Positions 1-64,000 of a DNA stretch of 64,000 nucleotides are shown here, piece after piece (within the stretch, counting starts at the first letter, position 1; each line of letters starts with the position of its first letter). Both the position numbers and the translations under genes were made by a program. This stretch comes from Ceratodon purpureus (Eukaryota > Streptophyta > Bryopsida > Pseudoditrichales > Ditrichaceae): NCBI GenBank assembly GCA_014871385.1, contig CM026426.1, positions 59,434,084-59,498,083 of the forward strand. Reading direction: 5' to 3'. The notes below the pieces were generated by a model that ran no database searches, had not been told where the DNA came from, and worked only from the letters and a program-made list of their open reading frames with translations.

Positions 1-93
1 AATAGTGAATTGAAAGTTACCTGCGATATTCGATCGTTAATTTGGATTACAACGAGCTAGTGCGCGATATAGCCCACTATGAACTACTAGTAA

Positions 94-114
94 TTTAGCT
101 CACTATGAGCTAAA
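94..114. repeat. A-family palindrome, single copy
   Basis: An inverted repeat with arms TTTAGCTCAC and GTGAGCTAAA around one central base, here with one internal change. It is the leftmost copy in the window. It suggests that unit A starts left of position 1. Confidence 0.8.
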
Positions 115-508
115 TTCTTTTAAAATCAGTACGAAAAGATGGCGTTTAACTTCACGAATTATGACGTTCGGTTTTATATTCACGAAGTAAGCATTCGGGC
201 ATGAATTCCTCACTTCCACTTAGACTATACTAGGTTCATGTTCGTTACAATATTCTGTGGATCTTATCTTCATTGATTATAAATTATAAATGACTACGTA
301 CAAACACTGAACCGTACTGTATCTAAGGGTAAGTTGTTTGAGTCATACTATAAACATAGCGTATAGTAAAACAATTCGTATCTCGGGAACAAGTATCTCA
401 GTTATATCCTAAACTTTCAGTCAGTTGCAAATTAGCTCTGTGTGAGGTAAGTCAAAGTCTGCTCAAAATGAGCTAAATCAAATCTTGATCTCCGTGAAGT
501 AAGTGGAG

Positions 509-791
509 TTTTGCTCACAGTGAGCTAAGTCCATTTTAGCTCACAGTGAGCCAAGTCCGTTTTAGCTCACAGTGAGCTAAGTCCGTTTTAGCTCACAGTG
601 AGCTAAGTCCATTTTAGCTCACAGTGAGCTAAGTCCGTTTTAGCTCTCAGTGAGCTAACTCCGTTTTAGCACAGATTGAGCTAAGTCACAGTTAACTCAT
701 ACTGAGCTAAGTCTAATTTAGCTCATAGTGAGCTAAGTCCAATTCAGCTGACAGTGAGCTAAGTACAATTTAGCTCATAATGAACGAACTC
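509..791. repeat. 26-bp tandem array of the A-family palindrome
   Basis: About eleven head-to-tail units of 26 bp. Each is the 21-bp palindrome plus a GTCCG/GTCCA-type linker. Unit starts fall near 535, 561, 587, 613, 639, 665, 691, 717, 743 and 769. Central units are nearly identical, and copies at both edges (from about 430, and after 770) are degenerate, as expected for a satellite renewed from its middle. No gene lies in 1-2690. Confidence 0.92.
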
Positions 792-2694
792 CACTTCAGC
801 ACAGATGGACCCAACTCGTATTCAGCCTACCCTTTTCTAACACCAACTTCGCATACATAGTTATATCGCACAATATCTTCAACAAAATTTGATCGCTATA
901 AGGAGGACGCAAACATTACAAATACAACAAGAAAAAATCAACATTCAAAAATATATCTCAGTTAAAAATGTACTCATTTTCCCGGATAATTACGGACATA
1001 ATCAAAGAATTCGTAAATTAATTCTGAGAACTCTCGGGTACACTCATCAATTCGGACATGATTCGATTCTGATATATAATCGATATTATGAATCACCACC
1101 TACGGTCTAAGTTTACATACAAATCAGTAACCAAATAAGGTAACACAGAATCAACTACAATGATTATGAGTGCTACTTCTTTCAATAAGACAATCACCCA
1201 GGAAATTGAAAATGCTGCTAGTACATCTGTATGCACAGGCAATCACCTGTTAAGAGTCCTTGGATGCTCCCAGAGAAACGTTGGTCACTAAATATCTCCC
1301 AAGAACTTCACAACTATGGACTACGGTCTCATTCTATCAGTACGTGTAAGTAGAGTTCACACAGACGAAGGGGCAGTGAAATCTGCAATCGCAAACTCAA
1401 GAAGAGAAACCCTACAGAGCAATACACGAAGACAACCCCAGCAGACTAAGACAGACTCCACATACCGATACTGTGAAAGAAAGGCGAGAGAATGAGAAGC
1501 GAGGACGTGATAACCCTGGACCCCAAGCATTCTCGAACGGCACTTTGAATTTAGCGGGAACATTCGACATCCCCATTTAGGCGGGAAGGATGTATTCTTT
1601 TATTGTCCTTTCACCGTTGGTCCATTCTGAGGATGCAGCACAATCTCAGCTTGTCCTTTCCCAGCGCTTTGCGCTCCATTTTAGGTGGCGGTACCTTTGC
1701 ACCACTTTATTCCACAGTATGGAGTAGCCAGGACGTCGACATGAATGCTTTCAACGAATATGGCTAATTACAGAAGGAGGCATTGTATAGGGGCGAGAGA
1801 CTTTCGTTGTGTTCTAGTCAGTTAGGTAGATTCGGCATAATTTTGCATCCATGACCTCCTCACCTTCTTGGTTTATGCTCTCCAACATCGGGAACTACAG
1901 AGGTCAACATACACTTTGACAAACAAGTGACTTCTGACCTGTCAAGATAGGAAATTCGATACGGGGAATAGATGGACCTGGTGTCTGTTGGTGGGAAATA
2001 ATAAAATTACTCTTAGAGATGCTCCTCTGGATTTCTTTTGGTTGTGGTGAAAAACATAGAATTTCAAGAATCACATACACAAACCATAGATGTCGAAACG
2101 ATTTACTTGTACTAAAAAGAACTATCATGTTGCAAACATTGGTATATAATCACATAATACCGTGAGCATATTCTTGGGAGAGAATACGGGATACTTCAAA
2201 ATAGGATTTCAAAAACATTTGGAAAAACTGAAACTAGTAATGAAAGGGAATATAAATCGAATATAATATTTAATAGGAATGAACCACGTTTCAAATCAAA
2301 GTAATTTCCTTCTCATAAAGAAGAACTTGAATTTTATAATTAAGTTCTTAGGAAGTTAATTATCCATCTTGGATTACTCCGTGTCTTTTATGACAAGTAC
2401 ATATAACAAAGTTAAACCGTTCCATTTTAAGGAAGCTCAAACGTTTATGAACATGACCTCAACTCATTGTTCTAATGGGAAATAGATATGATATACCCAT
2501 GGTTAAAGTGTTAATTAATATAGTATGTGATACGTAAATAATCAATTAAAACAATTCATGTGACAAACCACATGAATATGAAACGACTGAGCCAAAAAAC
2601 CAGCCATTTTGATACACATTTATCTCATTTAAATCTAGAGAACAGAATGGTCAAATTGATATGTATTACAGTTGTACTAATGAAATGCGTGACG

Positions 2695-2813
2695 CCCCTA
2701 AACCCTGATCCCTATCCTTATATCCTAAACCCTAGTTACCCTAGACCCTATACCCTATACTCTATACCCTAAACCCTAGTTACCCTAAACCCTATACCCT
2801 ATACTCTAAACCT
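2695..2813 (+). repeat. Interstitial telomere-like repeats
   Basis: A run of degenerate CCCTAAA units and variants such as CCCTATA and CCCTAGTTA. CCCTAAA is the usual plant telomere unit on this strand. The unit is too degenerate and short for a functional telomere. A smaller patch occurs near 47630 in unit B. Confidence 0.8.
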
Positions 2814-3539
2814 TATACATTGAACATTTACAGATAATAGTGCATACGAAAATTAAATCATCTGCTTTTCGAGGTGATAATTTTGTTTTGTTAATTAACT
2901 TGGTTTCATTCAAATTCCATTATACACAGAAGCGGGTCATACATAATTTCACAATAATGTTAAAACACATGCACTGTGAATACATAAACTATATAATATT
3001 TGTAATTTTGGATTTTTCGTACGGAAGTGATGTATCTTACCCATAAATATTAGAAATGTTTTGAATTGGACACGTATTGTGTCATTATTTTTGCATCTAC
3101 ATAATAAGTCTAGTATTATAGTATTTTCTAACTACTAATACAACCTCAAATTCCTTACTCTTTTTCGTTTCATATTTGAATAGTTAAATTTGTTGTTAAA
3201 ATTTACGTAATATTATTCTATGGTATAGGGTCTCATACGGCAGAAGAGGATTGCAAAATTCATTACGGTAAAAATTAGAGTTAATCTTAGTTGCATTTCC
3301 ATCTACAAATTAGATTCTACATGAGTACTAGGAATTTAACTAGTGAATATAAAGCTTTGTTTCCTGCACATTGCTTAAGGTCATTTATTCTTCTTTCACA
3401 GAAGACAAACTAATTATTAGTCAGATAATTAAGGAATTGTTTGTGAAACATTTGCTCAATAAATCATGAACATGAACATTATAACATATTAATATTGTAT
3501 ATTTAATAATTTCCCCGTATAATCCTATTAAATTTTTAT

Positions 3540-5930
3540 TCTTCCATTATTCTTTGTTTTTTTTTTTAAAGTTTTTTTAATTGACTTCTTGGCCATCGCT
3601 TGTATTATTTTATTTTTTGTCCTTCTATTCTTCTCTCACTCTATTTTATCTCTTCTTTGAATCTTACAATAATATTTACCCATTGTTTTATTAATTGTTT
3701 ATTTTATTAGCCACCTATTCCCTATCATTCTAATTTTATACTTCCTATGGATACACCATTCTAGTATCTTCGCTTTCTTTGATTCTTCCATGAGTCATCC
3801 AACCGTTCCTCTACTTTTTCATCTTTCTATTTCTCTCCCTCTCTACTTCATCATTTTTAATTATTCTATTCTTCAACCATTTATTTTATTTTATTTTATT
3901 TTATGTTATCATTATTATTATATACATCATCAATTATACTCTCTTTTCTTTTCATTCTTCCATTGCTCATCCTTTGTAGTATATTTCCTTTCTTTAATCA
4001 TCCATTATTGGTCATCCATCTTTTCACTTCGTCTTTCATCCTGAATCTTTACCTAGGCTTCCCTATCTATTGAATCTCATTCTATTCTTTTCTTTCTTAA
4101 TATTACTTTTGAAATTATTTTTTTAATATTTTATTTGGCTTCTATTATATCCTCTTATCTTTATTACGCTTGCATGGATCTTCCATCCTTTTCCCCTAGT
4201 TTATAATTCTTCTATTCCTCTCTCTCTCTAGCATTTTTTCTTAACTATTCTAATCTTCTTCCATTTTTTTTTTAATATTACTATTTTCAATATATTTTAT
4301 TGGGCTTCGTCTCTATCCCCCTATTTTTCAACTATTTCATTGGTCATCCATCCTTTCCTCTACTTTTCAATCCTTCTATTCCTCTCTCTATGTACCATTT
4401 TTTCTTCATTCTTCTATCCTACTTCTATTGTTTTTTGTTTTTTTAATTTTATTTCTTATTAGTTTAAATTAAAATCTTTTTTAATTATTTTATTGGTCAT
4501 CTTTTCAATTATACTGTCTTTTTATTCATCCACAGGTCACCCATCCTTTCTTTTTGTATTTCATCCTTCTATTATCGCCCAATCTTTTTCACCATTTTTT
4601 TATTAATATAAATATGTTTTTGGAAATAATTTATTGGTAGTATTTTCTATCATCCTATATTTCTATTTGCCCATTGGTCATCTATCATTTCCCTTGATAT
4701 TTCATACTTCTACTCTCTCCCAATCTATTTCTCCATTTTTTCTTATGTTATTTTTTAATTTTTTTATTTACTGTATTGGTCTTCCTTTCTATCCTTCTAT
4801 CTTTTCATTCGCCCATTGGTTATCCTCAATTTTCTTAGTTTTTCATCCTTCTATTCCTATCCGTCCTTATTTCATCTTTTTACTTTTCTCCTATTATTAA
4901 TGAATGTTATTTTTTTAATTATTATTCTTTAGTTATTTCATTGGGCTTCGTCTCTATCTTGTTTTTTTTACTATTCCACTGATCATCCATCCTTTCACTT
5001 GGTTTTCATCCCCCTATTTCTTTCTGTATGTACCATGTCTTTTTGAATCTTCTATTATACTTCTATTATTTTTTTTTATCTTTATTTAATTATTTTAGTG
5101 CTCTTGTAGTCTATCTTGTTTTGTTTTTGCTCTCCGATTAGTCATCCATCCTTTCACTTATATTTTCATCTTTTTCTTCTATTGCTCTTTATTTAAAGAT
5201 TTTTTTTATTCTTCTATTCTTCTACCATTTAATTATTTTTAATTTTGTTTTTAATTTATTTTATTGCTCTTCTTTTCTATCATTCTAACTCTTTATTTCG
5301 TCCATTGGTCTCGCCTCCCTTTCGTAGTTTCTAATCCTTCTATTCATGTTCCTCTCTATTTTTTTACTTTTTTTGAATTCTTCTATTCTTCTAACTTCTT
5401 CCATTGTTTTTTTTTTAATATTTTTTTTTAATATTTAATTGGTCTTCTATTTCATCCTCCTATCTTTGTATTCGTCCATTGGTCATCCATCTCTTTTGTA
5501 GTTTCTCATCCTTCTATTCCTTTTCTTCTTTATTTTTTTGATTTTTATTATTCTTCTATTCTTCTACATTCTTTCATTTGTTTTTTTTAATATTTTTTTT
5601 TAATATTTTTTTGGTCTTCTTTTCTATCCTCCTATCTTTTTATTATTCCATTGGTCATCACTCTTCTTTCCAACTTTTCCATCATTCTATTCTTCTTACG
5701 TTCATTTTTTTCTTTTTTTCACTCTTAAATTCTGCTTCCATTATATTTTTTTTTAACTTGGCTATTTTATTTTATTACTCTTCTATTATTTTGTTTTATC
5801 TTTTTAGTGATGAATTCAATAATCCATTCTTTTTCTTAGTCTTTTATCCTTCTATATCTCTCGAATTATTATTTATAATTTTTTTAATCTTTAAATATTC
5901 TTCTTTTGTTGTCAAAATTAACATGAATTA
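3540..5930 (+). repeat. Pyrimidine-rich degenerate repeat region
   Basis: About 2.4 kb of nearly pure T and C on the plus strand. The phrase GGTCATCCATCCTTTC and variants recurs near 4008, 4333, 4536, 4675, 4810, 4985, 5140, 5303, 5481 and 5653, about every 135-200 bp, usually followed by TTCTATTCTTCT-like runs. This looks like an old minisatellite. The F/S/L-rich reading frames across it are composition artefacts. The stretches 2814-3540 and 5930-6470 are AT-rich with nothing I can identify. Confidence 0.65.
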
Positions 5931-6469
5931 CTAATTATGAAATATTTAATTAACCATTTATGTAATATGACTTGATTATATATAAGAATAATAAATGATA
6001 TAACGATGAGTGTTCATTTAATATAAGTATTATGTTACATTTTTTTTAATGGATTCTTTATACGTATATATATACCAATACGTATTACTGCTGTTACAAA
6101 TTTATTTCTGTGAATAACATTAGTATTGCATTCATAAATAGCTTAAAGTGTGGTAAAAAATAAAATAATTGTAGTGATAAGATTAAATTCACATTTTCGA
6201 TGACTTGATTTTACAAGTTTCTATTTTATTTGAAATTTCTTATTTAGATTAAATATACGTCAAGTAATTGTCATAGAAATAAGTTATTCAATGATTGCGA
6301 ACTGAAAGGTTTCCAATTGAATTTAATTTTGCCAAATCATTGGATATTTTCAAAATAAAAATAATATATAGAATTTGAAAAATATAAAAATAAAAAAATC
6401 GTGTTAATATGCTGAGTGGTCACTTTACAACCTACATGAGTAATTAATGTGGTCTCGAAGGGCTTTCCA

Positions 6470-6998
6470 TCGATGACACGTGGCAGAGCGACAATGGCCG
6501 GGTTACCTGCCCGCAGCCGCCAAATTTTTGCCGGGCTGCCCACGAAATCAATTCGTGAACAGCCCACGACACCCTTCTCCGGAACACGCGCTTGCATCTT
6601 CCCTCGCTAGTTTTCCCGTCGTCTCTCATCATCCCCGGAACATGGCGTCGGTCGGTTTTGATCGCATTGTGCTACCTCTATCTCCTTTAGGGTTTCCGTC
6701 TCTCATTTGATTTTGTTGTGTCTTCCTAGCGTTGTTGCTGTTCTTGTAGTGTAGCGGGCATATTTCCTCAGATGTTTCCGGCAGTTACGAGGACAGTCGC
6801 CTCTCTAGGTAGACCTTCGTAGGAATTATTTTCGAGCGATTTGTTCCTTGGAACCCTACGTTTCTTGTACTGTGATCGCGTCTTCTGATATCTTTCCACC
6901 CTGATTTCGCGAACATTTCACACTGTTTCTGTTACTTGAAGACTACTTCAAAGACGAGGTGGACGCGCCGCTGCAGTCGTGGAAACCCCCGGTTTTAT
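6470..6998 (+). promoter_or_regulatory. GC-rich 5' leader/promoter region of gene A
   Basis: After 6 kb of AT-rich sequence the composition changes sharply at about 6470 to a GC-rich island, as is common around plant transcription starts. A good splice donor (GTGAGT) follows at 6999. Matching acceptors are seen at 7320 (TTTTGCAG) and near 7991 (TTCTACAG). The coding ATG at 8989 directly follows another acceptor (TGTTTGCAG). I infer a multi-exon non-coding leader across 6.5-8.99 kb. Unit B has a similar arrangement at 49560-49801. No transcript evidence is available. Confidence 0.4.
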
Positions 6999-8222
6999 GT
7001 GAGTTCCTTTTTGTGATTGTTGTTACTTCGTTTTGTAGATAGTGTGCGTTTCTGTTGGTGCTTGGTAGTTTGTCTGGAAGGAGAGAGTAGTCATCCTTGG
7101 GTACAAGTAGTACCTGTGGACGGTACGCATCATGTGTATACTTCTATGTTTTGTAACGTTTTGTTCCCGGGTTGATTAGTTCTACTTGTTTGTTTCGCAC
7201 ATTTCTCTATCTGTGCGTTGTTTGTTGTCTTTCTTTATTTTTGTTCTCGTTCACAATGTCGGTTTACCGAAGAATGCGTGTTGCATATATGTTGCACTAA
7301 ATTTCAAATGCATTTTGCAGTGAACACCATGTTCCCGGGTTTTCAGCTTCTCCTTGACGTCGTCTACTGAAGAGCTCCCCAGTTTATAGACGTGTTAGTT
7401 ATTTCACCAAACCTTTGAGATGTTTTCTATGCTTTTTTGAAGCTCTTGAACACAGCCATATTCATTGTCGTTCTGGAAACTAAATGTTTAGGGTGCCTAG
7501 TATATTGAGTAGGTCGTGATGTTGGCTAATGAAGTCGTTGCACTTCTGTTGTCGCAGTATTGCAAGTTGCAATCTTGAAGGAATCCAAGACGTGCGCTAT
7601 CTTTAACCTATATACGTCAGAGCTAAAGAATAGTGGTACGCAATCTAGTCGATGCACACTTTGTCGTTTCCCTGCAATTGAGCTTGCAGGTGTACAGAAT
7701 TAGCTTTTTAAAGTAATACAGGGTAGCCTTTTCTCTTGCTTAAATTAGGTTGTTTAGATTGTTTAGTGTACACTCGCTTATTGATCAAGATAATATGTGT
7801 TTATTTATTTGTAACTGCGAAATGAATCCGTATTTGTTGTTGATAGAAATTCTCGAACTGAGGTCAATGTATTGCTGGGGACATTGTCTGTTCTAAATGT
7901 AAATGATTTATACTCCGTTCTGTTTGTAATTCGAGATTACACTCTAATGCCTTGAACGATTTGGACTAACCTTTTTTCTCTAATTTCTACAGTGAACAAT
8001 CAAACTGAAGGGGAGGAGCAGTGGACTGGCCTTCCGTTTTGATAGTACAGATAGTTCAAAACTTATGTGCAATACTGTTGCACTATTAGAGCACAGTTTC
8101 ACCAGGTACTGAGAGCAGAATTCCTGTTTCCAGGGTAACCTTTTTATATAAAATGCATTATGTTAAACATGTTGTAGTTTCATGTACCGGTAACCTAAAT
8201 ACTCTAGAAAAATTGGGGTTTA

Positions 8223-8492
8223 TTTAGCTCACTGTGAGCTAAATTGTAGTATAACTTCAAAAATTTAGTTCACAATGAGCTAAATAATAGTGCAACATAG
8301 ACGATTTAGCTCACAGTAAGCTAAGTCGTAGTGCAACTTAGAGGATTTAGCTCACTATGAGCTAAATTCTAGTGCAACTTAGAGGATTTAGCTCACTGTG
8401 AGCTAAATCTTAGTGCAACCTATTCTCATATTTAGCTCACGCAGAGCTAAATGAGAGTCCAACTTAGAGATTTTAGCTCATACTGAGCTAAA
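8223..8492. repeat. 41-bp periodic array of seven A-family palindromes
   Basis: Palindrome copies start at 8223, 8264, 8305, 8346, 8387, 8431 and 8472, so spacing is 41 bp except one of 44. Spacers share a TAGTGCAACTTAGAGGA-like core that drifts between copies, while the palindrome arms are better conserved. The array lies in the inferred last leader intron of gene A. Confidence 0.9.
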
Positions 8493-8715
8493 TCCTATGC
8501 CCTCGAAACCAATGTTGCTATTTGTGAACTTAATCTTCTCAACAACTCCGATACAGTACTAATGACCTTTGCGTTGTTCTGATAATAAAGTACTTACTGT
8601 CGCTAAGGGTGAGCTAAACGATTTAAATTTACTTGAAACACTACAGATCCAAGTCGTGAGCTTACTATATATTACTAACAATCTAGGTCCATGTACTTTA
8701 GCAGGCGATTCATAG

Positions 8716-8868
8716 TTTAGCTCACAGTGAGCTAAATGCTTGGGGATAAAAACGCAATAGCCAACACCTAACTTCTTTATATGATTATTAACATTTTAGC
8801 TCACAGTGAGCTAAATCTCTCGTCAGAATTGGTTTGATTTGTGTACATTTGGCTCACAGTGAGCAAAA
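8716..8868. repeat. Three dispersed A-family palindromes
   Basis: Copies at 8716-8736, 8795-8815 and a weaker one at 8848-8868, just upstream of the coding start of gene A. Unlike the preceding array they are not regularly spaced. Confidence 0.8.
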
Positions 8869-8988
8869 CTAATCAGTGGTGTTCATTATGTCTCAAGCGA
8901 GAATCCACAGCATGAATAAGATTGAAACTTTGTTAGACATCTACGAGAACTATGTTGTACTGATATAAACTTCTCGGTATGTTTGCAG

Positions 8989-10437
8989 ATGACGATGGCG
9001 TCCTCAGTTCTAATGCCAGATGGTTACGACATGAGTCACCTCGATCCATTTATTGAAATATTTACAAACCCTAATCCAACAACCCCCTTCTTTGAACCGT
9101 CCTTGGAGAACTCCTACGGTTCCCTCTGGAAGTTCAAGACCCAGGTCGAGGGCTGGTCTCTTGCCGTATCTAGGTACAACAAGATTGTGCGGATATTGCA
9201 CAAGGAGAAGAACAGTCCACGATACCTAGATCTCTCTACACATGAACGAGTGAAAGTTATCGAAGAACATCACCGAAAGTACATTGTACTAACGGTTGGT
9301 GCTGTGGACCCAGAATCAGAATGTGATCTAACACATGTCCACTCCTTGATAATCGAGGTTGGAGTTCCACATTCTCGATTTGACCCGGAGCCGTTGATCA
9401 ACAGCATGATCGGAACATCATGCGAGGATCTCCGACATGACGTAGAGAAGACCTCGTGGAGGAATGATGATGGTACAGAGTTGAGCGCCGTATCTTTTGG
9501 ACGTAGATTGAATCGTATATTCTTGACCCTAACGCATTACATAACCGACAAATCAGTCTCCAAGATCTCTACTGTTCCGTTACATAGCACTGCGCTCGTT
9601 TCTATGCGTGAAGACTCTGCTGCTCCATCTCGGGGGAGCATTCAGCAGACTGAGGCATCACCCATTCCGGCTCCATCTCGTTCACGTGCAAGCAAGCGCC
9701 CGGCCATTGACGTGCCCGAAGCATCCACTTCGAAGAAGAGGCGGAAGCAAACAGGGAAGGCAGGAAGCTCGGGATCCGGACTAACTCAGACAGAGGAAAC
9801 TAAGAAGGCGAAAGCAAAGGGAAAGGAAAAGGACGTATCAGATTATCAGAAGTTTACAGAGATCCAGAAGACATTCTGGGATGACTGTGAATCCGCATAT
9901 GTCTTTGATATGAAGACCACATTCCTTGTTAATGTCAAGCAGTGTCACATTGCGAAGGATGAGTATATTGTCCGGGACTTAGAGAGAGATATTGTTAAAT
10001 CTGTGAAAGAGGAGCTCGTTAGGATGGGAGACATTAACCAGAGACAGAAGGTTTGCCTAATGCCAGTGACCGACAATTTGCAGCTCCTGCCAGAGAAACC
10101 GAAGTCGTGGGGCGACATAAAAGACGGAAAGTTTATGATAATCAATGGTCAACATAGTATAGTAGCTTCACAGGAGTTACAGGTTTCAGGTTGCGGGGAA
10201 AAGAGGAAGAAGGAGTTCGAATACTGGGACGCGTACATCGTATGGAGCAAAGACGCTATGATCTTAGTCAGAATCTCCGAGTTTTATAATATGTGTAACC
10301 ATCTTAATCACGCGCAACCTACATGGGGTACTAACATTCTGAGTGCGCGGAATGTCTGGATTAGCCAGGAGAAACCTACGAATATGAAAGACAACAATCG
10401 AAACAACGGAGCACAATACAACACCAAGAAATATCAG
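8989..10437 (+). CDS. Gene A exon 1: N-terminal region and ParB/Srx-like domain
   Basis: The frame opens at ATG 8989, directly after a splice acceptor, and runs 483 codons to a donor after a CAG codon. Residues 1-200 are unrecognised. Residues about 205-290 are basic and low-complexity, with KKRRK-type patches that could act as nuclear localisation signals. Residues about 305-440 resemble a ParB/sulfiredoxin-like N-terminal domain: hydrophobic strands lead to IINGQH at 385-390, followed by an Ala-containing helix. This matches the GxHR...A core of ParB folds, with Gln in place of the usual variable residue. The domain call rests on motif and context, not a search. Unit B encodes a diverged homologue at 51065. 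Confidence 0.7.
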
Positions 10438-10889
10438 GTATATATAATTGAATATTATTCGCAATTTCTTGAATATACAGGTTCGTGGGTTAATGTACAT
10501 CAATTTAGCTCACTGTGAGCTAAACTGAGAATTCTATTTATCCAGACCAAGAAGGCCGCATTTGGCTCACTGCAAGCTAAATTAGTTATTTAATATGAAA
10601 TAATCAGCTCTACAGATGTATGGCTTGCGGATTTGAATATTTGAATTGTTGTCTTCATCGTGAATGGTAATAAATAAATAATTGAAAGGTCTTCGAATGT
10701 TTATGATTGTTAAGATGTATTGTCTATGGTTCGATAGAAATACAATTGCATGACAATACTGGTTTGTGAAGCAATATACTTGCATAAGTGTAGTAACTGT
10801 TTAGAGATTAATTATCGAATTTTAGTCTATCTAATTTATAACTTTGGTTTTGGAAGAAATTTGTGGACTTGCTTATCAAGAGATTTCAG
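10438..10889 (+). other. Gene A intron 1 with two palindromes
   Basis: A GT-AG intron in phase 0. It holds A-family copies at 10504-10524 and, degenerate, at 10561-10581. The remainder is AT-rich with nothing else recognised. Confidence 0.75.
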
Positions 10890-12185
10890 AACATCGATCC
10901 GAGCAAAGAGGGGAAGCAAATCCAGGGGCCAGCAGACATAAAGAATGAAATGGTAATAATCACCGCCCCGGAAGATCATTACAGTCTGTGGAAGGAGTTT
11001 ATCACGAAGCACAGCACCGGAGAGTTGATAGATCCAGAAACCTGTGAAAGGTTTAATCAGAAAAAGGGATTCAAGGGCGGAAAGGCATTCCAACTTCAAC
11101 GCAGTTTCTTCCGTGGAATGGGCTTCATGACAGAAGAGGAGACGAAGTCACTGGTGATACACTTACTCATGCAGACGAAGAATTGGAAGTATCGATACCC
11201 CAAGGTATCAGTACACAAAACCCGGGGCACAGTATTGCCACATCACTACTCATCTGGAGACTGGATGGCCAAGAAGAAGAGGAAGCGGATCTGTATCCAG
11301 GAACTCCATGACATCAAACTGACTCTCGGGCTTTGCAACAAGGATATGACTATCAACCGCGACAAGTGGCACGAGTGGAAGGATAAGCACGGTGTCTTCA
11401 GCGCCACGTTGAACGTTCTTCTGGACCGGCCTGACAAGGCATTTTATGGTTTTCGAGCTGAGAAGAAAGGGATGTTTAAGAGGTCAAGGGATTTGACGGA
11501 TAAATGGCCCAATGTGTTTCCATTCTTTAAGAAGTTTCTGGAGGTGAAAGGTAATTTCGTGGCTCCCAAAGGTCGGATTCGTACAAGATTATTCAATGCC
11601 GTGAAAATGGAGTTTGGGCAGCACTTCATCTACGACAGTGCTCCGCGACTTGGACTGGCATTATTGGATTTGCGAGATACCCCCGGCCATTCGACAAAGG
11701 ATGACACTGTCGAGAATCCGTTCTTCAAGCCGTTTATGAAGAAACTTCTACTCTTAAAAACTCCAGGTGTCTCCGACCCGGAAGTTTGGGTCTGGATTAG
11801 TGCTTCACAGCACAGGAACGCCCAGGCAATCGCATACGGTGAGAAGTACATGAAAGGTTACGAGGTGATTCCATCAAGGTATATTCCCGCGAAGAACGAA
11901 CGCCTGAACGATCATACTACTAGGAACTCCGGGAAGGATGAGTTGTACCTTGTATTCTTGGTGCGTGCCGGTAGGAGCGAAGAGAAGAAAAAGGTAAAGG
12001 CGGTATACAAAGCTCCTAACACAAACTATTATACAGTTTACGGACTGTATAAGGAAGCTCATTTACGACTGAATGCTCGGGAACTCCGGATGGAGTTCTC
12101 CATAGAGCTCTTGAAGACCTTTTGCTTACCTGGGGAGAACTTCTGGGGCGTGTTTAGTGGAACAAAGTGTATGCTAGCCGCTCGG
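10890..12185 (+). CDS. Gene A exon 2: DNA-methyltransferase-like region
   Basis: Open for 432 codons in the frame continued from exon 1. The C-terminal third resembles beta-class N4-cytosine/N6-adenine DNA methyltransferases. A helix that would precede motif I (MEFSIELLKTF) leads to FSGTK at about 905-909, where the family has FxGxG. The next exon continues with the expected (aromatic)-G-I-(acidic) strand. A DPPY-like motif IV is not clear; LLDLRDTP sits near its expected place. I therefore call the fold but not the activity. ParB-like plus methyltransferase fusions are known in bacterial and phage proteins. The homologous exon in unit B keeps the order but not the sequence. Confidence 0.6.
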
Positions 12186-12488
12186 GTAAGTAACTGTATT
12201 TAATTTCTATGACTCAATTTTGTCTTAGTGAGTATTAACTGAATTAGCTCAGAGTGAGCTAAAGTGAAGTCCGAAACTCGTGTACCTTAATTTGTATTCA
12301 TTAAATTTAGCTCAGTATGAGCTAAATAGTATGTCACGCTTTCGATTAAAAAATGTATGGTTCTCTAGTGCTATTGAAATTGAAATATCCCTAGGAATCC
12401 ACGTCGGTGAGGCTGCCAGAATTTAGCTCATAGTGAGCTAAATGTTTCTTTCCTAATCCATTCTAATTTTTAAGTGTGTTCTGTCCAG
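12186..12488 (+). other. Gene A intron 2 with three palindromes
   Basis: A phase-0 intron from GTAAGTAAC to CTGTCCAG. It carries A-family copies near 12243-12263, 12306-12326 and 12422-12442. About a fifth of its length is palindrome. Confidence 0.8.
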
Positions 12489-13671
12489 ATCTATGGTCTG
12501 TTCTACTACGGAATAATAGACCATAACTTCGAGGACTGCTACAAGCAGATGGCGAAGCTGGTTCCTCACCTGGATATGAATGATTTCATTCAAGTGGACT
12601 CTGTCTACGACGCACCAAAGGAGGACCAGCCGATGCCTGAGAGACAGCAGTTTCTAGAGAGTGACGAATTCGAAAGAAGCATCACTGTCGAATCCGAGGA
12701 CGATGATGAGGCGGATGAGAGAGACGAAGAGCACGAAGGCAAAGCTCTCGAAGAGGAACCAGTTGAAGAGACTCTTGGGGCGGGATTTGACGAGGAGACA
12801 CTCGGTGCAGGATTTGACGAAGAGGTTCTTGGAGCAGATATTGATAACTTGCCTGCCACACCTGGATCAGGTCCACGCTCCACAAGTTTAGCTCATAGTG
12901 AGCTAATTTACTCACCACTTAGCCGGCATTCTTCACCTCGTGAAACTAGATTTCGCGTCCAAAACTCTATTCTAGGGCGGCGCCTCGTTCAAGAGTTCGG
13001 GTCAGAGCAGCAGACTCAAACCCGAAACATTGGGTCAACTTCGAAGGATATTGACATGGACGAAGAAGAGGACTCGGAAGGGGGAGCGGATGAAGGAGTT
13101 CCTGACCTTGACGTGCCAGAGAGTAGAGGGGGTGAAAGCTGTGTGAAGACTGTGACGAAGACTCCGTTGGTTCTGCTCAGCGACTCCGAGGATGATAGCT
13201 CAGATGAAGAACCGAAGACTTCAGAGACCAGAGTTGTATCGAGTGCACCAGTAGTTCATCCTGTTGTTGTCCGCACAGAGTTAGTACCAGATGACGCAGA
13301 GGAAGTCTTCAACGCTGCGGGGAAGGCACCCCATCCAGGAGCACCGGTTTCAAAGAGGGATGTGGACTGGTTCGAGTGGAACGAAGAGAAGAGAAAGAAG
13401 AAGGAAGAGAAGAGGGAAAAAGAAGCCGAGGCAACTCGGCGTATTGTTGAAGAGGCTCGTTTAGCGAAGGAAAGGGCGGAGAGCCTTCTCAAGATTCAAG
13501 AGGAGAAGGATCGCGAGAGGGACAGAGAGATGCGGGAGAGGGACAGAGAGATGCGGGAGATGCGTAGTATGTTGATGCAGGTGCGAGGCCAAATTCCTGC
13601 TCCAGTCCAGGAGACCGCCATCGAGAAGCCCATTGTGATGCCCAGTAGTGATGCGGTTGAAAGTCCTAAAG
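12489..13671 (+). CDS. Gene A exon 3: end of methyltransferase-like domain plus charged linker
   Basis: The first 40 residues complete the methyltransferase-like motif I region. The remainder is a long acidic, probably disordered linker: several Glu/Asp-rich runs, a repeated GAGFDEE-type unit, then a basic-acidic segment of RDREM repeats likely to form a coiled coil. An A-family palindrome lies inside the coding frame at 12887-12907 and encodes SLAHSELI. Taking the donor at 13672 joins the next exon in phase and avoids a TAA ten bases further on. Without splicing the gene would end at 13682, so a shorter isoform without the HAD domain is possible. Confidence 0.65.
12887..12907. repeat. A-family palindrome inside a coding exon
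   Basis: The arms are intact apart from the last base. The copy does not break the frame. It shows the repeat is tolerated in coding sequence and has spread beyond introns. Confidence 0.8.
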
Positions 13672-14265
13672 GTAAAGACTAAAAAGTAATGAATGTAATC
13701 TAGAAACCATGGATTGTATGGTATGATCGAGAATGATAAACCTGGTTGTATGGTTCTCGAATTGTCTCAGTCTAATTGTTATGGTTTCGGTATGATAGTT
13801 GTTTCTTAACGCTACAAGATATTTAGATGTTTATCTTTTTCATATTACCGGAGATATCCATTTAATCACATTACTCGTTTCACCATCAAAGGTTTTAGTA
13901 ATGTATGCCTTTGATTACAGTACTTAGATGTAAGATCCAGTTGCAATAGGTAGAAGGCAGTAGCTCAAATTTTGTCCCATTCTGAAGCAGTGTGCGGGAT
14001 CTTCTAAGTTTTCACAGTCGTACAAATCGACCAAATATTTGAACTACATATATTAGTTCTAAATGTCATCAAAAATGTTAGCAATTTATATCAACTTATT
14101 AGAATTTTATAACAGATTGTAGCGATAAAGAAATATCAACGTGCTCAACGACTGAACCCACTATGAATTGCATTGGGTTATCTTCTAGGCCTGTATAAAA
14201 AGATTTAGCTCACACTGAGCAAAATCCTATAGAAGTAGCTGACATTTGTATTTCTAATTATCCAG
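13672..14265 (+). other. Gene A intron 3
   Basis: A phase-1 intron, AT-rich, with one degenerate A-family palindrome at 14204-14224 close to the acceptor TATCCAG. Nothing else is recognised in it. Confidence 0.6.
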
Positions 14266-14675
14266 GTTGTGATGCTTTGGCCACTGCGGATACTACGGTG
14301 GAGAATGCCGTTGTGGTCGAAGACGAGATTCCGGACGCTGTTATTACGAGCCCTTGCAAACCGATGACTCCAATTCCATCAGGCCCGAAAAATGACGATG
14401 ATGACATTGGTAGTGGCGGTGATGGATTCTCCGTTAACCCAGTCACACCTGCAACGAGCCCCACGGTGGACCTGGAGGGAGGGGGTCACCTGTCGGCCAA
14501 CCCTACACCAAAAGAGACTTCAGGGCCCTCAGACTGTTTGGTGGAACCCGAAGCACTTGTCGATCCGGTTGATGAAGAGTAGGTGGACTACGAGGAGTCT
14601 CCAGGGGCAAGTCTCTCTCTCCCAGACGCTCAGAGGATTCACCTGGAGAGTCAGCAAAGTGATGATTGTCCCGAG
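14266..14675 (+). CDS. Gene A exon 4: acidic linker with an in-frame TAG
   Basis: Joined in phase from exon 3. It encodes an acidic, Pro/Thr/Ser-rich linker of about 137 codons. A single TAG at 14580-14582 (codon about 1415) interrupts the frame, which then stays open and similarly acidic to the donor at 14676. The simplest reading is a point mutation from CAG or GAG. Readthrough or an unseen splice around it cannot be excluded. Confidence 0.55.
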
Positions 14676-14928
14676 GTATGCACCTCTGAGATATATATCA
14701 ACTTAAAGCTCTGAGTATTACTTCTCCACTGTTTAATTCTAAAGTAGAGGTCTTAGCCGAATGATAAGTGACTGTATTTACATATATGTAAGTGTGACAA
14801 TACACATTTTATAAAATTTTGATATTCAATATTATAAAAGAATCTATCATGGCATTTTATTTAGCTCACACTGAGCGAAGTTAAGATGTTAATTTCATAG
14901 AGTAGCAGAAGAATTTGAGTATCTGCAG
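14676..14928 (+). other. Gene A intron 4 with one palindrome
   Basis: A phase-0 intron from GTATGC to ATCTGCAG, with an A-family copy at 14860-14880 about 50 bp before the acceptor. Confidence 0.55.
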
Positions 14929-15102
14929 AATTTGACTTGTTTAAATTGGTGTGCTTCAATGGATGGTCAGCTTAATGGAACTGACCATGTTCACCGCCCG
15001 GTTGCTGTTAAATCTGTGGTTAGCGACGTGGAATTGCGTTCCAATTGTCAAAATCAAAAGTTCAAATTCTCCTCGCCTTTTCGTCCATCTGCATTTCAAC
15101 AG
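14929..15102 (+). CDS. Gene A exon 5, short linker
   Basis: 58 codons in phase 0 between good splice sites. It is rich in Ser, Asn and Gln and has no recognised domain. It leads through a 35-bp intron (15103-15137, unusually short) into the HAD domain exon. The very short intron could instead be retained, but it contains an in-frame TGA and TAG, which favours splicing. Confidence 0.5.
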
Positions 15103-15137
15103 GTAACGCCATTTGTTTTGTTTTATTGATTTTCTAG

Positions 15138-15758
15138 GCTGAAGCTTCTACACAGTTTCCACGAGGTCTTAAGGGTGTAACTTCCAAGAAGTGGCTGAAC
15201 ATTGTTTTGGACATTAATGGTATTCTATGTAAATGCGTCGAGAGGCGTCTTGGGTTGAAGGACTCAGTGACAAACCATGTAAACCTTTCTGTTCTTAGTC
15301 CGAAGTTCGCCACTATTGTTGGACCGAAGGCAGTGTATGTTCGGCCCGGCTTCTCAGATTTCATATCATTTATGAACGAATTCGCAAATATCTTGGTCTG
15401 GAGTTCAATGAAGAATTCGACTGCGGTGGATGTTGTCAGATATCTTTTCACTAGGCTGCCCATACCTTCGCTTGTTCTTAGTCAGGAAGATTGCGAACGA
15501 ATTCAAACTTCTCGCCGTACCTACTTGAAATACCCTGATGGAGATAAGCCTATATTTTTGAAAACGTTCTCTTCAGCCCTCTTTGAAGAGAGTAGTATCT
15601 ACAACGAGGACAACACGATTCTAATTGATGATAGTCCGGAGAAAAGCATCTGTAATGAGACTGGCAATGCTGTTTTCCTAAAGTCCTGGATTGAAAAGGA
15701 TGAAAAAGATGACTACCTTATGTCAGTTTTGGCTCCATGGTTGTCCAACTTGGTCAAG
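15138..15758 (+). CDS. Gene A exon 6 (5' part): FCP1/NIF-like HAD domain
   Basis: A HAD-superfamily domain of the plant FCP1-like (NLI-interacting-factor-like) type. Motif I reads VLDINGIL at residues about 1527-1534, so the first Asp is kept but the second is Asn and the usual Thr is replaced. Further on are YVRPGF, VWSS (motif II region) and ILIDDSP at about 1666 (motif III/IV). Family members use the first Asp to form a phosphoenzyme in dephosphorylating phosphoserine. The Asn makes catalysis doubtful here, although I recall many plant paralogues with DxNG. The coding frame is cut at 15758 by retrotransposon I and resumes at 25277. Confidence 0.8.
15754..15758. repeat. Target-site duplication TCAAG (left) of retrotransposon I
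   Basis: TCAAG here is repeated at 25272-25276 beyond the other LTR, as expected for a 5-bp Ty3-type duplication. Confidence 0.95.
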
Positions 15759-16486
15759 TGTTAGGCTAGGTCTTAGGCATGGAGAAGTGAGATATCCCAA
15801 AGTAGTTCCTAGGGGACCGAGGATTACCCACGGTACAGGGGCTCGCAACAGACTAAGTGATACTTGGGGTGAGGTGTAGTCAGGCCAGGGGAGGTTTGCA
15901 ACCTTACCCAGTAATATTATAATAACCCCAGGGTCCTAGGCAGCCAAGGTCGGTCCTAAAGAAAGGCCGTGGGGCTTCGGGGCAGTAGCAACCCCGTTTC
16001 CACGTATCCTTTTTAGAACCTTCAGACTACACGTAAGAGGGGTCAGAGGAGAATTCTGAGCTATGCCTAAGATTGCACAAATATCAGAGACGAGGAGTAT
16101 AGTGCAGTAAGAGCAGGATTGGTAACCAAGTACAGACAAGGGAGAGACGACACAAGACTTAGGAAAGTAAAGTAGGAACACCAAGGAGCAGCAAGGGAAT
16201 AAGGAGCACCAAGAGTCAGCCAAGCATTACAAGGAAATTACTTAGCATAGATCAAGTTTGTATTAGCCAAAGAGGAGACAGGCGGGGTTCAGCTCGAGAG
16301 CTTAAGTCCAGTCCTAATACAAAATTCAGAGAGCGAGAGCCACTGTTCCCCTACCCCCTTTTATACTAAGGCTATCTACCAGTTTTACTACAGTCTACTG
16401 GCAGTGCCGCCGTTGATTCTACTGCCTGGCTACCATGATCGCTATTTACTGTCCCCCTGACTCCCATGTTACCTTGGCCGGTAACA
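15759..16486 (-). repeat. 3' LTR of retrotransposon I
   Basis: Same 728-bp length as the copy at 24544-25271; the first difference is A versus G in the GGCTAGG/GGCTGGG stretch. A GGAGGGCAAAA polypurine tract adjoins it at 16487-16500 when read on the minus strand. Confidence 0.95.
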
Positions 16487-16532
16487 TTTTGCCCTCCGTT
16501 GTAGAGTGCAATCCGTCCTCGGATTGCTTGGT

Positions 16533-18785
16533 TTAGCCACGGGTTCTTCGATGTGCGGGTCTTCTGTCTGGTCGAGTTGCTTCGCGAGGTACCTGCATCT
16601 GCTTCCTGGGAGGGGCTTGGCCACCGTGGAGGGTCGCTATGGCTGGAGCAACACCCTTGTGTATTAGGTTGTGCTTGGAGCGTGAGGTGACAGCATGCTG
16701 GTAGACATCATAAACAGTCTTACCCAGTATCTTGTTACAAGCGGAGCACTGGACTTGATCGGATTCCGGGTTACTATATATGGCGACTAAGTCTGCATTA
16801 TTTAGAAAATATTTTCGGACTTCGCTAATAGCTAGATCCAGTTCTTCTTCTGCCTCACTCTCGTCGCTGGCCTGTACCTCTAGGTTGTGTTCCTCCTCAA
16901 TCTTTTTAAGAGCATCTTTATGGAATTTAAAAGGTTTAGGTCGGAAGGGTACCGTGGGCTGGCTTGGAGAACCTTGGAGCTGTGGCATCCTTGGTGATAG
17001 CTGGGGCGGGGCCGGTCTTGGAGAGTGCTGGGGGGTCTCTTCAATGTCTGTTAAGTGGTCGGGGATGTCCACGCGCTCCTCGGGATTGCCTGGTTCTCCT
17101 TGCTGGTCCTGTTCGGCGTGTGCAAAACCCTGGCCAGGTGTAGAGACCATGGGGTACCAAGAGGGGCCCGAGCTAGAGCTAGGATCCAGGACAACCTCTG
17201 TGGGTGGAGAGACTTCGGGGAGTGTTTGGGTGGTGATGGACATGGGTAAGGATGTCCCCAGTGTCTCGCACATGAGATCCATATCCATGTCCGTTGTCTC
17301 CCAATCATGCTCCGATTGCTCCAAATCCAAGGCAGCTAGGGTGCTGTCGATGCAGTGATTCAGGTACTCCATGGGCGGGGCCTCAGTGACTGGCGGGTGA
17401 CTTCGGAGAAATTCAAATGCGCATGTTGCTATCAGGTTGGCCGCGTTGTGTACCCACCCCGCTTTGTTGGCCTCAAATGTCTCCTGGCCCTGTTCCACGG
17501 CGATGCGGTCTTGCTGCAGTCGGCTGAGTGCCTCAAGGTTGATGAAGGGTACACCCGAGGTTTGCTTTAGTGCGGTGTTGTCGGCAACCAGGGCCTTGCA
17601 ACGAGCACGAGCTTCAGCACTCTGAGCCTCCAGGGTTTTAGTGCGGTCCACCAAAATCGTCTTCTCCTTGGTAAGTGTGTCAACATGCTCCTGGGTCGCA
17701 GTCAACTCATTTTCCAAGTTCTTCACGTGTTCCCTGAGGTTGTGGAGAGTCTGCTTTGTCTCCTCATTCTGCTGATGGTGCTCGAGTTGGGCTGCGGCTA
17801 GGCGTTTCTCAGCCTGTGTCTGAGCTGCCTGGATAGTCTCGGTGGCCTTGCGTCTAAGGCGATCCTCGAAGTCCTTGTGAGCCGAGGTCAAGGCGCGATG
17901 CTCCTGTTTTGCTCCATGAACGAACTAAAACATAGCCTCCATGCAGTCCGCCACAGCCGTGTGCTTGGCATGGAATTCCATGGTGTGCGGTCCCGAAGTT
18001 GATGGTGTAGCGATGTCCCGCGCTGGCGATGGTGAGATCAGTCGGGGTCGTTTGCTGGGCCCTGGCGGTGTGGAGCTCTGAGCTGCTGCCGCAGCAATCT
18101 CACGTTGGACGTCAAGAAATGTCCCCATGATTGGTGGTTGGTTATTCCGCTTGTGGAAAGAAAGAAAGTGCGTAATGTAGGCCGAGAGAAAAGGTCCAAT
18201 GGGGCTTGAATAAACCGGATTTCGACGGTAGCCGCGCAGTTGAACCTTAAAATTTTCTTCCAACAACAACCCCCAATTAATCTGTTCGCTCTTGTCGGCC
18301 AGTAGGAGACTGAGCTGTGCGGGCAGAATCCCGTTACAGTTATTCTGGAAGTAGACCTGGCTGAGCAGTCCGCGCATCCTTGCAAACCACGGATCCTTCA
18401 GAACTTGACCAAGCGCAAAAATGTCATACCTGCCGTCTTTCTTGGCGATGTTGGCGTAGGGCGTGAGATCTGGTTCGGGCTGTGTACACGCAGGGCTCCA
18501 CTCCGTGGCGCCGAGGCCATCCCACCCAAAAAACTTATGCAAATACCTACTGGAATACTGTACTAGGACTCCTTCAACTATGCCGGATGGGAACTGCTCA
18601 TCCTCTGGTTGCTGCTGATTAGAGGTAACGAATTCACGACAATGCTGGATGTTTACCTTGCCTTCCAAGAGAGTGTAGTATCTGCCCAATCCGGTCTTCT
18701 GTGTCCAAGTCAGGTCCGGCTGCCGCTTCCATTCCATGATCTGTCTTGGGACGAAGAAGGGTGGAGGATGCTTCTTGCTCGCCAT
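16533..18785 (-). pseudogene. Extra 3' ORF of retrotransposon I (coiled coil plus C2H2-like finger)
   Basis: Lies between integrase and the 3' LTR in the sense of the element. Translation from ATG 18785 runs to a TAG at 17925-17927 and then continues in the same frame to 16533. The N-terminal 290 residues are unrecognised. A long heptad-like Gln/Glu/Leu-rich coiled coil follows. The C-terminal region has CSACNKIL with two downstream His, a C2H2/BED-like finger, and ends in a basic [10 protein letters not shown] tail. No signal peptide or membrane segment is evident, so it is not env-like. Retrotransposon II keeps the same protein (35432-37363), which argues for function during the life of the family. 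Confidence 0.7.
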
Positions 18786-19058
18786 GGTCTCCCTGGTGGA
18801 CTGACTCGCTACTGTGTGATGGTGCAGGGAAATGTGAAGAGGAGGCGATGGCGGGGAGAGATGGCAGGAGCAGGAAGGAGGGGCAGTATGTGGAGCTGGA
18901 GAGACTCGCGCTGGCGCAGAAGGGAAGTGCAGGGGACGTCCAGGCTGCCGTGGGAGAAATGGGATAACCAAGGGACCCGAGGAAGACGATTTGAGATGTC
19001 TTGGGCATGGTGTGACTGGGTAGGCTTGATGTAGACAGAGGGGGCTGCGCCTTGGCGG

Positions 19059-19982
19059 CTAGAGATGGAAGTGACCGCTTAGCGAGAAGGGTGGCGGCGG
19101 TGGCCTACTGTTGCGGGGCCTATGGCTGATCCCGGGTGTCCCTGGGTTATGATGCCTTTGATGGTTAGTGTGGCCTAGATCCACTCGAATGTGGCTGACA
19201 TGGATTTCAGGGAGTATCGATGTCACATCATGAGTTGTTTTTTGTGAATTTTGGCTGTTATGGAGTCCCATGGATGTTAAAGCTCGGCTGATGCGCTCTT
19301 GTGTTGTGGGATATACTTGGATAGCATTGTCATTGGATAGTATGGTGTCTGTGCCAGAATCTTCCCTTGTTGCTGGAGGAACTGGGTCTGTTGTGGCCTG
19401 GAGGGCTTCTTGGGCCTCGTTTGCCAAGGCTTGATTGATATCACCCAAGGTAAGTACAGGGAAAGTTATCGGGTTCGTGGAGTGATACTGTTTTAATTTT
19501 GTAGTGTTGACTATGGTTCCTTGGGGGTCATAATTATCACGGTTAACTAAGAGTACTGTGTTATTTGGGAGTACAAGCTGAACCGGATAGGGGCCATTCC
19601 AGATCGATTCAAATTTTGTTTTTCTGAGCTTGGGATCCCGGGGGCACCACAAAACTAGATCCCCCTTTTGAAAGAGCCGAGGAGGCCTTGACGCTTGGAA
19701 GTATTTGGCGGTTAGTTCCTGCTTGCTTGTGATATTTTTCATGGCTAGGGCCCTGACCTCTTCTAGATGGTGTATGTCATGGAGTCGGGCAGCTAGAACC
19801 CGATGTGGGCTATAGTCCCTGGGTTGCAAGGAACTAAAAGTTGGTGCAATGTACTCGGTAGGTAATAAGGGTTTGGTGCCATAAACCAGTTCAAACGGGC
19901 TGGACTGCGTGGCGCTCTTGGTGGCTACCCCAGAGTGCAGCTCATAAGCAACCATCCCAATCTGCTTGGTTGGCATGGACAA
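19059..19982 (-). pseudogene. Integrase C-terminal part, frameshifted, of retrotransposon I
   Basis: Continues the polyprotein in another frame after a small deletion near 19945-19960. It begins near the end of the integrase core (SPFELVYGTKPLLPTEY) and includes the GDLVLW region of the C-terminal integrase domain. After that the sequence is Pro/Thr-rich to the stop. Retrotransposon II has an uninterrupted equivalent. Confidence 0.8.
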
Positions 19983-22900
19983 ATCTACGAAGCATATTGA
20001 TTAGTGTCTTATTAGTTGATTCTGCTTGTCCATTTCCCTGGGGGTAGTATACCGTGCTGGTGCGGTGTTTGATTATGTGATTGTCTAGAAGATCTTCAAT
20101 AACTGCATTTACAAAATGTGAACCTTGGTCCGACACGATTTCCAAGGGGCAACCAAAACGTGTAATAATATTCTCGTATATAAACGTAGCAGTGACCACA
20201 GCGGTATTGTTCCGGAGGGGTCGAGCCTCGACCCATTTAGTGGTATAATCTGTGGCTGCAAGGATGTATTTGTACCCTTGGCGTGTGGCTGGGCGGATAG
20301 GTCCCACAAAATCTAAGCCCCAGCGTTGGAAAGGGCCAAGTGGGGTTATGGATTTCAAGGGCACGCGTCCCTGGTGCTGGAAGTTTGTAGTCGAAACTTG
20401 GCAGGCATGGCAGTTTTTAATGTATGTGTAGACATCTTTGTATAGTGTGGGCCACCAATATTTAGTAGTAAGTATTTTCTTAATGGTGGTCTCGGGTCCT
20501 TGGTGTCCTCCTGCAGGGCCATTGTGAAGTGCAGCGATAATGGACTCTTGTTGGGATGCCGGTATACATAAACGAAGTTCCTGGTCAGGACCTTGGCAAT
20601 ATAATTGGCTCTGCACCATGGTGTAGGGGAGTGTGGTTCGAACAAAGCTGATTTTCTTGGTACCAGTCAGCGCTGAGGGGATGGTTCCCTGGGTTAAGTA
20701 ACACATTATATCCGTACGCCAATCACCCTGGGGATCCATGGTTATACTGGCTGTTTGAAGGTACGGCTCATTGAAGGAGTCGTCGATGCCTTCCTCGGTT
20801 GCCTGGGAGTCCCTGGACAGATAATCTGCTACAACGTGTCTTTTACCGGGGACATAGACTACTTCGAAATCGTATTCCAGGAGTATCATGATCCATCGAG
20901 TTACGCGGCCGGTGACCAAAGGCTGGTTGACCAGGTATGAGAGGCTGTGATGGTCTACCATGAATCTAAATTTGTTGCCTAGTAAGTAATGTCTAAATTT
21001 TTTAACTGCATAAATCATGGCTAGTGCCTCTCGTTCCGTGGTTGAATAATTTCGTTCGGCTTGGTTTAGCAGGCGGCTTGCATAGGCTACGGGTTGGTCA
21101 TATTTTCCTTGTAAGTTTTGGGCCAACATGACTCCCACAGCAATATTGGATGCATCAGTGTGCACATGGAAAGGTTTGGTCCAATCTGGGGCAATTAGAA
21201 TAGGAGCCCTAGAGTAAGCTTCCTTGATTTTTTCCAGGGCAGTCTGAGCAGCTGGGGTCCAGTCCTTGGGATAAGTATACCCTGCATGGTTTAATGCTGT
21301 GATAGGAGCGGTAATGTGAGCCAATTTTTCGATGTAGATTCTGTTAAATTGGGATAGTCCTAGGAGTCTTTGTACACCCTTCTGATTTGTGGGAGGGGTC
21401 ATGTTTAGGATGTCTTGGATTTTTTCAGGGTCTGGAAGTTTGCCATGCTTACATACTATGTACCCCAAGATGACTCCTGCGAAAAATAGGAACATACATT
21501 TTTCTGCATTTAGACTTACACCATTTGCCCTGCAGGCCTGGAATATTTGTCTGAGGTGGGAAACGTGTTCTTCCATGCGACCATAGACTGTCCCATCATC
21601 CAAATATATGCGGAAAAACCTTTTGAGGTATGGTCTGAAAATTAGTTCCATAACTCTTTGGAATGTCATGGGGGCATTTTTGGCACCAAAGGGCATTCTT
21701 TCGAATTGATATGGGCCCCATTCCGTGGAAAATGAAGTTTTACCCTTATCTTGCTCGGCCATGGCTACCTGGTAGTATCCCGAAAAGCAATCTAGGAATG
21801 AATACATCTCATGGCCAGCTACCTCGTCTATGATTTCTTCCATGTAGGGTAAGGGGTAGTGATCTTTCTTGGTGGCGGCATTGAGTTTTCGGAAATCCAC
21901 ACAAATTCTAAGTGTGCCATTTTTCTTAGGAATGATTACCATGGGTGACAACCAAGGTGCTAAATCGACAGGTGATATAAACTTCGCCTGTAATAATTTG
22001 TCCAATTCTGCTTTCACTCGGATAGCATAGTTGGGGTTCATCCTGTACCTTCTCTGTTGTACCGGGGTTGCACCTCGGACCAAGTCAATAGTGTGTTCAG
22101 CTATAGTGCGTGGAATTCCCTGTAAATCTTCATGTCCCCATGCAAAAATATCATGGTATTCATGGAAGAGTGCAATAGCGGCCTGTTTCACAGGACTAGG
22201 GGCGTCTGCGTTAATTTTGATGTATTGTGGTTTTTCTGGGGTTCCCAAATTTACTAGCTCCACTCGTTCCTTGGCGCCGTGGGTCCATCCAGTGATGACT
22301 TCTTTCTGTAGTGCTTGGGATGCAGGGATGGCATTAATGGTGACATTTTCCCTGACTTCCTTGGAGAAGTGTTCTGGGATATCCATTTTGTCTTGTTCGG
22401 CTACCAGGCTAGCCAGATGTATCTCAGCTAGTGGGATTAAATCGGGGTGAGCTTGAAATACCAAGGCTTCTTGTTCTGGGGAGAGACCTTTAATCCAATT
22501 TGTTCCTGCTTTATGTCTAATTTGATCCGCTTTTGCCCTTGTGATGCAGCTGTCCACTGGGATGACCACGGTCTGGTTTTGGCGTTGTATCCGAATTTGG
22601 TTCCTTGACCAATCATGGATGGCGCTCATGTCACGAAGCCAAGGGCGTCCAAGGATGATAGGGAAGCTACTGCTATCTGGCATATCAATCACTACAAATG
22701 TGGCCGAGGTGGATACTCCATGGGTAGTAATTGGTACTGCACTTAGTATGCCCAGCGGGGTTACTGGAGCATCATTTGCCATGCGCAGTATGAACTGAGC
22801 CTGCTTAGGTGGGGGCAATCCCAAGTATTCCCGGAGATGGTTACTCATTACGTTAACGCCGGAGCCACCATCCACCAGCACATTGCCAAGTTCATGGTTT

Positions 22901-23637
22901 CCCAGCTGCAGATGAATGACAACAGCGTCTGGGTCCAGAGTGGTAGAATTAACCTCAATGACTGTTTGGTCATTAATGGTTTCTGGCATAGAGGCCTGTT
23001 GTAGATACTTTTGGAGTTCAGGGCTTAGTTTTAATAATTTGGCCAGGGTGATGGTGACATTGGTGTTATCTAGGATTTTTTGCATGCCCAGGTCGACCAC
23101 GGGTGTTTCTAGGTCTTGTTGGATTTCTTTTCGTATCGTGTGGAGTCTTTCCCAATGATTGTCTGGGAAGGGCTTTCGATGCTCGGTTACATGTTCCGGG
23201 TCTGTATTTTTTGACCTCGTGGTGACCACGGCGGTACTGATGGTGGCCACGTTGGTTTCTGGGCCATGTACCTCCGTTAGAGTTACTCCTCCACGACGTA
23301 GACCAGGGTTATGTTTCTGAGAGTCGGATGGTGGCGTTCCATGGTTACCTTGGGTGTTGTGGTTCTGGGCCCATCTTTGTCTGAGCACTGGACACTGGCT
23401 CCTTCGGTGTTGCAGTGAGCCACATTCCCAACAGGCGTCGCTTCTGCCTGGTTGGAAAGCATCTACATTTATCTCTTCGGGAAACATGGCAGCCGCAGTT
23501 GGCCTTGGTCGCCGAATGTCTTCTGGGCGGCTATTTCCGGAAGCGAACCAACATCGTCCACTGTGGGTTTTTCCACAGGTAGCGCACGGTGTTAAGATGG
23601 ATCGAGCCTCGGGGCGAAAATTTGGCAAAGGTAACAA
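19942..23637 (-). CDS. gag C-terminus and pol polyprotein of retrotransposon I
   Basis: About 1230 codons. In order: two zinc knuckles at the gag C-terminus (the second is CWECGSLQHRRSQC, C-x2-C-x4-H-x4-C); an aspartic protease with DGGSG near 22862; reverse transcriptase with IYLDDG near 21600; RNase H starting HTDAS; integrase with its HHCC finger (CHACQ) and the catalytic core DFVGP...DQGSHFVN...GQAES. These give the order PR-RT-RH-INT typical of Ty3/gypsy. The frame ends in the integrase core because of the frameshift near 19945. Confidence 0.93.
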   Translation of the reverse strand: MLPLPNFRPEARSILTPCATCGKTHSGRCWFASGNSRPEDIRRPRPTAAAMFPEEINVDAFQPGRSDACWECGSLQHRRSQCPVLRQRWAQNHNTQGNHGTPPSDSQKHNPGLRRGGVTLTEVHGPETNVATISTAVVTTRSKNTDPEHVTEHRKPFPDNHWERLHTIRKEIQQDLETPVVDLGMQKILDNTNVTITLAKLLKLSPELQKYLQQASMPETINDQTVIEVNSTTLDPDAVVIHLQLGNHELGNVLVDGGSGVNVMSNHLREYLGLPPPKQAQFILRMANDAPVTPLGILSAVPITTHGVSTSATFVVIDMPDSSSFPIILGRPWLRDMSAIHDWSRNQIRIQRQNQTVVIPVDSCITRAKADQIRHKAGTNWIKGLSPEQEALVFQAHPDLIPLAEIHLASLVAEQDKMDIPEHFSKEVRENVTINAIPASQALQKEVITGWTHGAKERVELVNLGTPEKPQYIKINADAPSPVKQAAIALFHEYHDIFAWGHEDLQGIPRTIAEHTIDLVRGATPVQQRRYRMNPNYAIRVKAELDKLLQAKFISPVDLAPWLSPMVIIPKKNGTLRICVDFRKLNAATKKDHYPLPYMEEIIDEVAGHEMYSFLDCFSGYYQVAMAEQDKGKTSFSTEWGPYQFERMPFGAKNAPMTFQRVMELIFRPYLKRFFRIYLDDGTVYGRMEEHVSHLRQIFQACRANGVSLNAEKCMFLFFAGVILGYIVCKHGKLPDPEKIQDILNMTPPTNQKGVQRLLGLSQFNRIYIEKLAHITAPITALNHAGYTYPKDWTPAAQTALEKIKEAYSRAPILIAPDWTKPFHVHTDASNIAVGVMLAQNLQGKYDQPVAYASRLLNQAERNYSTTEREALAMIYAVKKFRHYLLGNKFRFMVDHHSLSYLVNQPLVTGRVTRWIMILLEYDFEVVYVPGKRHVVADYLSRDSQATEEGIDDSFNEPYLQTASITMDPQGDWRTDIMCYLTQGTIPSALTGTKKISFVRTTLPYTMVQSQLYCQGPDQELRLCIPASQQESIIAALHNGPAGGHQGPETTIKKILTTKYWWPTLYKDVYTYIKNCHACQVSTTNFQHQGRVPLKSITPLGPFQRWGLDFVGPIRPATRQGYKYILAATDYTTKWVEARPLRNNTAVVTATFIYENIITRFGCPLEIVSDQGSHFVNAVIEDLLDNHIIKHRTSTVYYPQGNGQAESTNKTLINMLRRFVHANQADWDGCL

Positions 23638-23757
23638 GGGTGCCTGGATTTTTTGTAAGGCTCCAAGTTCCCTGCTGATATCATTCGCGGCTGTGAGGAT
23701 ATCTTGGAGTGTTTTGACACCTCGGATGACGATCCCTTGTTGAATCCATGGTAGTAA

Positions 23758-24471
23758 TCATTTTTTGAACCATTCGCACAAATAATCCTCCTCAGGTCGT
23801 TGGCTTAGTTTATCTGCCAATTGTTTGAACCTGTCATAGAATTTATCTACGGGCTCGTTTCTTTCTTGGGATATACTGCCTAAGGCCCGCAATATTTCAG
23901 AGCTTGTTTTGAGTTTTCTAAATTTCTGTAGAAAACTACGCTCCATATCGTCCCAGGTTGAATTCATATGATCGGTTTCAAAATCAATGTACCAGTTAAT
24001 GTGGTTCCGTTGGAGAGTGGTCCCAAAAATGTTTTGCAAGTCTGCCGGGTTATTAATCCCATTGGTGCGTGCAATAACCTTGAATCGGCGTATATGCCAA
24101 TCAGGATCTCCTGATTCATCAAAAACAGGGTAGGGAATTTTGGGCAACTTGGCTTGTCTTTCATGGTCGCTGCCAGTGGTGGTTGCAGTGAGGTTTCCCC
24201 TGGGTAGAGTGGCTGACCGCAGCGGTTCTACCGGAGCCTCGGAGGTCTGGGGGTATATTTGGTTGGCTCCAAGAGTTCTGCTGTCTTGTAAGGTCTGGTA
24301 CTGATTGCTAAGCAGTTCAATCTTAGCATTGGTTTCGTCATTTTTGGCGACTAGGTCAGTCATTTGTTGTTTCATCCATTGTAGGAATTCTTTTGTGACA
24401 TCTGGGTCATCTTGTTGGGCAGTTTCTTCTGCCTCGGAATTTCTTTCTGAGGTGACTTTTCTGGGTGGCAT
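23758..24471 (-). CDS. gag N-terminal part of retrotransposon I
   Basis: Begins MPPRK after the primer-binding site. It has a short coiled coil and then the retrotransposon gag capsid-like region (YPVFDESGDPDWHIRRFKV ... KLSQRPEEDYLCEW). It stops at a TGA at 23758-23760, where retrotransposon II has a Gly codon. The frame reopens at once and is the same as that of pol, so gag and pol were one frame before this mutation. Confidence 0.88.
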   Translation of the reverse strand: MPPRKVTSERNSEAEETAQQDDPDVTKEFLQWMKQQMTDLVAKNDETNAKIELLSNQYQTLQDSRTLGANQIYPQTSEAPVEPLRSATLPRGNLTATTTGSDHERQAKLPKIPYPVFDESGDPDWHIRRFKVIARTNGINNPADLQNIFGTTLQRNHINWYIDFETDHMNSTWDDMERSFLQKFRKLKTSSEILRALGSISQERNEPVDKFYDRFKQLADKLSQRPEEDYLCEWFKK

Positions 24472-24518
24472 GGTGTTGTACTAAAAAAGACTGGGAAGCT
24501 TGGGTGTTATCTCAACAT

Positions 24519-24540
24519 TCCATCCCCAGCATGGTCGCCA
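24519..24540 (-). other. Primer-binding site of retrotransposon I
   Basis: Read on the minus strand, TGGCGACCATGCTGGGGATG follows the 5' LTR after three bases. TGG plus complementarity to a tRNA 3' end is standard. I did not assign the tRNA. Retrotransposon II uses almost the same site. Confidence 0.8.
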
Positions 24541-24543
24541 AAA

Positions 24544-25271
24544 TGTTAGGCTGGGTCTTAGGCATGGAGAAGTGAGATATCCCAAAGTAGTTCCTAGGGG
24601 ACCGAGGATTACCCACGGTACAGGGGCTCGCAACAGACTAAGTGATACTTGGGGTGAGGTGTAGTCAGGCCAGGGGAGGTTTGCAACCTTACCCAGTAAT
24701 ATTATAATAACCCCAGGGTCCTAGGCAGCCAAGGTCGGTCCTAAAGAAAGGCCGTGGGGCTTCGGGGCAGTAGCAACCCCGTTTCCACGTATCCTTTTTA
24801 GAACCTTCAGACTACACGTAAGAGGGGTCAGAGGAGAATTCTGAGCTATGCCTAAGATTGCACAAATATCAGAGACGAGGAGTATAGTGCAGTAAGAGCA
24901 GGATTGGTAACCAAGTACAGACAAGGGAGAGACGACACAAGACTTAGGAAAGTAAAGTAGGAACACCAAGGAGCAGCAAGGGAATAAGGAGCACCAAGAG
25001 TCAGCCAAGCATTACAAGGAAATTACTTAGCATAGATCAAGTTTGTATTAGCCAAAGAGGAGACAGGCGGGGTTCAGCTCGAGAGCTTAAGTCCAGTCCT
25101 AATACAAAATTCAGAGAGCGAGAGCCACTGTTCCCCTACCCCCTTTTATACTAAGGCTATCTACCAGTTTTACTACAGTCTACTGGCAGTGCCGCCGTTG
25201 ATTCTACTGCCTGGCTACCATGATCGCTATTTACTGTCCCCCTGACTCCCATGTTACCTTGGCCGGTAACA
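24544..25271 (-). repeat. 5' LTR of retrotransposon I
   Basis: 728 bp, TG...CA ends, near-identical partner at 15759-16486. The promoter for the element should lie here, read on the minus strand. Confidence 0.95.
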
Positions 25272-25276
25272 TCAAG

Positions 25277-25450
25277 GTGGTTGCTAATGGAGATCTTCGA
25301 AATTATGTCGAGTCGAACAGAATAGGAGTCCCCCCAATGTCCGACGATGATCCACTATTCAACCATATTTTAGAGGGAATGGCCGTTTCTACAAGGAACG
25401 TGGGTACTGTGTATAATGTTTGCGGGGTTAGCAATCCTCGGCAAAATTGA
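25277..25450 (+). CDS. Gene A exon 6 (3' part): end of HAD domain
   Basis: After removal of retrotransposon I and one TCAAG copy, LSNLVK joins directly in frame to VVANGDLRNYVES. This matches the paralogue in unit B (LPWLETMFK ... VQKYVRN), so the two halves were one exon. The frame ends at TGA 25448-25450. The full spliced protein would be about 1768 residues. An A-family palindrome lies just downstream at 25469-25489. Confidence 0.82.
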   Translation: MVANGDLRNYVESNRIGVPPMSDDDPLFNHILEGMAVSTRNVGTVYNVCGVSNPRQN

Positions 25451-25632
25451 ACAATGATTGAGAAGACGCTGGCTCACAGTGAGCTAAACTATGGACAAAC
25501 TTGTAAATGCTTTTGTAAATGTTTATGTAAATGTTAATGTTTTTCTCTTCGGGTTATTAATGGATTTTGTGAGGTTTGCAATTTGTCTTAATACTAATTG
25601 GCCTGTCTCACCGATGTGTAATTGTTCTTCAG

Positions 25633-26430
25633 GTTCAGCCACTGCACTCTATTTCTGGTGGGTCTGATTGCAGGTTTGGTGATTCTTTCGGCCTTACGTC
25701 GAATAATTCAAGTGGGCAGTTGGTTGGTACATGCTCTATATCTGAAGGGGAGGCTCTCGGAGTACAACAATATTCGAAGCCCTTCTTGTTGTTTTCTGCC
25801 ACAGACGCTGCTTCTGCAGCTATAGATTTTTCAAGGGGAGATGTGGAGCAAGACGTTGTAAACAATCCTCCTAGCAGTGGAGGTGGTCGAATCACAGTGT
25901 CGTCACCTTCCCCTTTGAAATCGGTTGGAAGGTTTAAACCTAGGCGGGAATGTTCTACTTCTCCCGCACCTCAAAAGTCTATGATCCCTTAGAGACAATT
26001 GTACGAGGTTCTTCCACCTAAAATTGTACTTCCCAGGGTGGAAATAGCCAGTAAGCCTTTTGTTCACAGTGAGCAAATTCTAGAGACTAGGTCAGTAGGA
26101 AGAAGCATTTCTAGAACCATGCCTAATCGTGAGCCCAACTTAGGAGAACTTGATGTTTCACGCTTGGGAATATCAACAGTGCCAACTATTGCTCCGAAAC
26201 CCCCGAGATTATCTAGATTCCAGCCTACCAGTTCTTGTTCTTCTACAGGTCCGGATCTCGCAACACTTAAGCGACAAATGAGAGATTCCTTAGCTCATCC
26301 TATTCTTCGGCTACAAACAAAGACTTCAGCTTTTGCTGAATCATACCCTACGACCGTTTCGGGGAGAAGCGACATCATGAAGGCCTTGGAGGACCTGAAA
26401 GCGAAGAGAGAGAAGAAATCTTTAGCATAG
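25633..26430 (+). CDS. Unrecognised Ser/Pro-rich ORF at the end of unit A, with one TAG
   Basis: Starts at a good acceptor (TTGTTCTTCAG) and is open to TAG 25990-25992; the same frame is open again to TAG 26428-26430. The protein is rich in Ser, Pro and Arg with a basic C-terminus (LEDLKAKREKKSLA) and no recognised domain. A degenerate palindrome at 26059-26079 is in frame (VHSEQ). An AATAAA-like signal (CCAATAAACAA) follows near 26490. It could be a 3' exon of gene A skipped by readthrough, or a separate gene whose first exon I cannot see. Confidence 0.45.
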
Positions 26431-26997
26431 ATTTCTAGTAGCGAACTCAATTATACCATGTCTTTGCTCATTTATTATTCCATTTCCAATAAACAAACTG
26501 ATATTGTATTGTATCATTTCAATATATTTATTATTTTAATAGTTCTGGTTGGAATGTTTAGCTTTTACTTAAGCTGGCTGTCCACTGGTTTGTTCTACCT
26601 TGTTTACAATGGTGTAAATTGTATCTGAAGTCCTTTTAGCTCACAGTGAGCTGATCGATGACGTCAATTTGAATATGGAATTTTGATCTCTTCTATGCAT
26701 TGTATTTTTCATGACTTGGGTATGTTCGTTGAAAGTTTAACACAAACAAACGCGAATTTGTCTTTACCCTAAAGTTTTGAAGACTAGTACACACTAATGA
26801 TTACACCAACTTAATTAGTTCAATGCTATCAATATGGACAAGTTAGTTCAATGTTAGGAATTATTTAGTTCAATGTTAGGGATTATTTAGCTCATTGTTG
26901 ACTTGAAAATAGATTTAGCTCATAGTAAGGGACATCCTAGAAACTAGGGATTTTAGTCCCATAAACAGCATTTTGTCCCAATTTAATGAATATGGTG
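26431..26997 (+). other. Right end region of unit A
   Basis: Non-coding. It holds A-family palindromes at 26635-26655 and 26914-26934 and a half copy near 26886, and none occurs to the right of these. The junction with the Ty3 III protease remnant lies between about 26935 and 26998. I could not define a terminal repeat, because the partner end is outside the window. Confidence 0.5.
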
Positions 26998-28851
26998 TTA
27001 AGTGCTTTTAACACGACTTATATTACTACCTTTTATATGAGACATGTTTTCCATTAATTCCTCAGAATCACTCAAATATTGAGGTTCTAATTCCGACTCA
27101 ATTTCGGCTGTTACATTAAGTACTAACGAATTTTCCCATGCTAAAATAGCATCATCTGAATCTACGTCATTATTCAAAAAGGAAAATTCTCCAGGTCCTA
27201 AACATCTTGACTCATGCATTTTCTCTTGTTCTACTACTTTAGTACTGTCACTATTTGTATCATTTGAGGCTTCAGAAGTGACATCTGTATCCTCTTCTTG
27301 AGTCTCACCATAATATTTAACTAGAAACATTGGTAAAACAACCCGTTTCCCTTTTGCTTTTATAGTTGATGTTCCCTTTCCCCAATCATCTTTAGCTCTA
27401 GCAAATTTAAGCCATGGACGACCTAGTAATATTGGATATGTTGATATAAATTCACTCACTTTAAAGATTATGTAATTAATCTTAAAGTTAAGTCCTCCTA
27501 TAGTTGTAACTATTCCTCTTAAAATATCCAATGGTACTACTCAACTTTGATCTGCCATTCTTAAGATGATAGGGGTGGAAGTCATATGAGTTAATCCTAG
27601 TTCTTCCATAGTATCAACATTCATTAAGTGGACACTAGAACCGCTATCTACTTGGACTCCTTCAATTAGAGAACCTCTATGATTACATCAACAGTTGGTG
27701 CTCCAGGATCCAAGGATATATCATGAACATCTACAATTTTACTCCTTTTTCTAATCAAAGAAGAACTTAATTCCCCTCTATACTTAGGTGCTATTGCTAA
27801 CAATTGCCTTAAAGAAATGTCAGGTTGGATTTTATCCATATTAGTTAAGATATCATATGGATTCATTCCCTCTGACAATTTCATAGTACGATTATATTTC
27901 CTTTTCTTAGGATAGTTGGTGTTTCTTTTAGTTTCTTTTTAGGTGGTCTATAAACGTAGGCAATGAATTAGAAGTACTAGGCAAATTAGCAAAATTATTT
28001 GGTAAATCTTGAGGTAATACAGTAGTTTCTTCAATTGGTTGTTTACCTTTATCCTTATCCTTAGGTTCTTGTAGTGGTATTGTTTTCTCAATATTTATAG
28101 GAATGTTCGGAGGTATTGAAGGAAGTATAGGTTTAGATTTTACAACATCCTTCTCCTTAATTCGTTTTGAAGGTGTGTTGTTTTTTCTTACTCTACTACT
28201 TCTATAATCACTATCAGAACTACTATGTTGATCACTTTCAACAATAGCCTTTTTGGCTTGTGCACGTGTCACATAAACCTCGTGAGGTTTATCTCTCTCA
28301 TATTCTGTAATTTGATTCACATTCCTCGAATTTTAAATTTCACTAAATTGAACACTCTTTACAGGTGCTGGAGCTGTACAATTATTTGCTATATGACCAC
28401 TTTGTTTACACCTCCCACATAAAGGATTATGCCCAATTTGCTTCTTTGGATTTAGACAATCTCTTGCCATATGTCCTAATTCTTGACAGTTATAACACAC
28501 TAAGTGTTTTCCTTTCTCAAGAGTTCCATATCTATAAGTATTAGGATTAGTAAACGGTCCATTCCACACAGGTGCAGCATTATGGGTATCATTCCACCTT
28601 GGCCTTCCATCCCCTGGTCTATAAGGTGGTCCCACATTTGGTCTAGTAAACGGACGTTTTGAAGTCACATTATAAGGTGCTTTGTTATTATTTGTCCCGT
28701 TTGCCTGCATATTAAAACTTACTGTAGCTACTACTTTTCCCAAATTCCAACATTTAGATACATCATGAGGTCCTCCACAAAAACTACATTTAGGTTTATT
28801 ACTAAATTCCCCACCTATCGGAGTAGAACACTCATTGGAAAGGTGTCCATG
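26998..28851 (-). pseudogene. Ty3 element III: gag C-terminus and protease remnant
   Basis: Minus-strand decayed coding sequence. From high to low coordinate: a second gag zinc finger (CSFCGGPHDVSKC), two more CCHC knuckles (CYNCQELGHMARDC and CGRCKQSGHIANNC), a charged spacer with frameshifts near 28325 and 27920, then an aspartic protease (VDSGSSVHLM) with a TGA near 27540, ending in YPILLGRPWL and an acidic tail. No reverse transcriptase or integrase follows; unit A adjoins instead. The 5' half of the same element lies at 58460-63480, beyond unit B. Confidence 0.82.
28844..28851. repeat. Candidate target-site duplication of unit B, left
   Basis: TGTCCATG here matches TGTCCATT at 58459-58466: seven identical bases, eight with one mismatch. 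It lies directly outside the left inverted repeat. Confidence 0.8.
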
Positions 28852-28879
28852 TATGCCACATTTAAGTAAATCCGGACTT
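28852..28879 (+). repeat. Left terminal inverted repeat of unit B (28 bp)
   Basis: Begins TATGCCACATTTAAG and ends CCGGACTT. It is a perfect inverted match to 58431-58458. Similarity stops abruptly at the inner edge. Confidence 0.9.
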
Positions 28880-29152
28880 TCAATAGTCCAGATTGGTCAA
28901 AGTCCAACTGAAATATGATGGGTAGGGTGAATCGTAGGATCATATGATCCAGCAAAGACCTAACCGTTTTATGAAATTGAGAGAGACCATTAAGGTTAGA
29001 AATGCTTAATACAGCAAACATTGCTCGGGATTAAGTGCGAAACTTATCAAGCATGTGGATATTAAAGATTGGCAACTTGTAAAACACCGTAAGATCCTAC
29101 TATCCATGGTAAGTAGGTATATATAAACACTTCACGTTAGAACATTACATAA

Positions 29153-29157
29153 ACAGT
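29153..29157. repeat. Target-site duplication ACAGT (left) of retrotransposon II
   Basis: Repeated at 38065-38069 after the 3' LTR. Confidence 0.85.
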
Positions 29158-29814
29158 TGTTACCTACAACAGCCACGGCAATCAAGGTAACCAGGGGCGG
29201 TGAAGACTAGCAGTTAAAGGAAGGAGCAGGCAAAGCAGAGAAGTCGTAGTTGTAGCACAAAGATAGGACAGAACTTAGTATAAACAGAGTAGCTAGTGGA
29301 AAGCTTACACTCTTCACTTTTGTGACAATGTTGAGTCAGGACTCTTAGTACGCTTGTTTTTCCTTGTAAGCTGGGGCTCCGTTGCTCCACGATGCCCATG
29401 GGTGTCTCGGATAATAGACCCTCTCTCGCTTTGCTTGCACTTGCTCTGTTCTGTCTCTTGCTCTCTGTGCTGCTTGCTTAACCCTAGTCTGACCTTGTTT
29501 GGGCAAGTTATCTCTCTCTACCTTTTGCCTCGTCCTACCACCCAGTCGGTTCTCCTTCTTGAGACTAGGAACTGTTCCGTTCTTCATCACTCGGGTACCT
29601 GGCAACCTTCGCTTGATCTCATTCGCCTTGGATCCCAGGTCTGCCTTGACGAACCTCCAACGGTTCTAGTCCTGGCTCCGGGACCCCCCTTTGTTCCCAT
29701 GACCGTACAGTTCCTCCTAAGACCCTGTGACCGTGTACCCTGGTTATAGGAGTTCACGGTCTCCTTGGTTCTAACCGCACCTCTAGCAACTCCATCCGTT
29801 CAGCCCAGATAACA
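29158..29814 (+). repeat. 5' LTR of retrotransposon II
   Basis: 657 bp from TGTTACC to ATAACA. About 99 percent identical by eye to 37408-38064. Confidence 0.94.
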
Positions 29815-29817
29815 TTT

Positions 29818-29839
29818 TGGCGACCATGCTGTGGATGGA
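29818..29839 (+). other. Primer-binding site of retrotransposon II
   Basis: TGGCGACCATGCTGTGGATG begins three bases after the LTR. It differs by one base from the site of retrotransposon I. Confidence 0.8.
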
Positions 29840-29887
29840 TTGCTGAGGTATTTCAAGTTCTTCTTGAAAATTTAAAAACCGCTTACC

Positions 29888-31207
29888 ATGCCTCCCAGAA
29901 AACTCCCCCTAGATCGGATCATCGAAGCAGAGGACGCTACTCAACAAGATGACCCTGAATCTACGAAAGATTTCTTTGTATGGATGAAACAACAGATGAC
30001 CGAGTTGGTAGCCAAAAATGAGGCCACTAATGCTAAGTTGGAATTACTTAGCGCACAGTATCACACCCTCCAAGAGAGTAGAACACACGAGGCCATTAAT
30101 GCTACGCCCCAGGCCTCAGAAGCTCTCCCTGAAGCACTAAGATCTCCCACGATTCCAAGGGATAACCACACAGCGGCTACTCTTCCTAGCCAAGGTGATA
30201 CAAGTAAAACTGTTAAGTACCCCAAGATCTCTTACCCCGTGTTCGACGAATCAGGAGACCCTGATTGGCACGTCCGGAGATTTAAGGTTATAGCTAGAAC
30301 TAATGAAGTCACCAATAATGAAGACCTCTAGAATATTTTTGAAACCACGCTTCAGGGTAACCACATCAATTGGTATATTGATTTTGAGACGAAACACTCA
30401 CACGCTACCTGGGATGACATGGAACGGAGTTTTCTGCATAAATTCAAAAAATTGAAAACTAGTTCAGAAGTCCTCCGCGCTTTAGGCAGCATTACCCAGG
30501 ATAAAAACAAACCAGTAGATAAATTCTACGACAGATTTAACCAGCTTGCCGACAAATTAAGTCAGCGCCCTGAAGAAGATTACCTCTGTGAGTGGTTCAA
30601 GAAGGGTCTGTTTCCATGGATACAACAGGGCATTGTGATCCGCGGTGTTAAAACTTTGCATGACATCCTGACTGCAGCAAATGATATTAGCAGAGAGCTA
30701 GGAGCCTTAAACCGAGTACTGGCACCCCTGTTACCTTTACCCAACCTACGACTAGAAACTAGGCCCCCCTTGGCTCCTTGTTCCAGCTGTGGAAAAATAC
30801 ATGGAGGACGCTGCTGGTACGCTAACACCTCACCACGACCTGAGGATACCCGACGCCGTCGGCCTACCGCGGCAACCATATACCCTGAAGAAATAAACGT
30901 AGATGCATTTCAACCTAGCCAAGGGGATGCGTGCTGGGAATGTGGTTCGTTAAATCATAAACGAGGCCAGTGCCCTCAGTTACACCAGCGATGGGCTCAG
31001 TATCGTTCCAACCCAGGCCAGCAAGGAACCATGGAAAATCCAAAGGGACCTGGAACTCCTAGAAGGGGCGGAGTCACACTAACTGAAGTACACGGAGTGG
31101 AAACGAGTGTGTCGACTATTAGTACTGCAGTAGTAACGACCCGATCCAAGGCTCCCACGGAAAATCACGTGGTGGAACACCGCAAACCTTTTTCAGAAAA
31201 TCACTGA
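29888..31207 (+). pseudogene. gag of retrotransposon II
   Basis: Starts MPPRK like element I. It has the same capsid-like region and two zinc knuckles near 30780-30980 (CSSCGKIHGGRC and CWECGSLNHKRGQC). A TAG at 30329-30331 replaces the Gln codon of element I, and a TGA at 31205-31207 replaces a Trp codon. The frame is otherwise open. Confidence 0.88.
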
Positions 31208-34200
31208 GAAAGACTCCATAGGATACAACAGGACTTACAAGAAGGACTAGAAAATTCACATACATTTTCACCTTTGCAGCAGATCTTAGACGATACGAAT
31301 GTTACTATCACATTATCCAAGTTGATCAAGTTAAGCCCTGAACTCCAAGAATACCTACAATAGACAGCCATACCTGAAGGAACAACCGACCCAGAAGTCA
31401 TTGAAGTTAATGCTACTACTCTGGACCTAGATGCCGCGGTAATCCATTTACAACTAGGGACTCATGAAGTAGCCAATGTATTGGTAGATGGAGGCTCTGG
31501 AGTGAACGTCATGAGCAATCATCTGAGAAAACAATTGGGACTACCCTCACCACGGTTGGCCCAGTTCATCCTACGAATGGCGAATGATGCCCTAGTAACA
31601 CCATTGGGTATCTTGTCCACAGTAGCCATTACCACACATGGTGTGTCGACACCAGCCACTTTTGTCATCATTGAAATGCCAGATAGTAGTAATTTTCCGG
31701 TAATCTTGGGACGGCCTTGGTTGAGAGACATGAATGCCATCCACGACTGGTCTAGAAATCAGATACGGATACTATGCCACGGGAAAACAGTCGTAATTCC
31801 CGTAGATAGCTGCATCACCAAGGCTCGAGCCAACCAGATTCGACACAATGCGGGAACTAACTAGGCCGGTGGACTATCACCCAAACAAGAAGCCATGGTG
31901 TTTCAGGCCAACCCTGATTTAATCCTAGTAGCGGAAATACATTTGGCCTGCATGGTGGCTGAACAAGACCAAATGGATATACCACCTCATTTTTCCTAGG
32001 AACTTCAAGAAAACATTACAGTTAACGCCGTCCCTGCCAACCAAACCTTGCAGAACGAAATAATTACAGGATGGTCCCATGGAGCCAAGGACAAGGTCGA
32101 GTTAGTAAACCTGGGAACAGACGAAAAACCAAAATACATCAAGATCAACGCTGACGCTCCCAAATCCATCAAACAAGCCGCGATTGCCCTATTCCATGAA
32201 TATCAGGATATTTTCGCTTGGGGCCATGAAGATCTCAAGGGAATACCTGCAACCTTGGCAGAACATACCATAGATTTGGTACCAAATGCAACCCCGGTAC
32301 AGCAACGGAGATACAGAATGAACCCCAATTATGCGGGAAGAGTCAAGGCCGAGTTAGACAAAATCTTGAAGGCCAAGTTTATTTCGCCAGTGGACTCCGC
32401 TCCCTGGCTGTCTCCCATGGTTATTATTCCCAAGAAAAATGGGACATTAAGAATTTGCGTAGATTTTTGCAAATTAAATGCAGCCACAAAAAAGGACCAC
32501 TACCCCTTGCCTTACATGGAAGAAATTATAGATGAAGTGGCAGGCCATGAAATGTATTCATTTTTAGACTGTTTTTCAGGATATTACCAAGTTGCCATGG
32601 CTGAGCAGGATAAAAATAAAACGGCATTTTCTACTGAATGGGGGCCGTATCAGTTTGAAAGAATGCCTTTTGGAGCCAAAAATGCCCCTATGACATTCCA
32701 ACGTGTCATGGAATTAATATTCGGGCCATACTTGAAAAGATTTTTTCGGATTTACTTAGACGATGGAACGGTTTATGGCCACATTAAAGATCACATTTTT
32801 CAACTCCGGCAAATATTTGAAGCTTGCCGTGCTAATGGAGTAAGTCTCAATGCTGAGAAATGCATGTTCCTTTTCTTTGCTGAAGTAATCCTGGGGTACA
32901 TTGTTTGTAAGTACGGAAAACTCCCTGATCCCGAAAAAATCAAGGACATCTTGGAAATCACCCCACCCAAGGATCAAAAGGGCATTCAACGCCTGTTAGG
33001 ACTCTCACAATTCAATGGAATATACATAGAAAAGTTAGCACATATAACCGCTCCAATCACGGCTTTAAATCATGCCAAATACAAGTATCCCCAAGACTGG
33101 ACCCAAGAAGCCCAGGCCGCCCTTAAAAAAATTAAGCTAGCTTATTCCCGTGCTCCCATTCTCATTGCGCTAGACTGGTCCAAACCATTCCATGTTCATA
33201 CAGACGCATCCAATATTGCCGTGGGAGTCATGCTAGCCCAAAATTTAAATGGAAAATATGACCAACCAGTGGCTTACGCCAGTCGCCTATTAAACCAAGC
33301 AGAAAAGAATTATTCTACAACTGAACGAGAAGCCTTGGCCATGATTTATGCTGTTAAAAAATTTCGACACTATTTACTTGGAAACAAGTTCCGCTTCATG
33401 GTAGACCATCACAGCTTGTCCTACTTGGTAAATCAGCCCTTGGTGACAGGCCGCGTTGCTCGCTGGATAATGATCCTCCTGGAGTATGATTTTGAGGTAG
33501 TTTATGTCCCCGGTAAACGTCACATAGTAGCTGACTATCTATCCAGGGACTCCAAGGCTACCGAGGAGGGAATTGATGATTCGTTCAATGAATCTTACAT
33601 TCAGACTGCGAGTTTGGAAGTTGATATCCCTGGTGATTGGCGGGGAGACATAATGAGATATCTCACTCAAGGCACTACATCCCCAGGACTTTCTGGTACT
33701 AGACGGGTTAGCTTTGTCCGATCAACCCTGCCATACACAGTCGTCCAAGGGCAACTTTACAGACGCGGCCCCGATAATGAAACACGACTCTGTGTACCGA
33801 CAGGAGAAGAACAGAACATTATAGCTATTCTCCATGACAGCCCAGCCGGGGGCCATCAAGGCCCAGAAACCACGATTAAAAAGATTTTGGGGGCCCGCTA
33901 CTGGTGGCCAACACTGCACAAGGATGTCCACGCCCATGTTAAAAATTGTCATGCATGTCAGATTTCTACAACAAATTTTCAACATCAGGGCCGAGTTCCC
34001 TTAAAATCAATCCCACCGTTAGGACCATTCCAACGCTGGGGGCTGGATTTCGTTGGTCCCATTCGTCCTGCAACAAAGCAGGGCTATAAATACATCCTGG
34101 TAGCCACGGATTATACCACAAAATGGGTTGAGGCCAAGCCCTTGAGAACCAATACTGCCGTGGTTACCGCATCTTTCATATATGACAATATTATTACACG

Positions 34201-35431
34201 TTTTGGCTGCCCCTTGGAAATTGTATCGGACCAAGGTAGTCACTTTGTTAATGCGGTTATTGAGGACTTGTTAGATAACCACATCATCAAGCACCGGACC
34301 AGCACTGTCTACTACCCCCAAGGGAACGGCCAGGCCGAATCTACTAACAAAACCTTGATCAACATGCTAAGAAGGTTCATCCATGCTAACCAGAGTGATT
34401 GGGATGATTGCTTACCAGCTGCCCTATGGGCTTATCGTGTAGCCACGAAAACCGCGACTCAGGTTAGCCCGTTCGAAATGGTCTATGGAACCCAGCCCTT
34501 ATTACCCACGGAATACATAGCTCCTACTTTCCAATCGTTACAGACAAAGGATTTTGCGCCTCATAGAGTTTTAGCTGCTCGTCTCCAGGACATCCATCAT
34601 ATAGAAGAAATCAGGGCTCTAGCAATTAAAAACATCCAAAACAGGCAGGAACTAACAGCAAAACACTTCCAGTCCACCAAGCCAGTCAGGGTTTTTCAGA
34701 AAGGTGACCAAGTGTTATGGTGCCCCAGGGACTCCAAGTTACGAAAAACAAAATTCGAATCCATTTGGCATAGGCCGTACAGGGTACAGTTAGCACTCCC
34801 TGATAACACCGTGTTGCTCGTTAATTGTGAGAATTTTGATCACCATGCAACCATCGTCAATTCCACTAAATTAAAACACTACCATACGGCACAACCAACC
34901 ACAACGCCCACGCTTAGCCTTGGAGACATTTACAAAAAATTAGCCACTGAAGCCCACGCAAATTTGGAGGACGCGGATAATTTAGATCCTGAACCCAAGG
35001 AATCCACTGCCAACGTGGAAATTCATGTTAGTCACATCCGGGTCTGCCTTCCAGTTGGCCAGGGACACCTTGGATGTCATGACAATGGGTCACAATCAAG
35101 TTCCCCTAGTCCCCGCATCATTAGGCCCCCGCCGCCACTATCATCGCCACCCTGTGGACTAGACAACCTACACTATGCCAGCCCCTGCCCCTCCCCATCA
35201 CTCCAGTCGAGGCCGCCAAGGATCCAGGGACTATCATCAGCTCACCAAGGGTCGCTTCAATTCTCTGTTCCTCTCTCACCATGCCCTTGTCTTCTTCCTC
35301 CCTGGGTTTCCATGCGCACTGGCTCCTTTGTGGTCACCCTCCATAGCGTCCCTCGGCATTTTGTTTCTCCACAGCTTCCTCATGCTCTCCTTCTTCCCTG
35401 GACCTTCCCCACAGTACGCCCAGTGTTAGTC
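31208..35431 (+). pseudogene. pol (PR-RT-RH-INT) of retrotransposon II
   Basis: Protease with VDGGSG near 31485. TAG codons at 31361 (Gln in element I), 31862 (Trp) and 31998 (Lys) precede the reverse transcriptase. From 32048 the frame is fully open: RT with IYLDDG near 32750, RNase H (HTDASN) near 33200, integrase HHCC finger near 33830-33960, and core DFVGP, DQGSHF and GQAEST near 34050-34330. The integrase C-terminal region runs into a Pro/Ser-rich stretch that continues in frame into the extra ORF. Confidence 0.92.
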
Positions 35432-37363
35432 ATGGCGAAAAACAAGAAACCATACCCTCCGTTCTATGTCCCAAGGATGATTCTAGAGTGGAAACGCAAA
35501 CTGGACCTCATTTGGCATACTGAGGTCGGGTTAGGCAAGTATTTGACATTGCTTGAGGGAAAGGTGAACATCAAACATTGTAATGACTTCGTGACATCCA
35601 TGCGGATGCGTGGAGTGCTTAGCCAGGTTTATTTTCAGAACAACTGTAATGGCATTAAGCCAGAACAGTTGTCTCTGCTTCTCATGGCCGAGCAAGGCGA
35701 GAAGATCAATTGGGGCATGCTGGTAGAGGAGAACTTCCGCATCCAGCTGTTGGGACATCGGAAGGATCTCGACTACCACAGCCCCATCGGGCCGTTTCTC
35801 ACAGCGTATATCCAGAATTACTTGGCGTTTCATAGACGACATGGTAAGGGGCCGCTCATGGGGACCTTTTTCGACATCCAGCGGGAGCTCGCTACAGTTG
35901 CAGCACGAGACCCCAGTCTCCTAGGTCCGAGCAAACGCCCACGAAGCGAAGAGCGTGCCAAGACACCAGGGGCAACATCAGCACCAACAACAGCAACAGC
36001 ATGGGGACCATGGGCAACACGATTTCACACCAAGATTACCGCCATTTCCGAATGCGTGGGGGAGATGTTGGAATGGATCCGCAAGGCCGAGCTGGAGAAG
36101 CAGGAGCAGAGCAATATGGAGGAGCGTTACAAACGCAAGGTGACCACGGCTGTCCAAGGAGCCCGAGACCAGGCCCAACGAGTCCTCGACAACACTCATA
36201 CCGAGTACCGCCAACAGATAGAAGAGAAGGACCAGACCCTGTCCAATTTGCGCCACCAAGTTGCTAATTTGGAATTGGAGCTCCGTGCCACACAAGACCA
36301 CGTAGACGCACTCTCCAAGGAAAAAGCTAGTGCAGGGGAACGCATCCAACACCTGGAGCAGCAACGGCAGGAGTATTTAGCACGATGCAAGACCCTCACA
36401 GCGCATAACGAGACCTTGAGGCTGGGGCAGAAACCAGAGGAGACCACAGACCTTCAAGACCTGAGGACCACGGCCGAACAAGCTCTCCAGGAGTTCGAGG
36501 CTAACAAGCTGGGATGGATCCACACGGCTGCCAAGTTGATCGCCAACAACGCCTACACATGGCTTTGCGATCACCCTGCTACGACAGCCGAACCTCCCCA
36601 AGAACTCCTCGACCATTGCATTGACACTACACTGGCTACTTTAGAGATGGAACAGTCAGAAAATGACTGGGAGAACATGGAGCTGGATCCCATGGATCTC
36701 AAGTCTTTCGACATGGAAGCCTTGTCATTACCTTCCTCGGCGGCCATGGGGACAGTACCAACCAGCCCCCTACAAACACCACAGGAGGAAGCGCGGCCTT
36801 CAAACCTCATCATCCCTGATGTCCATGACCGAGCAGAACGTGTAGACATCCCCGACCAATTCACCGACCCCGAGGACACCCCCCAGCCGTCACCGAACCT
36901 GCAACCACAGCTGCAACCTCCACAACCACAGGTGAATCCCACGGTACCCATGCGTTCCAAGTCTATTAAACATCATAAGGATGCCTTGAGAAAAATAGAG
37001 GAAGAGTATGATCTCGAGGAAGAGAACAGCGATGAAGAAGAAGCCAAGGAAGAGTTAGCGACTGCAATTACAAAGCTCAAGCGTTATTTTGAAGCTAACC
37101 CTGACCTCGTTGCTTTGTACAGCGACACCGAGGCTAATCATGTGCAATGCCCCGCCTGCAATAAAATACTAGGAAAAACAGTGTACGACATTTATCAGCA
37201 TGCCATGACTTCTAGGACCAGACACAACCTAATCCATCGGGGTGTTGGTGCAGCCATAGCCGCAATACATGGCGATGAAGCTCCACCCCGCGGTCTCGCA
37301 CAGCTGCCCAGAGAAGAAACTCGGCCTGATCGACGACCCGCCCACCGACGCACGCGTGGCTGA
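35432..37363 (+). CDS. Extra 3' ORF of retrotransposon II, fused in frame to pol
   Basis: The internal ATG 35432 (MAKNKK) matches the start of the separate ORF in element I. The N-terminal region has lost about 90 residues relative to I (near 35600). Next come a long coiled coil (36050-36450), an acidic Pro/Gln-rich stretch, and a C-terminal C2H2-like finger (CPACNKIL...H...H) followed by a basic tail. In element I a stop separates integrase from this ORF; here deletion or drift has made them one frame. Function is unknown; a nucleic-acid-binding accessory protein is plausible. Confidence 0.7.
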
Positions 37364-37390
37364 ACCTCTAATCCGGGACGGATTGTGCTC

Positions 37391-37407
37391 TCGGAGGGAG
37401 GGCTAAA
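37391..37407 (+). other. Polypurine tract of retrotransposon II
   Basis: CGGAGGGAGGGCTAAA directly before the TG of the 3' LTR, the expected plus-strand primer site. Confidence 0.75.
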
Positions 37408-38064
37408 TGTTACCTACAACAGCCACGGCAATCAAGGTAACCAGGGGCGGTGAAGACTAGCAGTTAAAAGAAGGAGCAGGCAAAGCAGAGAAGTCGTAGT
37501 TGTAGCAGAAAGATAGGACAGAACTTAGTATAAACAGAGTAGCTAGTGGAAAGCTTACACTCTTCAGTTTTGTGACAATGTTGAGTCAGGACTCTTAGTA
37601 CGCTTGTTTTTCCTTGTAAGCTGGGGCTCCGTTGCTCCACGATGCCCATGGGTGTCTCGGATAATAGACCCTCTCTCGCTTTGCTTGCACTTGCTCTGTT
37701 CTGTCTCTTGCTCTCTGTGCTGCTTGCTTAACCCTAGTCTGACCTTGTTTGGGCAAGTTATCTCTCTCTACCTTTTGCCTCGTCCTACCACCCAGTCGGT
37801 TCTCCTTCTTGAGACTAGGAACTGTTCCGTTCTTCATCACTCGGGTACCTGGCAACCTTCGCTGGATCTCATTCGCCTTGGATCCCAGGTCTGCCTTGAC
37901 GAACCTCCAACGGTTCTAGTCCTGGCTCCGGGACCCCCCTTTGTTCCCATGACCGTACGGTTCCTCCTAAGACCCTGTGACCGTGTACCCTGGTTATAGG
38001 AGTTCACGGTCTCCTTGGTTCTAACCGCACCTCTAGCAACTCCATCCGTTCAGCCCAGATAAAA
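37408..38064 (+). repeat. 3' LTR of retrotransposon II
   Basis: Same length as the 5' LTR. The terminal CA appears mutated to AA, after which ACAGT follows. Confidence 0.93.
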
Positions 38065-38069
38065 ACAGT

Positions 38070-38639
38070 AAAGAAGACTCCAACAGTATTCATACAAAAG
38101 TTATCAAACATGTGGGTATTGTAATATTGGCAAGTAGTAAGCAGGATCGTAAGATCCTACGATGTTTGCCAACCTAGGTGTAAAAACACATCACATTATT
38201 TGGATTCTGTGAACTGTAAAGAAAAATCCAAATCGGAGTACAACTGGAGTGTTCCGCCCTTTACATGTTACTTTGTATTGTGTACACATCAGAGATGCCA
38301 CTACTCCTGAAGCCTCAATAACAACTAGTAACCATGTATTCTAAAACTATCTGATTGTGAGAAGCAGCTCTATCAAAAACGAGCTGGACAATTTCAACAC
38401 ACACTAATTAGTCCGTAGACATTGCACATGGAGAAAAGCCTCATCGTGTTCACTAACGGCCATGCACCGTGCGGACCTTCGCAATGGACTTGGCTCGGAC
38501 AGCACTACACTCAGTATCAACGGATGGATGCACGGATCCAAGCGACGAATACGTGGACTGCGGGCTTGCGTTCCCTCCCCTTTTTAGATCTTCGCCAGAG
38601 CACCGACTTCCAGCACCCTCTGAGATGTCGTATGCTTCG
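38070..38639. other. Unit B non-coding stretch
   Basis: No credible gene. One B-family palindrome copy with a mismatch lies near 38150. Confidence 0.5.
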
Positions 38640-39347
38640 TCAATAATGCGGAGCCACCCTGCAGTTGACATGGTTTGCGTTGACACCTCCCCTATGTGGC
38701 TGAAGTGAACGCTGCCAACACTCCTCGGACTCCTCGAACGTCAGTGGGAAGGCGATGCCGGAAGCTTTAGAGATCTCCAACAACTCTATGGTGTGAGCAA
38801 TACTCCAATCCCACTCCGAACCTGGCTGCAGAACGCGTGTGATGTATTTGAAAGCAGGAATAGCTGTGTTGCGAGAACGGGCGACCACCGCCCTAAACCA
38901 TGGCCGGAGCTCCTCGACGTCAGCCGGTGTCTCCTGTAAAAACCACACATTGCTACCCGCCTCCCTATAACGACAAAATATTCGACAATATGCGACTAAC
39001 TTCTACAGTATGCAACTAACTTCTACAGTATGCGTCTCTCTTCTACAGTATCCGGCTGGAGTTCGTCTACTAAACTGGTAAAAGTTCTAGTAATCCTTTT
39101 TTCTAGGGTTTCTGGACGTCTACTAGCCAACGTTTACCTAGCCTAGAAGCGCCTAGGCTCCTACTCAGCAATAAGAAAACATTATTAGGACTAGGACTTG
39201 CTTAACTAGCTGACAGCTAAAGGAAAGAAGCACATCTAAAACTGAATAATCTCACAGCAACCAGGCAGAGGCAAAGGCAGCATAAACGAGTGCAGTTTGA
39301 TTAAAAAAAGTAAAATCCGAACAGATGTAGCGAATGTTCAACAGGAT

Positions 39348-39548
39348 CATAGGATCCTACGATTAGTTTGCGGGTACTACTGGGCAAAACGAAGCACTTC
39401 TAAAACTGAATAATCTCCAAGCAACCAAGTACAAGAGATTGTAGGATCCTACGATCTCTTTACGGGTACTCTTAGGCAAAACGAAGCACTTCTAAAACTG
39501 AATATTCTCAAAGCTACCACGTAGAGGAGATCGTGGGATCCCACGATC
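39348..39548. repeat. Tandem units of about 90 bp, each with a B-family palindrome
   Basis: Three palindromes near 39348, 39441 and 39529 are embedded in a repeated block sharing ACTTCTAAAACTGAATA and GCGGGTACT-like text. The third copy has compensating changes (GTGGGATCCCAC) that keep the symmetry. The block lies in the intron between the last two exons of the transposase-like gene. Confidence 0.8.
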
Positions 39549-40682
39549 TAGCGACTAAGCTCTGGATGGATATGGGGGATAAATTATGCGACGGCTACGG
39601 ATCCATAAGGTTAGCAGCATCAAGGTTAGCCAATGCATTTACTCGATCTTGCTTTGGGATCTTCCGTGTCTTGGGGTTTTCTTTTATTGTGGACTTTGCA
39701 AAGAGCACTGAAGTTACATGAACTTGTTCTGGTCGTCGATCTTCTCGCACCCACGTAGCGTCCCAGCAATTCTCGTACTTCGTCTTCGGGTCGGTGTGGC
39801 GATCTCTGGGCTCCCAGAATTCGATAATGAACTGCCCATAGTCCGCATTTTGTTCATCACGATTGACTGCTGAACATGCTCTCCCTAACCAGACAGGATA
39901 AATATATGGGTCGGAGGGACGAAGTAGGACCCAAGCCCGTGGTAGGACATCTCGCCATGGGTTCAAGGCGGGCTTCGATCGAGCGGACTTGGGGCCACAA
40001 TAGGGCTCGGGTTCTTCATCCTCAGGTGTGACATCCGTCTCGGGGAGGAGGCATAAAGGTGCACTCTCCATACCTGACCAGTCATGACTAGGCCAGAAAC
40101 CCTCTACCAAAGTCGTCACGGTTGGAGGAAGAGGTTTCTCCAATTCTGCGAGAATGCCCTTCCAGTAATCAATATACGGAGGAAAATCCTTGCGAAATCC
40201 GGAACATTCAAGCATCCCGCGTTCCCAAAATTCGATGTAACCTTGAATTCCGCCCTTGAGGAATGACTTCTTAACGAGATTTTTGGAAACCTGTTCTCTT
40301 GCCCTGTCTTGGTTGCCAGTGGACGCAACAGTCTCATCACACCACAAATTCTTGAAAGGGACTGGATTGGGGATGCCAGATGGTATCTTCGGATTTCCAT
40401 GAGCATCCCCCTTGAATAGACGGATAGCCGGCTTGTTCCTAGGTAGCCAGTGTTGATCAACTGCAAACTCTTTGAATCGCACGAGAACATCCGCTCCGTC
40501 AATGAGATAGCCTTCCACGAACATTTTGAAATTCGCAACCTCCTGAACAAACTCGGGCATGAAACTCGATTCCTGGGATTTCATGAAAGCCAACATCAAG
40601 TTCGCAACAATGTAAGTATTCTGACCCTTCAAGGTCTTAGGCATATGGCTAAAGTAGGCATCAATATCCTCGTACGTATGCC

Positions 40683-41876
40683 CCACACTATGGCAGAGAT
40701 GCGTCAAAAATGACGTAAATCCACACTATCCTGAATTAGTGTGGAAAAAATATCCAATTAAACATGGCGCGCGTCAAGCGTTTTAACGTGAAAAAGTCAC
40801 CAATAACGTCACTGCGTCAAAGAGGATATGGGTGAAACGCGAATAAAATTTATACGTTCCAAGTAACGGCATAACGTTAAATTAAACGGACACGTTCCTA
40901 TTGGGCAGTAATTTTTTCACCTACTTTTTTACCTCAAGGAACTTTAGATTTGACTAAATATAGTAAGTCTCCACGTCAGCACGTTTCTTATGACAAGAAG
41001 GACGTCAATCTTAACAGGTGCTACGATAAAATGTGTTAAAAAAAACGTAACACATTGACTGACGTGGAATGAGTGCGCTGACGTGGAATGCTTGAAGAGT
41101 CAATGGCTGATGTGGAAGGTAGTTTTGACTATGGTTGACTATAGTAGTATCTAGAGCAGCGCGTTTCTTACAACATTGAGGCGTTACAGGTAACATGCGC
41201 CACGTTCAAGTGTGTTAAAAAAAACGTATCGAGAAGTCTGACGTGGTATGACTGTGCTGACGTGGAATGCGTTGTAGGGTGATAGGCTGACGTGGAAGGT
41301 TTAGGGTTTGACCGGTCAAGCAATGTTTGAGAGCCTGAGGGGGCTGTCAACATTGATGTGCGCGTTTCTTGTGACAAAGAGTGCGTTAAGAGTGTGTTAC
41401 AAAAAACGTATGAAGATATCTGACGTGGAATGCGTGCGCAGACGTGGAACGTGTGCGTGGAGGAATTTGGTTACGTGGAATGTAAGATTTGACATGCAAT
41501 ATTTTATTTGGGAGTCTTGGAGGCTGTCAACAGTGACGCACGCGTTTCTTGGGTTAGAAAGTGCGTTTCTTGTAACGGGAAGTGCGTTTCTTGTAACGGG
41601 AAGTGCGTTTCTTGTAACATAAAGTGCGTTCAAATGTATTACAAAAAATGAAGGCAGCTAGGGTTGGCGGCTAGGGTTTTGTGGCTAGGGTTTTGCGGCT
41701 AGGGTTTGACGGCTAGGGTTTGGCGGGTACGTTTTTGAGGGGGTTTTGGGTTGAGGATTGACTCTTTTTCTCTCTATCTGGGTGTTTCAGCTGGAGCTAG
41801 GAGTGTGTGTGTATGTGAGTATGGAGCAAGGAGTGTGTGTGAGTATGAAGCAAGGAGTGTATGAGTATGAAGCTAG

Positions 41877-41914
<38 letters not shown>

Positions 41915-43182
41915 AGCTAGGAATGTGTGTGTGTGTGTGAAAGTGTAGAAGTTGAATATTACTTTCATGAGGCCATTACTTTCCTCTATCCTAATGATGA
42001 CGCAATTGTGTATACAGGAAGAAGTTGGGGGTTTGGAGAATTTGCTGGGACGGAATGCAACAGTGCCGGTGAAAACCTTTAAACGGGTAAGAGCTTTTTG
42101 ATACTAAACCTTCAGATGGGATTGTTTGGCTGATTTGTTGCTGTGACCTCACTGTTGGCTTGATCACGTGGGCTGTGTAGATTAACAAGAATCTAGCGTG
42201 AGCCTCCTGGGATGTACGCACCGTTTGTGTCCTCTACATGCCAATCGCTCCTCCAAGAAGTGGACGAGCTCATTTTGGTAGAAAGCTGTATGCCATCGCA
42301 ATGTAGAGGTAGACTTTATGTATTTTGTATTTGAATAACAGAACATTGTATCAAAAAAGTTACATTGCGTTAAATTGTGTTTTAATTGACGTTTCGTTTG
42401 CGTTTTAAATGACGTTCTCTTGTGTTCCAGAACGTTATTGCTTACGTTCAATAGTGTTTGTATGTGTCATAATGATCATGAGCTATGCGTTCGGATAAAC
42501 ATTAAATTGCGTTTCAGTGAACACCCAAAATCCACTTTAATGTTACAAAGAGTTGATACTGCGAACGTCAACTTCCGTCTAAATGCGTTTTTCAAAACGC
42601 ATTCAAATACGTGACACATGCGTTTATCAGCGTCCAAACACGTTATAATGAACGTCCACACTACGTTTACGTAAACATACAAAACATGTCACACTACGTT
42701 TACATAAACACACAAAAACCGTCACCCTAAACCGTTTTTGTAAACATACAAAACCCGACACCATAAACGCATCCGCGAATATTCTACGATCCATGATCAT
42801 GACACGTGTCACCATCTCAACCGTTTAAATCAAGTGCCACGTCAACTGCCACGCAATATCTGAAGTGGAATGGACAATGGAGGGAAATATCCACGTAAAC
42901 TCCAACGTGGAATGAAAAACAGCGGGAAATGCTCACGTGGCAAAAAGTAACTCCCTCGATTTACTGACCCCAGGTAACTTCTGGCAATTCTGAGTAACGT
43001 GGTTTAACAGAGATGACGTGCGCACGTTAAAACGTTTTAACGTGCCATGACGCGCCGCGTCATAATCAAAAGACCTATGTGACAGGGCGCGTCACTTTGG
43101 ACTAGTCAAAAAATCCACGTTAAACCGCGTTAAAAACCGCGTTAAACGGCGTTATCTTTGACGCATCTCTGCCATAGTGCCA
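40683..43182. mobile_element. Non-autonomous CACTA (EnSpm-type) element
   Basis: The element proper is 40686-43179 (2494 bp). It starts CACTATGGCAGAGATGCGTC and ends with the inverse, GACGCATCTCTGCCATAGTG, with a CCA duplication on each side. It has no transposase gene. Both sub-terminal regions are full of short ACGT-centred motifs (GACGTGGAATG, AACGTTTTAACG, GCGTTTCTT), like the sub-terminal transposase-binding repeats of this superfamily. A (GT)n run lies near 41879-41912 and CTAGGGTTT repeats near 41660-41740. It interrupts the VGHT motif of the transposase-like gene exactly, so it inserted into an already resident unit B. Confidence 0.93.
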
Positions 43183-44072
43183 CCAATACAAAACCAGCCT
43201 GCATCTCTTTGATTACACGACGATAAGTAAGCATCGACAAGAACCCCATCAGGAATTGATTCTTGTTGTCCTTTGCAAAGTTATCCAACTGCAAATAAAG
43301 TTTCACTGGGTGCGGAACGCGTTCACTGGAGTTATTCGTTATCGGGGGTAGTACGTCAAACTATCTGGACTTTCCCTTGAGCATGGCTCGAAAGAAGGAG
43401 TTAGCGGGCTCATGAGGAAAAAGTTTGCCAAATTGACGAATGGGTGGTTCTTCAAGACGCCGAAGCAGTCTCGCAAGCGAGGAGATAGTGTAGTTAGAGT
43501 CGCCAGGCCACAAGTCTGTCGAGTAGTGGGCGTAGGCACCGTCGCCGTGCCCATGCATAACCATGCCCGTGACATTCATAGGGAACTGTCCCAACGGTGA
43601 AGTATGTTTTGTGGAAACGCGCATTCAAGGAATAGCCATCTTTGCGGTATCCATTTTGTTGTGGATAATACAAAGTATTTTTCCCTTGTGCCTCTTTGAC
43701 TCCTCCCTCCAAGTGTGGTACAGACGCCTACAAGACAACTGAAGATTGCAATGGTCCTGTTTCTATTTCTCAAACTGGAGGTATTCTGGCGAGCCCTTCA
43801 CTGATCGGTCAATGTACTGGAGAAGAGTGTCGCACTCTGTGCACTTCGCGAAGGAACTCCCAACGGGTTTGATTGCGACATTCTTGAAGTGCTGCTTCTT
43901 CAGCCTACTTATGGCTGATTGAGACACTGCTGGTAACCCAAATTCTAAGTTGGTCTGCATATCAATCCAAACAATCTCCTAGTCAGAAATGTATCCTACT
44001 TGTACTCTTCATAAGCATTAGCAATGTGGAAATCAAGCAGGAATGCAATATTAAAGATGTTTAATCTAGAGA

Positions 44073-44290
44073 GATCGTAGGATCCTACAATCCCAGAGTA
44101 GATGGCAATTTTGTGTAAACATTTCCTCCCAACTTAGAGATCGTAGGATCCTACAATCACGTAGGAGAGTAATTGGTAGCGGGTCACTATGGATCGCTAA
44201 TAATAAAAGGTCACTATAGTAATTTGTAAACCTCGTTAAAGATCGGGTGAACCGATGTTCCAAGTCGTCGGATCGTAGGATCCTACAACG
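44073..44290. repeat. Three B-family palindromes near a transposase exon end
   Basis: Copies at 44073-44092, 44139-44158 and 44271-44290, each with one or two changes in the right arm (CTACAATC). They fall in the inferred intron between the first two coding exons. Confidence 0.8.
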
Positions 44291-45732
44291 TCAGGATTTT
44301 CAAGCAGATGTCCCATGAAAGATACACTGAATTGGCAAGATGGCGTGTTGTGCGTAGTTAGTACCTGGGTGGCGTCTTGTTGGATCATTTTCCAACTGTG
44401 ACCAGAGGGTACAAACTTCAGTGTCTCCATCCTGCCAGGTGCTATCATTCTCATCTGATTGGGCATAAGATCAGTTGTCTCATTGATGATGGCTGTGACT
44501 GTCTCAAGTGCTTGCACTGTTCCAAGGCAGGGCCGTTTGACATCCTTGTTCCCGTGTGTCGAAGGTACGACACCCCTCTTGTACTCTTTCATGTATTCGT
44601 GAAATGTCGATTTTGGTATACCATGGATCTTGTACCATGCCGTAGCGCATACATCCATTCCATTCAACGTGACGTACTTCTGCTTCTTATTACTCCCCAC
44701 ATAGTAGAACTGGCCACCCACAGACCGTGCATAATCCCGGCGTCCGTCGAAGTCCTTCAACCAGTATTTTTGTCGAATGACAAGTGTATCCTGGGGCCTG
44801 AACAAGCGGACGCATTCGCTGGAACAACACCGCTGAGAGCATAGAGCTTGAATTTCTACGGGAAGAGTCTTCTTGGCATAGAGATTGAGTTTCTCGTCAA
44901 TCCGCTTTTTGCGCCGAATAAATCGATAGGGGGCTTTTGGGCGGCCTCCGAAATGCGTCTGGGTGTCCACACCGTCAGGATGAAGAGTGTAATAGTCAAC
45001 TGAATCGCTAAGCCTATGCCCATCCTCAAATACACATTCCGCTATCGGCCACCTACGATGGCTCGTGATTTCCCTTGGATCCCCGAGGAAGACGTCCAGC
45101 ACTGTAACTCCAGTGTATCCCACTCCCAAGGTGTGGTCCTCGAAAGGATCCTCTGGATGGACGTAGTTTATTCGTCTAGAGGCCAAGGTATCCCCATTGT
45201 CGTTTAACCGCTTCACGACCTTCGCAACCCACTCAGCCTAGGGGACGTATGGTAGAGAACTTGTGGAGTCCGAGCATTCTCCATCGCGCGTATTTCGGAT
45301 CACATTTCTTGTCTCCCAAAGTACCGTTCTACCAAGCGCATCGGCCAAGACGGAGATGTCCGTCTGTAAAGGTTGCATAGGCAGGTAGAGCGCCATCGGA
45401 GTTATCTCAATAGGACAAAGGAGGGTCATCCCGGGGGTTGTGTTCTCAATATTGACCGCAAGCCAAGACCCAATGGGGTTCACTTCAATGACAACGGCAT
45501 GACCAACAATGCCATGGCCAGGATAGCAGATGAATACATTTAACCCAGGTATGAATGGGTCTTGCTGCTCTTCCGTGTCAGAGTCGTAGTTATTACACGT
45601 GGGATCCATGAAGTCATCGTCTTCTCCAACACTAGTTGACATATTTGATCACCTGCAAGTATGAAAGAAATCAATTCTGTTAGAATAAATGATGCAGAAA
45701 ATGGAATTTTTTGAGCGAAGAAGTGGTGATGA

Positions 45733-46108
45733 GATCGTAGGATCCTACGATCTTCCACGGACAGAAAAAAGGTTGGGTATCACGGTTATCACCGTGGACC
45801 CTCTTTATGATAGCAGATGAAGGTAAGGTTGACACCCCCAGGTTATGTTAGCAGATGCCCTTGAGCAATGGATTGTAGGATCCTACGACCTGTTTCCAGG
45901 TACCATGGAAGACACTATAGCGCAGAGATCGTAGGATCCTACGATCTCCTAAAGCCTTTGGTCGATGGCGAAACCACTAATGGTATCATAGGATCCTACA
46001 ATCTTCTCATGTTGATAACGGATGCCAAAAACATTCATTGGATCGTAGGATCCTACGATTCCATCGGTGGCCTCTCAAAAATTAGAATGATCGTAGGATC
46101 CTACGATC
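45733..46108. repeat. Periodic B-family palindrome array upstream of the transposase-like gene
   Basis: Copies start at 45733, 45871, 45927, 45984, 46041 and 46089. The central spacing is 56-57 bp with mostly dissimilar spacers. The array covers the likely promoter/5' region of the minus-strand gene. Confidence 0.88.
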
Positions 46109-46239
46109 CTGTAAGTGATCCGGAATTGTTTTGATGAATATTCGTCCGTATAGTGAGTAATTAGTGGACTCTAGAATTTCCGCGATTTCTACATTAATTG
46201 GCATGTTTGTTTAACGGCAGTTGATAGCGTCAAACGCAA

Positions 46240-47035
46240 GAACCACGTAAAAATATGCATTAGAAATTGCTATTGAAATGATTCTGAAACACTTAACATG
46301 CTATAGAGTGTGTTATCTAGAGTCGCAAATACATCAATGCTTATCCTAGGCAAGACGCAGGGGTTTGAGTGTGCTAATTTTTGCTGGAAGTCATTAATTG
46401 TGCAAGAACCTGTGTTTGTAAGGAAAATAGGCAGTAACCCGGACTGCAAGCAAATTAATTTGTCCCAGCAAGATTTGCCGGAGTCGCCATTCTTACGGCT
46501 TATCAACGTAATTAACCAAAGAATATAGTGGAGAGGAAAATTATGTGTAATACATGTGAATGACGTCAATTTCGGTCCGTATTTCACGGTGTGGACGCCG
46601 CGAAGTCGATGATGCAACACGGCGGAAGCTGAACATGTTAACTGCAGGAACTGCTTCTAAATTATATTAGAAAATGCCATTGGAATGACTGTGATGCACT
46701 TAACATTGCAATGCATGTTATCTACATTCGCAAAATTAATACAAGAATGCCTATCCAGACGCCGGGAACATTCGAGCGCATCAATAATTGCTGGAACACA
46801 TTAATTGTGTAAGAACCTATGGTCTATAGGAAATCAGTCAGGAATCGAGGGAGCAAGTAAGACTACTCTTCTGTCCATGCAAGATTCGTCATTTAGCAGT
46901 TCTTACAAATTATCAAGTTGATCAAGCAAGCAATTTAAGGGAGAGGAAACTAACCGGACCTATGTTGGAGATCGTCCTCGGTCTGTGTTGCCCGCAATTT
47001 ACGCCGCGGAATCAATGATCTCCTTCGCTGGAGCT
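46240..47035. repeat. Diverged tandem duplication of about 400 bp
   Basis: 46240-46630 and 46650-47035 share the same series of phrases in the same order: TATTAGAAAATGC/CATTAGAAATTGC, CACTTAACAT, GTTATCTA, CGCAAA, TTAATTGTG-AAGAACCT, GGAGAGGAAA, GCCGCG. Identity is clearly below that of the palindromes. There is no coding potential. Confidence 0.6.
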
Positions 47036-47599
47036 TAAGGACAGTGTGTAGTTGCTAAATGTCCAGAGAACATGACGTCGATAGATGAAAACAAATAATG
47101 ATATGTCTAAAATGGAGGCGACCTAAGTTTAATGCAAGTCTTGGCAACTTAGTGCCTTTACTGAAGAGCAAAGCTACGCCCTGAGTATGAATGTGCACTA
47201 GTTCTAATAAACTAGCAGAAGAAACCAAGTCTAGGAAACCAAGTCAAACCAAAGAGGAGAAACACCACAAATAAAACTTCTTCATGCATGCATATGAGGT
47301 CGGGATCAAGATCAAGAACTGGTATGCATACTGGGCTTGAGTAGGGACGAAATCATTCTCAAGGTGCTGAGGAAATGAACAACTCCCTTTGATTGAACAA
47401 GTAATGATTTGAAGGAGCGTAGTAACAATAGAGTAGTGGGAATTGTTACTAAGCCATGAGACCATTCAATGAGCATCCTAAACATAGGGTAATTCAGTAC
47501 CAATCATGAAGTCGCAGCAAATTGTCCGTCTTGTAAAGTATCATGATAATTAGGTGTGCTCGGAAGGGTATCTAATTGACTAGACAAACCACCTTCAGT

Positions 47600-48402
47600 G
47601 AAATAGTGACTGACATCCATGAACTCTGAACCCTGGAAACCCTAAACCCTAAACCTTGAAACCTTAAACTCTAAAGTACATGGTATATTTTTAATTTCAA
47701 ATTTAAGAAAAATAAAATACCAAAATGAATAGTCCTCTCTGACAATAGAAATAAAATGGTTAGCAATTAAATATTCGTCACAAATTGAAAGTTCCAATCA
47801 TTGTACATAAAAATCCCTTCTTATCTAGATAATAAACAAGATTGTGCCTCCATGGCCACAATTTTGTATCATATTTCTCCGCTCTTCTTCCCTACCCTTT
47901 TTTATTCATTTTTTTAATCTTCGTAGTATATTCATTTCTCATTTTTAGTTACTAGCCATATATTTATTTTATCTAAATAATTATGTCTTGTACTTTTTTG
48001 AAGTTGTAGCATATTAAGTGTGCATATACAAAAACAAAGTAAACTACATTGTATAAATAAAAGTTTCAAACATTGGACACAAATCTCCTCTAGTATGCAT
48101 TTACAAAACAGTAAACCACATAATTTGTATAATTAATAGTTTCAAACATTCAACACAAATTTCTCGTCTCATGCTTGTAAACACATGTCTACGACCAACT
48201 TGCTTGGGCACCCATGTCTACGACCAAATTGTTTAGAGATGAGTTTTTGATGTTTTTTGATTTTTGAATCGTTTATTTATTAATATCTTTCTCGTACATA
48301 TTATAAAGTCCTGTTTTAATTTACCAGCCATATATTTATTTTATGTAAATAATTATGTCCACAACTTTCTCGAAGTTGTAGTATATTTATCAATATGCAC
48401 AA

Positions 48403-48465
<63 letters not shown>

Positions 48466-49350
48466 ACTACATTGTCTTATTAATTAAATATGTTAAAATA
48501 TTAGTTACTAATATTTATTTATTTGATTCATAATTCTTCTTCCAGAAGATGCGATGCTTTTTTTCAAATTATGCGTCTTTGTGGAGATATTCACTTATAT
48601 ATTTATTTACCTTGATTTATTTATTTGTCACGATTTCTGTATTTTTATGTCTAATGCTTCTTCTTGAAGATGCGTTGAAGAAGATTTATTCATCTCGATT
48701 TTATTCTTCATGCGTTATGTTTCTTCCTAAAGATGCTCCATTATTTTTTTAACCCTCTTAATAAATATAATATAAGTGATTGTTCCATTTTTCAATGCGC
48801 TATTATGATATGGGCAGGTCATTTTCCTCAAGTTTCTCAAATGCTATAATTTCACAAATTCACAAATAAAAGAGAGATATATAGTTTTTTCATCTTTTAT
48901 TTTTTTAGGGTTTTCTTTATGAAACCCTTCTTCTTCCCCGTTTTCCTTCACCTTTCTTTTATTGTTTTATTAAAAAGCAACCCATGATACTTATAGATAG
49001 ATAGTAGATAGTAATACCGTTGTTAGATTCCCAACTCCCGTTAGATGCACCCTTTAGTAAAAGGCATAATTTTACAAAAAATAGTAGACCACATTGTATA
49101 ATTTAATAATTTCAATCATTCAACACAAATCCCTTTTTCATGCATTTAATAAAAATACATTGAACGGACCCATGTATACGAGCTAATTGTTTAGAAACCT
49201 ACCAAGTTCAATGTTTTGAGATTTTTTCATAGTTTATTTATTAAATTATCTTTCTATATAAAAGGTATTTTTTTGAATTTACTAACTATAAATTAATATC
49301 TTTCTTATTCTGTTAATTATGTAAATTCATATTAACCTTCGTAGATATTT
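47600..49350. repeat. AT-rich region with diverged repeats and telomere-like patch
   Basis: CCCTAAACCCTAAACC lies at about 47640. A roughly 100-bp phrase (ACCACATTGTATAAT...TTTCAA-CATTCAACACAAAT) recurs at about 47780, 48045, 48120 and 49090. A pure run of 59 A lies at 48406-48464. No gene is seen. Confidence 0.55.
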
Positions 49351-49559
49351 AGGTCCTTTAATTTCTGGAAGCTGGCTTTTGTTAACCATATACAGTGTAG
49401 TATTTACCTTCATTAATTATTGGAATCTATATATCAAACTTCTAGACAGCTCTCAAACTACTAGACAGCTCTTCATTCACATCAAACTAGTAGTCAGCAC
49501 TCAATGAATAGCCGCCATAGTTAGAATTCTAATTATTCCAGAGCTTCTGACATTTCAAA

Positions 49560-49801
49560 CGCGTTCATCTTCCCAAACCCGGTTTCTTGATTTCCCGCGA
49601 CTCCTCGGAGACTTGCGCTTAGGTTTCCTTCGTGTTCTGTACGCAGTCACTGTTTTAGCCCTAGCATATGTGTTTTTCTGCTGAATTTTCGCGATCGTCC
49701 CGTGCTTGTAGCCTTTTGTCTTCCGGTTCTTAAACCTTTACTTTCGCCGTCTCCTGCGCCTTTGTTGTCGCGATTTCTACCCTTTCTACATTGGCACGCA
49801 G
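49560..49801 (+). promoter_or_regulatory. Leader exon/promoter region of gene B
   Basis: Composition becomes GC-richer and the stretch ends in a good donor, CACGCAG/GTAAGC, at 49802. The placement mirrors the leader of gene A. An ATG-containing short exon follows at 50326-50370 (MSSQVKATHK), spliced to the exon at 51019. Confidence 0.4.
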
Positions 49802-50601
49802 GTAAGCAATGCTGTTCCGATGAATTTTGTTCCTTATCCGCTCAATGCTTTGTGGTCTCAAGATCGTTCTTGTCATTGTCTTAGTCTTAAATTTTGTGAG
49901 TTCCTTTCAGTGTATATTTCTGCATCCAACTTAATTTTTGTTCCCCAACATGCTTGTATAGAGTTACTTTGTCTTTGAATCCGTTGTGGTGCGAGTATGG
50001 CCGGTGTGGTTTAACGTCGGTGGATGGTGTTGCGCCGGTACATAGCTGCATCCCTCGGAAAGAGTGCAACGCTTTGACTTCAGGTAAACTACTTGATACG
50101 ACACTATCCCGCAAAAGCTGCCCTTTCGTTCACTTTCATCCTTTCTATGTAGCTTAGCCTTCGCTGAAGGTTTCTTTATGGTAGAGAATGGCGAGCAAAT
50201 GGATGGACGTTGATGTTATTTTTGGTGTCACACTATTGCAAAATTGAATTCGGGTTTTCACAGTGGTTGCCTTAACGATTCTGCTCTACTCTCATGTTTA
50301 CAGAATTGGAAATTGAGCAACGTCAGTATGTCTTCGCAAGTAAAAGCAACGCATAAGGCTCTTGACAAGTAAGTATTCACTGAATTTTCCAACTCTATGC
50401 ATTAGAGGTTTGTGATCTTTGTTTGAATCCAATAAACCAGTGATACAATTCATTCAGAATTGGACACATTTTATTTTTGTTGTCAAATGTTTCAACAATC
50501 GCTCAATTTTGGAATTCCTTATATGTACGGCAGTAATGATTACATCATACAGAGAAAAACGATCCTTATTAGATGCCCCAATAAGTATTCGAGCAGAGAG
50601 A

Positions 50602-50969
50602 GATCGTAGGATCCTACGATCTCCGAGTTGAGCACCGTTTATTTCCGAAGAGCATTCTGAGGGTCGTAGGATCCTACGATCTCTTCTCGAGCTCCCCCTT
50701 CAATTTGGAAACCTTTAAGAGATCGTAGGATCCTATGATCCTTGGAATAAGCAAACTTAAGCGCAAGTGAAGTTGGAGATCGTAGGATCCTACGATCTCT
50801 CAATGATTACGGAAAGATGACCGTGGCTCATCGAAAGATCGTAGGATCCTACGATCTCAAAGGGAAGTGGTTTTCCGAGCGGCGCATTAGAATGATCGTA
50901 GGATCCTACGATCTAAGACAAACGTGTTGTAGTTTCAAACGAGAATGGGGATCGTAGGATCCTACGATC
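50602..50969. repeat. CRISPR-like periodic array of seven B-family palindromes
   Basis: Copies start at 50602, 50662, 50721, 50778, 50837, 50894 and 50950, so spacing is 56-60 bp. The 20-bp repeat is perfect in most copies, and the 36-40 bp spacers are all different from each other. It fills the intron before the main coding exon of gene B. There are no cas genes, and this is not a CRISPR locus. Confidence 0.93.
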
Positions 50970-51018
50970 TCAAATGAAGAATGAACGAGATCTAATAATT
51001 TTGTTCTGTTTGATGCAG

Positions 51019-52369
51019 GGATAACTTAGAAAATCTCGAGCACGTTAACTGCGACTGGTAACCAATGGTTTTGGCGGATGCTGTTTCCGCGGCGATGGTG
51101 AAATCTCCCATGTCTATCAACGTCGACCCTGAACCAACCGCGTGGTTTGTCGCTGATAAAATTGTCGAGCGGGGCCTTTATTGGCATCTCGAACCCGAGA
51201 CGGAGCAAGTTCTGATTGCGCCAGGTACGGCAATCACGGATGACAGCGCACCTAGCAGAGACACTTTTAAGCTACCCACGAAATACTTGGAGGTACTGGA
51301 AATGGCCAAGCTCGACGATCGGCTAATTGTATTAGTAATTTTGAAGTATGTTGCGAGCGTAAACTATAGTCACACATACGCCCTGGTTGTTATGAAGGAC
51401 GCTCTGATGCCGAAGCTAACTGACTCTGTGAAAGACCATGGCTTCGTGATCTCGAAGCTTCATTTACCAGTTCAGAGGATTCTCCAATGCTGGACAGAGC
51501 TGAAGGCAAATCGTGATAAATACAATAGGGAACGTAAGAAGAAAGTTCCGCCCTCGCCCTTGAAAATGAAGAGGGGTTCTTCTCTTAGAGTAGTAGATGA
51601 GCCTCCAGCGAAGAAACCATCTCAGCGCAAGAAGTCTGACCCCAAGGTAGAAGAGATGACCCTCGCAAAGGTGGTCAACATGACGAGCAAGACAGTGGCC
51701 GGGAAATCAGCAAAGGAGCTGCAGCAAGTGAGGGCTCTTTACGAGAAGGAGTTCACCAAGCTACACATCTTTGGGAAGTGGCCCATCAAAAAATCTGAAC
51801 GAAGTCAGGATGACTTGCTAGTCAACATTGACAAGTTCCACCGAGCTCCAACGGGTACCATTGTGTATCGGAATTTGGAGCTTAAACGAGTGAATCAGCT
51901 GATGGACCAGATACGGGCAATGCTGTTTCAGCCTTCACTCCAGCACCTCTACGTGATGCCAGTCAAGGGCGAACCGCCAATTCGCAAGGAGGACTTCAGG
52001 GATGTGCCTACGGAGACTTACGAGTATTTTGATCACAAACTGACCTGGAGTGACATTAATGAGAGAACACACTTCATCATTATAGGCGGGCAACACTGTG
52101 TTGCCGCACACAGAGCCCTCATCGCCGAGGGTGGATTAAGTGAGGAGGATAGGAGAGATGCACGAAGTTTTATCGTCACTGTGGTCTGAACCAAAAAAGA
52201 GGAGTGGAATCTACTCATTTATTATTGCCGGGTCCTGAATCAGGACCTTGCCGGTGTGCAATGAGAGGGGAACTACCTTACTCTTCTGGGACTTGCCCGC
52301 ACAAGTTGGAGAGAGGCTGGATTGCCAGCACCATCATTAACGGGTCTTGCGCACTCACCAGCTTACAAG
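51019..52369 (+). pseudogene. Gene B exon: ParB/Srx-like domain
   Basis: Homologue of gene A exon 1. The exon begins after TGATGCAG; a TAA at 51059 precedes ATG 51065, so translation from the upstream ATG at 50326 would stop there. From 51065: an N-terminal region of unknown fold, a basic stretch (residues about 160-200), then the ParB-like core with IIIGGQHCVAAHRAL around residue 342. TGA codons at 52187 and 52262 both fall where Trp is expected from gene A. The frame otherwise continues to the donor at 52370. The N-terminal 200 residues are strongly diverged from gene A. Confidence 0.7.
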
Positions 52370-52439
52370 GTATGCCAACATTGCATTACAGTTTTGTTAA
52401 TGATTTCGAGATGTTAAATGTATCCTCCACGTTCTTCCG

Positions 52440-52700
52440 GATTGTAGGATCCTACGATCTCTGAGTTCAGCAGTGTTTGTTTCCAACAAGCATTCCAGAG
52501 ATCGTAGGATCCTACGATCCTCGGAATGCTGGTATATGAAGCGCCACTGAACTTGGAGATCGTAGGATCCTACTATCTCTTGATGCATGAAGATTGAAGA
52601 GCGGGGCTCATTTGGAGATCGGAAGATCCCACATCAATTCGAATTTGGATCCCAGCATGTAAATTACTTTACTCACTCGATGTAACTTTCGTCGTAGGAT
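52440..52700. repeat. B-family palindrome array in the next gene B intron
   Basis: Copies at 52440, 52500, 52558, and degenerate at 52617 and about 52690. Several spacers are recognisable diverged copies, in the same order, of spacers in the array at 50602-50969 (for example CTGAGTTCAGCA against CCGAGTTGAGCA). Confidence 0.88.
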
Positions 52701-52774
52701 ACTACGACCCCAACTACACATTTATCATCAATCTGTGCATTCATTGTTCTAAATGATTATTTGGATGCACGCAG

Positions 52775-54229
52775 AGTTGGTCCAACTAACTGCCCGCTCT
52801 GTTCTCCAACTCCGACTCCATGTCTATTGAAGATGGCAACACTGGCATACCCAAATATCCTCTGCTCTTTGTAGATGAGCAGATTTACAGAAAGTGGTGT
52901 GGTATTCAAGACAATTGGGTAAATGGTTTGCTTCATGATGCGTTTGGACAGTATTCCACCTTCGTCGCAGGTGTGGATGAGGACGATAACAACGACGGGG
53001 ACGGAGGGATAGGAAGTAGTAAGAAGGAGCGCCTGAAGCAGAAGAGATATCAGGTGCGAGCACTGAAGCAGACTAACTTAATGCCGCTTTATTCCATGCG
53101 AGATATTGACATCATAAAGGTTACGGAGCTGGTGTTACAAAAGAAAGTGTCTGTGAAGTCCACAAAGTCCACCAAGAAACAACCCGTTCTTCCGGGCCTG
53201 AATGAGGCGTGTCATTTGGAGAAGAAGCGCAGGCTCATCAAGAACGAGTTCATGCACTACTTCAAGAAAAAGGAACTAAGGTGTAAGACAATGCGAGCAG
53301 ACTCGTACACCGATACAGAGTATGATACCGCTGCGCTGAAGTACAATGTAACCGAGGCCACCATAGACACGTGGTACGAGAAGCTAAGCAAGGATGTTAA
53401 TGGAGAGCGTTTTTTTAGGCTGCGGTCTTCGGCATTGTATCCATCCAACAAGGAATCAGATTTTTCGACTCTTCTCGGGATGTTATTTGAGCACCAGAGA
53501 AAGGACAAAGGCGACCGGGTTCAGGACGTGCCAGCAACGTCAGGACCGTCCGTGGCATCGATGTACAAGTGCCTCAAAATGAGCAGGAAAAACGGGGATC
53601 TCGCTACAGTTCTTGATCCAAAAAATGGCGAGATTGTTTCCTGGATGAAGGCGAATGCTCGGATTACCATAGTCTTCTGCTTCTTGAACCGACTCGAGAA
53701 GGGGAAGCCTAACTTCTCGATCATGGATCACGTGTTGCGTTCTCTTCGGGCAATGGAGATCCACGATCAAGCGCAGTTCAGGAGGGCATGTTATTCGGGG
53801 GTCTTCATCACAGATCGGGCAGGACTGGTTGACGTTGCCAACGCTATAGAGGAGAGAGGCTCCTGGGTCAATCAAATTCGGCCGTGGCTCCATACCCCCA
53901 CTCTTTACATTACACAGGGAAAGGAGGGATTTATCACTCCGACGACCCCTGAACCTACACTCCCCCTGTACTTCAATTTTGTGTATGGAAACGACTTCGA
54001 TCAGAGGACGCCTGATTCTATTTGCTTCCAAGCAGCTTACGATATAGACATGCCCTTCTACCAGGTTGTATCTGCAGCTGATTTCAAGGATCCCCGGACA
54101 CAATGGGCACAAGATGGTTATGCTAACTTCAACATCGATGCAGTTACACACATTCTTGGCACCCTGGGAGCACCTAACAACATTCTGGTCAACATTGGAG
54201 GCGGTCCGTTGATCACTTGGATTGGCTTG
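52775..54229 (+). pseudogene. Gene B exon: methyltransferase-like region
   Basis: Follows the acceptor GCACGCAG. A TAA at 52787 lies near its start, then 470 codons are open. It corresponds in position and length to gene A exon 2 but is only weakly similar. An acidic Asp-rich insert is followed by basic and helical stretches, and near the end LVNIGGGPLITW sits where a motif I (FxGxG) strand-loop is expected. No DPPY-like motif is clear. I infer a degenerate methyltransferase fold because gene A, which keeps more of the pattern, is collinear. Confidence 0.5.
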
Positions 54230-54236
54230 GTAAGAG

Positions 54237-54540
54237 GATCGTAGGATCCTACGATCTCATCCCCTGCAACCCGTTCTGCTTGTCATATTCTCCTCTTTTT
54301 ATTATAGTTACATCATCGCCTACCTAGTTGGGATCCTAGAATCCCACAACGATAACTACTTTCAGTGATTAAAGCAAATTACAAATTGAAGTTAGCGTTC
54401 GAATTATCGTAGGATCCTACGATCTCTAAATGAGTTCCGCCCTTCAACCTTCATGCATTGGGAGATTGTAGGATCCTACGATCTCCAAGTTCATTGCCGT
54501 TTCACATTGAGCAGTATGAGGATCATAGGATCCTACGATC
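54237..54540. repeat. B-family palindromes in the following intron
   Basis: Copies at 54237-54256 (seven bases inside the donor), 54405, 54464 and 54521. The last three are spaced 59 and 57 bp. A decayed copy lies near 54331. Confidence 0.88.
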
Positions 54541-54651
54541 TCGTTCCCTAAATCCTTTTTGCTTTCAATGTCTTATTCCATTTATTGTCGTAATTTTATC
54601 ACCTACGGGCTTCTCGTATTCACTCTTCCACCTTACTTTCTGTTGTTACAG

Positions 54652-55062
54652 ACAAGAGGCGCGCAAGTCCTCGAAATCGTGTTCAACGAGAATAAAGTGG
54701 AGAAAGCGACAAAAACGGCAAGTGATATTCTCGAAAGTGCGAAAACGCTCGCCATAACTGTACCTACTATGGAGGCTCTGACAATGAGGGAGAAATCGAA
54801 GAGGGGTGCCAATTCCCGGCAAAAACGTCCGATTGAGCTTTCCGACGACGAGGAGGAAGAAGAGGGAGAGGAGGAAGAAGAGGAAGAAGAGGATGAGCAT
54901 GATGAACGGCGGGAAGAAGAGGAGGGTTTGCACCTCCGTGGAGGAGGTGCTCGCAAGGGACTGAACATGGAAGGATCTTCTCAATATCAGTATGGCTCAA
55001 ACAGTCTCGGCGTACCTCGGACCGACGATGTCGAAGAAGAGATTTATGAAAATCTTTTCCCA
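54652..55062 (+). pseudogene. Gene B exon: end of methyltransferase-like domain and acidic linker
   Basis: In phase 0 from the preceding exon. It continues the strand after motif I (GAQVLEIVFNENKVEKA), then has a run of more than 30 Glu/Asp-rich residues and a short tail. This is collinear with the acidic linker of gene A exon 3. Donor GTATGATG at 55063. Confidence 0.6.
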
Positions 55063-55221
55063 GTATGATGCAGTTCCCGACTTCTGTAGTAGTAATCAGA
55101 TGTGGTGTTTGACACATGGTACAGAACTAACTAGATCAATGTCACTATTGTGGAACGAACCATGCAATGTGTCATTGTTCAACATTTTGTGTATTTATTT
55201 CCGTTACTGATTGCTTTGCAG

Positions 55222-55840
55222 GTTAACCCTCCCAACAACCCGCCATCTCGAGGTGGATGCCTTACGAGATCCGCTTTCACGCCGGAGTCCCCCCCTTCGA
55301 AGGAACTTTCCCGAAGTGAACGCGGGATTTACTCTTCCACTAGTCTAGCTCAAGGGAAACACCAGGGGGGTACTAGTTCAAGTGCACAGAAAGGTTTCCA
55401 TGGCAATTCTGGCCCTCCTGGACAAGATGCTGAAATGCCGTCAGCGGTAGACGCTGTCGTGTCTACACCTCCTTTTGGCATTACATCTTCTTTGCCAGTC
55501 CATCTTCCATGGACTAAACCGTCTCCAATGCAGATCGATACCGACTTATTTACGTCCGCAAGTCATGCCCAAGGGTCCGAAGGTGATTTGCAACAGCAAA
55601 ATGTCGCGGATACGCTGGCCGAGATGCAGGACGATCCGGATCCATACGCTCTTCCTTCTGTGCCTAGCGACTTAGCAAAGGACAAAGAGGTAATTGCTGG
55701 TGTCTTCGAAGAAGCCCACGAAGCGGGGTTGCGGCCTTTCAGCCCTCTTAGATCGGACCCCTTCACAGTTTCCCAGGATTACCGGTCGAAGTCTAGCTCC
55801 CGGGATGTGCAGCCTGCGAATAAGAGAACTCCCACAGAAG
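55222..55840 (+). pseudogene. Gene B exon: Ser/Pro-rich linker
   Basis: Phase 0 in, phase 1 out, fully open. Pro/Ser-rich and probably disordered. It corresponds to the linker exons of gene A. No domain recognised. Confidence 0.55.
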
Positions 55841-55907
55841 GTATTTCCCACCACTTTTCTTAGCGGAATCTGAGTAATCCGTTTTAGGCATTTTCTATGG
55901 ACATTAG

Positions 55908-56072
55908 GATCGTAGGATCCTACGATCGAGAAGGGAAAATTTCATCCTTATTTCATCTCATTGCATATCGTAGGATCCTACGATCTCTCAAAAGGATCGT
56001 AGGATCCTACGATCTCTTTTTTGGTTTGTCAAAATGTGACATCCTCTTTCAGGATTGTAAGATCCTACGATC
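55908..56072. repeat. Four B-family palindromes in an intron
   Basis: Copies at 55908, 55966, 55995 and 56053. Two have single changes. Spacing is 58, 29 and 58 bp, so one interval is half the usual period. Confidence 0.88.
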
Positions 56073-56122
56073 CATACGCTCGTCTCAGTGTTCTAACAAA
56101 AATGTCTTCTTTTGATCTCAAG

Positions 56123-56206
56123 GGTTAAAGTCTTCGACGTCTATGCAAAGCAAGAGGAATGTACCAATTGTTCCAATGAAAAAGGGATCTGCATCATCTA
56201 GAGAAG
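56123..56206 (+). pseudogene. Gene B short linker exon
   Basis: 84 bp, phase 1 to phase 1, basic and Ser-rich. Flanked by TCAAG and GTAATT splice sites. Confidence 0.45.
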
Positions 56207-56290
56207 GTAATTCTCGCCACACTATTTGATTTTACATGACATGTGTTCTGCAAGGATGATTCTTATTAACGATTTGGCTGTCTTTTGCAG

Positions 56291-56946
56291 GCAAACAAAA
56301 TGCCTCCACAAAGTCAATCGGGACTAGTGTCAAGAAGGTAAGGCAACCTTGGTACACTATTGTGGTGGACTTGAATGGTTTCCTTGTATTGCGAGGCGGC
56401 AAAAAGGGTCAAGAAACCAAAGTTAGGCCTGACGCAGGAAAGTTCATGGAGCTGTTAGCAGAGAAGGCTAACGTCGTGGTATGGAGTTGTATGATCAAAA
56501 AGAATGTGGATAGGATTGTAGCGAAGGTTTTAGAAGGGTCAAAACTTAAGCCGGAGCTGCTAACAGTGCTAACGCAGACCGAAGCTACCAAGTCCAGTTA
56601 CCGAAACGAGGAAAACCCAGACAAGCAATTCATCCTTAAGGACCTTGAGGTTGTCTAGGATAAGCTTGAGCATGTTGACCTAAGCCGAACATTGCTCATT
56701 GACAACAGCTGGTACAAGAATCTTCTCAATGATTACCATGATGCAATCTACCCCATTCCGTGGACGGGGTTGCCTAGGGACAAGTTCCTCATGTCCACTC
56801 TGCTTCCTTGGCTGGAAACTATGTTCAAATTTGGCCAGACTGTCCAGAAATATGTCCGTAACAAATACCTTGAGCCCGGATTCAAGGACTGTAGGAAGGA
56901 CTTCAATAGTAACCTGGCTTTACAAATTCGGGATGGATGTCAATAG
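56291..56946 (+). pseudogene. Gene B exon: FCP1/NIF-like HAD domain
   Basis: Acceptor TTTTGCAG, in phase. VVDLNGFL is the motif I equivalent (second Asp replaced by Asn, as in gene A). VVVWSC and LLIDNSW follow, the latter where gene A has LIDDSP. A TAG at 56656-56658 splits the frame, which ends at TAG 56944. LLPWLETMFK aligns with the part of gene A split by retrotransposon I. With Asp lost from both key motifs and a stop present, phosphatase activity is unlikely. Confidence 0.75.
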
Positions 56947-57539
56947 GATAGTCATCATCTTGGATAATCACCCCACAAAATTAGTGTTAGGGGCGTCTTG
57001 TATACTTTGTAAAGTTTTGTTTCATTCCTTTCAAGGACGCACATAGTAATGAGGATATAGTTCTCGTAGTGAAGGCTAAATACCGGTGAACAAGGTGGGT
57101 TTCAGTTTTTGAAGCACTTAACTGTGAGCGATTCACTAGTTACTTCAATATTTGTATTGAGTTGCACACATTTTAAAATTTCTTATCTACATAAACTTCT
57201 AGGATATACCTCAACTTTTTGAATCCAAGTGTAACAACATTCTATCCATAGGTTGTGTGAACAGTATTTTGTTCACTACGAGGAGAGAGCAAATTGTAAT
57301 ATGATTGTAGGATTAGACCACGCACATTGAGGAGGGCTGTGTTGTAACCCCCAATTTTACAGTAGTTCTGCGGTCAAGGAGTGATGCATAGGAGCTATGG
57401 TCTAGACGTGAATTAGGGACCTTCCGGATATGGAAAAATCCAATTATCCACATCATAGGATCCAGCGATGACCATGGATAAATTAGCACGCCGATTATGG
57501 TTTCCATGCTTTTGCGATCATTGTTTTTATTTCGGAATC

Positions 57540-58018
57540 GTAGGATCCTACGATCCATTATGTTGGTTATAATATTTGGCGGTGCTTTATGTCCGCAGCA
57601 AGGAGACGTTTTGAGGAAGGTTATGGTGCTATCTGTTAACGGATTGCTTTGTTTTGAGCAATATATCAAGTGCACCCCTCGTCGCTTCAATCTGAGGAAC
57701 ATTATGGCTCGTCCCGGTCTTCTGGAATTCTTCAGGATACTTCTCAACAACTTCAAAGTTGGAATATGGTCCTCCATGGCCCCTGCAAGACTAAGTAAGG
57801 TTATTCGATATCTCCTACCCGATGAGATTAGATTGAGGTTGCTCTTCTGTAATGGACGAAACAAGTGTTCCAAGCCGCATTTGTATCCTTTTTGTGACAA
57901 AGAGCTATCCAGACTCGTAACGGACGAGAAGACGAAGCACTTCTGTTGTCCAGACAAAATTCTGATGGTTGATGACCAGCCAATGAGGCATGTTTTCAAT
58001 GGAGACCTGGCGTGCTAA
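57540..58018 (+). pseudogene. Second FCP1-like domain copy of unit B
   Basis: MVLSVNGLLC, ARPGLLEFF, VGIWSSM, LFCNG and KILMVDDQP follow in the order of the FCP1-like fold. Both motif I Asp residues are gone (S-V-N). A B-family palindrome at 57536-57555 lies at its upstream edge. It is partial: no equivalent of the C-terminal 60 residues is seen before the TAA. It could be a tandem duplicate of the gene B domain. Confidence 0.6.
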
Positions 58019-58430
58019 TTTCCAACTCCGTGGAGTGGTGAAATGACGTTACCCAATGCAGCAAACGTAATTCCTGACGTAGCAACAGCGTTGCTTCCGT
58101 TTATTCTGCCGCTAAAGTATTCCGCCTCGGTAAAGGAATATCTGTGTAGAAATTAGAAGGATGGAAAGTTTAAGCATAGACTGATTGAGAGGTGGCACAT
58201 TGAAAGAGTGCTACGTAGTGATGGTGGATCGTAGGATCCCACTGCACCGTCTGTATACAAACATACCTTTCAATAAATATATATTAAGCTCAATTTGTGC
58301 AACATTGTCTGAACTTCGGCTGAAAACCAGTATATAGTGCATTTTTGTGATACTGCCCACGCCATCATGGTGTGATCCCACGGTCTTATAATCATGCAAA
58401 AAGTGTACTCGAGGTCCGGTATTTACCTTT

Positions 58431-58458
58431 AAGTCCGGATTTACTTAAATGTGGCATA
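58431..58458 (-). repeat. Right terminal inverted repeat of unit B (28 bp)
   Basis: Perfect inverse of 28852-28879. The outermost palindromes lie at 58227-58240 on this side and 28930-28949 on the other. Confidence 0.9.
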
Positions 58459-58466
58459 TGTCCATT
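58459..58466. repeat. Candidate target-site duplication of unit B, right
   Basis: TGTCCATT, partner of TGTCCATG at 28844-28851. Confidence 0.8.
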
Positions 58467-60307
58467 ACAATTAGTGCACCACATATTAGCACGCATGTTT
58501 GTAGGTTTTGAACATTTATCTTTCCCATGAGTAATTTGTACCGAGAGTTCATTTAATTTTTTCTCTAATTTAGTAATATTGTTCATTAATATATCGTATG
58601 TAGGAGCTTGATTGCTAAAGGTTGAGGATTCATGATTGTGGGATTTGAAGGATAAGTTGAAACTAGTTATTGTGATCTGGCTGGAGGTAAGTAAGGATAA
58701 TGATCACGGCCATAAGCATCCATGCCTTGAACATGATCATAACCTTCTCTCCTAGGTGGATATACTTCTGCATATTGTGCAAAATCAGTATTTACTCTAG
58801 CCTCTTCCCAAGTTTTAGCTTGTGTATAAGCAGTAGCAATGTCTTGGGGGTTTCGTTCCTTTAAGTAAATTCTTAACTCATCAGGCCAAATCCCTCCTAC
58901 AAAGGTACATGCTAATACTTGATTGGCTAAACCATGATTTGCCCATCTCTTCAGAAGAGCATTAAATCTTGTGTAATAAAAATCTATACCCCCATTTATA
59001 CCCATTCTTATAGTTCGAAATCTATCTATAAATCCTGGTATGAATGATCTAGGTCGATACCTATCAAGAAAAGCTCTCCTTAAATCCTCCCATCTTGTGG
59101 GTATGGTTAGCAATTGGACATACCATTCATGTGCACCATCTAGCAACGTACTTGGAAAAGTACTTAGATATAAATGTTCAGGTAACAGATTTGCTTGTGC
59201 AACCACTCTAAATCTTTCTAAATGTCTATCTGGGTCAAACCTTGGATATCCATGGTACATAGGATATGGTGCCATGTTTAAAATCCTTTGTTGTGCCATG
59301 ATATTAGGTCGTAAAGTTTGTGGTGGAGGTGGTAGTGGTGGTGGAGGTGGTGGAGGTCTAGGATGAGGAGTTGGAGGTCTGGGAGGAGGTCGTGGAGGAG
59401 GTGAAGAAGAAGGCCTTAACAATGCTTCTTCACTTGTTTCTCTCCTTGTATCACTACTCTCACTACTACTACTCCCAGAGGAATCCCTTGATGAAAATCT
59501 CCAACAGTTTATCCCTTCCCAATCCTCATTACTTTCATCATTAGATGGTTCATAAGGGTTGGTAAAAGGTTGTATAGTTGGAAAAGTTTCTGGAAGAGAT
59601 ACTTCGTAAGCTACTTCCTCATCATTCCACTCTTTTCTATTATCTTCTAATGAAATTCCCCGTATGTATGTTTCAATAGGAGTTGTGGTTTCTACTTCAG
59701 TTATATCTTCAATATCATTAACCCAACTCTCTATACCCGTAACAAAGGTTTGTACAGCTTCATCAAAATAAGGTTTAGGTGTCTCAAAATTAATTTGGTT
59801 TGGTGTTGAGAATTCAGGTGGATTAGAAGATTCTCCAACCTCTGTGGTAAATGGATTCTTCAAAAAACTTTCAAATTCTGAAGAAGAAGGTGTGACTAAT
59901 TCTTCTACCTTCTTTCTCTTTTCAGAATTAGTTTGAAGTGGGTTTGCTTCACTTGAAGAACCCCAGGTTAATCTTCTAAATGGTGGTGAGTGACAACACA
60001 AATAATGTGACCTTCTTAAACCTTCCTCTGGTAACTCTAAATCCTCAGTCTTTAGAGAACTTTGGTGTTGTTCTTCTATAAAAGGTGGATTTTGAGTTAT
60101 TTCACTCTCTTCAACTTGGCTAGTTGAGGTATGAAGATTTGAAGGGACAAATTCTTCTTTAAGTACTTGGGAAGGTGTTGAATTATAAACGGGATTAGCA
60201 GATACTAATGCTAAAATTTGTTTTTCTTTCCTATCAATCCGTTTTTTCAAACGTTCATTCCTTGGGATATTTTGTTTTTCTCTCAATTCTTTGTCCTTCT
60301 CAGACAT
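58467..60307 (-). pseudogene. gag of Ty3 element III, N-terminal and central part
   Basis: Begins at ATG 60307. An acidic N-terminus and a Pro-rich stretch (59300-59400) precede the gag capsid-like domain (RHLERFRVVAQ ... EWYVQLLT ... FIDRFRTIRMG ... NALLKRWANHG). A one-base frameshift near 58670 moves translation to another frame that holds a coiled coil and the first zinc-knuckle Cys pair (CTNC). Unit B interrupts right there; the rest of gag continues at 28851. Confidence 0.85.
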
Positions 60308-60603
60308 TGATAAATGCCATTTAGGCTTTAAACATTGAAGCTTAGACCTGGATGATTTTCTATCCCCAATTTTACTTAAAGAAAAATGATCACGTATTAT
60401 TGTTGTTCACTCTACCTATTTCTTTTAACTATTACTTCCCTACTTTCCTTAAGAAAGTCTTTTATGATTTTCCCAACTTTGTTTTGTTTTACAGGAGCTC
60501 TAAATCGTCTATAATAATTTTGTCGCCCAAGTTTGGCTAATTCCCTTAATCTTTCCTCTTCTGATTTTACCATTTTCTTTATTCCATTCAATTAGAATAA
60601 AGC

Positions 60604-61405
60604 CTAACTCTTATTGGTATCAAACCAAGAAATTATCCAAGTATTCAAGGTAAAAGGTTCTACTTCAAATATCTCTTCAACCTCTTCCTCTTGAAAATTC
60701 CTAGGATGATTATATTCACTAATCAATCTCTCTGTTAAAAAGTTCTTTTCAAAATTTGATTCACCTTCCTTGCTAATTTGATCTATATCTATAGCTAAAA
60801 GGTGAATCAATGCTTCTTCGTTCCTTTGTACACCCTCATAAATTATCAACAATCGTCTTAACTTGACCAATTGTTCTATAATTGTTTCACTATTAATTGT
60901 CATTTTTTTAAAGACATAATAATCCAAATGCAATTGAAATCGGTTTGTCAGAATCCTTAGATAGAAAGTCTGGGATTAATACTAAACTATCTAGTTTTTT
61001 AGGTCCGTATTTAAAGATATAAATTTTTGTATCTAATTTGTATCCATTCCATGCTCCACAACCTGTAGAGATTATAGGTGAGGTTAAATTTTTCAATCTC
61101 CCATATTGGGCAAATAGAAAATGTAAATTGCTTTGTAAAAATAATTCTCCCTTGAAAACTATCAAAGCATTAAACCTTGTTCCATTATCCCAAATTTTTG
61201 CTAATATTATTCTTTTGATATCAATGGGTAGTTGGTCAAATTTATTTTGAAGGTTTGAATCAAATTTAGAATGTGTACCAAAAATTTGAAATCCTTGCCC
61301 AAAATATGCTCCCCTATAAACTCGGTAAAGTGCAGCAAATAGGAAGGGTCCTTCAAAGAATTTATTAATATCCTTTTGTTGGACTTCCCATGGAAATGGA
61401 TACAT
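60604..61405 (-). pseudogene. ORF upstream of gag in Ty3 element III (two overlapping pieces)
   Basis: Between the primer-binding site and gag, on the same strand: 61405-60908 (165 codons) and 60933-60604 (109 codons) overlap in different frames, probably one ORF with a frameshift. I recognise no domain; the first part is rich in aromatic residues and has a globular look. An extra ORF in this place is known from Ogre-type (Tat lineage) plant elements, but I cannot show homology. Confidence 0.5.
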
Positions 61406-61887
61406 TATTTACTATTGATTTTCATCAATCAAAACTCATATACTCTAAATCTCTATCGCAATCTTCTAATTACGATCTTCTGTCTCTTAACACAATCTCA
61501 AAAAGGTTAATCACTATCAACTAAATCAACCTTTAAGAGAATTTATAAACTCACATCTTAAAACATTTCAAAAATCTAAAGTTTCTTTTATTAACCAATG
61601 GTATAGTACAATATTTTGTTACCATACACTTCTCTGAGTTAACTCTATACTTAATCTATGTTTTACTTTACTATGACCCTTTCTTCTCTTAAAGGATTCC
61701 TTCAAAGGTTAAAGCTAATTAGAAAGATTTCCACTTTGTTCTTAAGAGAATGTCCAACCACTTGCTTAAGAAAGAATTGTGAATTTTACTTCTTAAAGAA
61801 ACACGAGGTATCTTCTAGCTTAAAGCACAAAGTTCCTCTATTCTTTACTTCAACTACAATTTTAGCTACCGCTTGACCGGAACCTAT

Positions 61888-61905
61888 TCCCCGGCAGCGG
61901 CGCCA
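61888..61905 (-). other. Primer-binding site of Ty3 element III
   Basis: On the minus strand TGGCGCCGCTGCCGGGGA, three bases after the LTR end. This is a common plant Ty3 primer site; from memory it matches tRNA-Asp. Confidence 0.8.
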
Positions 61906-61908
61906 AAA

Positions 61909-63480
61909 TGTAATTGGTAAAATTTACAAATAGTGGTAAATCATGGGAATAGGTCTTTTCGTTTAGCTTTTAACATAACTAAAGGTCACTGTAGTAAGTA
62001 AAGGATTATAGAATGCAAAGTATTTCCTTAAAAGAATCCCTTTATAACTCTAATGTCTTAATTACCCCAAGTATCACATCACCCAAGTAATCCATACTCT
62101 CAGTTGGTTCAAAGGTAATGGGAGTTCAAGTTGACAAGTACCATCCCTCGGTTTACTGCCATCACTCCCTTCTCAGTTCAATTAGACAATGCATTTATTA
62201 TGCATATGCAAGTTCATTCATTACTAGGTTAGAATCTAGTGTTCTATCTATTTATGCCTATGAATGATGCTTTGGGATATGTTATGATAGATTAACTTAT
62301 CTCAAGCAACTCCTTGCTTGTCTTCATATTTTTCCTCCCATCCATTGCATTTTAATTAGACATGTAATCTCTGTCTATTCATTCACATTCAATCTCACTC
62401 CAAGTCTACCATTCATCACAACTATACTTCCCCCTGGCATTACTCAATCTCATTACAATGACTGTACTATTTCCCAATTGAATACATTCAAGTTTTATTA
62501 TAATGAAAACTAATAATCACCAAGGTTGATCACTCCTTAATAATTAATTCCACTTTTTTTCATCACTGTACTCAATTTATCTATCATGCTCTAAGTCATT
62601 CTCAGTCTTCCATTTCAAATGGCCAATCTAATTTAAAAGACTATCAAGTAATACCCAAATCACTGTATCAGCACTCACATGGAATTCTCACTCTTCTATA
62701 ATTCTCATTCACAACAATGCAATGTCAATTGGACAAGCTGTTGTATTTATTATCTGGAATTCCTATCTTCCAACACACTCAGTAAATCTCCATTCACCCT
62801 GAGTTCAATTAGACAAATTCTCCCACTGTGCACCTTGCTCCATCATCTTTAATTTCAAATAGACAGTATCTAGTGTGAGTCACCACATTCACTGTAACTC
62901 TCACTCACTCTCCACTGTGTCAATTAGACATGATCCATGCAAGTCAATTTGACAATGTATGTATGCACATGGATGCATGCTGGATCATCCTCTTCTCCAT
63001 TTGATGAGTATCAATTAGACATTATGCAATATGCAACAGAATTCAATAGTCAATTAGACAGTAGCCAGTTTGATCCAATTCTCCATTCTGATTCTACAGT
63101 TCTACAGATGTATACACTGTGCAGCAAAACTATAATTCAATTTGACAAAGAACATTGTAAATCAATTAAACAGTGAGCTACTAAGAGTCGAGTTGACAAT
63201 CAATTAGACAATGGAATTTTTTTTTTTTTTTTTTTTTACATAATGTGACTATCACTCACATAGTGTTGTGTGGTGTGGTGAAGTAATTCCTTCTTCTTCC
63301 TTGTTTCCTAGTTATGCCTTAATTCCCAAAAGGTGTGCCTGTAAATAGAGTCAATTTGACAAGTCGTGTCTCCTGAATTCTACACTATGTCCATTTGACT
63401 CTCAATCAGATTTCTACAGTCACCAACTACAAGGAATTCAAATTGAGTTGGTAACTCAGTTCCATTTACACTGTATTTCC
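61909..63480 (-). repeat. 5' LTR of Ty3 element III (outer boundary uncertain) with TCAATTAGACA motifs
   Basis: The inner end is fixed by TG at 61909 next to the primer site. No second LTR is in the window, so the outer end is a guess. The region contains at least thirteen copies of TCAATTAGACA or close variants (62178, 62352, 62725, 62803, 62850, 62919, 62943, 63010, 63049, 63137, 63161, 63202, 63351). A T run lies at about 63213-63237. No gene is seen. Confidence 0.45.
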
Positions 63481-63499
63481 CGAAAGGGGCTTTTCTCAA

Positions 63500-64000
63500 A
63501 AAAAATCAGCTCACAAGGACAACTTATCAGACGAAGATCGACAACTTCATGAAGATTGTAAGAGTTTGGGGATATGGGGTAAGAATTGGACTTTGTTGGT
63601 GGAAGAAATGTCATTCGCGAAGGGCACGACCAACGTGGACCAAATTTCTAAAAGGTTTCAGGTGGAGATTGAAGAAAGTGTCGGGGAGTTGAAAATAGCC
63701 GCAGAGAGGGAGTAGTAGAAGAGAAGTTGGAATGGAAGAATACCGAGGGAGATCAAGTGGTTGTGGAGGAATTAACAAAGCTCAACAGTGTGGCAAAGGG
63801 GGCCAAGGGGAAGAGGAAAAGCCTAGAGGGAAGGAGTTTGGCTAAAGAGACAAAAGGACAGCGAAAGAGTGGCCGATTGGGAGGTGTTGACTTGGGGCCA
63901 GCTCAGAGAACCCGGGCCTCTTCAAAGACTACCGAGGCAAGTGATGATGTGCGGCAAGTTGAGGATAAAAAAGAAAAGAATAGAAAGAGTCACGGCCACA
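63500..64000 (+). CDS. Partial unknown coding region at window end
   Basis: A coding-like frame (SDEDRQLHEDCKSLGIWGK ... LKIAAERE) meets TAG TAG near 63714. A second frame then opens in a basic, Lys/Arg/Ser-rich stretch (KGAKGKRKSLEGRSLAKETK) to the window edge. One frameshift would join them. The basic stretch recalls the linker in gene A exon 1, but that may be composition only. Confidence 0.35.

Follow-up and report, generated by a model that had tools for sequence, protein, structure and literature searches.

VANDALs are Mutator-like elements. Two papers describe VANDAL motifs as dense in noncoding DNA, introns and upstream sequences and as differing between families (PMC5735166; PMC10398659), the VANC motif being given there as 9 bases long and not palindromic (PMC5735166). 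The three families of elements considered here (E1, E2 and E3) resemble VANDAL21 (Hi)/VANC in carrying dense, family-specific short motifs in noncoding DNA, but differ from it in that the motif is a palindrome of 19–21 bp, the probable transposase is a DUF7869 protein, and the candidate binder has a predicted ParB fold; Pfam matched no MULE transposase domain on the transposase pieces, and VANDAL/MULE membership was rejected. The bacterial ParB-parS, Noc-NBS and KorB systems are alike in another respect, combining the ParB/Srx fold (as modelled for E2) with palindromic sites that recur on the same DNA. The present setting is, however, a eukaryotic transposon, with GQH/GHH where bacterial ParB systems have a GERR motif, and no ParA was matched among the ORFs scanned.

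Several other large or gene-rich transposons can be compared with E1. KDZ/Zisupton and fungal TET/JBP-carrying transposons are also TIR DNA transposons with an enzyme gene beside the transposase, but the elements here have a putative DUF7869 transposase and a 4-bp target-site duplication (TSD), which excludes membership on the 8-bp length that one source gives for Zisupton in particular (PMC12730594). No TET/JBP was matched in the scanned ORFs. CACTA/EnSpm elements have CACTA-type termini and a 2–3-bp TSD; the termini here are ATGCC... and AACAC..., with a 4-bp TSD, and membership was rejected. The likeness is one of size and ORF number with the Chondrus CACTA/EnSpm families, described as enlarged to 16–20 kb with 4–5 ORFs (PMC6431247). 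Polintons, Teratorn and Starships are likewise giant eukaryotic mobile elements, but the scanned ORF pieces of E1, E2 and E3 gave no match to DNA polymerase B, herpesvirus, piggyBac or tyrosine recombinase, and Polinton/Maverick (protein-primed DNA polymerase B) and Starship (tyrosine-recombinase captain) membership were accordingly rejected. Sola, Ginger, Chapaev and Academ are superfamilies with a 4-bp TSD. E1 has the terminal inverted repeats and the fixed-length target duplication of class II TIR transposons, and a literature search of limited reach found no published description of these elements.

Ends and copies of the giant element

Within the window (the whole stretch of 64,000 nucleotides of Ceratodon purpureus DNA that was analysed), the segment at 28852..58458 is a giant TIR transposon, E1, whose insertion interrupts a zinc knuckle in a Ty3 gag (Table 1). 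A preliminary description had proposed this, and the paired ends and 4-bp duplications of other copies bear it out. The perfect 28-bp inverted repeat given there does exist (28852-28879 and 58431-58458, arms separated by 29551 nt), and a script allowing ≤6 mismatches found no further copy of it in the window. However, the first base of this 28-mer is C, A, G, T, T, A and G in the seven other copies opened, so E1 starts one base further in and its true TIR is 27 bp. The flanks then read GGTGTCC-ATGT / ATGCC...GGCAT / ATGT-CCATTACA, a 4-bp duplication. The repeat previously taken for a target duplication of 7 bp (8 with one mismatch), TGTCCAT, is present outside the ends, but only because the host site itself is GTCCATGTCCAT.

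Removal of the segment rejoins gag in frame, as claimed, in both registers, giving CTNCNGHGHLSNEC, a CX2CX4HX4C knuckle, in the 4-bp register and CTNCNGHLSNEC, a CX2CX2HX4C form, in the 7/8-bp register. The gag fragment has three other knuckle-like motifs, two of the CX2CX4HX4C form and one, CSFCGGPHDVSKC, of the CX2CX3HX4C form. The restored form thus favours the 4-bp register without proving it by itself; the proof comes from the other copies.

The same ends recur elsewhere in the genome as had been anticipated, with duplications of 4 bp rather than the expected 8 bp. The left end of E1 is matched from query base 1, 2 or 7 at no fewer than 40 places, the window included, a lower bound from 40 of 186 candidates scored. 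Of 18 copies examined, again counting the window, 10 yielded both ends. The TIRs of the window copy are perfect over 27 bp; the right ends of the nine others have ≤2 mismatches. The TSD is exact in eight of these ten (one of them uninformative), has one mismatch in another and is missing in the last. Among eight other long copies, six measure 17.8–18.8 kb and the remaining two 21.9 and 30.8 kb, and content is colinear in the five compared. E1 without large inserts is therefore about 18 kb; the 29.6 kb of the window copy results from two nested insertions, a Ty3 of 8.9 kb and a CACTA-like element of 2.5 kb. The LTRs of this Ty3 are 99.2% identical and it is missing from five E1 copies compared, while the CACTA-like insertion, which splits the DUF7869 transposase gene at 40686, is missing from four long ones. 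That the segment is not one mobile unit but a chance inverted repeat flanking repeat-rich DNA might be suggested by the several nested elements in the window, but it is ruled out for practical purposes by the paired ends and 4-bp duplications of the other copies and by the colinearity of the five.

Table 1. Features of E1, E2 and the host retrotransposon, in window coordinates
Feature	Position	Strand	Details
Host Ty3 gag, zinc-knuckle part	28336..28851	-	zf-CCHC E 3.6e-13
Host Ty3 gag, 5' part	58670..60406	-	PF03732 E 1.6e-8
E1 left TSD	28849..28852		ATGT; sequence, and 4-bp duplications in other copies
E1 left TIR, 27 bp	28853..28879	+	ATGCCACATTTAAGTAAATCCGGACTT
E1 right TIR, 27 bp	58431..58457	-	
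E1 right TSD	58458..58461		ATGT; read from sequence
Ty3 nested in E1	29158..38062	+	LTRs 29158-29812 / 37408-38062; RT, RNase H, integrase
Short E1 ORF	38643..39002	-	relative open in copy L004; another (+ strand) near E3
E1 putative DUF7869 transposase gene, DDE and C-terminal parts	39598..40725	-	PF25273 E 6.7e-8; copies and homologues
CACTA-like element nested in E1	40686..43179		30-bp TIR CACTATGG...; 3-bp TSD CCA
Nine E1 palindromes	44073..46108		GATCGTAGGATCCTACGATC; within and upstream of transposase gene
E1 putative transposase gene, N-terminal part	44239..45237	-	resembles E2 942-aa ORF at -3462..-637 (5.7e-21) and E3 (1.6e-43)
Seven E1 palindromes	50602..50969		spacing 56-60 bp; just upstream of ParB-like gene
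E1 ParB/sulfiredoxin-like gene	51062..54241	+	exon 51062-52186, motif FIIIGGQH
E1 palindrome cluster	52440..52577		in the presumed intron of the ParB-like gene
E1 palindrome cluster	54237..54540		intergenic
E1 acidic, low-complexity protein(s)	54529..55860	+	
E1 palindrome cluster	55908..56072		upstream of NIF-like genes
E1 NIF (FCP/SCP-type HAD) phosphatase-like domain	56260..56655	+	motif VVDLNG; PF03031 E 2.7e-5
E1 second NIF-like domain	57482..58015	+	motif VLSVNG, first Asp lost; PF03031 E 1.4e-7
E2	-4625..26999 (1..26999 in window)	+	right TSD AAGT 27000-27003
E2 palindromes, 11 matches	8223..8868		TTTAGCTCACNNTGAGCTAAA; upstream of E2 ParB-like gene
E2 ParB/sulfiredoxin-like gene	8926..12200	+	exon 8926-10515, motif FMIINGQHS; first exon 45 homologues
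E2 NIF-like phosphatase	15138..15761	+	motif VLDING; PF03031 E 8.6e-15
Ty3 nested in E2	15756-25272		

Shared cargo and private palindromes

A second giant transposon, E2, appears to be inserted in the same Ty3 as E1, and a third family, E3, lies just upstream, so that three diverged families are found inside ~80 kb. All three carry, in the same order, a putative DUF7869 transposase (-), a ParB/sulfiredoxin-like protein (+), a low-complexity protein (+) and one or more NIF-like phosphatases (+). The DUF7869 protein has the conserved blocks HDKMD ... LDN..-DN ... GHTH[DE]D, and its predicted structure has a pLDDT of 44. DUF7869 alone exceeded the Pfam cut-off on the transposase pieces, with DUF5363 and PcrA_UvrD_tudor below threshold. 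A frame at 45241-45648, adjoining the N-terminal part, probably also belongs to the transposase gene; nothing matched it. Pfam gave no match for the short ORF of E1, and none above cut-off for its acidic low-complexity protein(s).

The ParB-like genes have putative second exons at 52790-54241 in E1 and 10842-12200 in E2, and clear similarity among the three families was not seen in these second exons. In profile comparison, the first exon of E1 is linked to the E2 family with Prob 94.2 and E 1.2e-7, and the E3 member is linked to the others weakly (Prob 32.8 or 51.1). The structure model, made for the E2 member only, predicts a ParB/sulfiredoxin (Srx) fold; no Foldseek hit to it reached E ≤ 1e-3. 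No ParB sequence family was matched in Pfam (E1, E2 and three homologous proteins) or in NCBIfam (E1 and E2), nor was an HTH domain found by Pfam in the exons scanned, the second exons included.

Each family has 24–46 copies of its own 19–21-bp palindrome, mostly outside ORFs: the counts are 35, 46 and 24 in the respective elements, and 0 in the other two elements and in the fetched flanks. The palindromes are perfect or near-perfect, many are intergenic or intronic, and their unpaired central bases number 0, 1–3 and 5 in the three families.

A proposed role for the palindromes

We propose, with a probability of roughly 0.55, that E1, ~18 kb long, is a TIR DNA transposon of autonomous, cut-and-paste type, and that one of its cargo proteins binds the palindromes and thereby controls or de-silences the family, much as VANC anti-silencing proteins act for VANDAL transposons. 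The DUF7869 protein, a likely DDE/D transposase, would act on the 27-bp TIRs and make the 4-bp duplications, a catalytic role that we infer from sequence features. A DNA-binding protein encoded by the element, with the ParB-like protein as the most probable candidate, would recognize the family palindromes in introns and close to gene starts and coat the element; this coat may keep element genes expressed or protect them from silencing by the host. The transcription machinery at the element may be a target of the NIF-like phosphatases. We infer these binding, anti-silencing and phosphatase roles; the transposase or some other protein could just as well be what binds the palindromes. A tentative, more specific possibility is that a ParB-parS-like system has evolved or been captured, in which the ParB-fold protein loads at private palindromes and spreads as a nucleotide-gated clamp, forming a coat for self-recognition. 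Such a coat would block silencing or coordinate expression and transposition, and the palindrome–protein pair would diverge in each family.

CACTA elements have subterminal repeat arrays, and palindromes are found 78, 233 and 381 bp in from the left end in four long E1 copies; both are consistent with sites for the transposase or a TNPA-like accessory protein, needed for end pairing and excision. This is unlikely, given that the larger clusters are deep inside the element, in introns and near gene starts, and that the 2.1-kb copy L003, in which both TIRs and a CTCA/CTCA duplication are present, has only two palindromes left. Still less likely are DNA- or RNA-level signals (terminators, splicing hairpins or cruciforms) or a hitch-hiking palindromic repeat: the perfection of the palindromes and their frequency between genes and in introns would fit, but sequence and centre differ with the family, and a general signal or genomic parasite is expected to be shared or to occur outside, where the counts are 0.

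The ParB-like protein could also have nothing to do with the palindromes, being a nuclease, kinase or sulfiredoxin-like enzyme for DNA processing, replication or counter-defence. Its fold is common to Srx, SerK and SbnI, and a recent survey reports that the ParB/Srx fold can bind ATP and GTP besides CTP (PMC12704722). This reading leaves unexplained why each of the three diverged ParB-like genes is accompanied by private palindromes, and we consider it rather improbable.

The same survey gives sulfiredoxin as the commonest eukaryotic form of the ParB fold (PMC12704722). Should the ParB-like protein bind at the palindromes, these elements would provide a clear case of a ParB fold acting on DNA in a eukaryote, and a second sequence-specific system of transposon self-recognition beside VANC. 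The Pfam family DUF7869, so far without a known function, would become the probable transposase family of a group with a 4-bp TSD. As three diverged families, each with its own palindrome, lie within ~80 kb, specificity is directly testable. Variability is lower in the palindromes than in their flanks in all three copy sets, but significantly so in only one.

Ends, copies and target duplication of E1

The preliminary description credited E1, the giant transposon lying in the zinc knuckle of a Ty3 gag, with perfect 28-bp ends. The arms are indeed free of mismatches, and a script found no further copy of the 28-mer in the window within 6 mismatches, but its first base differs among the seven other copies opened and therefore lies outside the element, giving the limits in the table. 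In the host genome, the first 299 bp of E1 have at least 66 matches (40 of 186 candidates scored). Left ends starting at query base 1, 2 or 7 occur at at least 40 places, window included, of which at least 37, again including the window copy, have coverage of at least 272 bp and 94–100% identity; these counts are lower bounds because 40 of the 186 candidates were scored. A right end was found for 10 of 18 left ends (the window copy, seven others, and ten for which the reading covered just 1.3 kb where the right end was expected), so the paired ends recur elsewhere. Long copies measure 18276, 17866, 18265, 21933, 18849, 18587, 17779 and about 30.8 kb (others in bp), a short derivative of 2108 bp retains both ends, and one copy (L008) has no right end within 40 kb.

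The target duplication, first taken to be 7–8 bp, is instead 4 bp: it is exact in seven copies, namely ATGT (window), CTCA, AGTG, ATAT, ATAA, CTAT and TTCT (copy L005, with its right end present). One copy has a single mismatch (CATC/TATC), another has ATAT inside an AT repeat and is uninformative, and one with paired ends is without a duplication (ACTT/CTAT). Zisupton duplications, in contrast, are described as 8 bp (PMC12730594). The proposed rejoining of gag holds: joining the flanks through a single ATGT gives C-TN-C-NGHG-H-LSNE-C, a CX2CX4HX4C knuckle, the form also taken by two of the three other knuckle-like motifs in this gag fragment (the third is CX2CX3HX4C).

Related elements and the host Ty3

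Reading 20 kb upstream of the window defined two related elements, E2 and E3, although the ends of E3 were not found between -20 kb and -5.8 kb. TAAA and GGACTT stand at identical offsets in the ends of E1 and E2. E2 lies between a reverse transcriptase (RT) ORF and a protease-like ORF that is followed by gag pieces. Since the order and strand of these parts fit, a single Ty3 appears, from colinearity, to have received both giant transposons, with gag interrupted by E1 and the protease-like ORF separated from RT by E2.

Features in and upstream of the window (negative coordinates lie upstream)
Feature	Position	Characteristics
E1	28853-58457	
E2	-4625 to 26999	TIR AACACCATATTCATTAAAATGGGACTT, 3 mismatches at opposite end; duplication AAGT
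E3	beyond -18.7 kb to about -5.8 kb	gene order as in E1 and E2; three NIF-like domains
RT ORF	-5432..-4551	RVT_1, E 3e-16
ORF beside E2	27001-27540	protease-like by eye; no Pfam match
Apparent host Ty3, pieces	27001-28896, 58670-60406, -5432..-4551	
Ty3 nested in E1	29158-38062	LTRs 99.2% identical
CACTA-like element nested in E1	40686-43179	30-bp CACTATGG inverted repeats (93%); CCA duplication
Ty3 nested in E2, LTRs	15756-16487 / 24541-25272	99.7% identical
Short conserved ORF	38643-39002 (-)	GRRGSN...NTAIPAFKYITRxLQP; near E1 left end

Family-private palindromes and their possible binder

Each element carries its own palindrome. That of E1, GATCGTAGGATCCTACGATC, occurs at 35 sites when up to 4 mismatches are allowed, against a mean of 0.0 over 20 shuffles with the base composition of E1; four long copies have 30–38 each and the short copy 2, with none in the flanks of these five (11724, 12134, 11735, 8067 and 27892 bases). 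For E2 and E3, one copy of each and patterns built from repeats seen in those same elements gave 46 sites of TTTAGCTCACNNTGAGCTAAA within 4 mismatches and 24 of the gapped CGTCGGCNNNNNGCCGACG within 3 (shuffle mean 0.25), with 3 more of the latter further upstream. From -19999 to 64000, no palindrome falls in another family's element (35/0/0, 46/0/0, 24/0/0). Many form evenly spaced clusters (56–60 bp in E1; 26, 41 and 54 bp in E2; 41 and 73 bp in E3). In E1 and E2 clusters lie 5' of the ParB-like gene, in E3 they occupy the gap separating the divergently oriented transposase and ParB-like genes, and introns hold clusters too. Midpoints inside ORFs number 3/35, 4/46 and 9/24, against ORF fractions of 0.41, 0.38 and 0.76 (binomial 2.7e-5, 7.3e-6 and 5.8e-5, approximate values because we picked the ORF sets from stop-to-stop frames). 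In each of the three sets of E1 copies compared, the palindromes are less variable than their 20-bp flanks, the difference being significant in just one (P 0.11, 0.005, 0.22).

Palindromes serve as the DNA sites of ParB, Noc and KorB, and a ParB-fold protein encoded beside palindrome arrays is for this reason suggested as a candidate binder. We give a probability of about 0.55 to the reading that an element-encoded protein would bind its own family's palindromes for expression or anti-silencing; the stronger claim, a ParB-like clamp at these sites, seems to us rather doubtful. The first reading has a parallel in the VANC proteins, which undo silencing of their own VANDAL family through motifs (PMC5735166, PMC10398659) that are likewise family-private, dense and noncoding. 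The palindromes may alternatively be transposase sites, or DNA or RNA signals. The ParB-like protein may instead have an enzymatic role unrelated to them.

A survey of the ParB fold reports sulfiredoxin as its commonest eukaryotic form (PMC12704722); it queried TIGR00180, PF02195 and K03496, with cut-offs for the first two. Pfam scans gave no PF02195 match to the transposon ParB-like family, so a survey of this type would probably miss it; the main text of PMC12704722, as searched for the stems fung and transpos, mentions neither fungi nor transposons. A 2019 review of giant elements includes enlarged CACTA families, Polintons and Teratorn, and its text nowhere mentions ParB, phosphatase or palindromes (PMC6431247). 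DUF7869 found no mention in the literature searched; the group may carry a name in Repbase.

Nested elements and divergence

Compared with other copies, the window E1 holds two additional pieces, a Ty3 and an element called CACTA-like for its inverted repeats and CCA duplication. Because the latter interrupts the transposase gene, the window copy is probably inactive. The Ty3 is bordered by a 7-bp repeat, AAACAGT (29151-29157 and 38063-38069), the usual Ty3 duplication being a shorter 5 bp. By eye, long further coding stretches lie 3' of integrase both here (32000-37360) and in the Ty3 nested in E2 (16536-19058), whose insertion is recent, as its LTR identity indicates.

The region of the short conserved ORF is also covered by the 2.1-kb E1 derivative, and a relative lies near E3 in opposite orientation (+), at the start of the upstream stretch L030. 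AT-rich stretches (GC 0.26–0.31) occupy 2001-6000, with strong skew, and 48001-50000. Among five E1 copies, one of which has a deletion and aligns poorly, 468 of 1012 single-copy differences in segment 50400-58457 are C>T or G>A, at a CpG rate two to three times that of other contexts, as expected if the copies are methylated.
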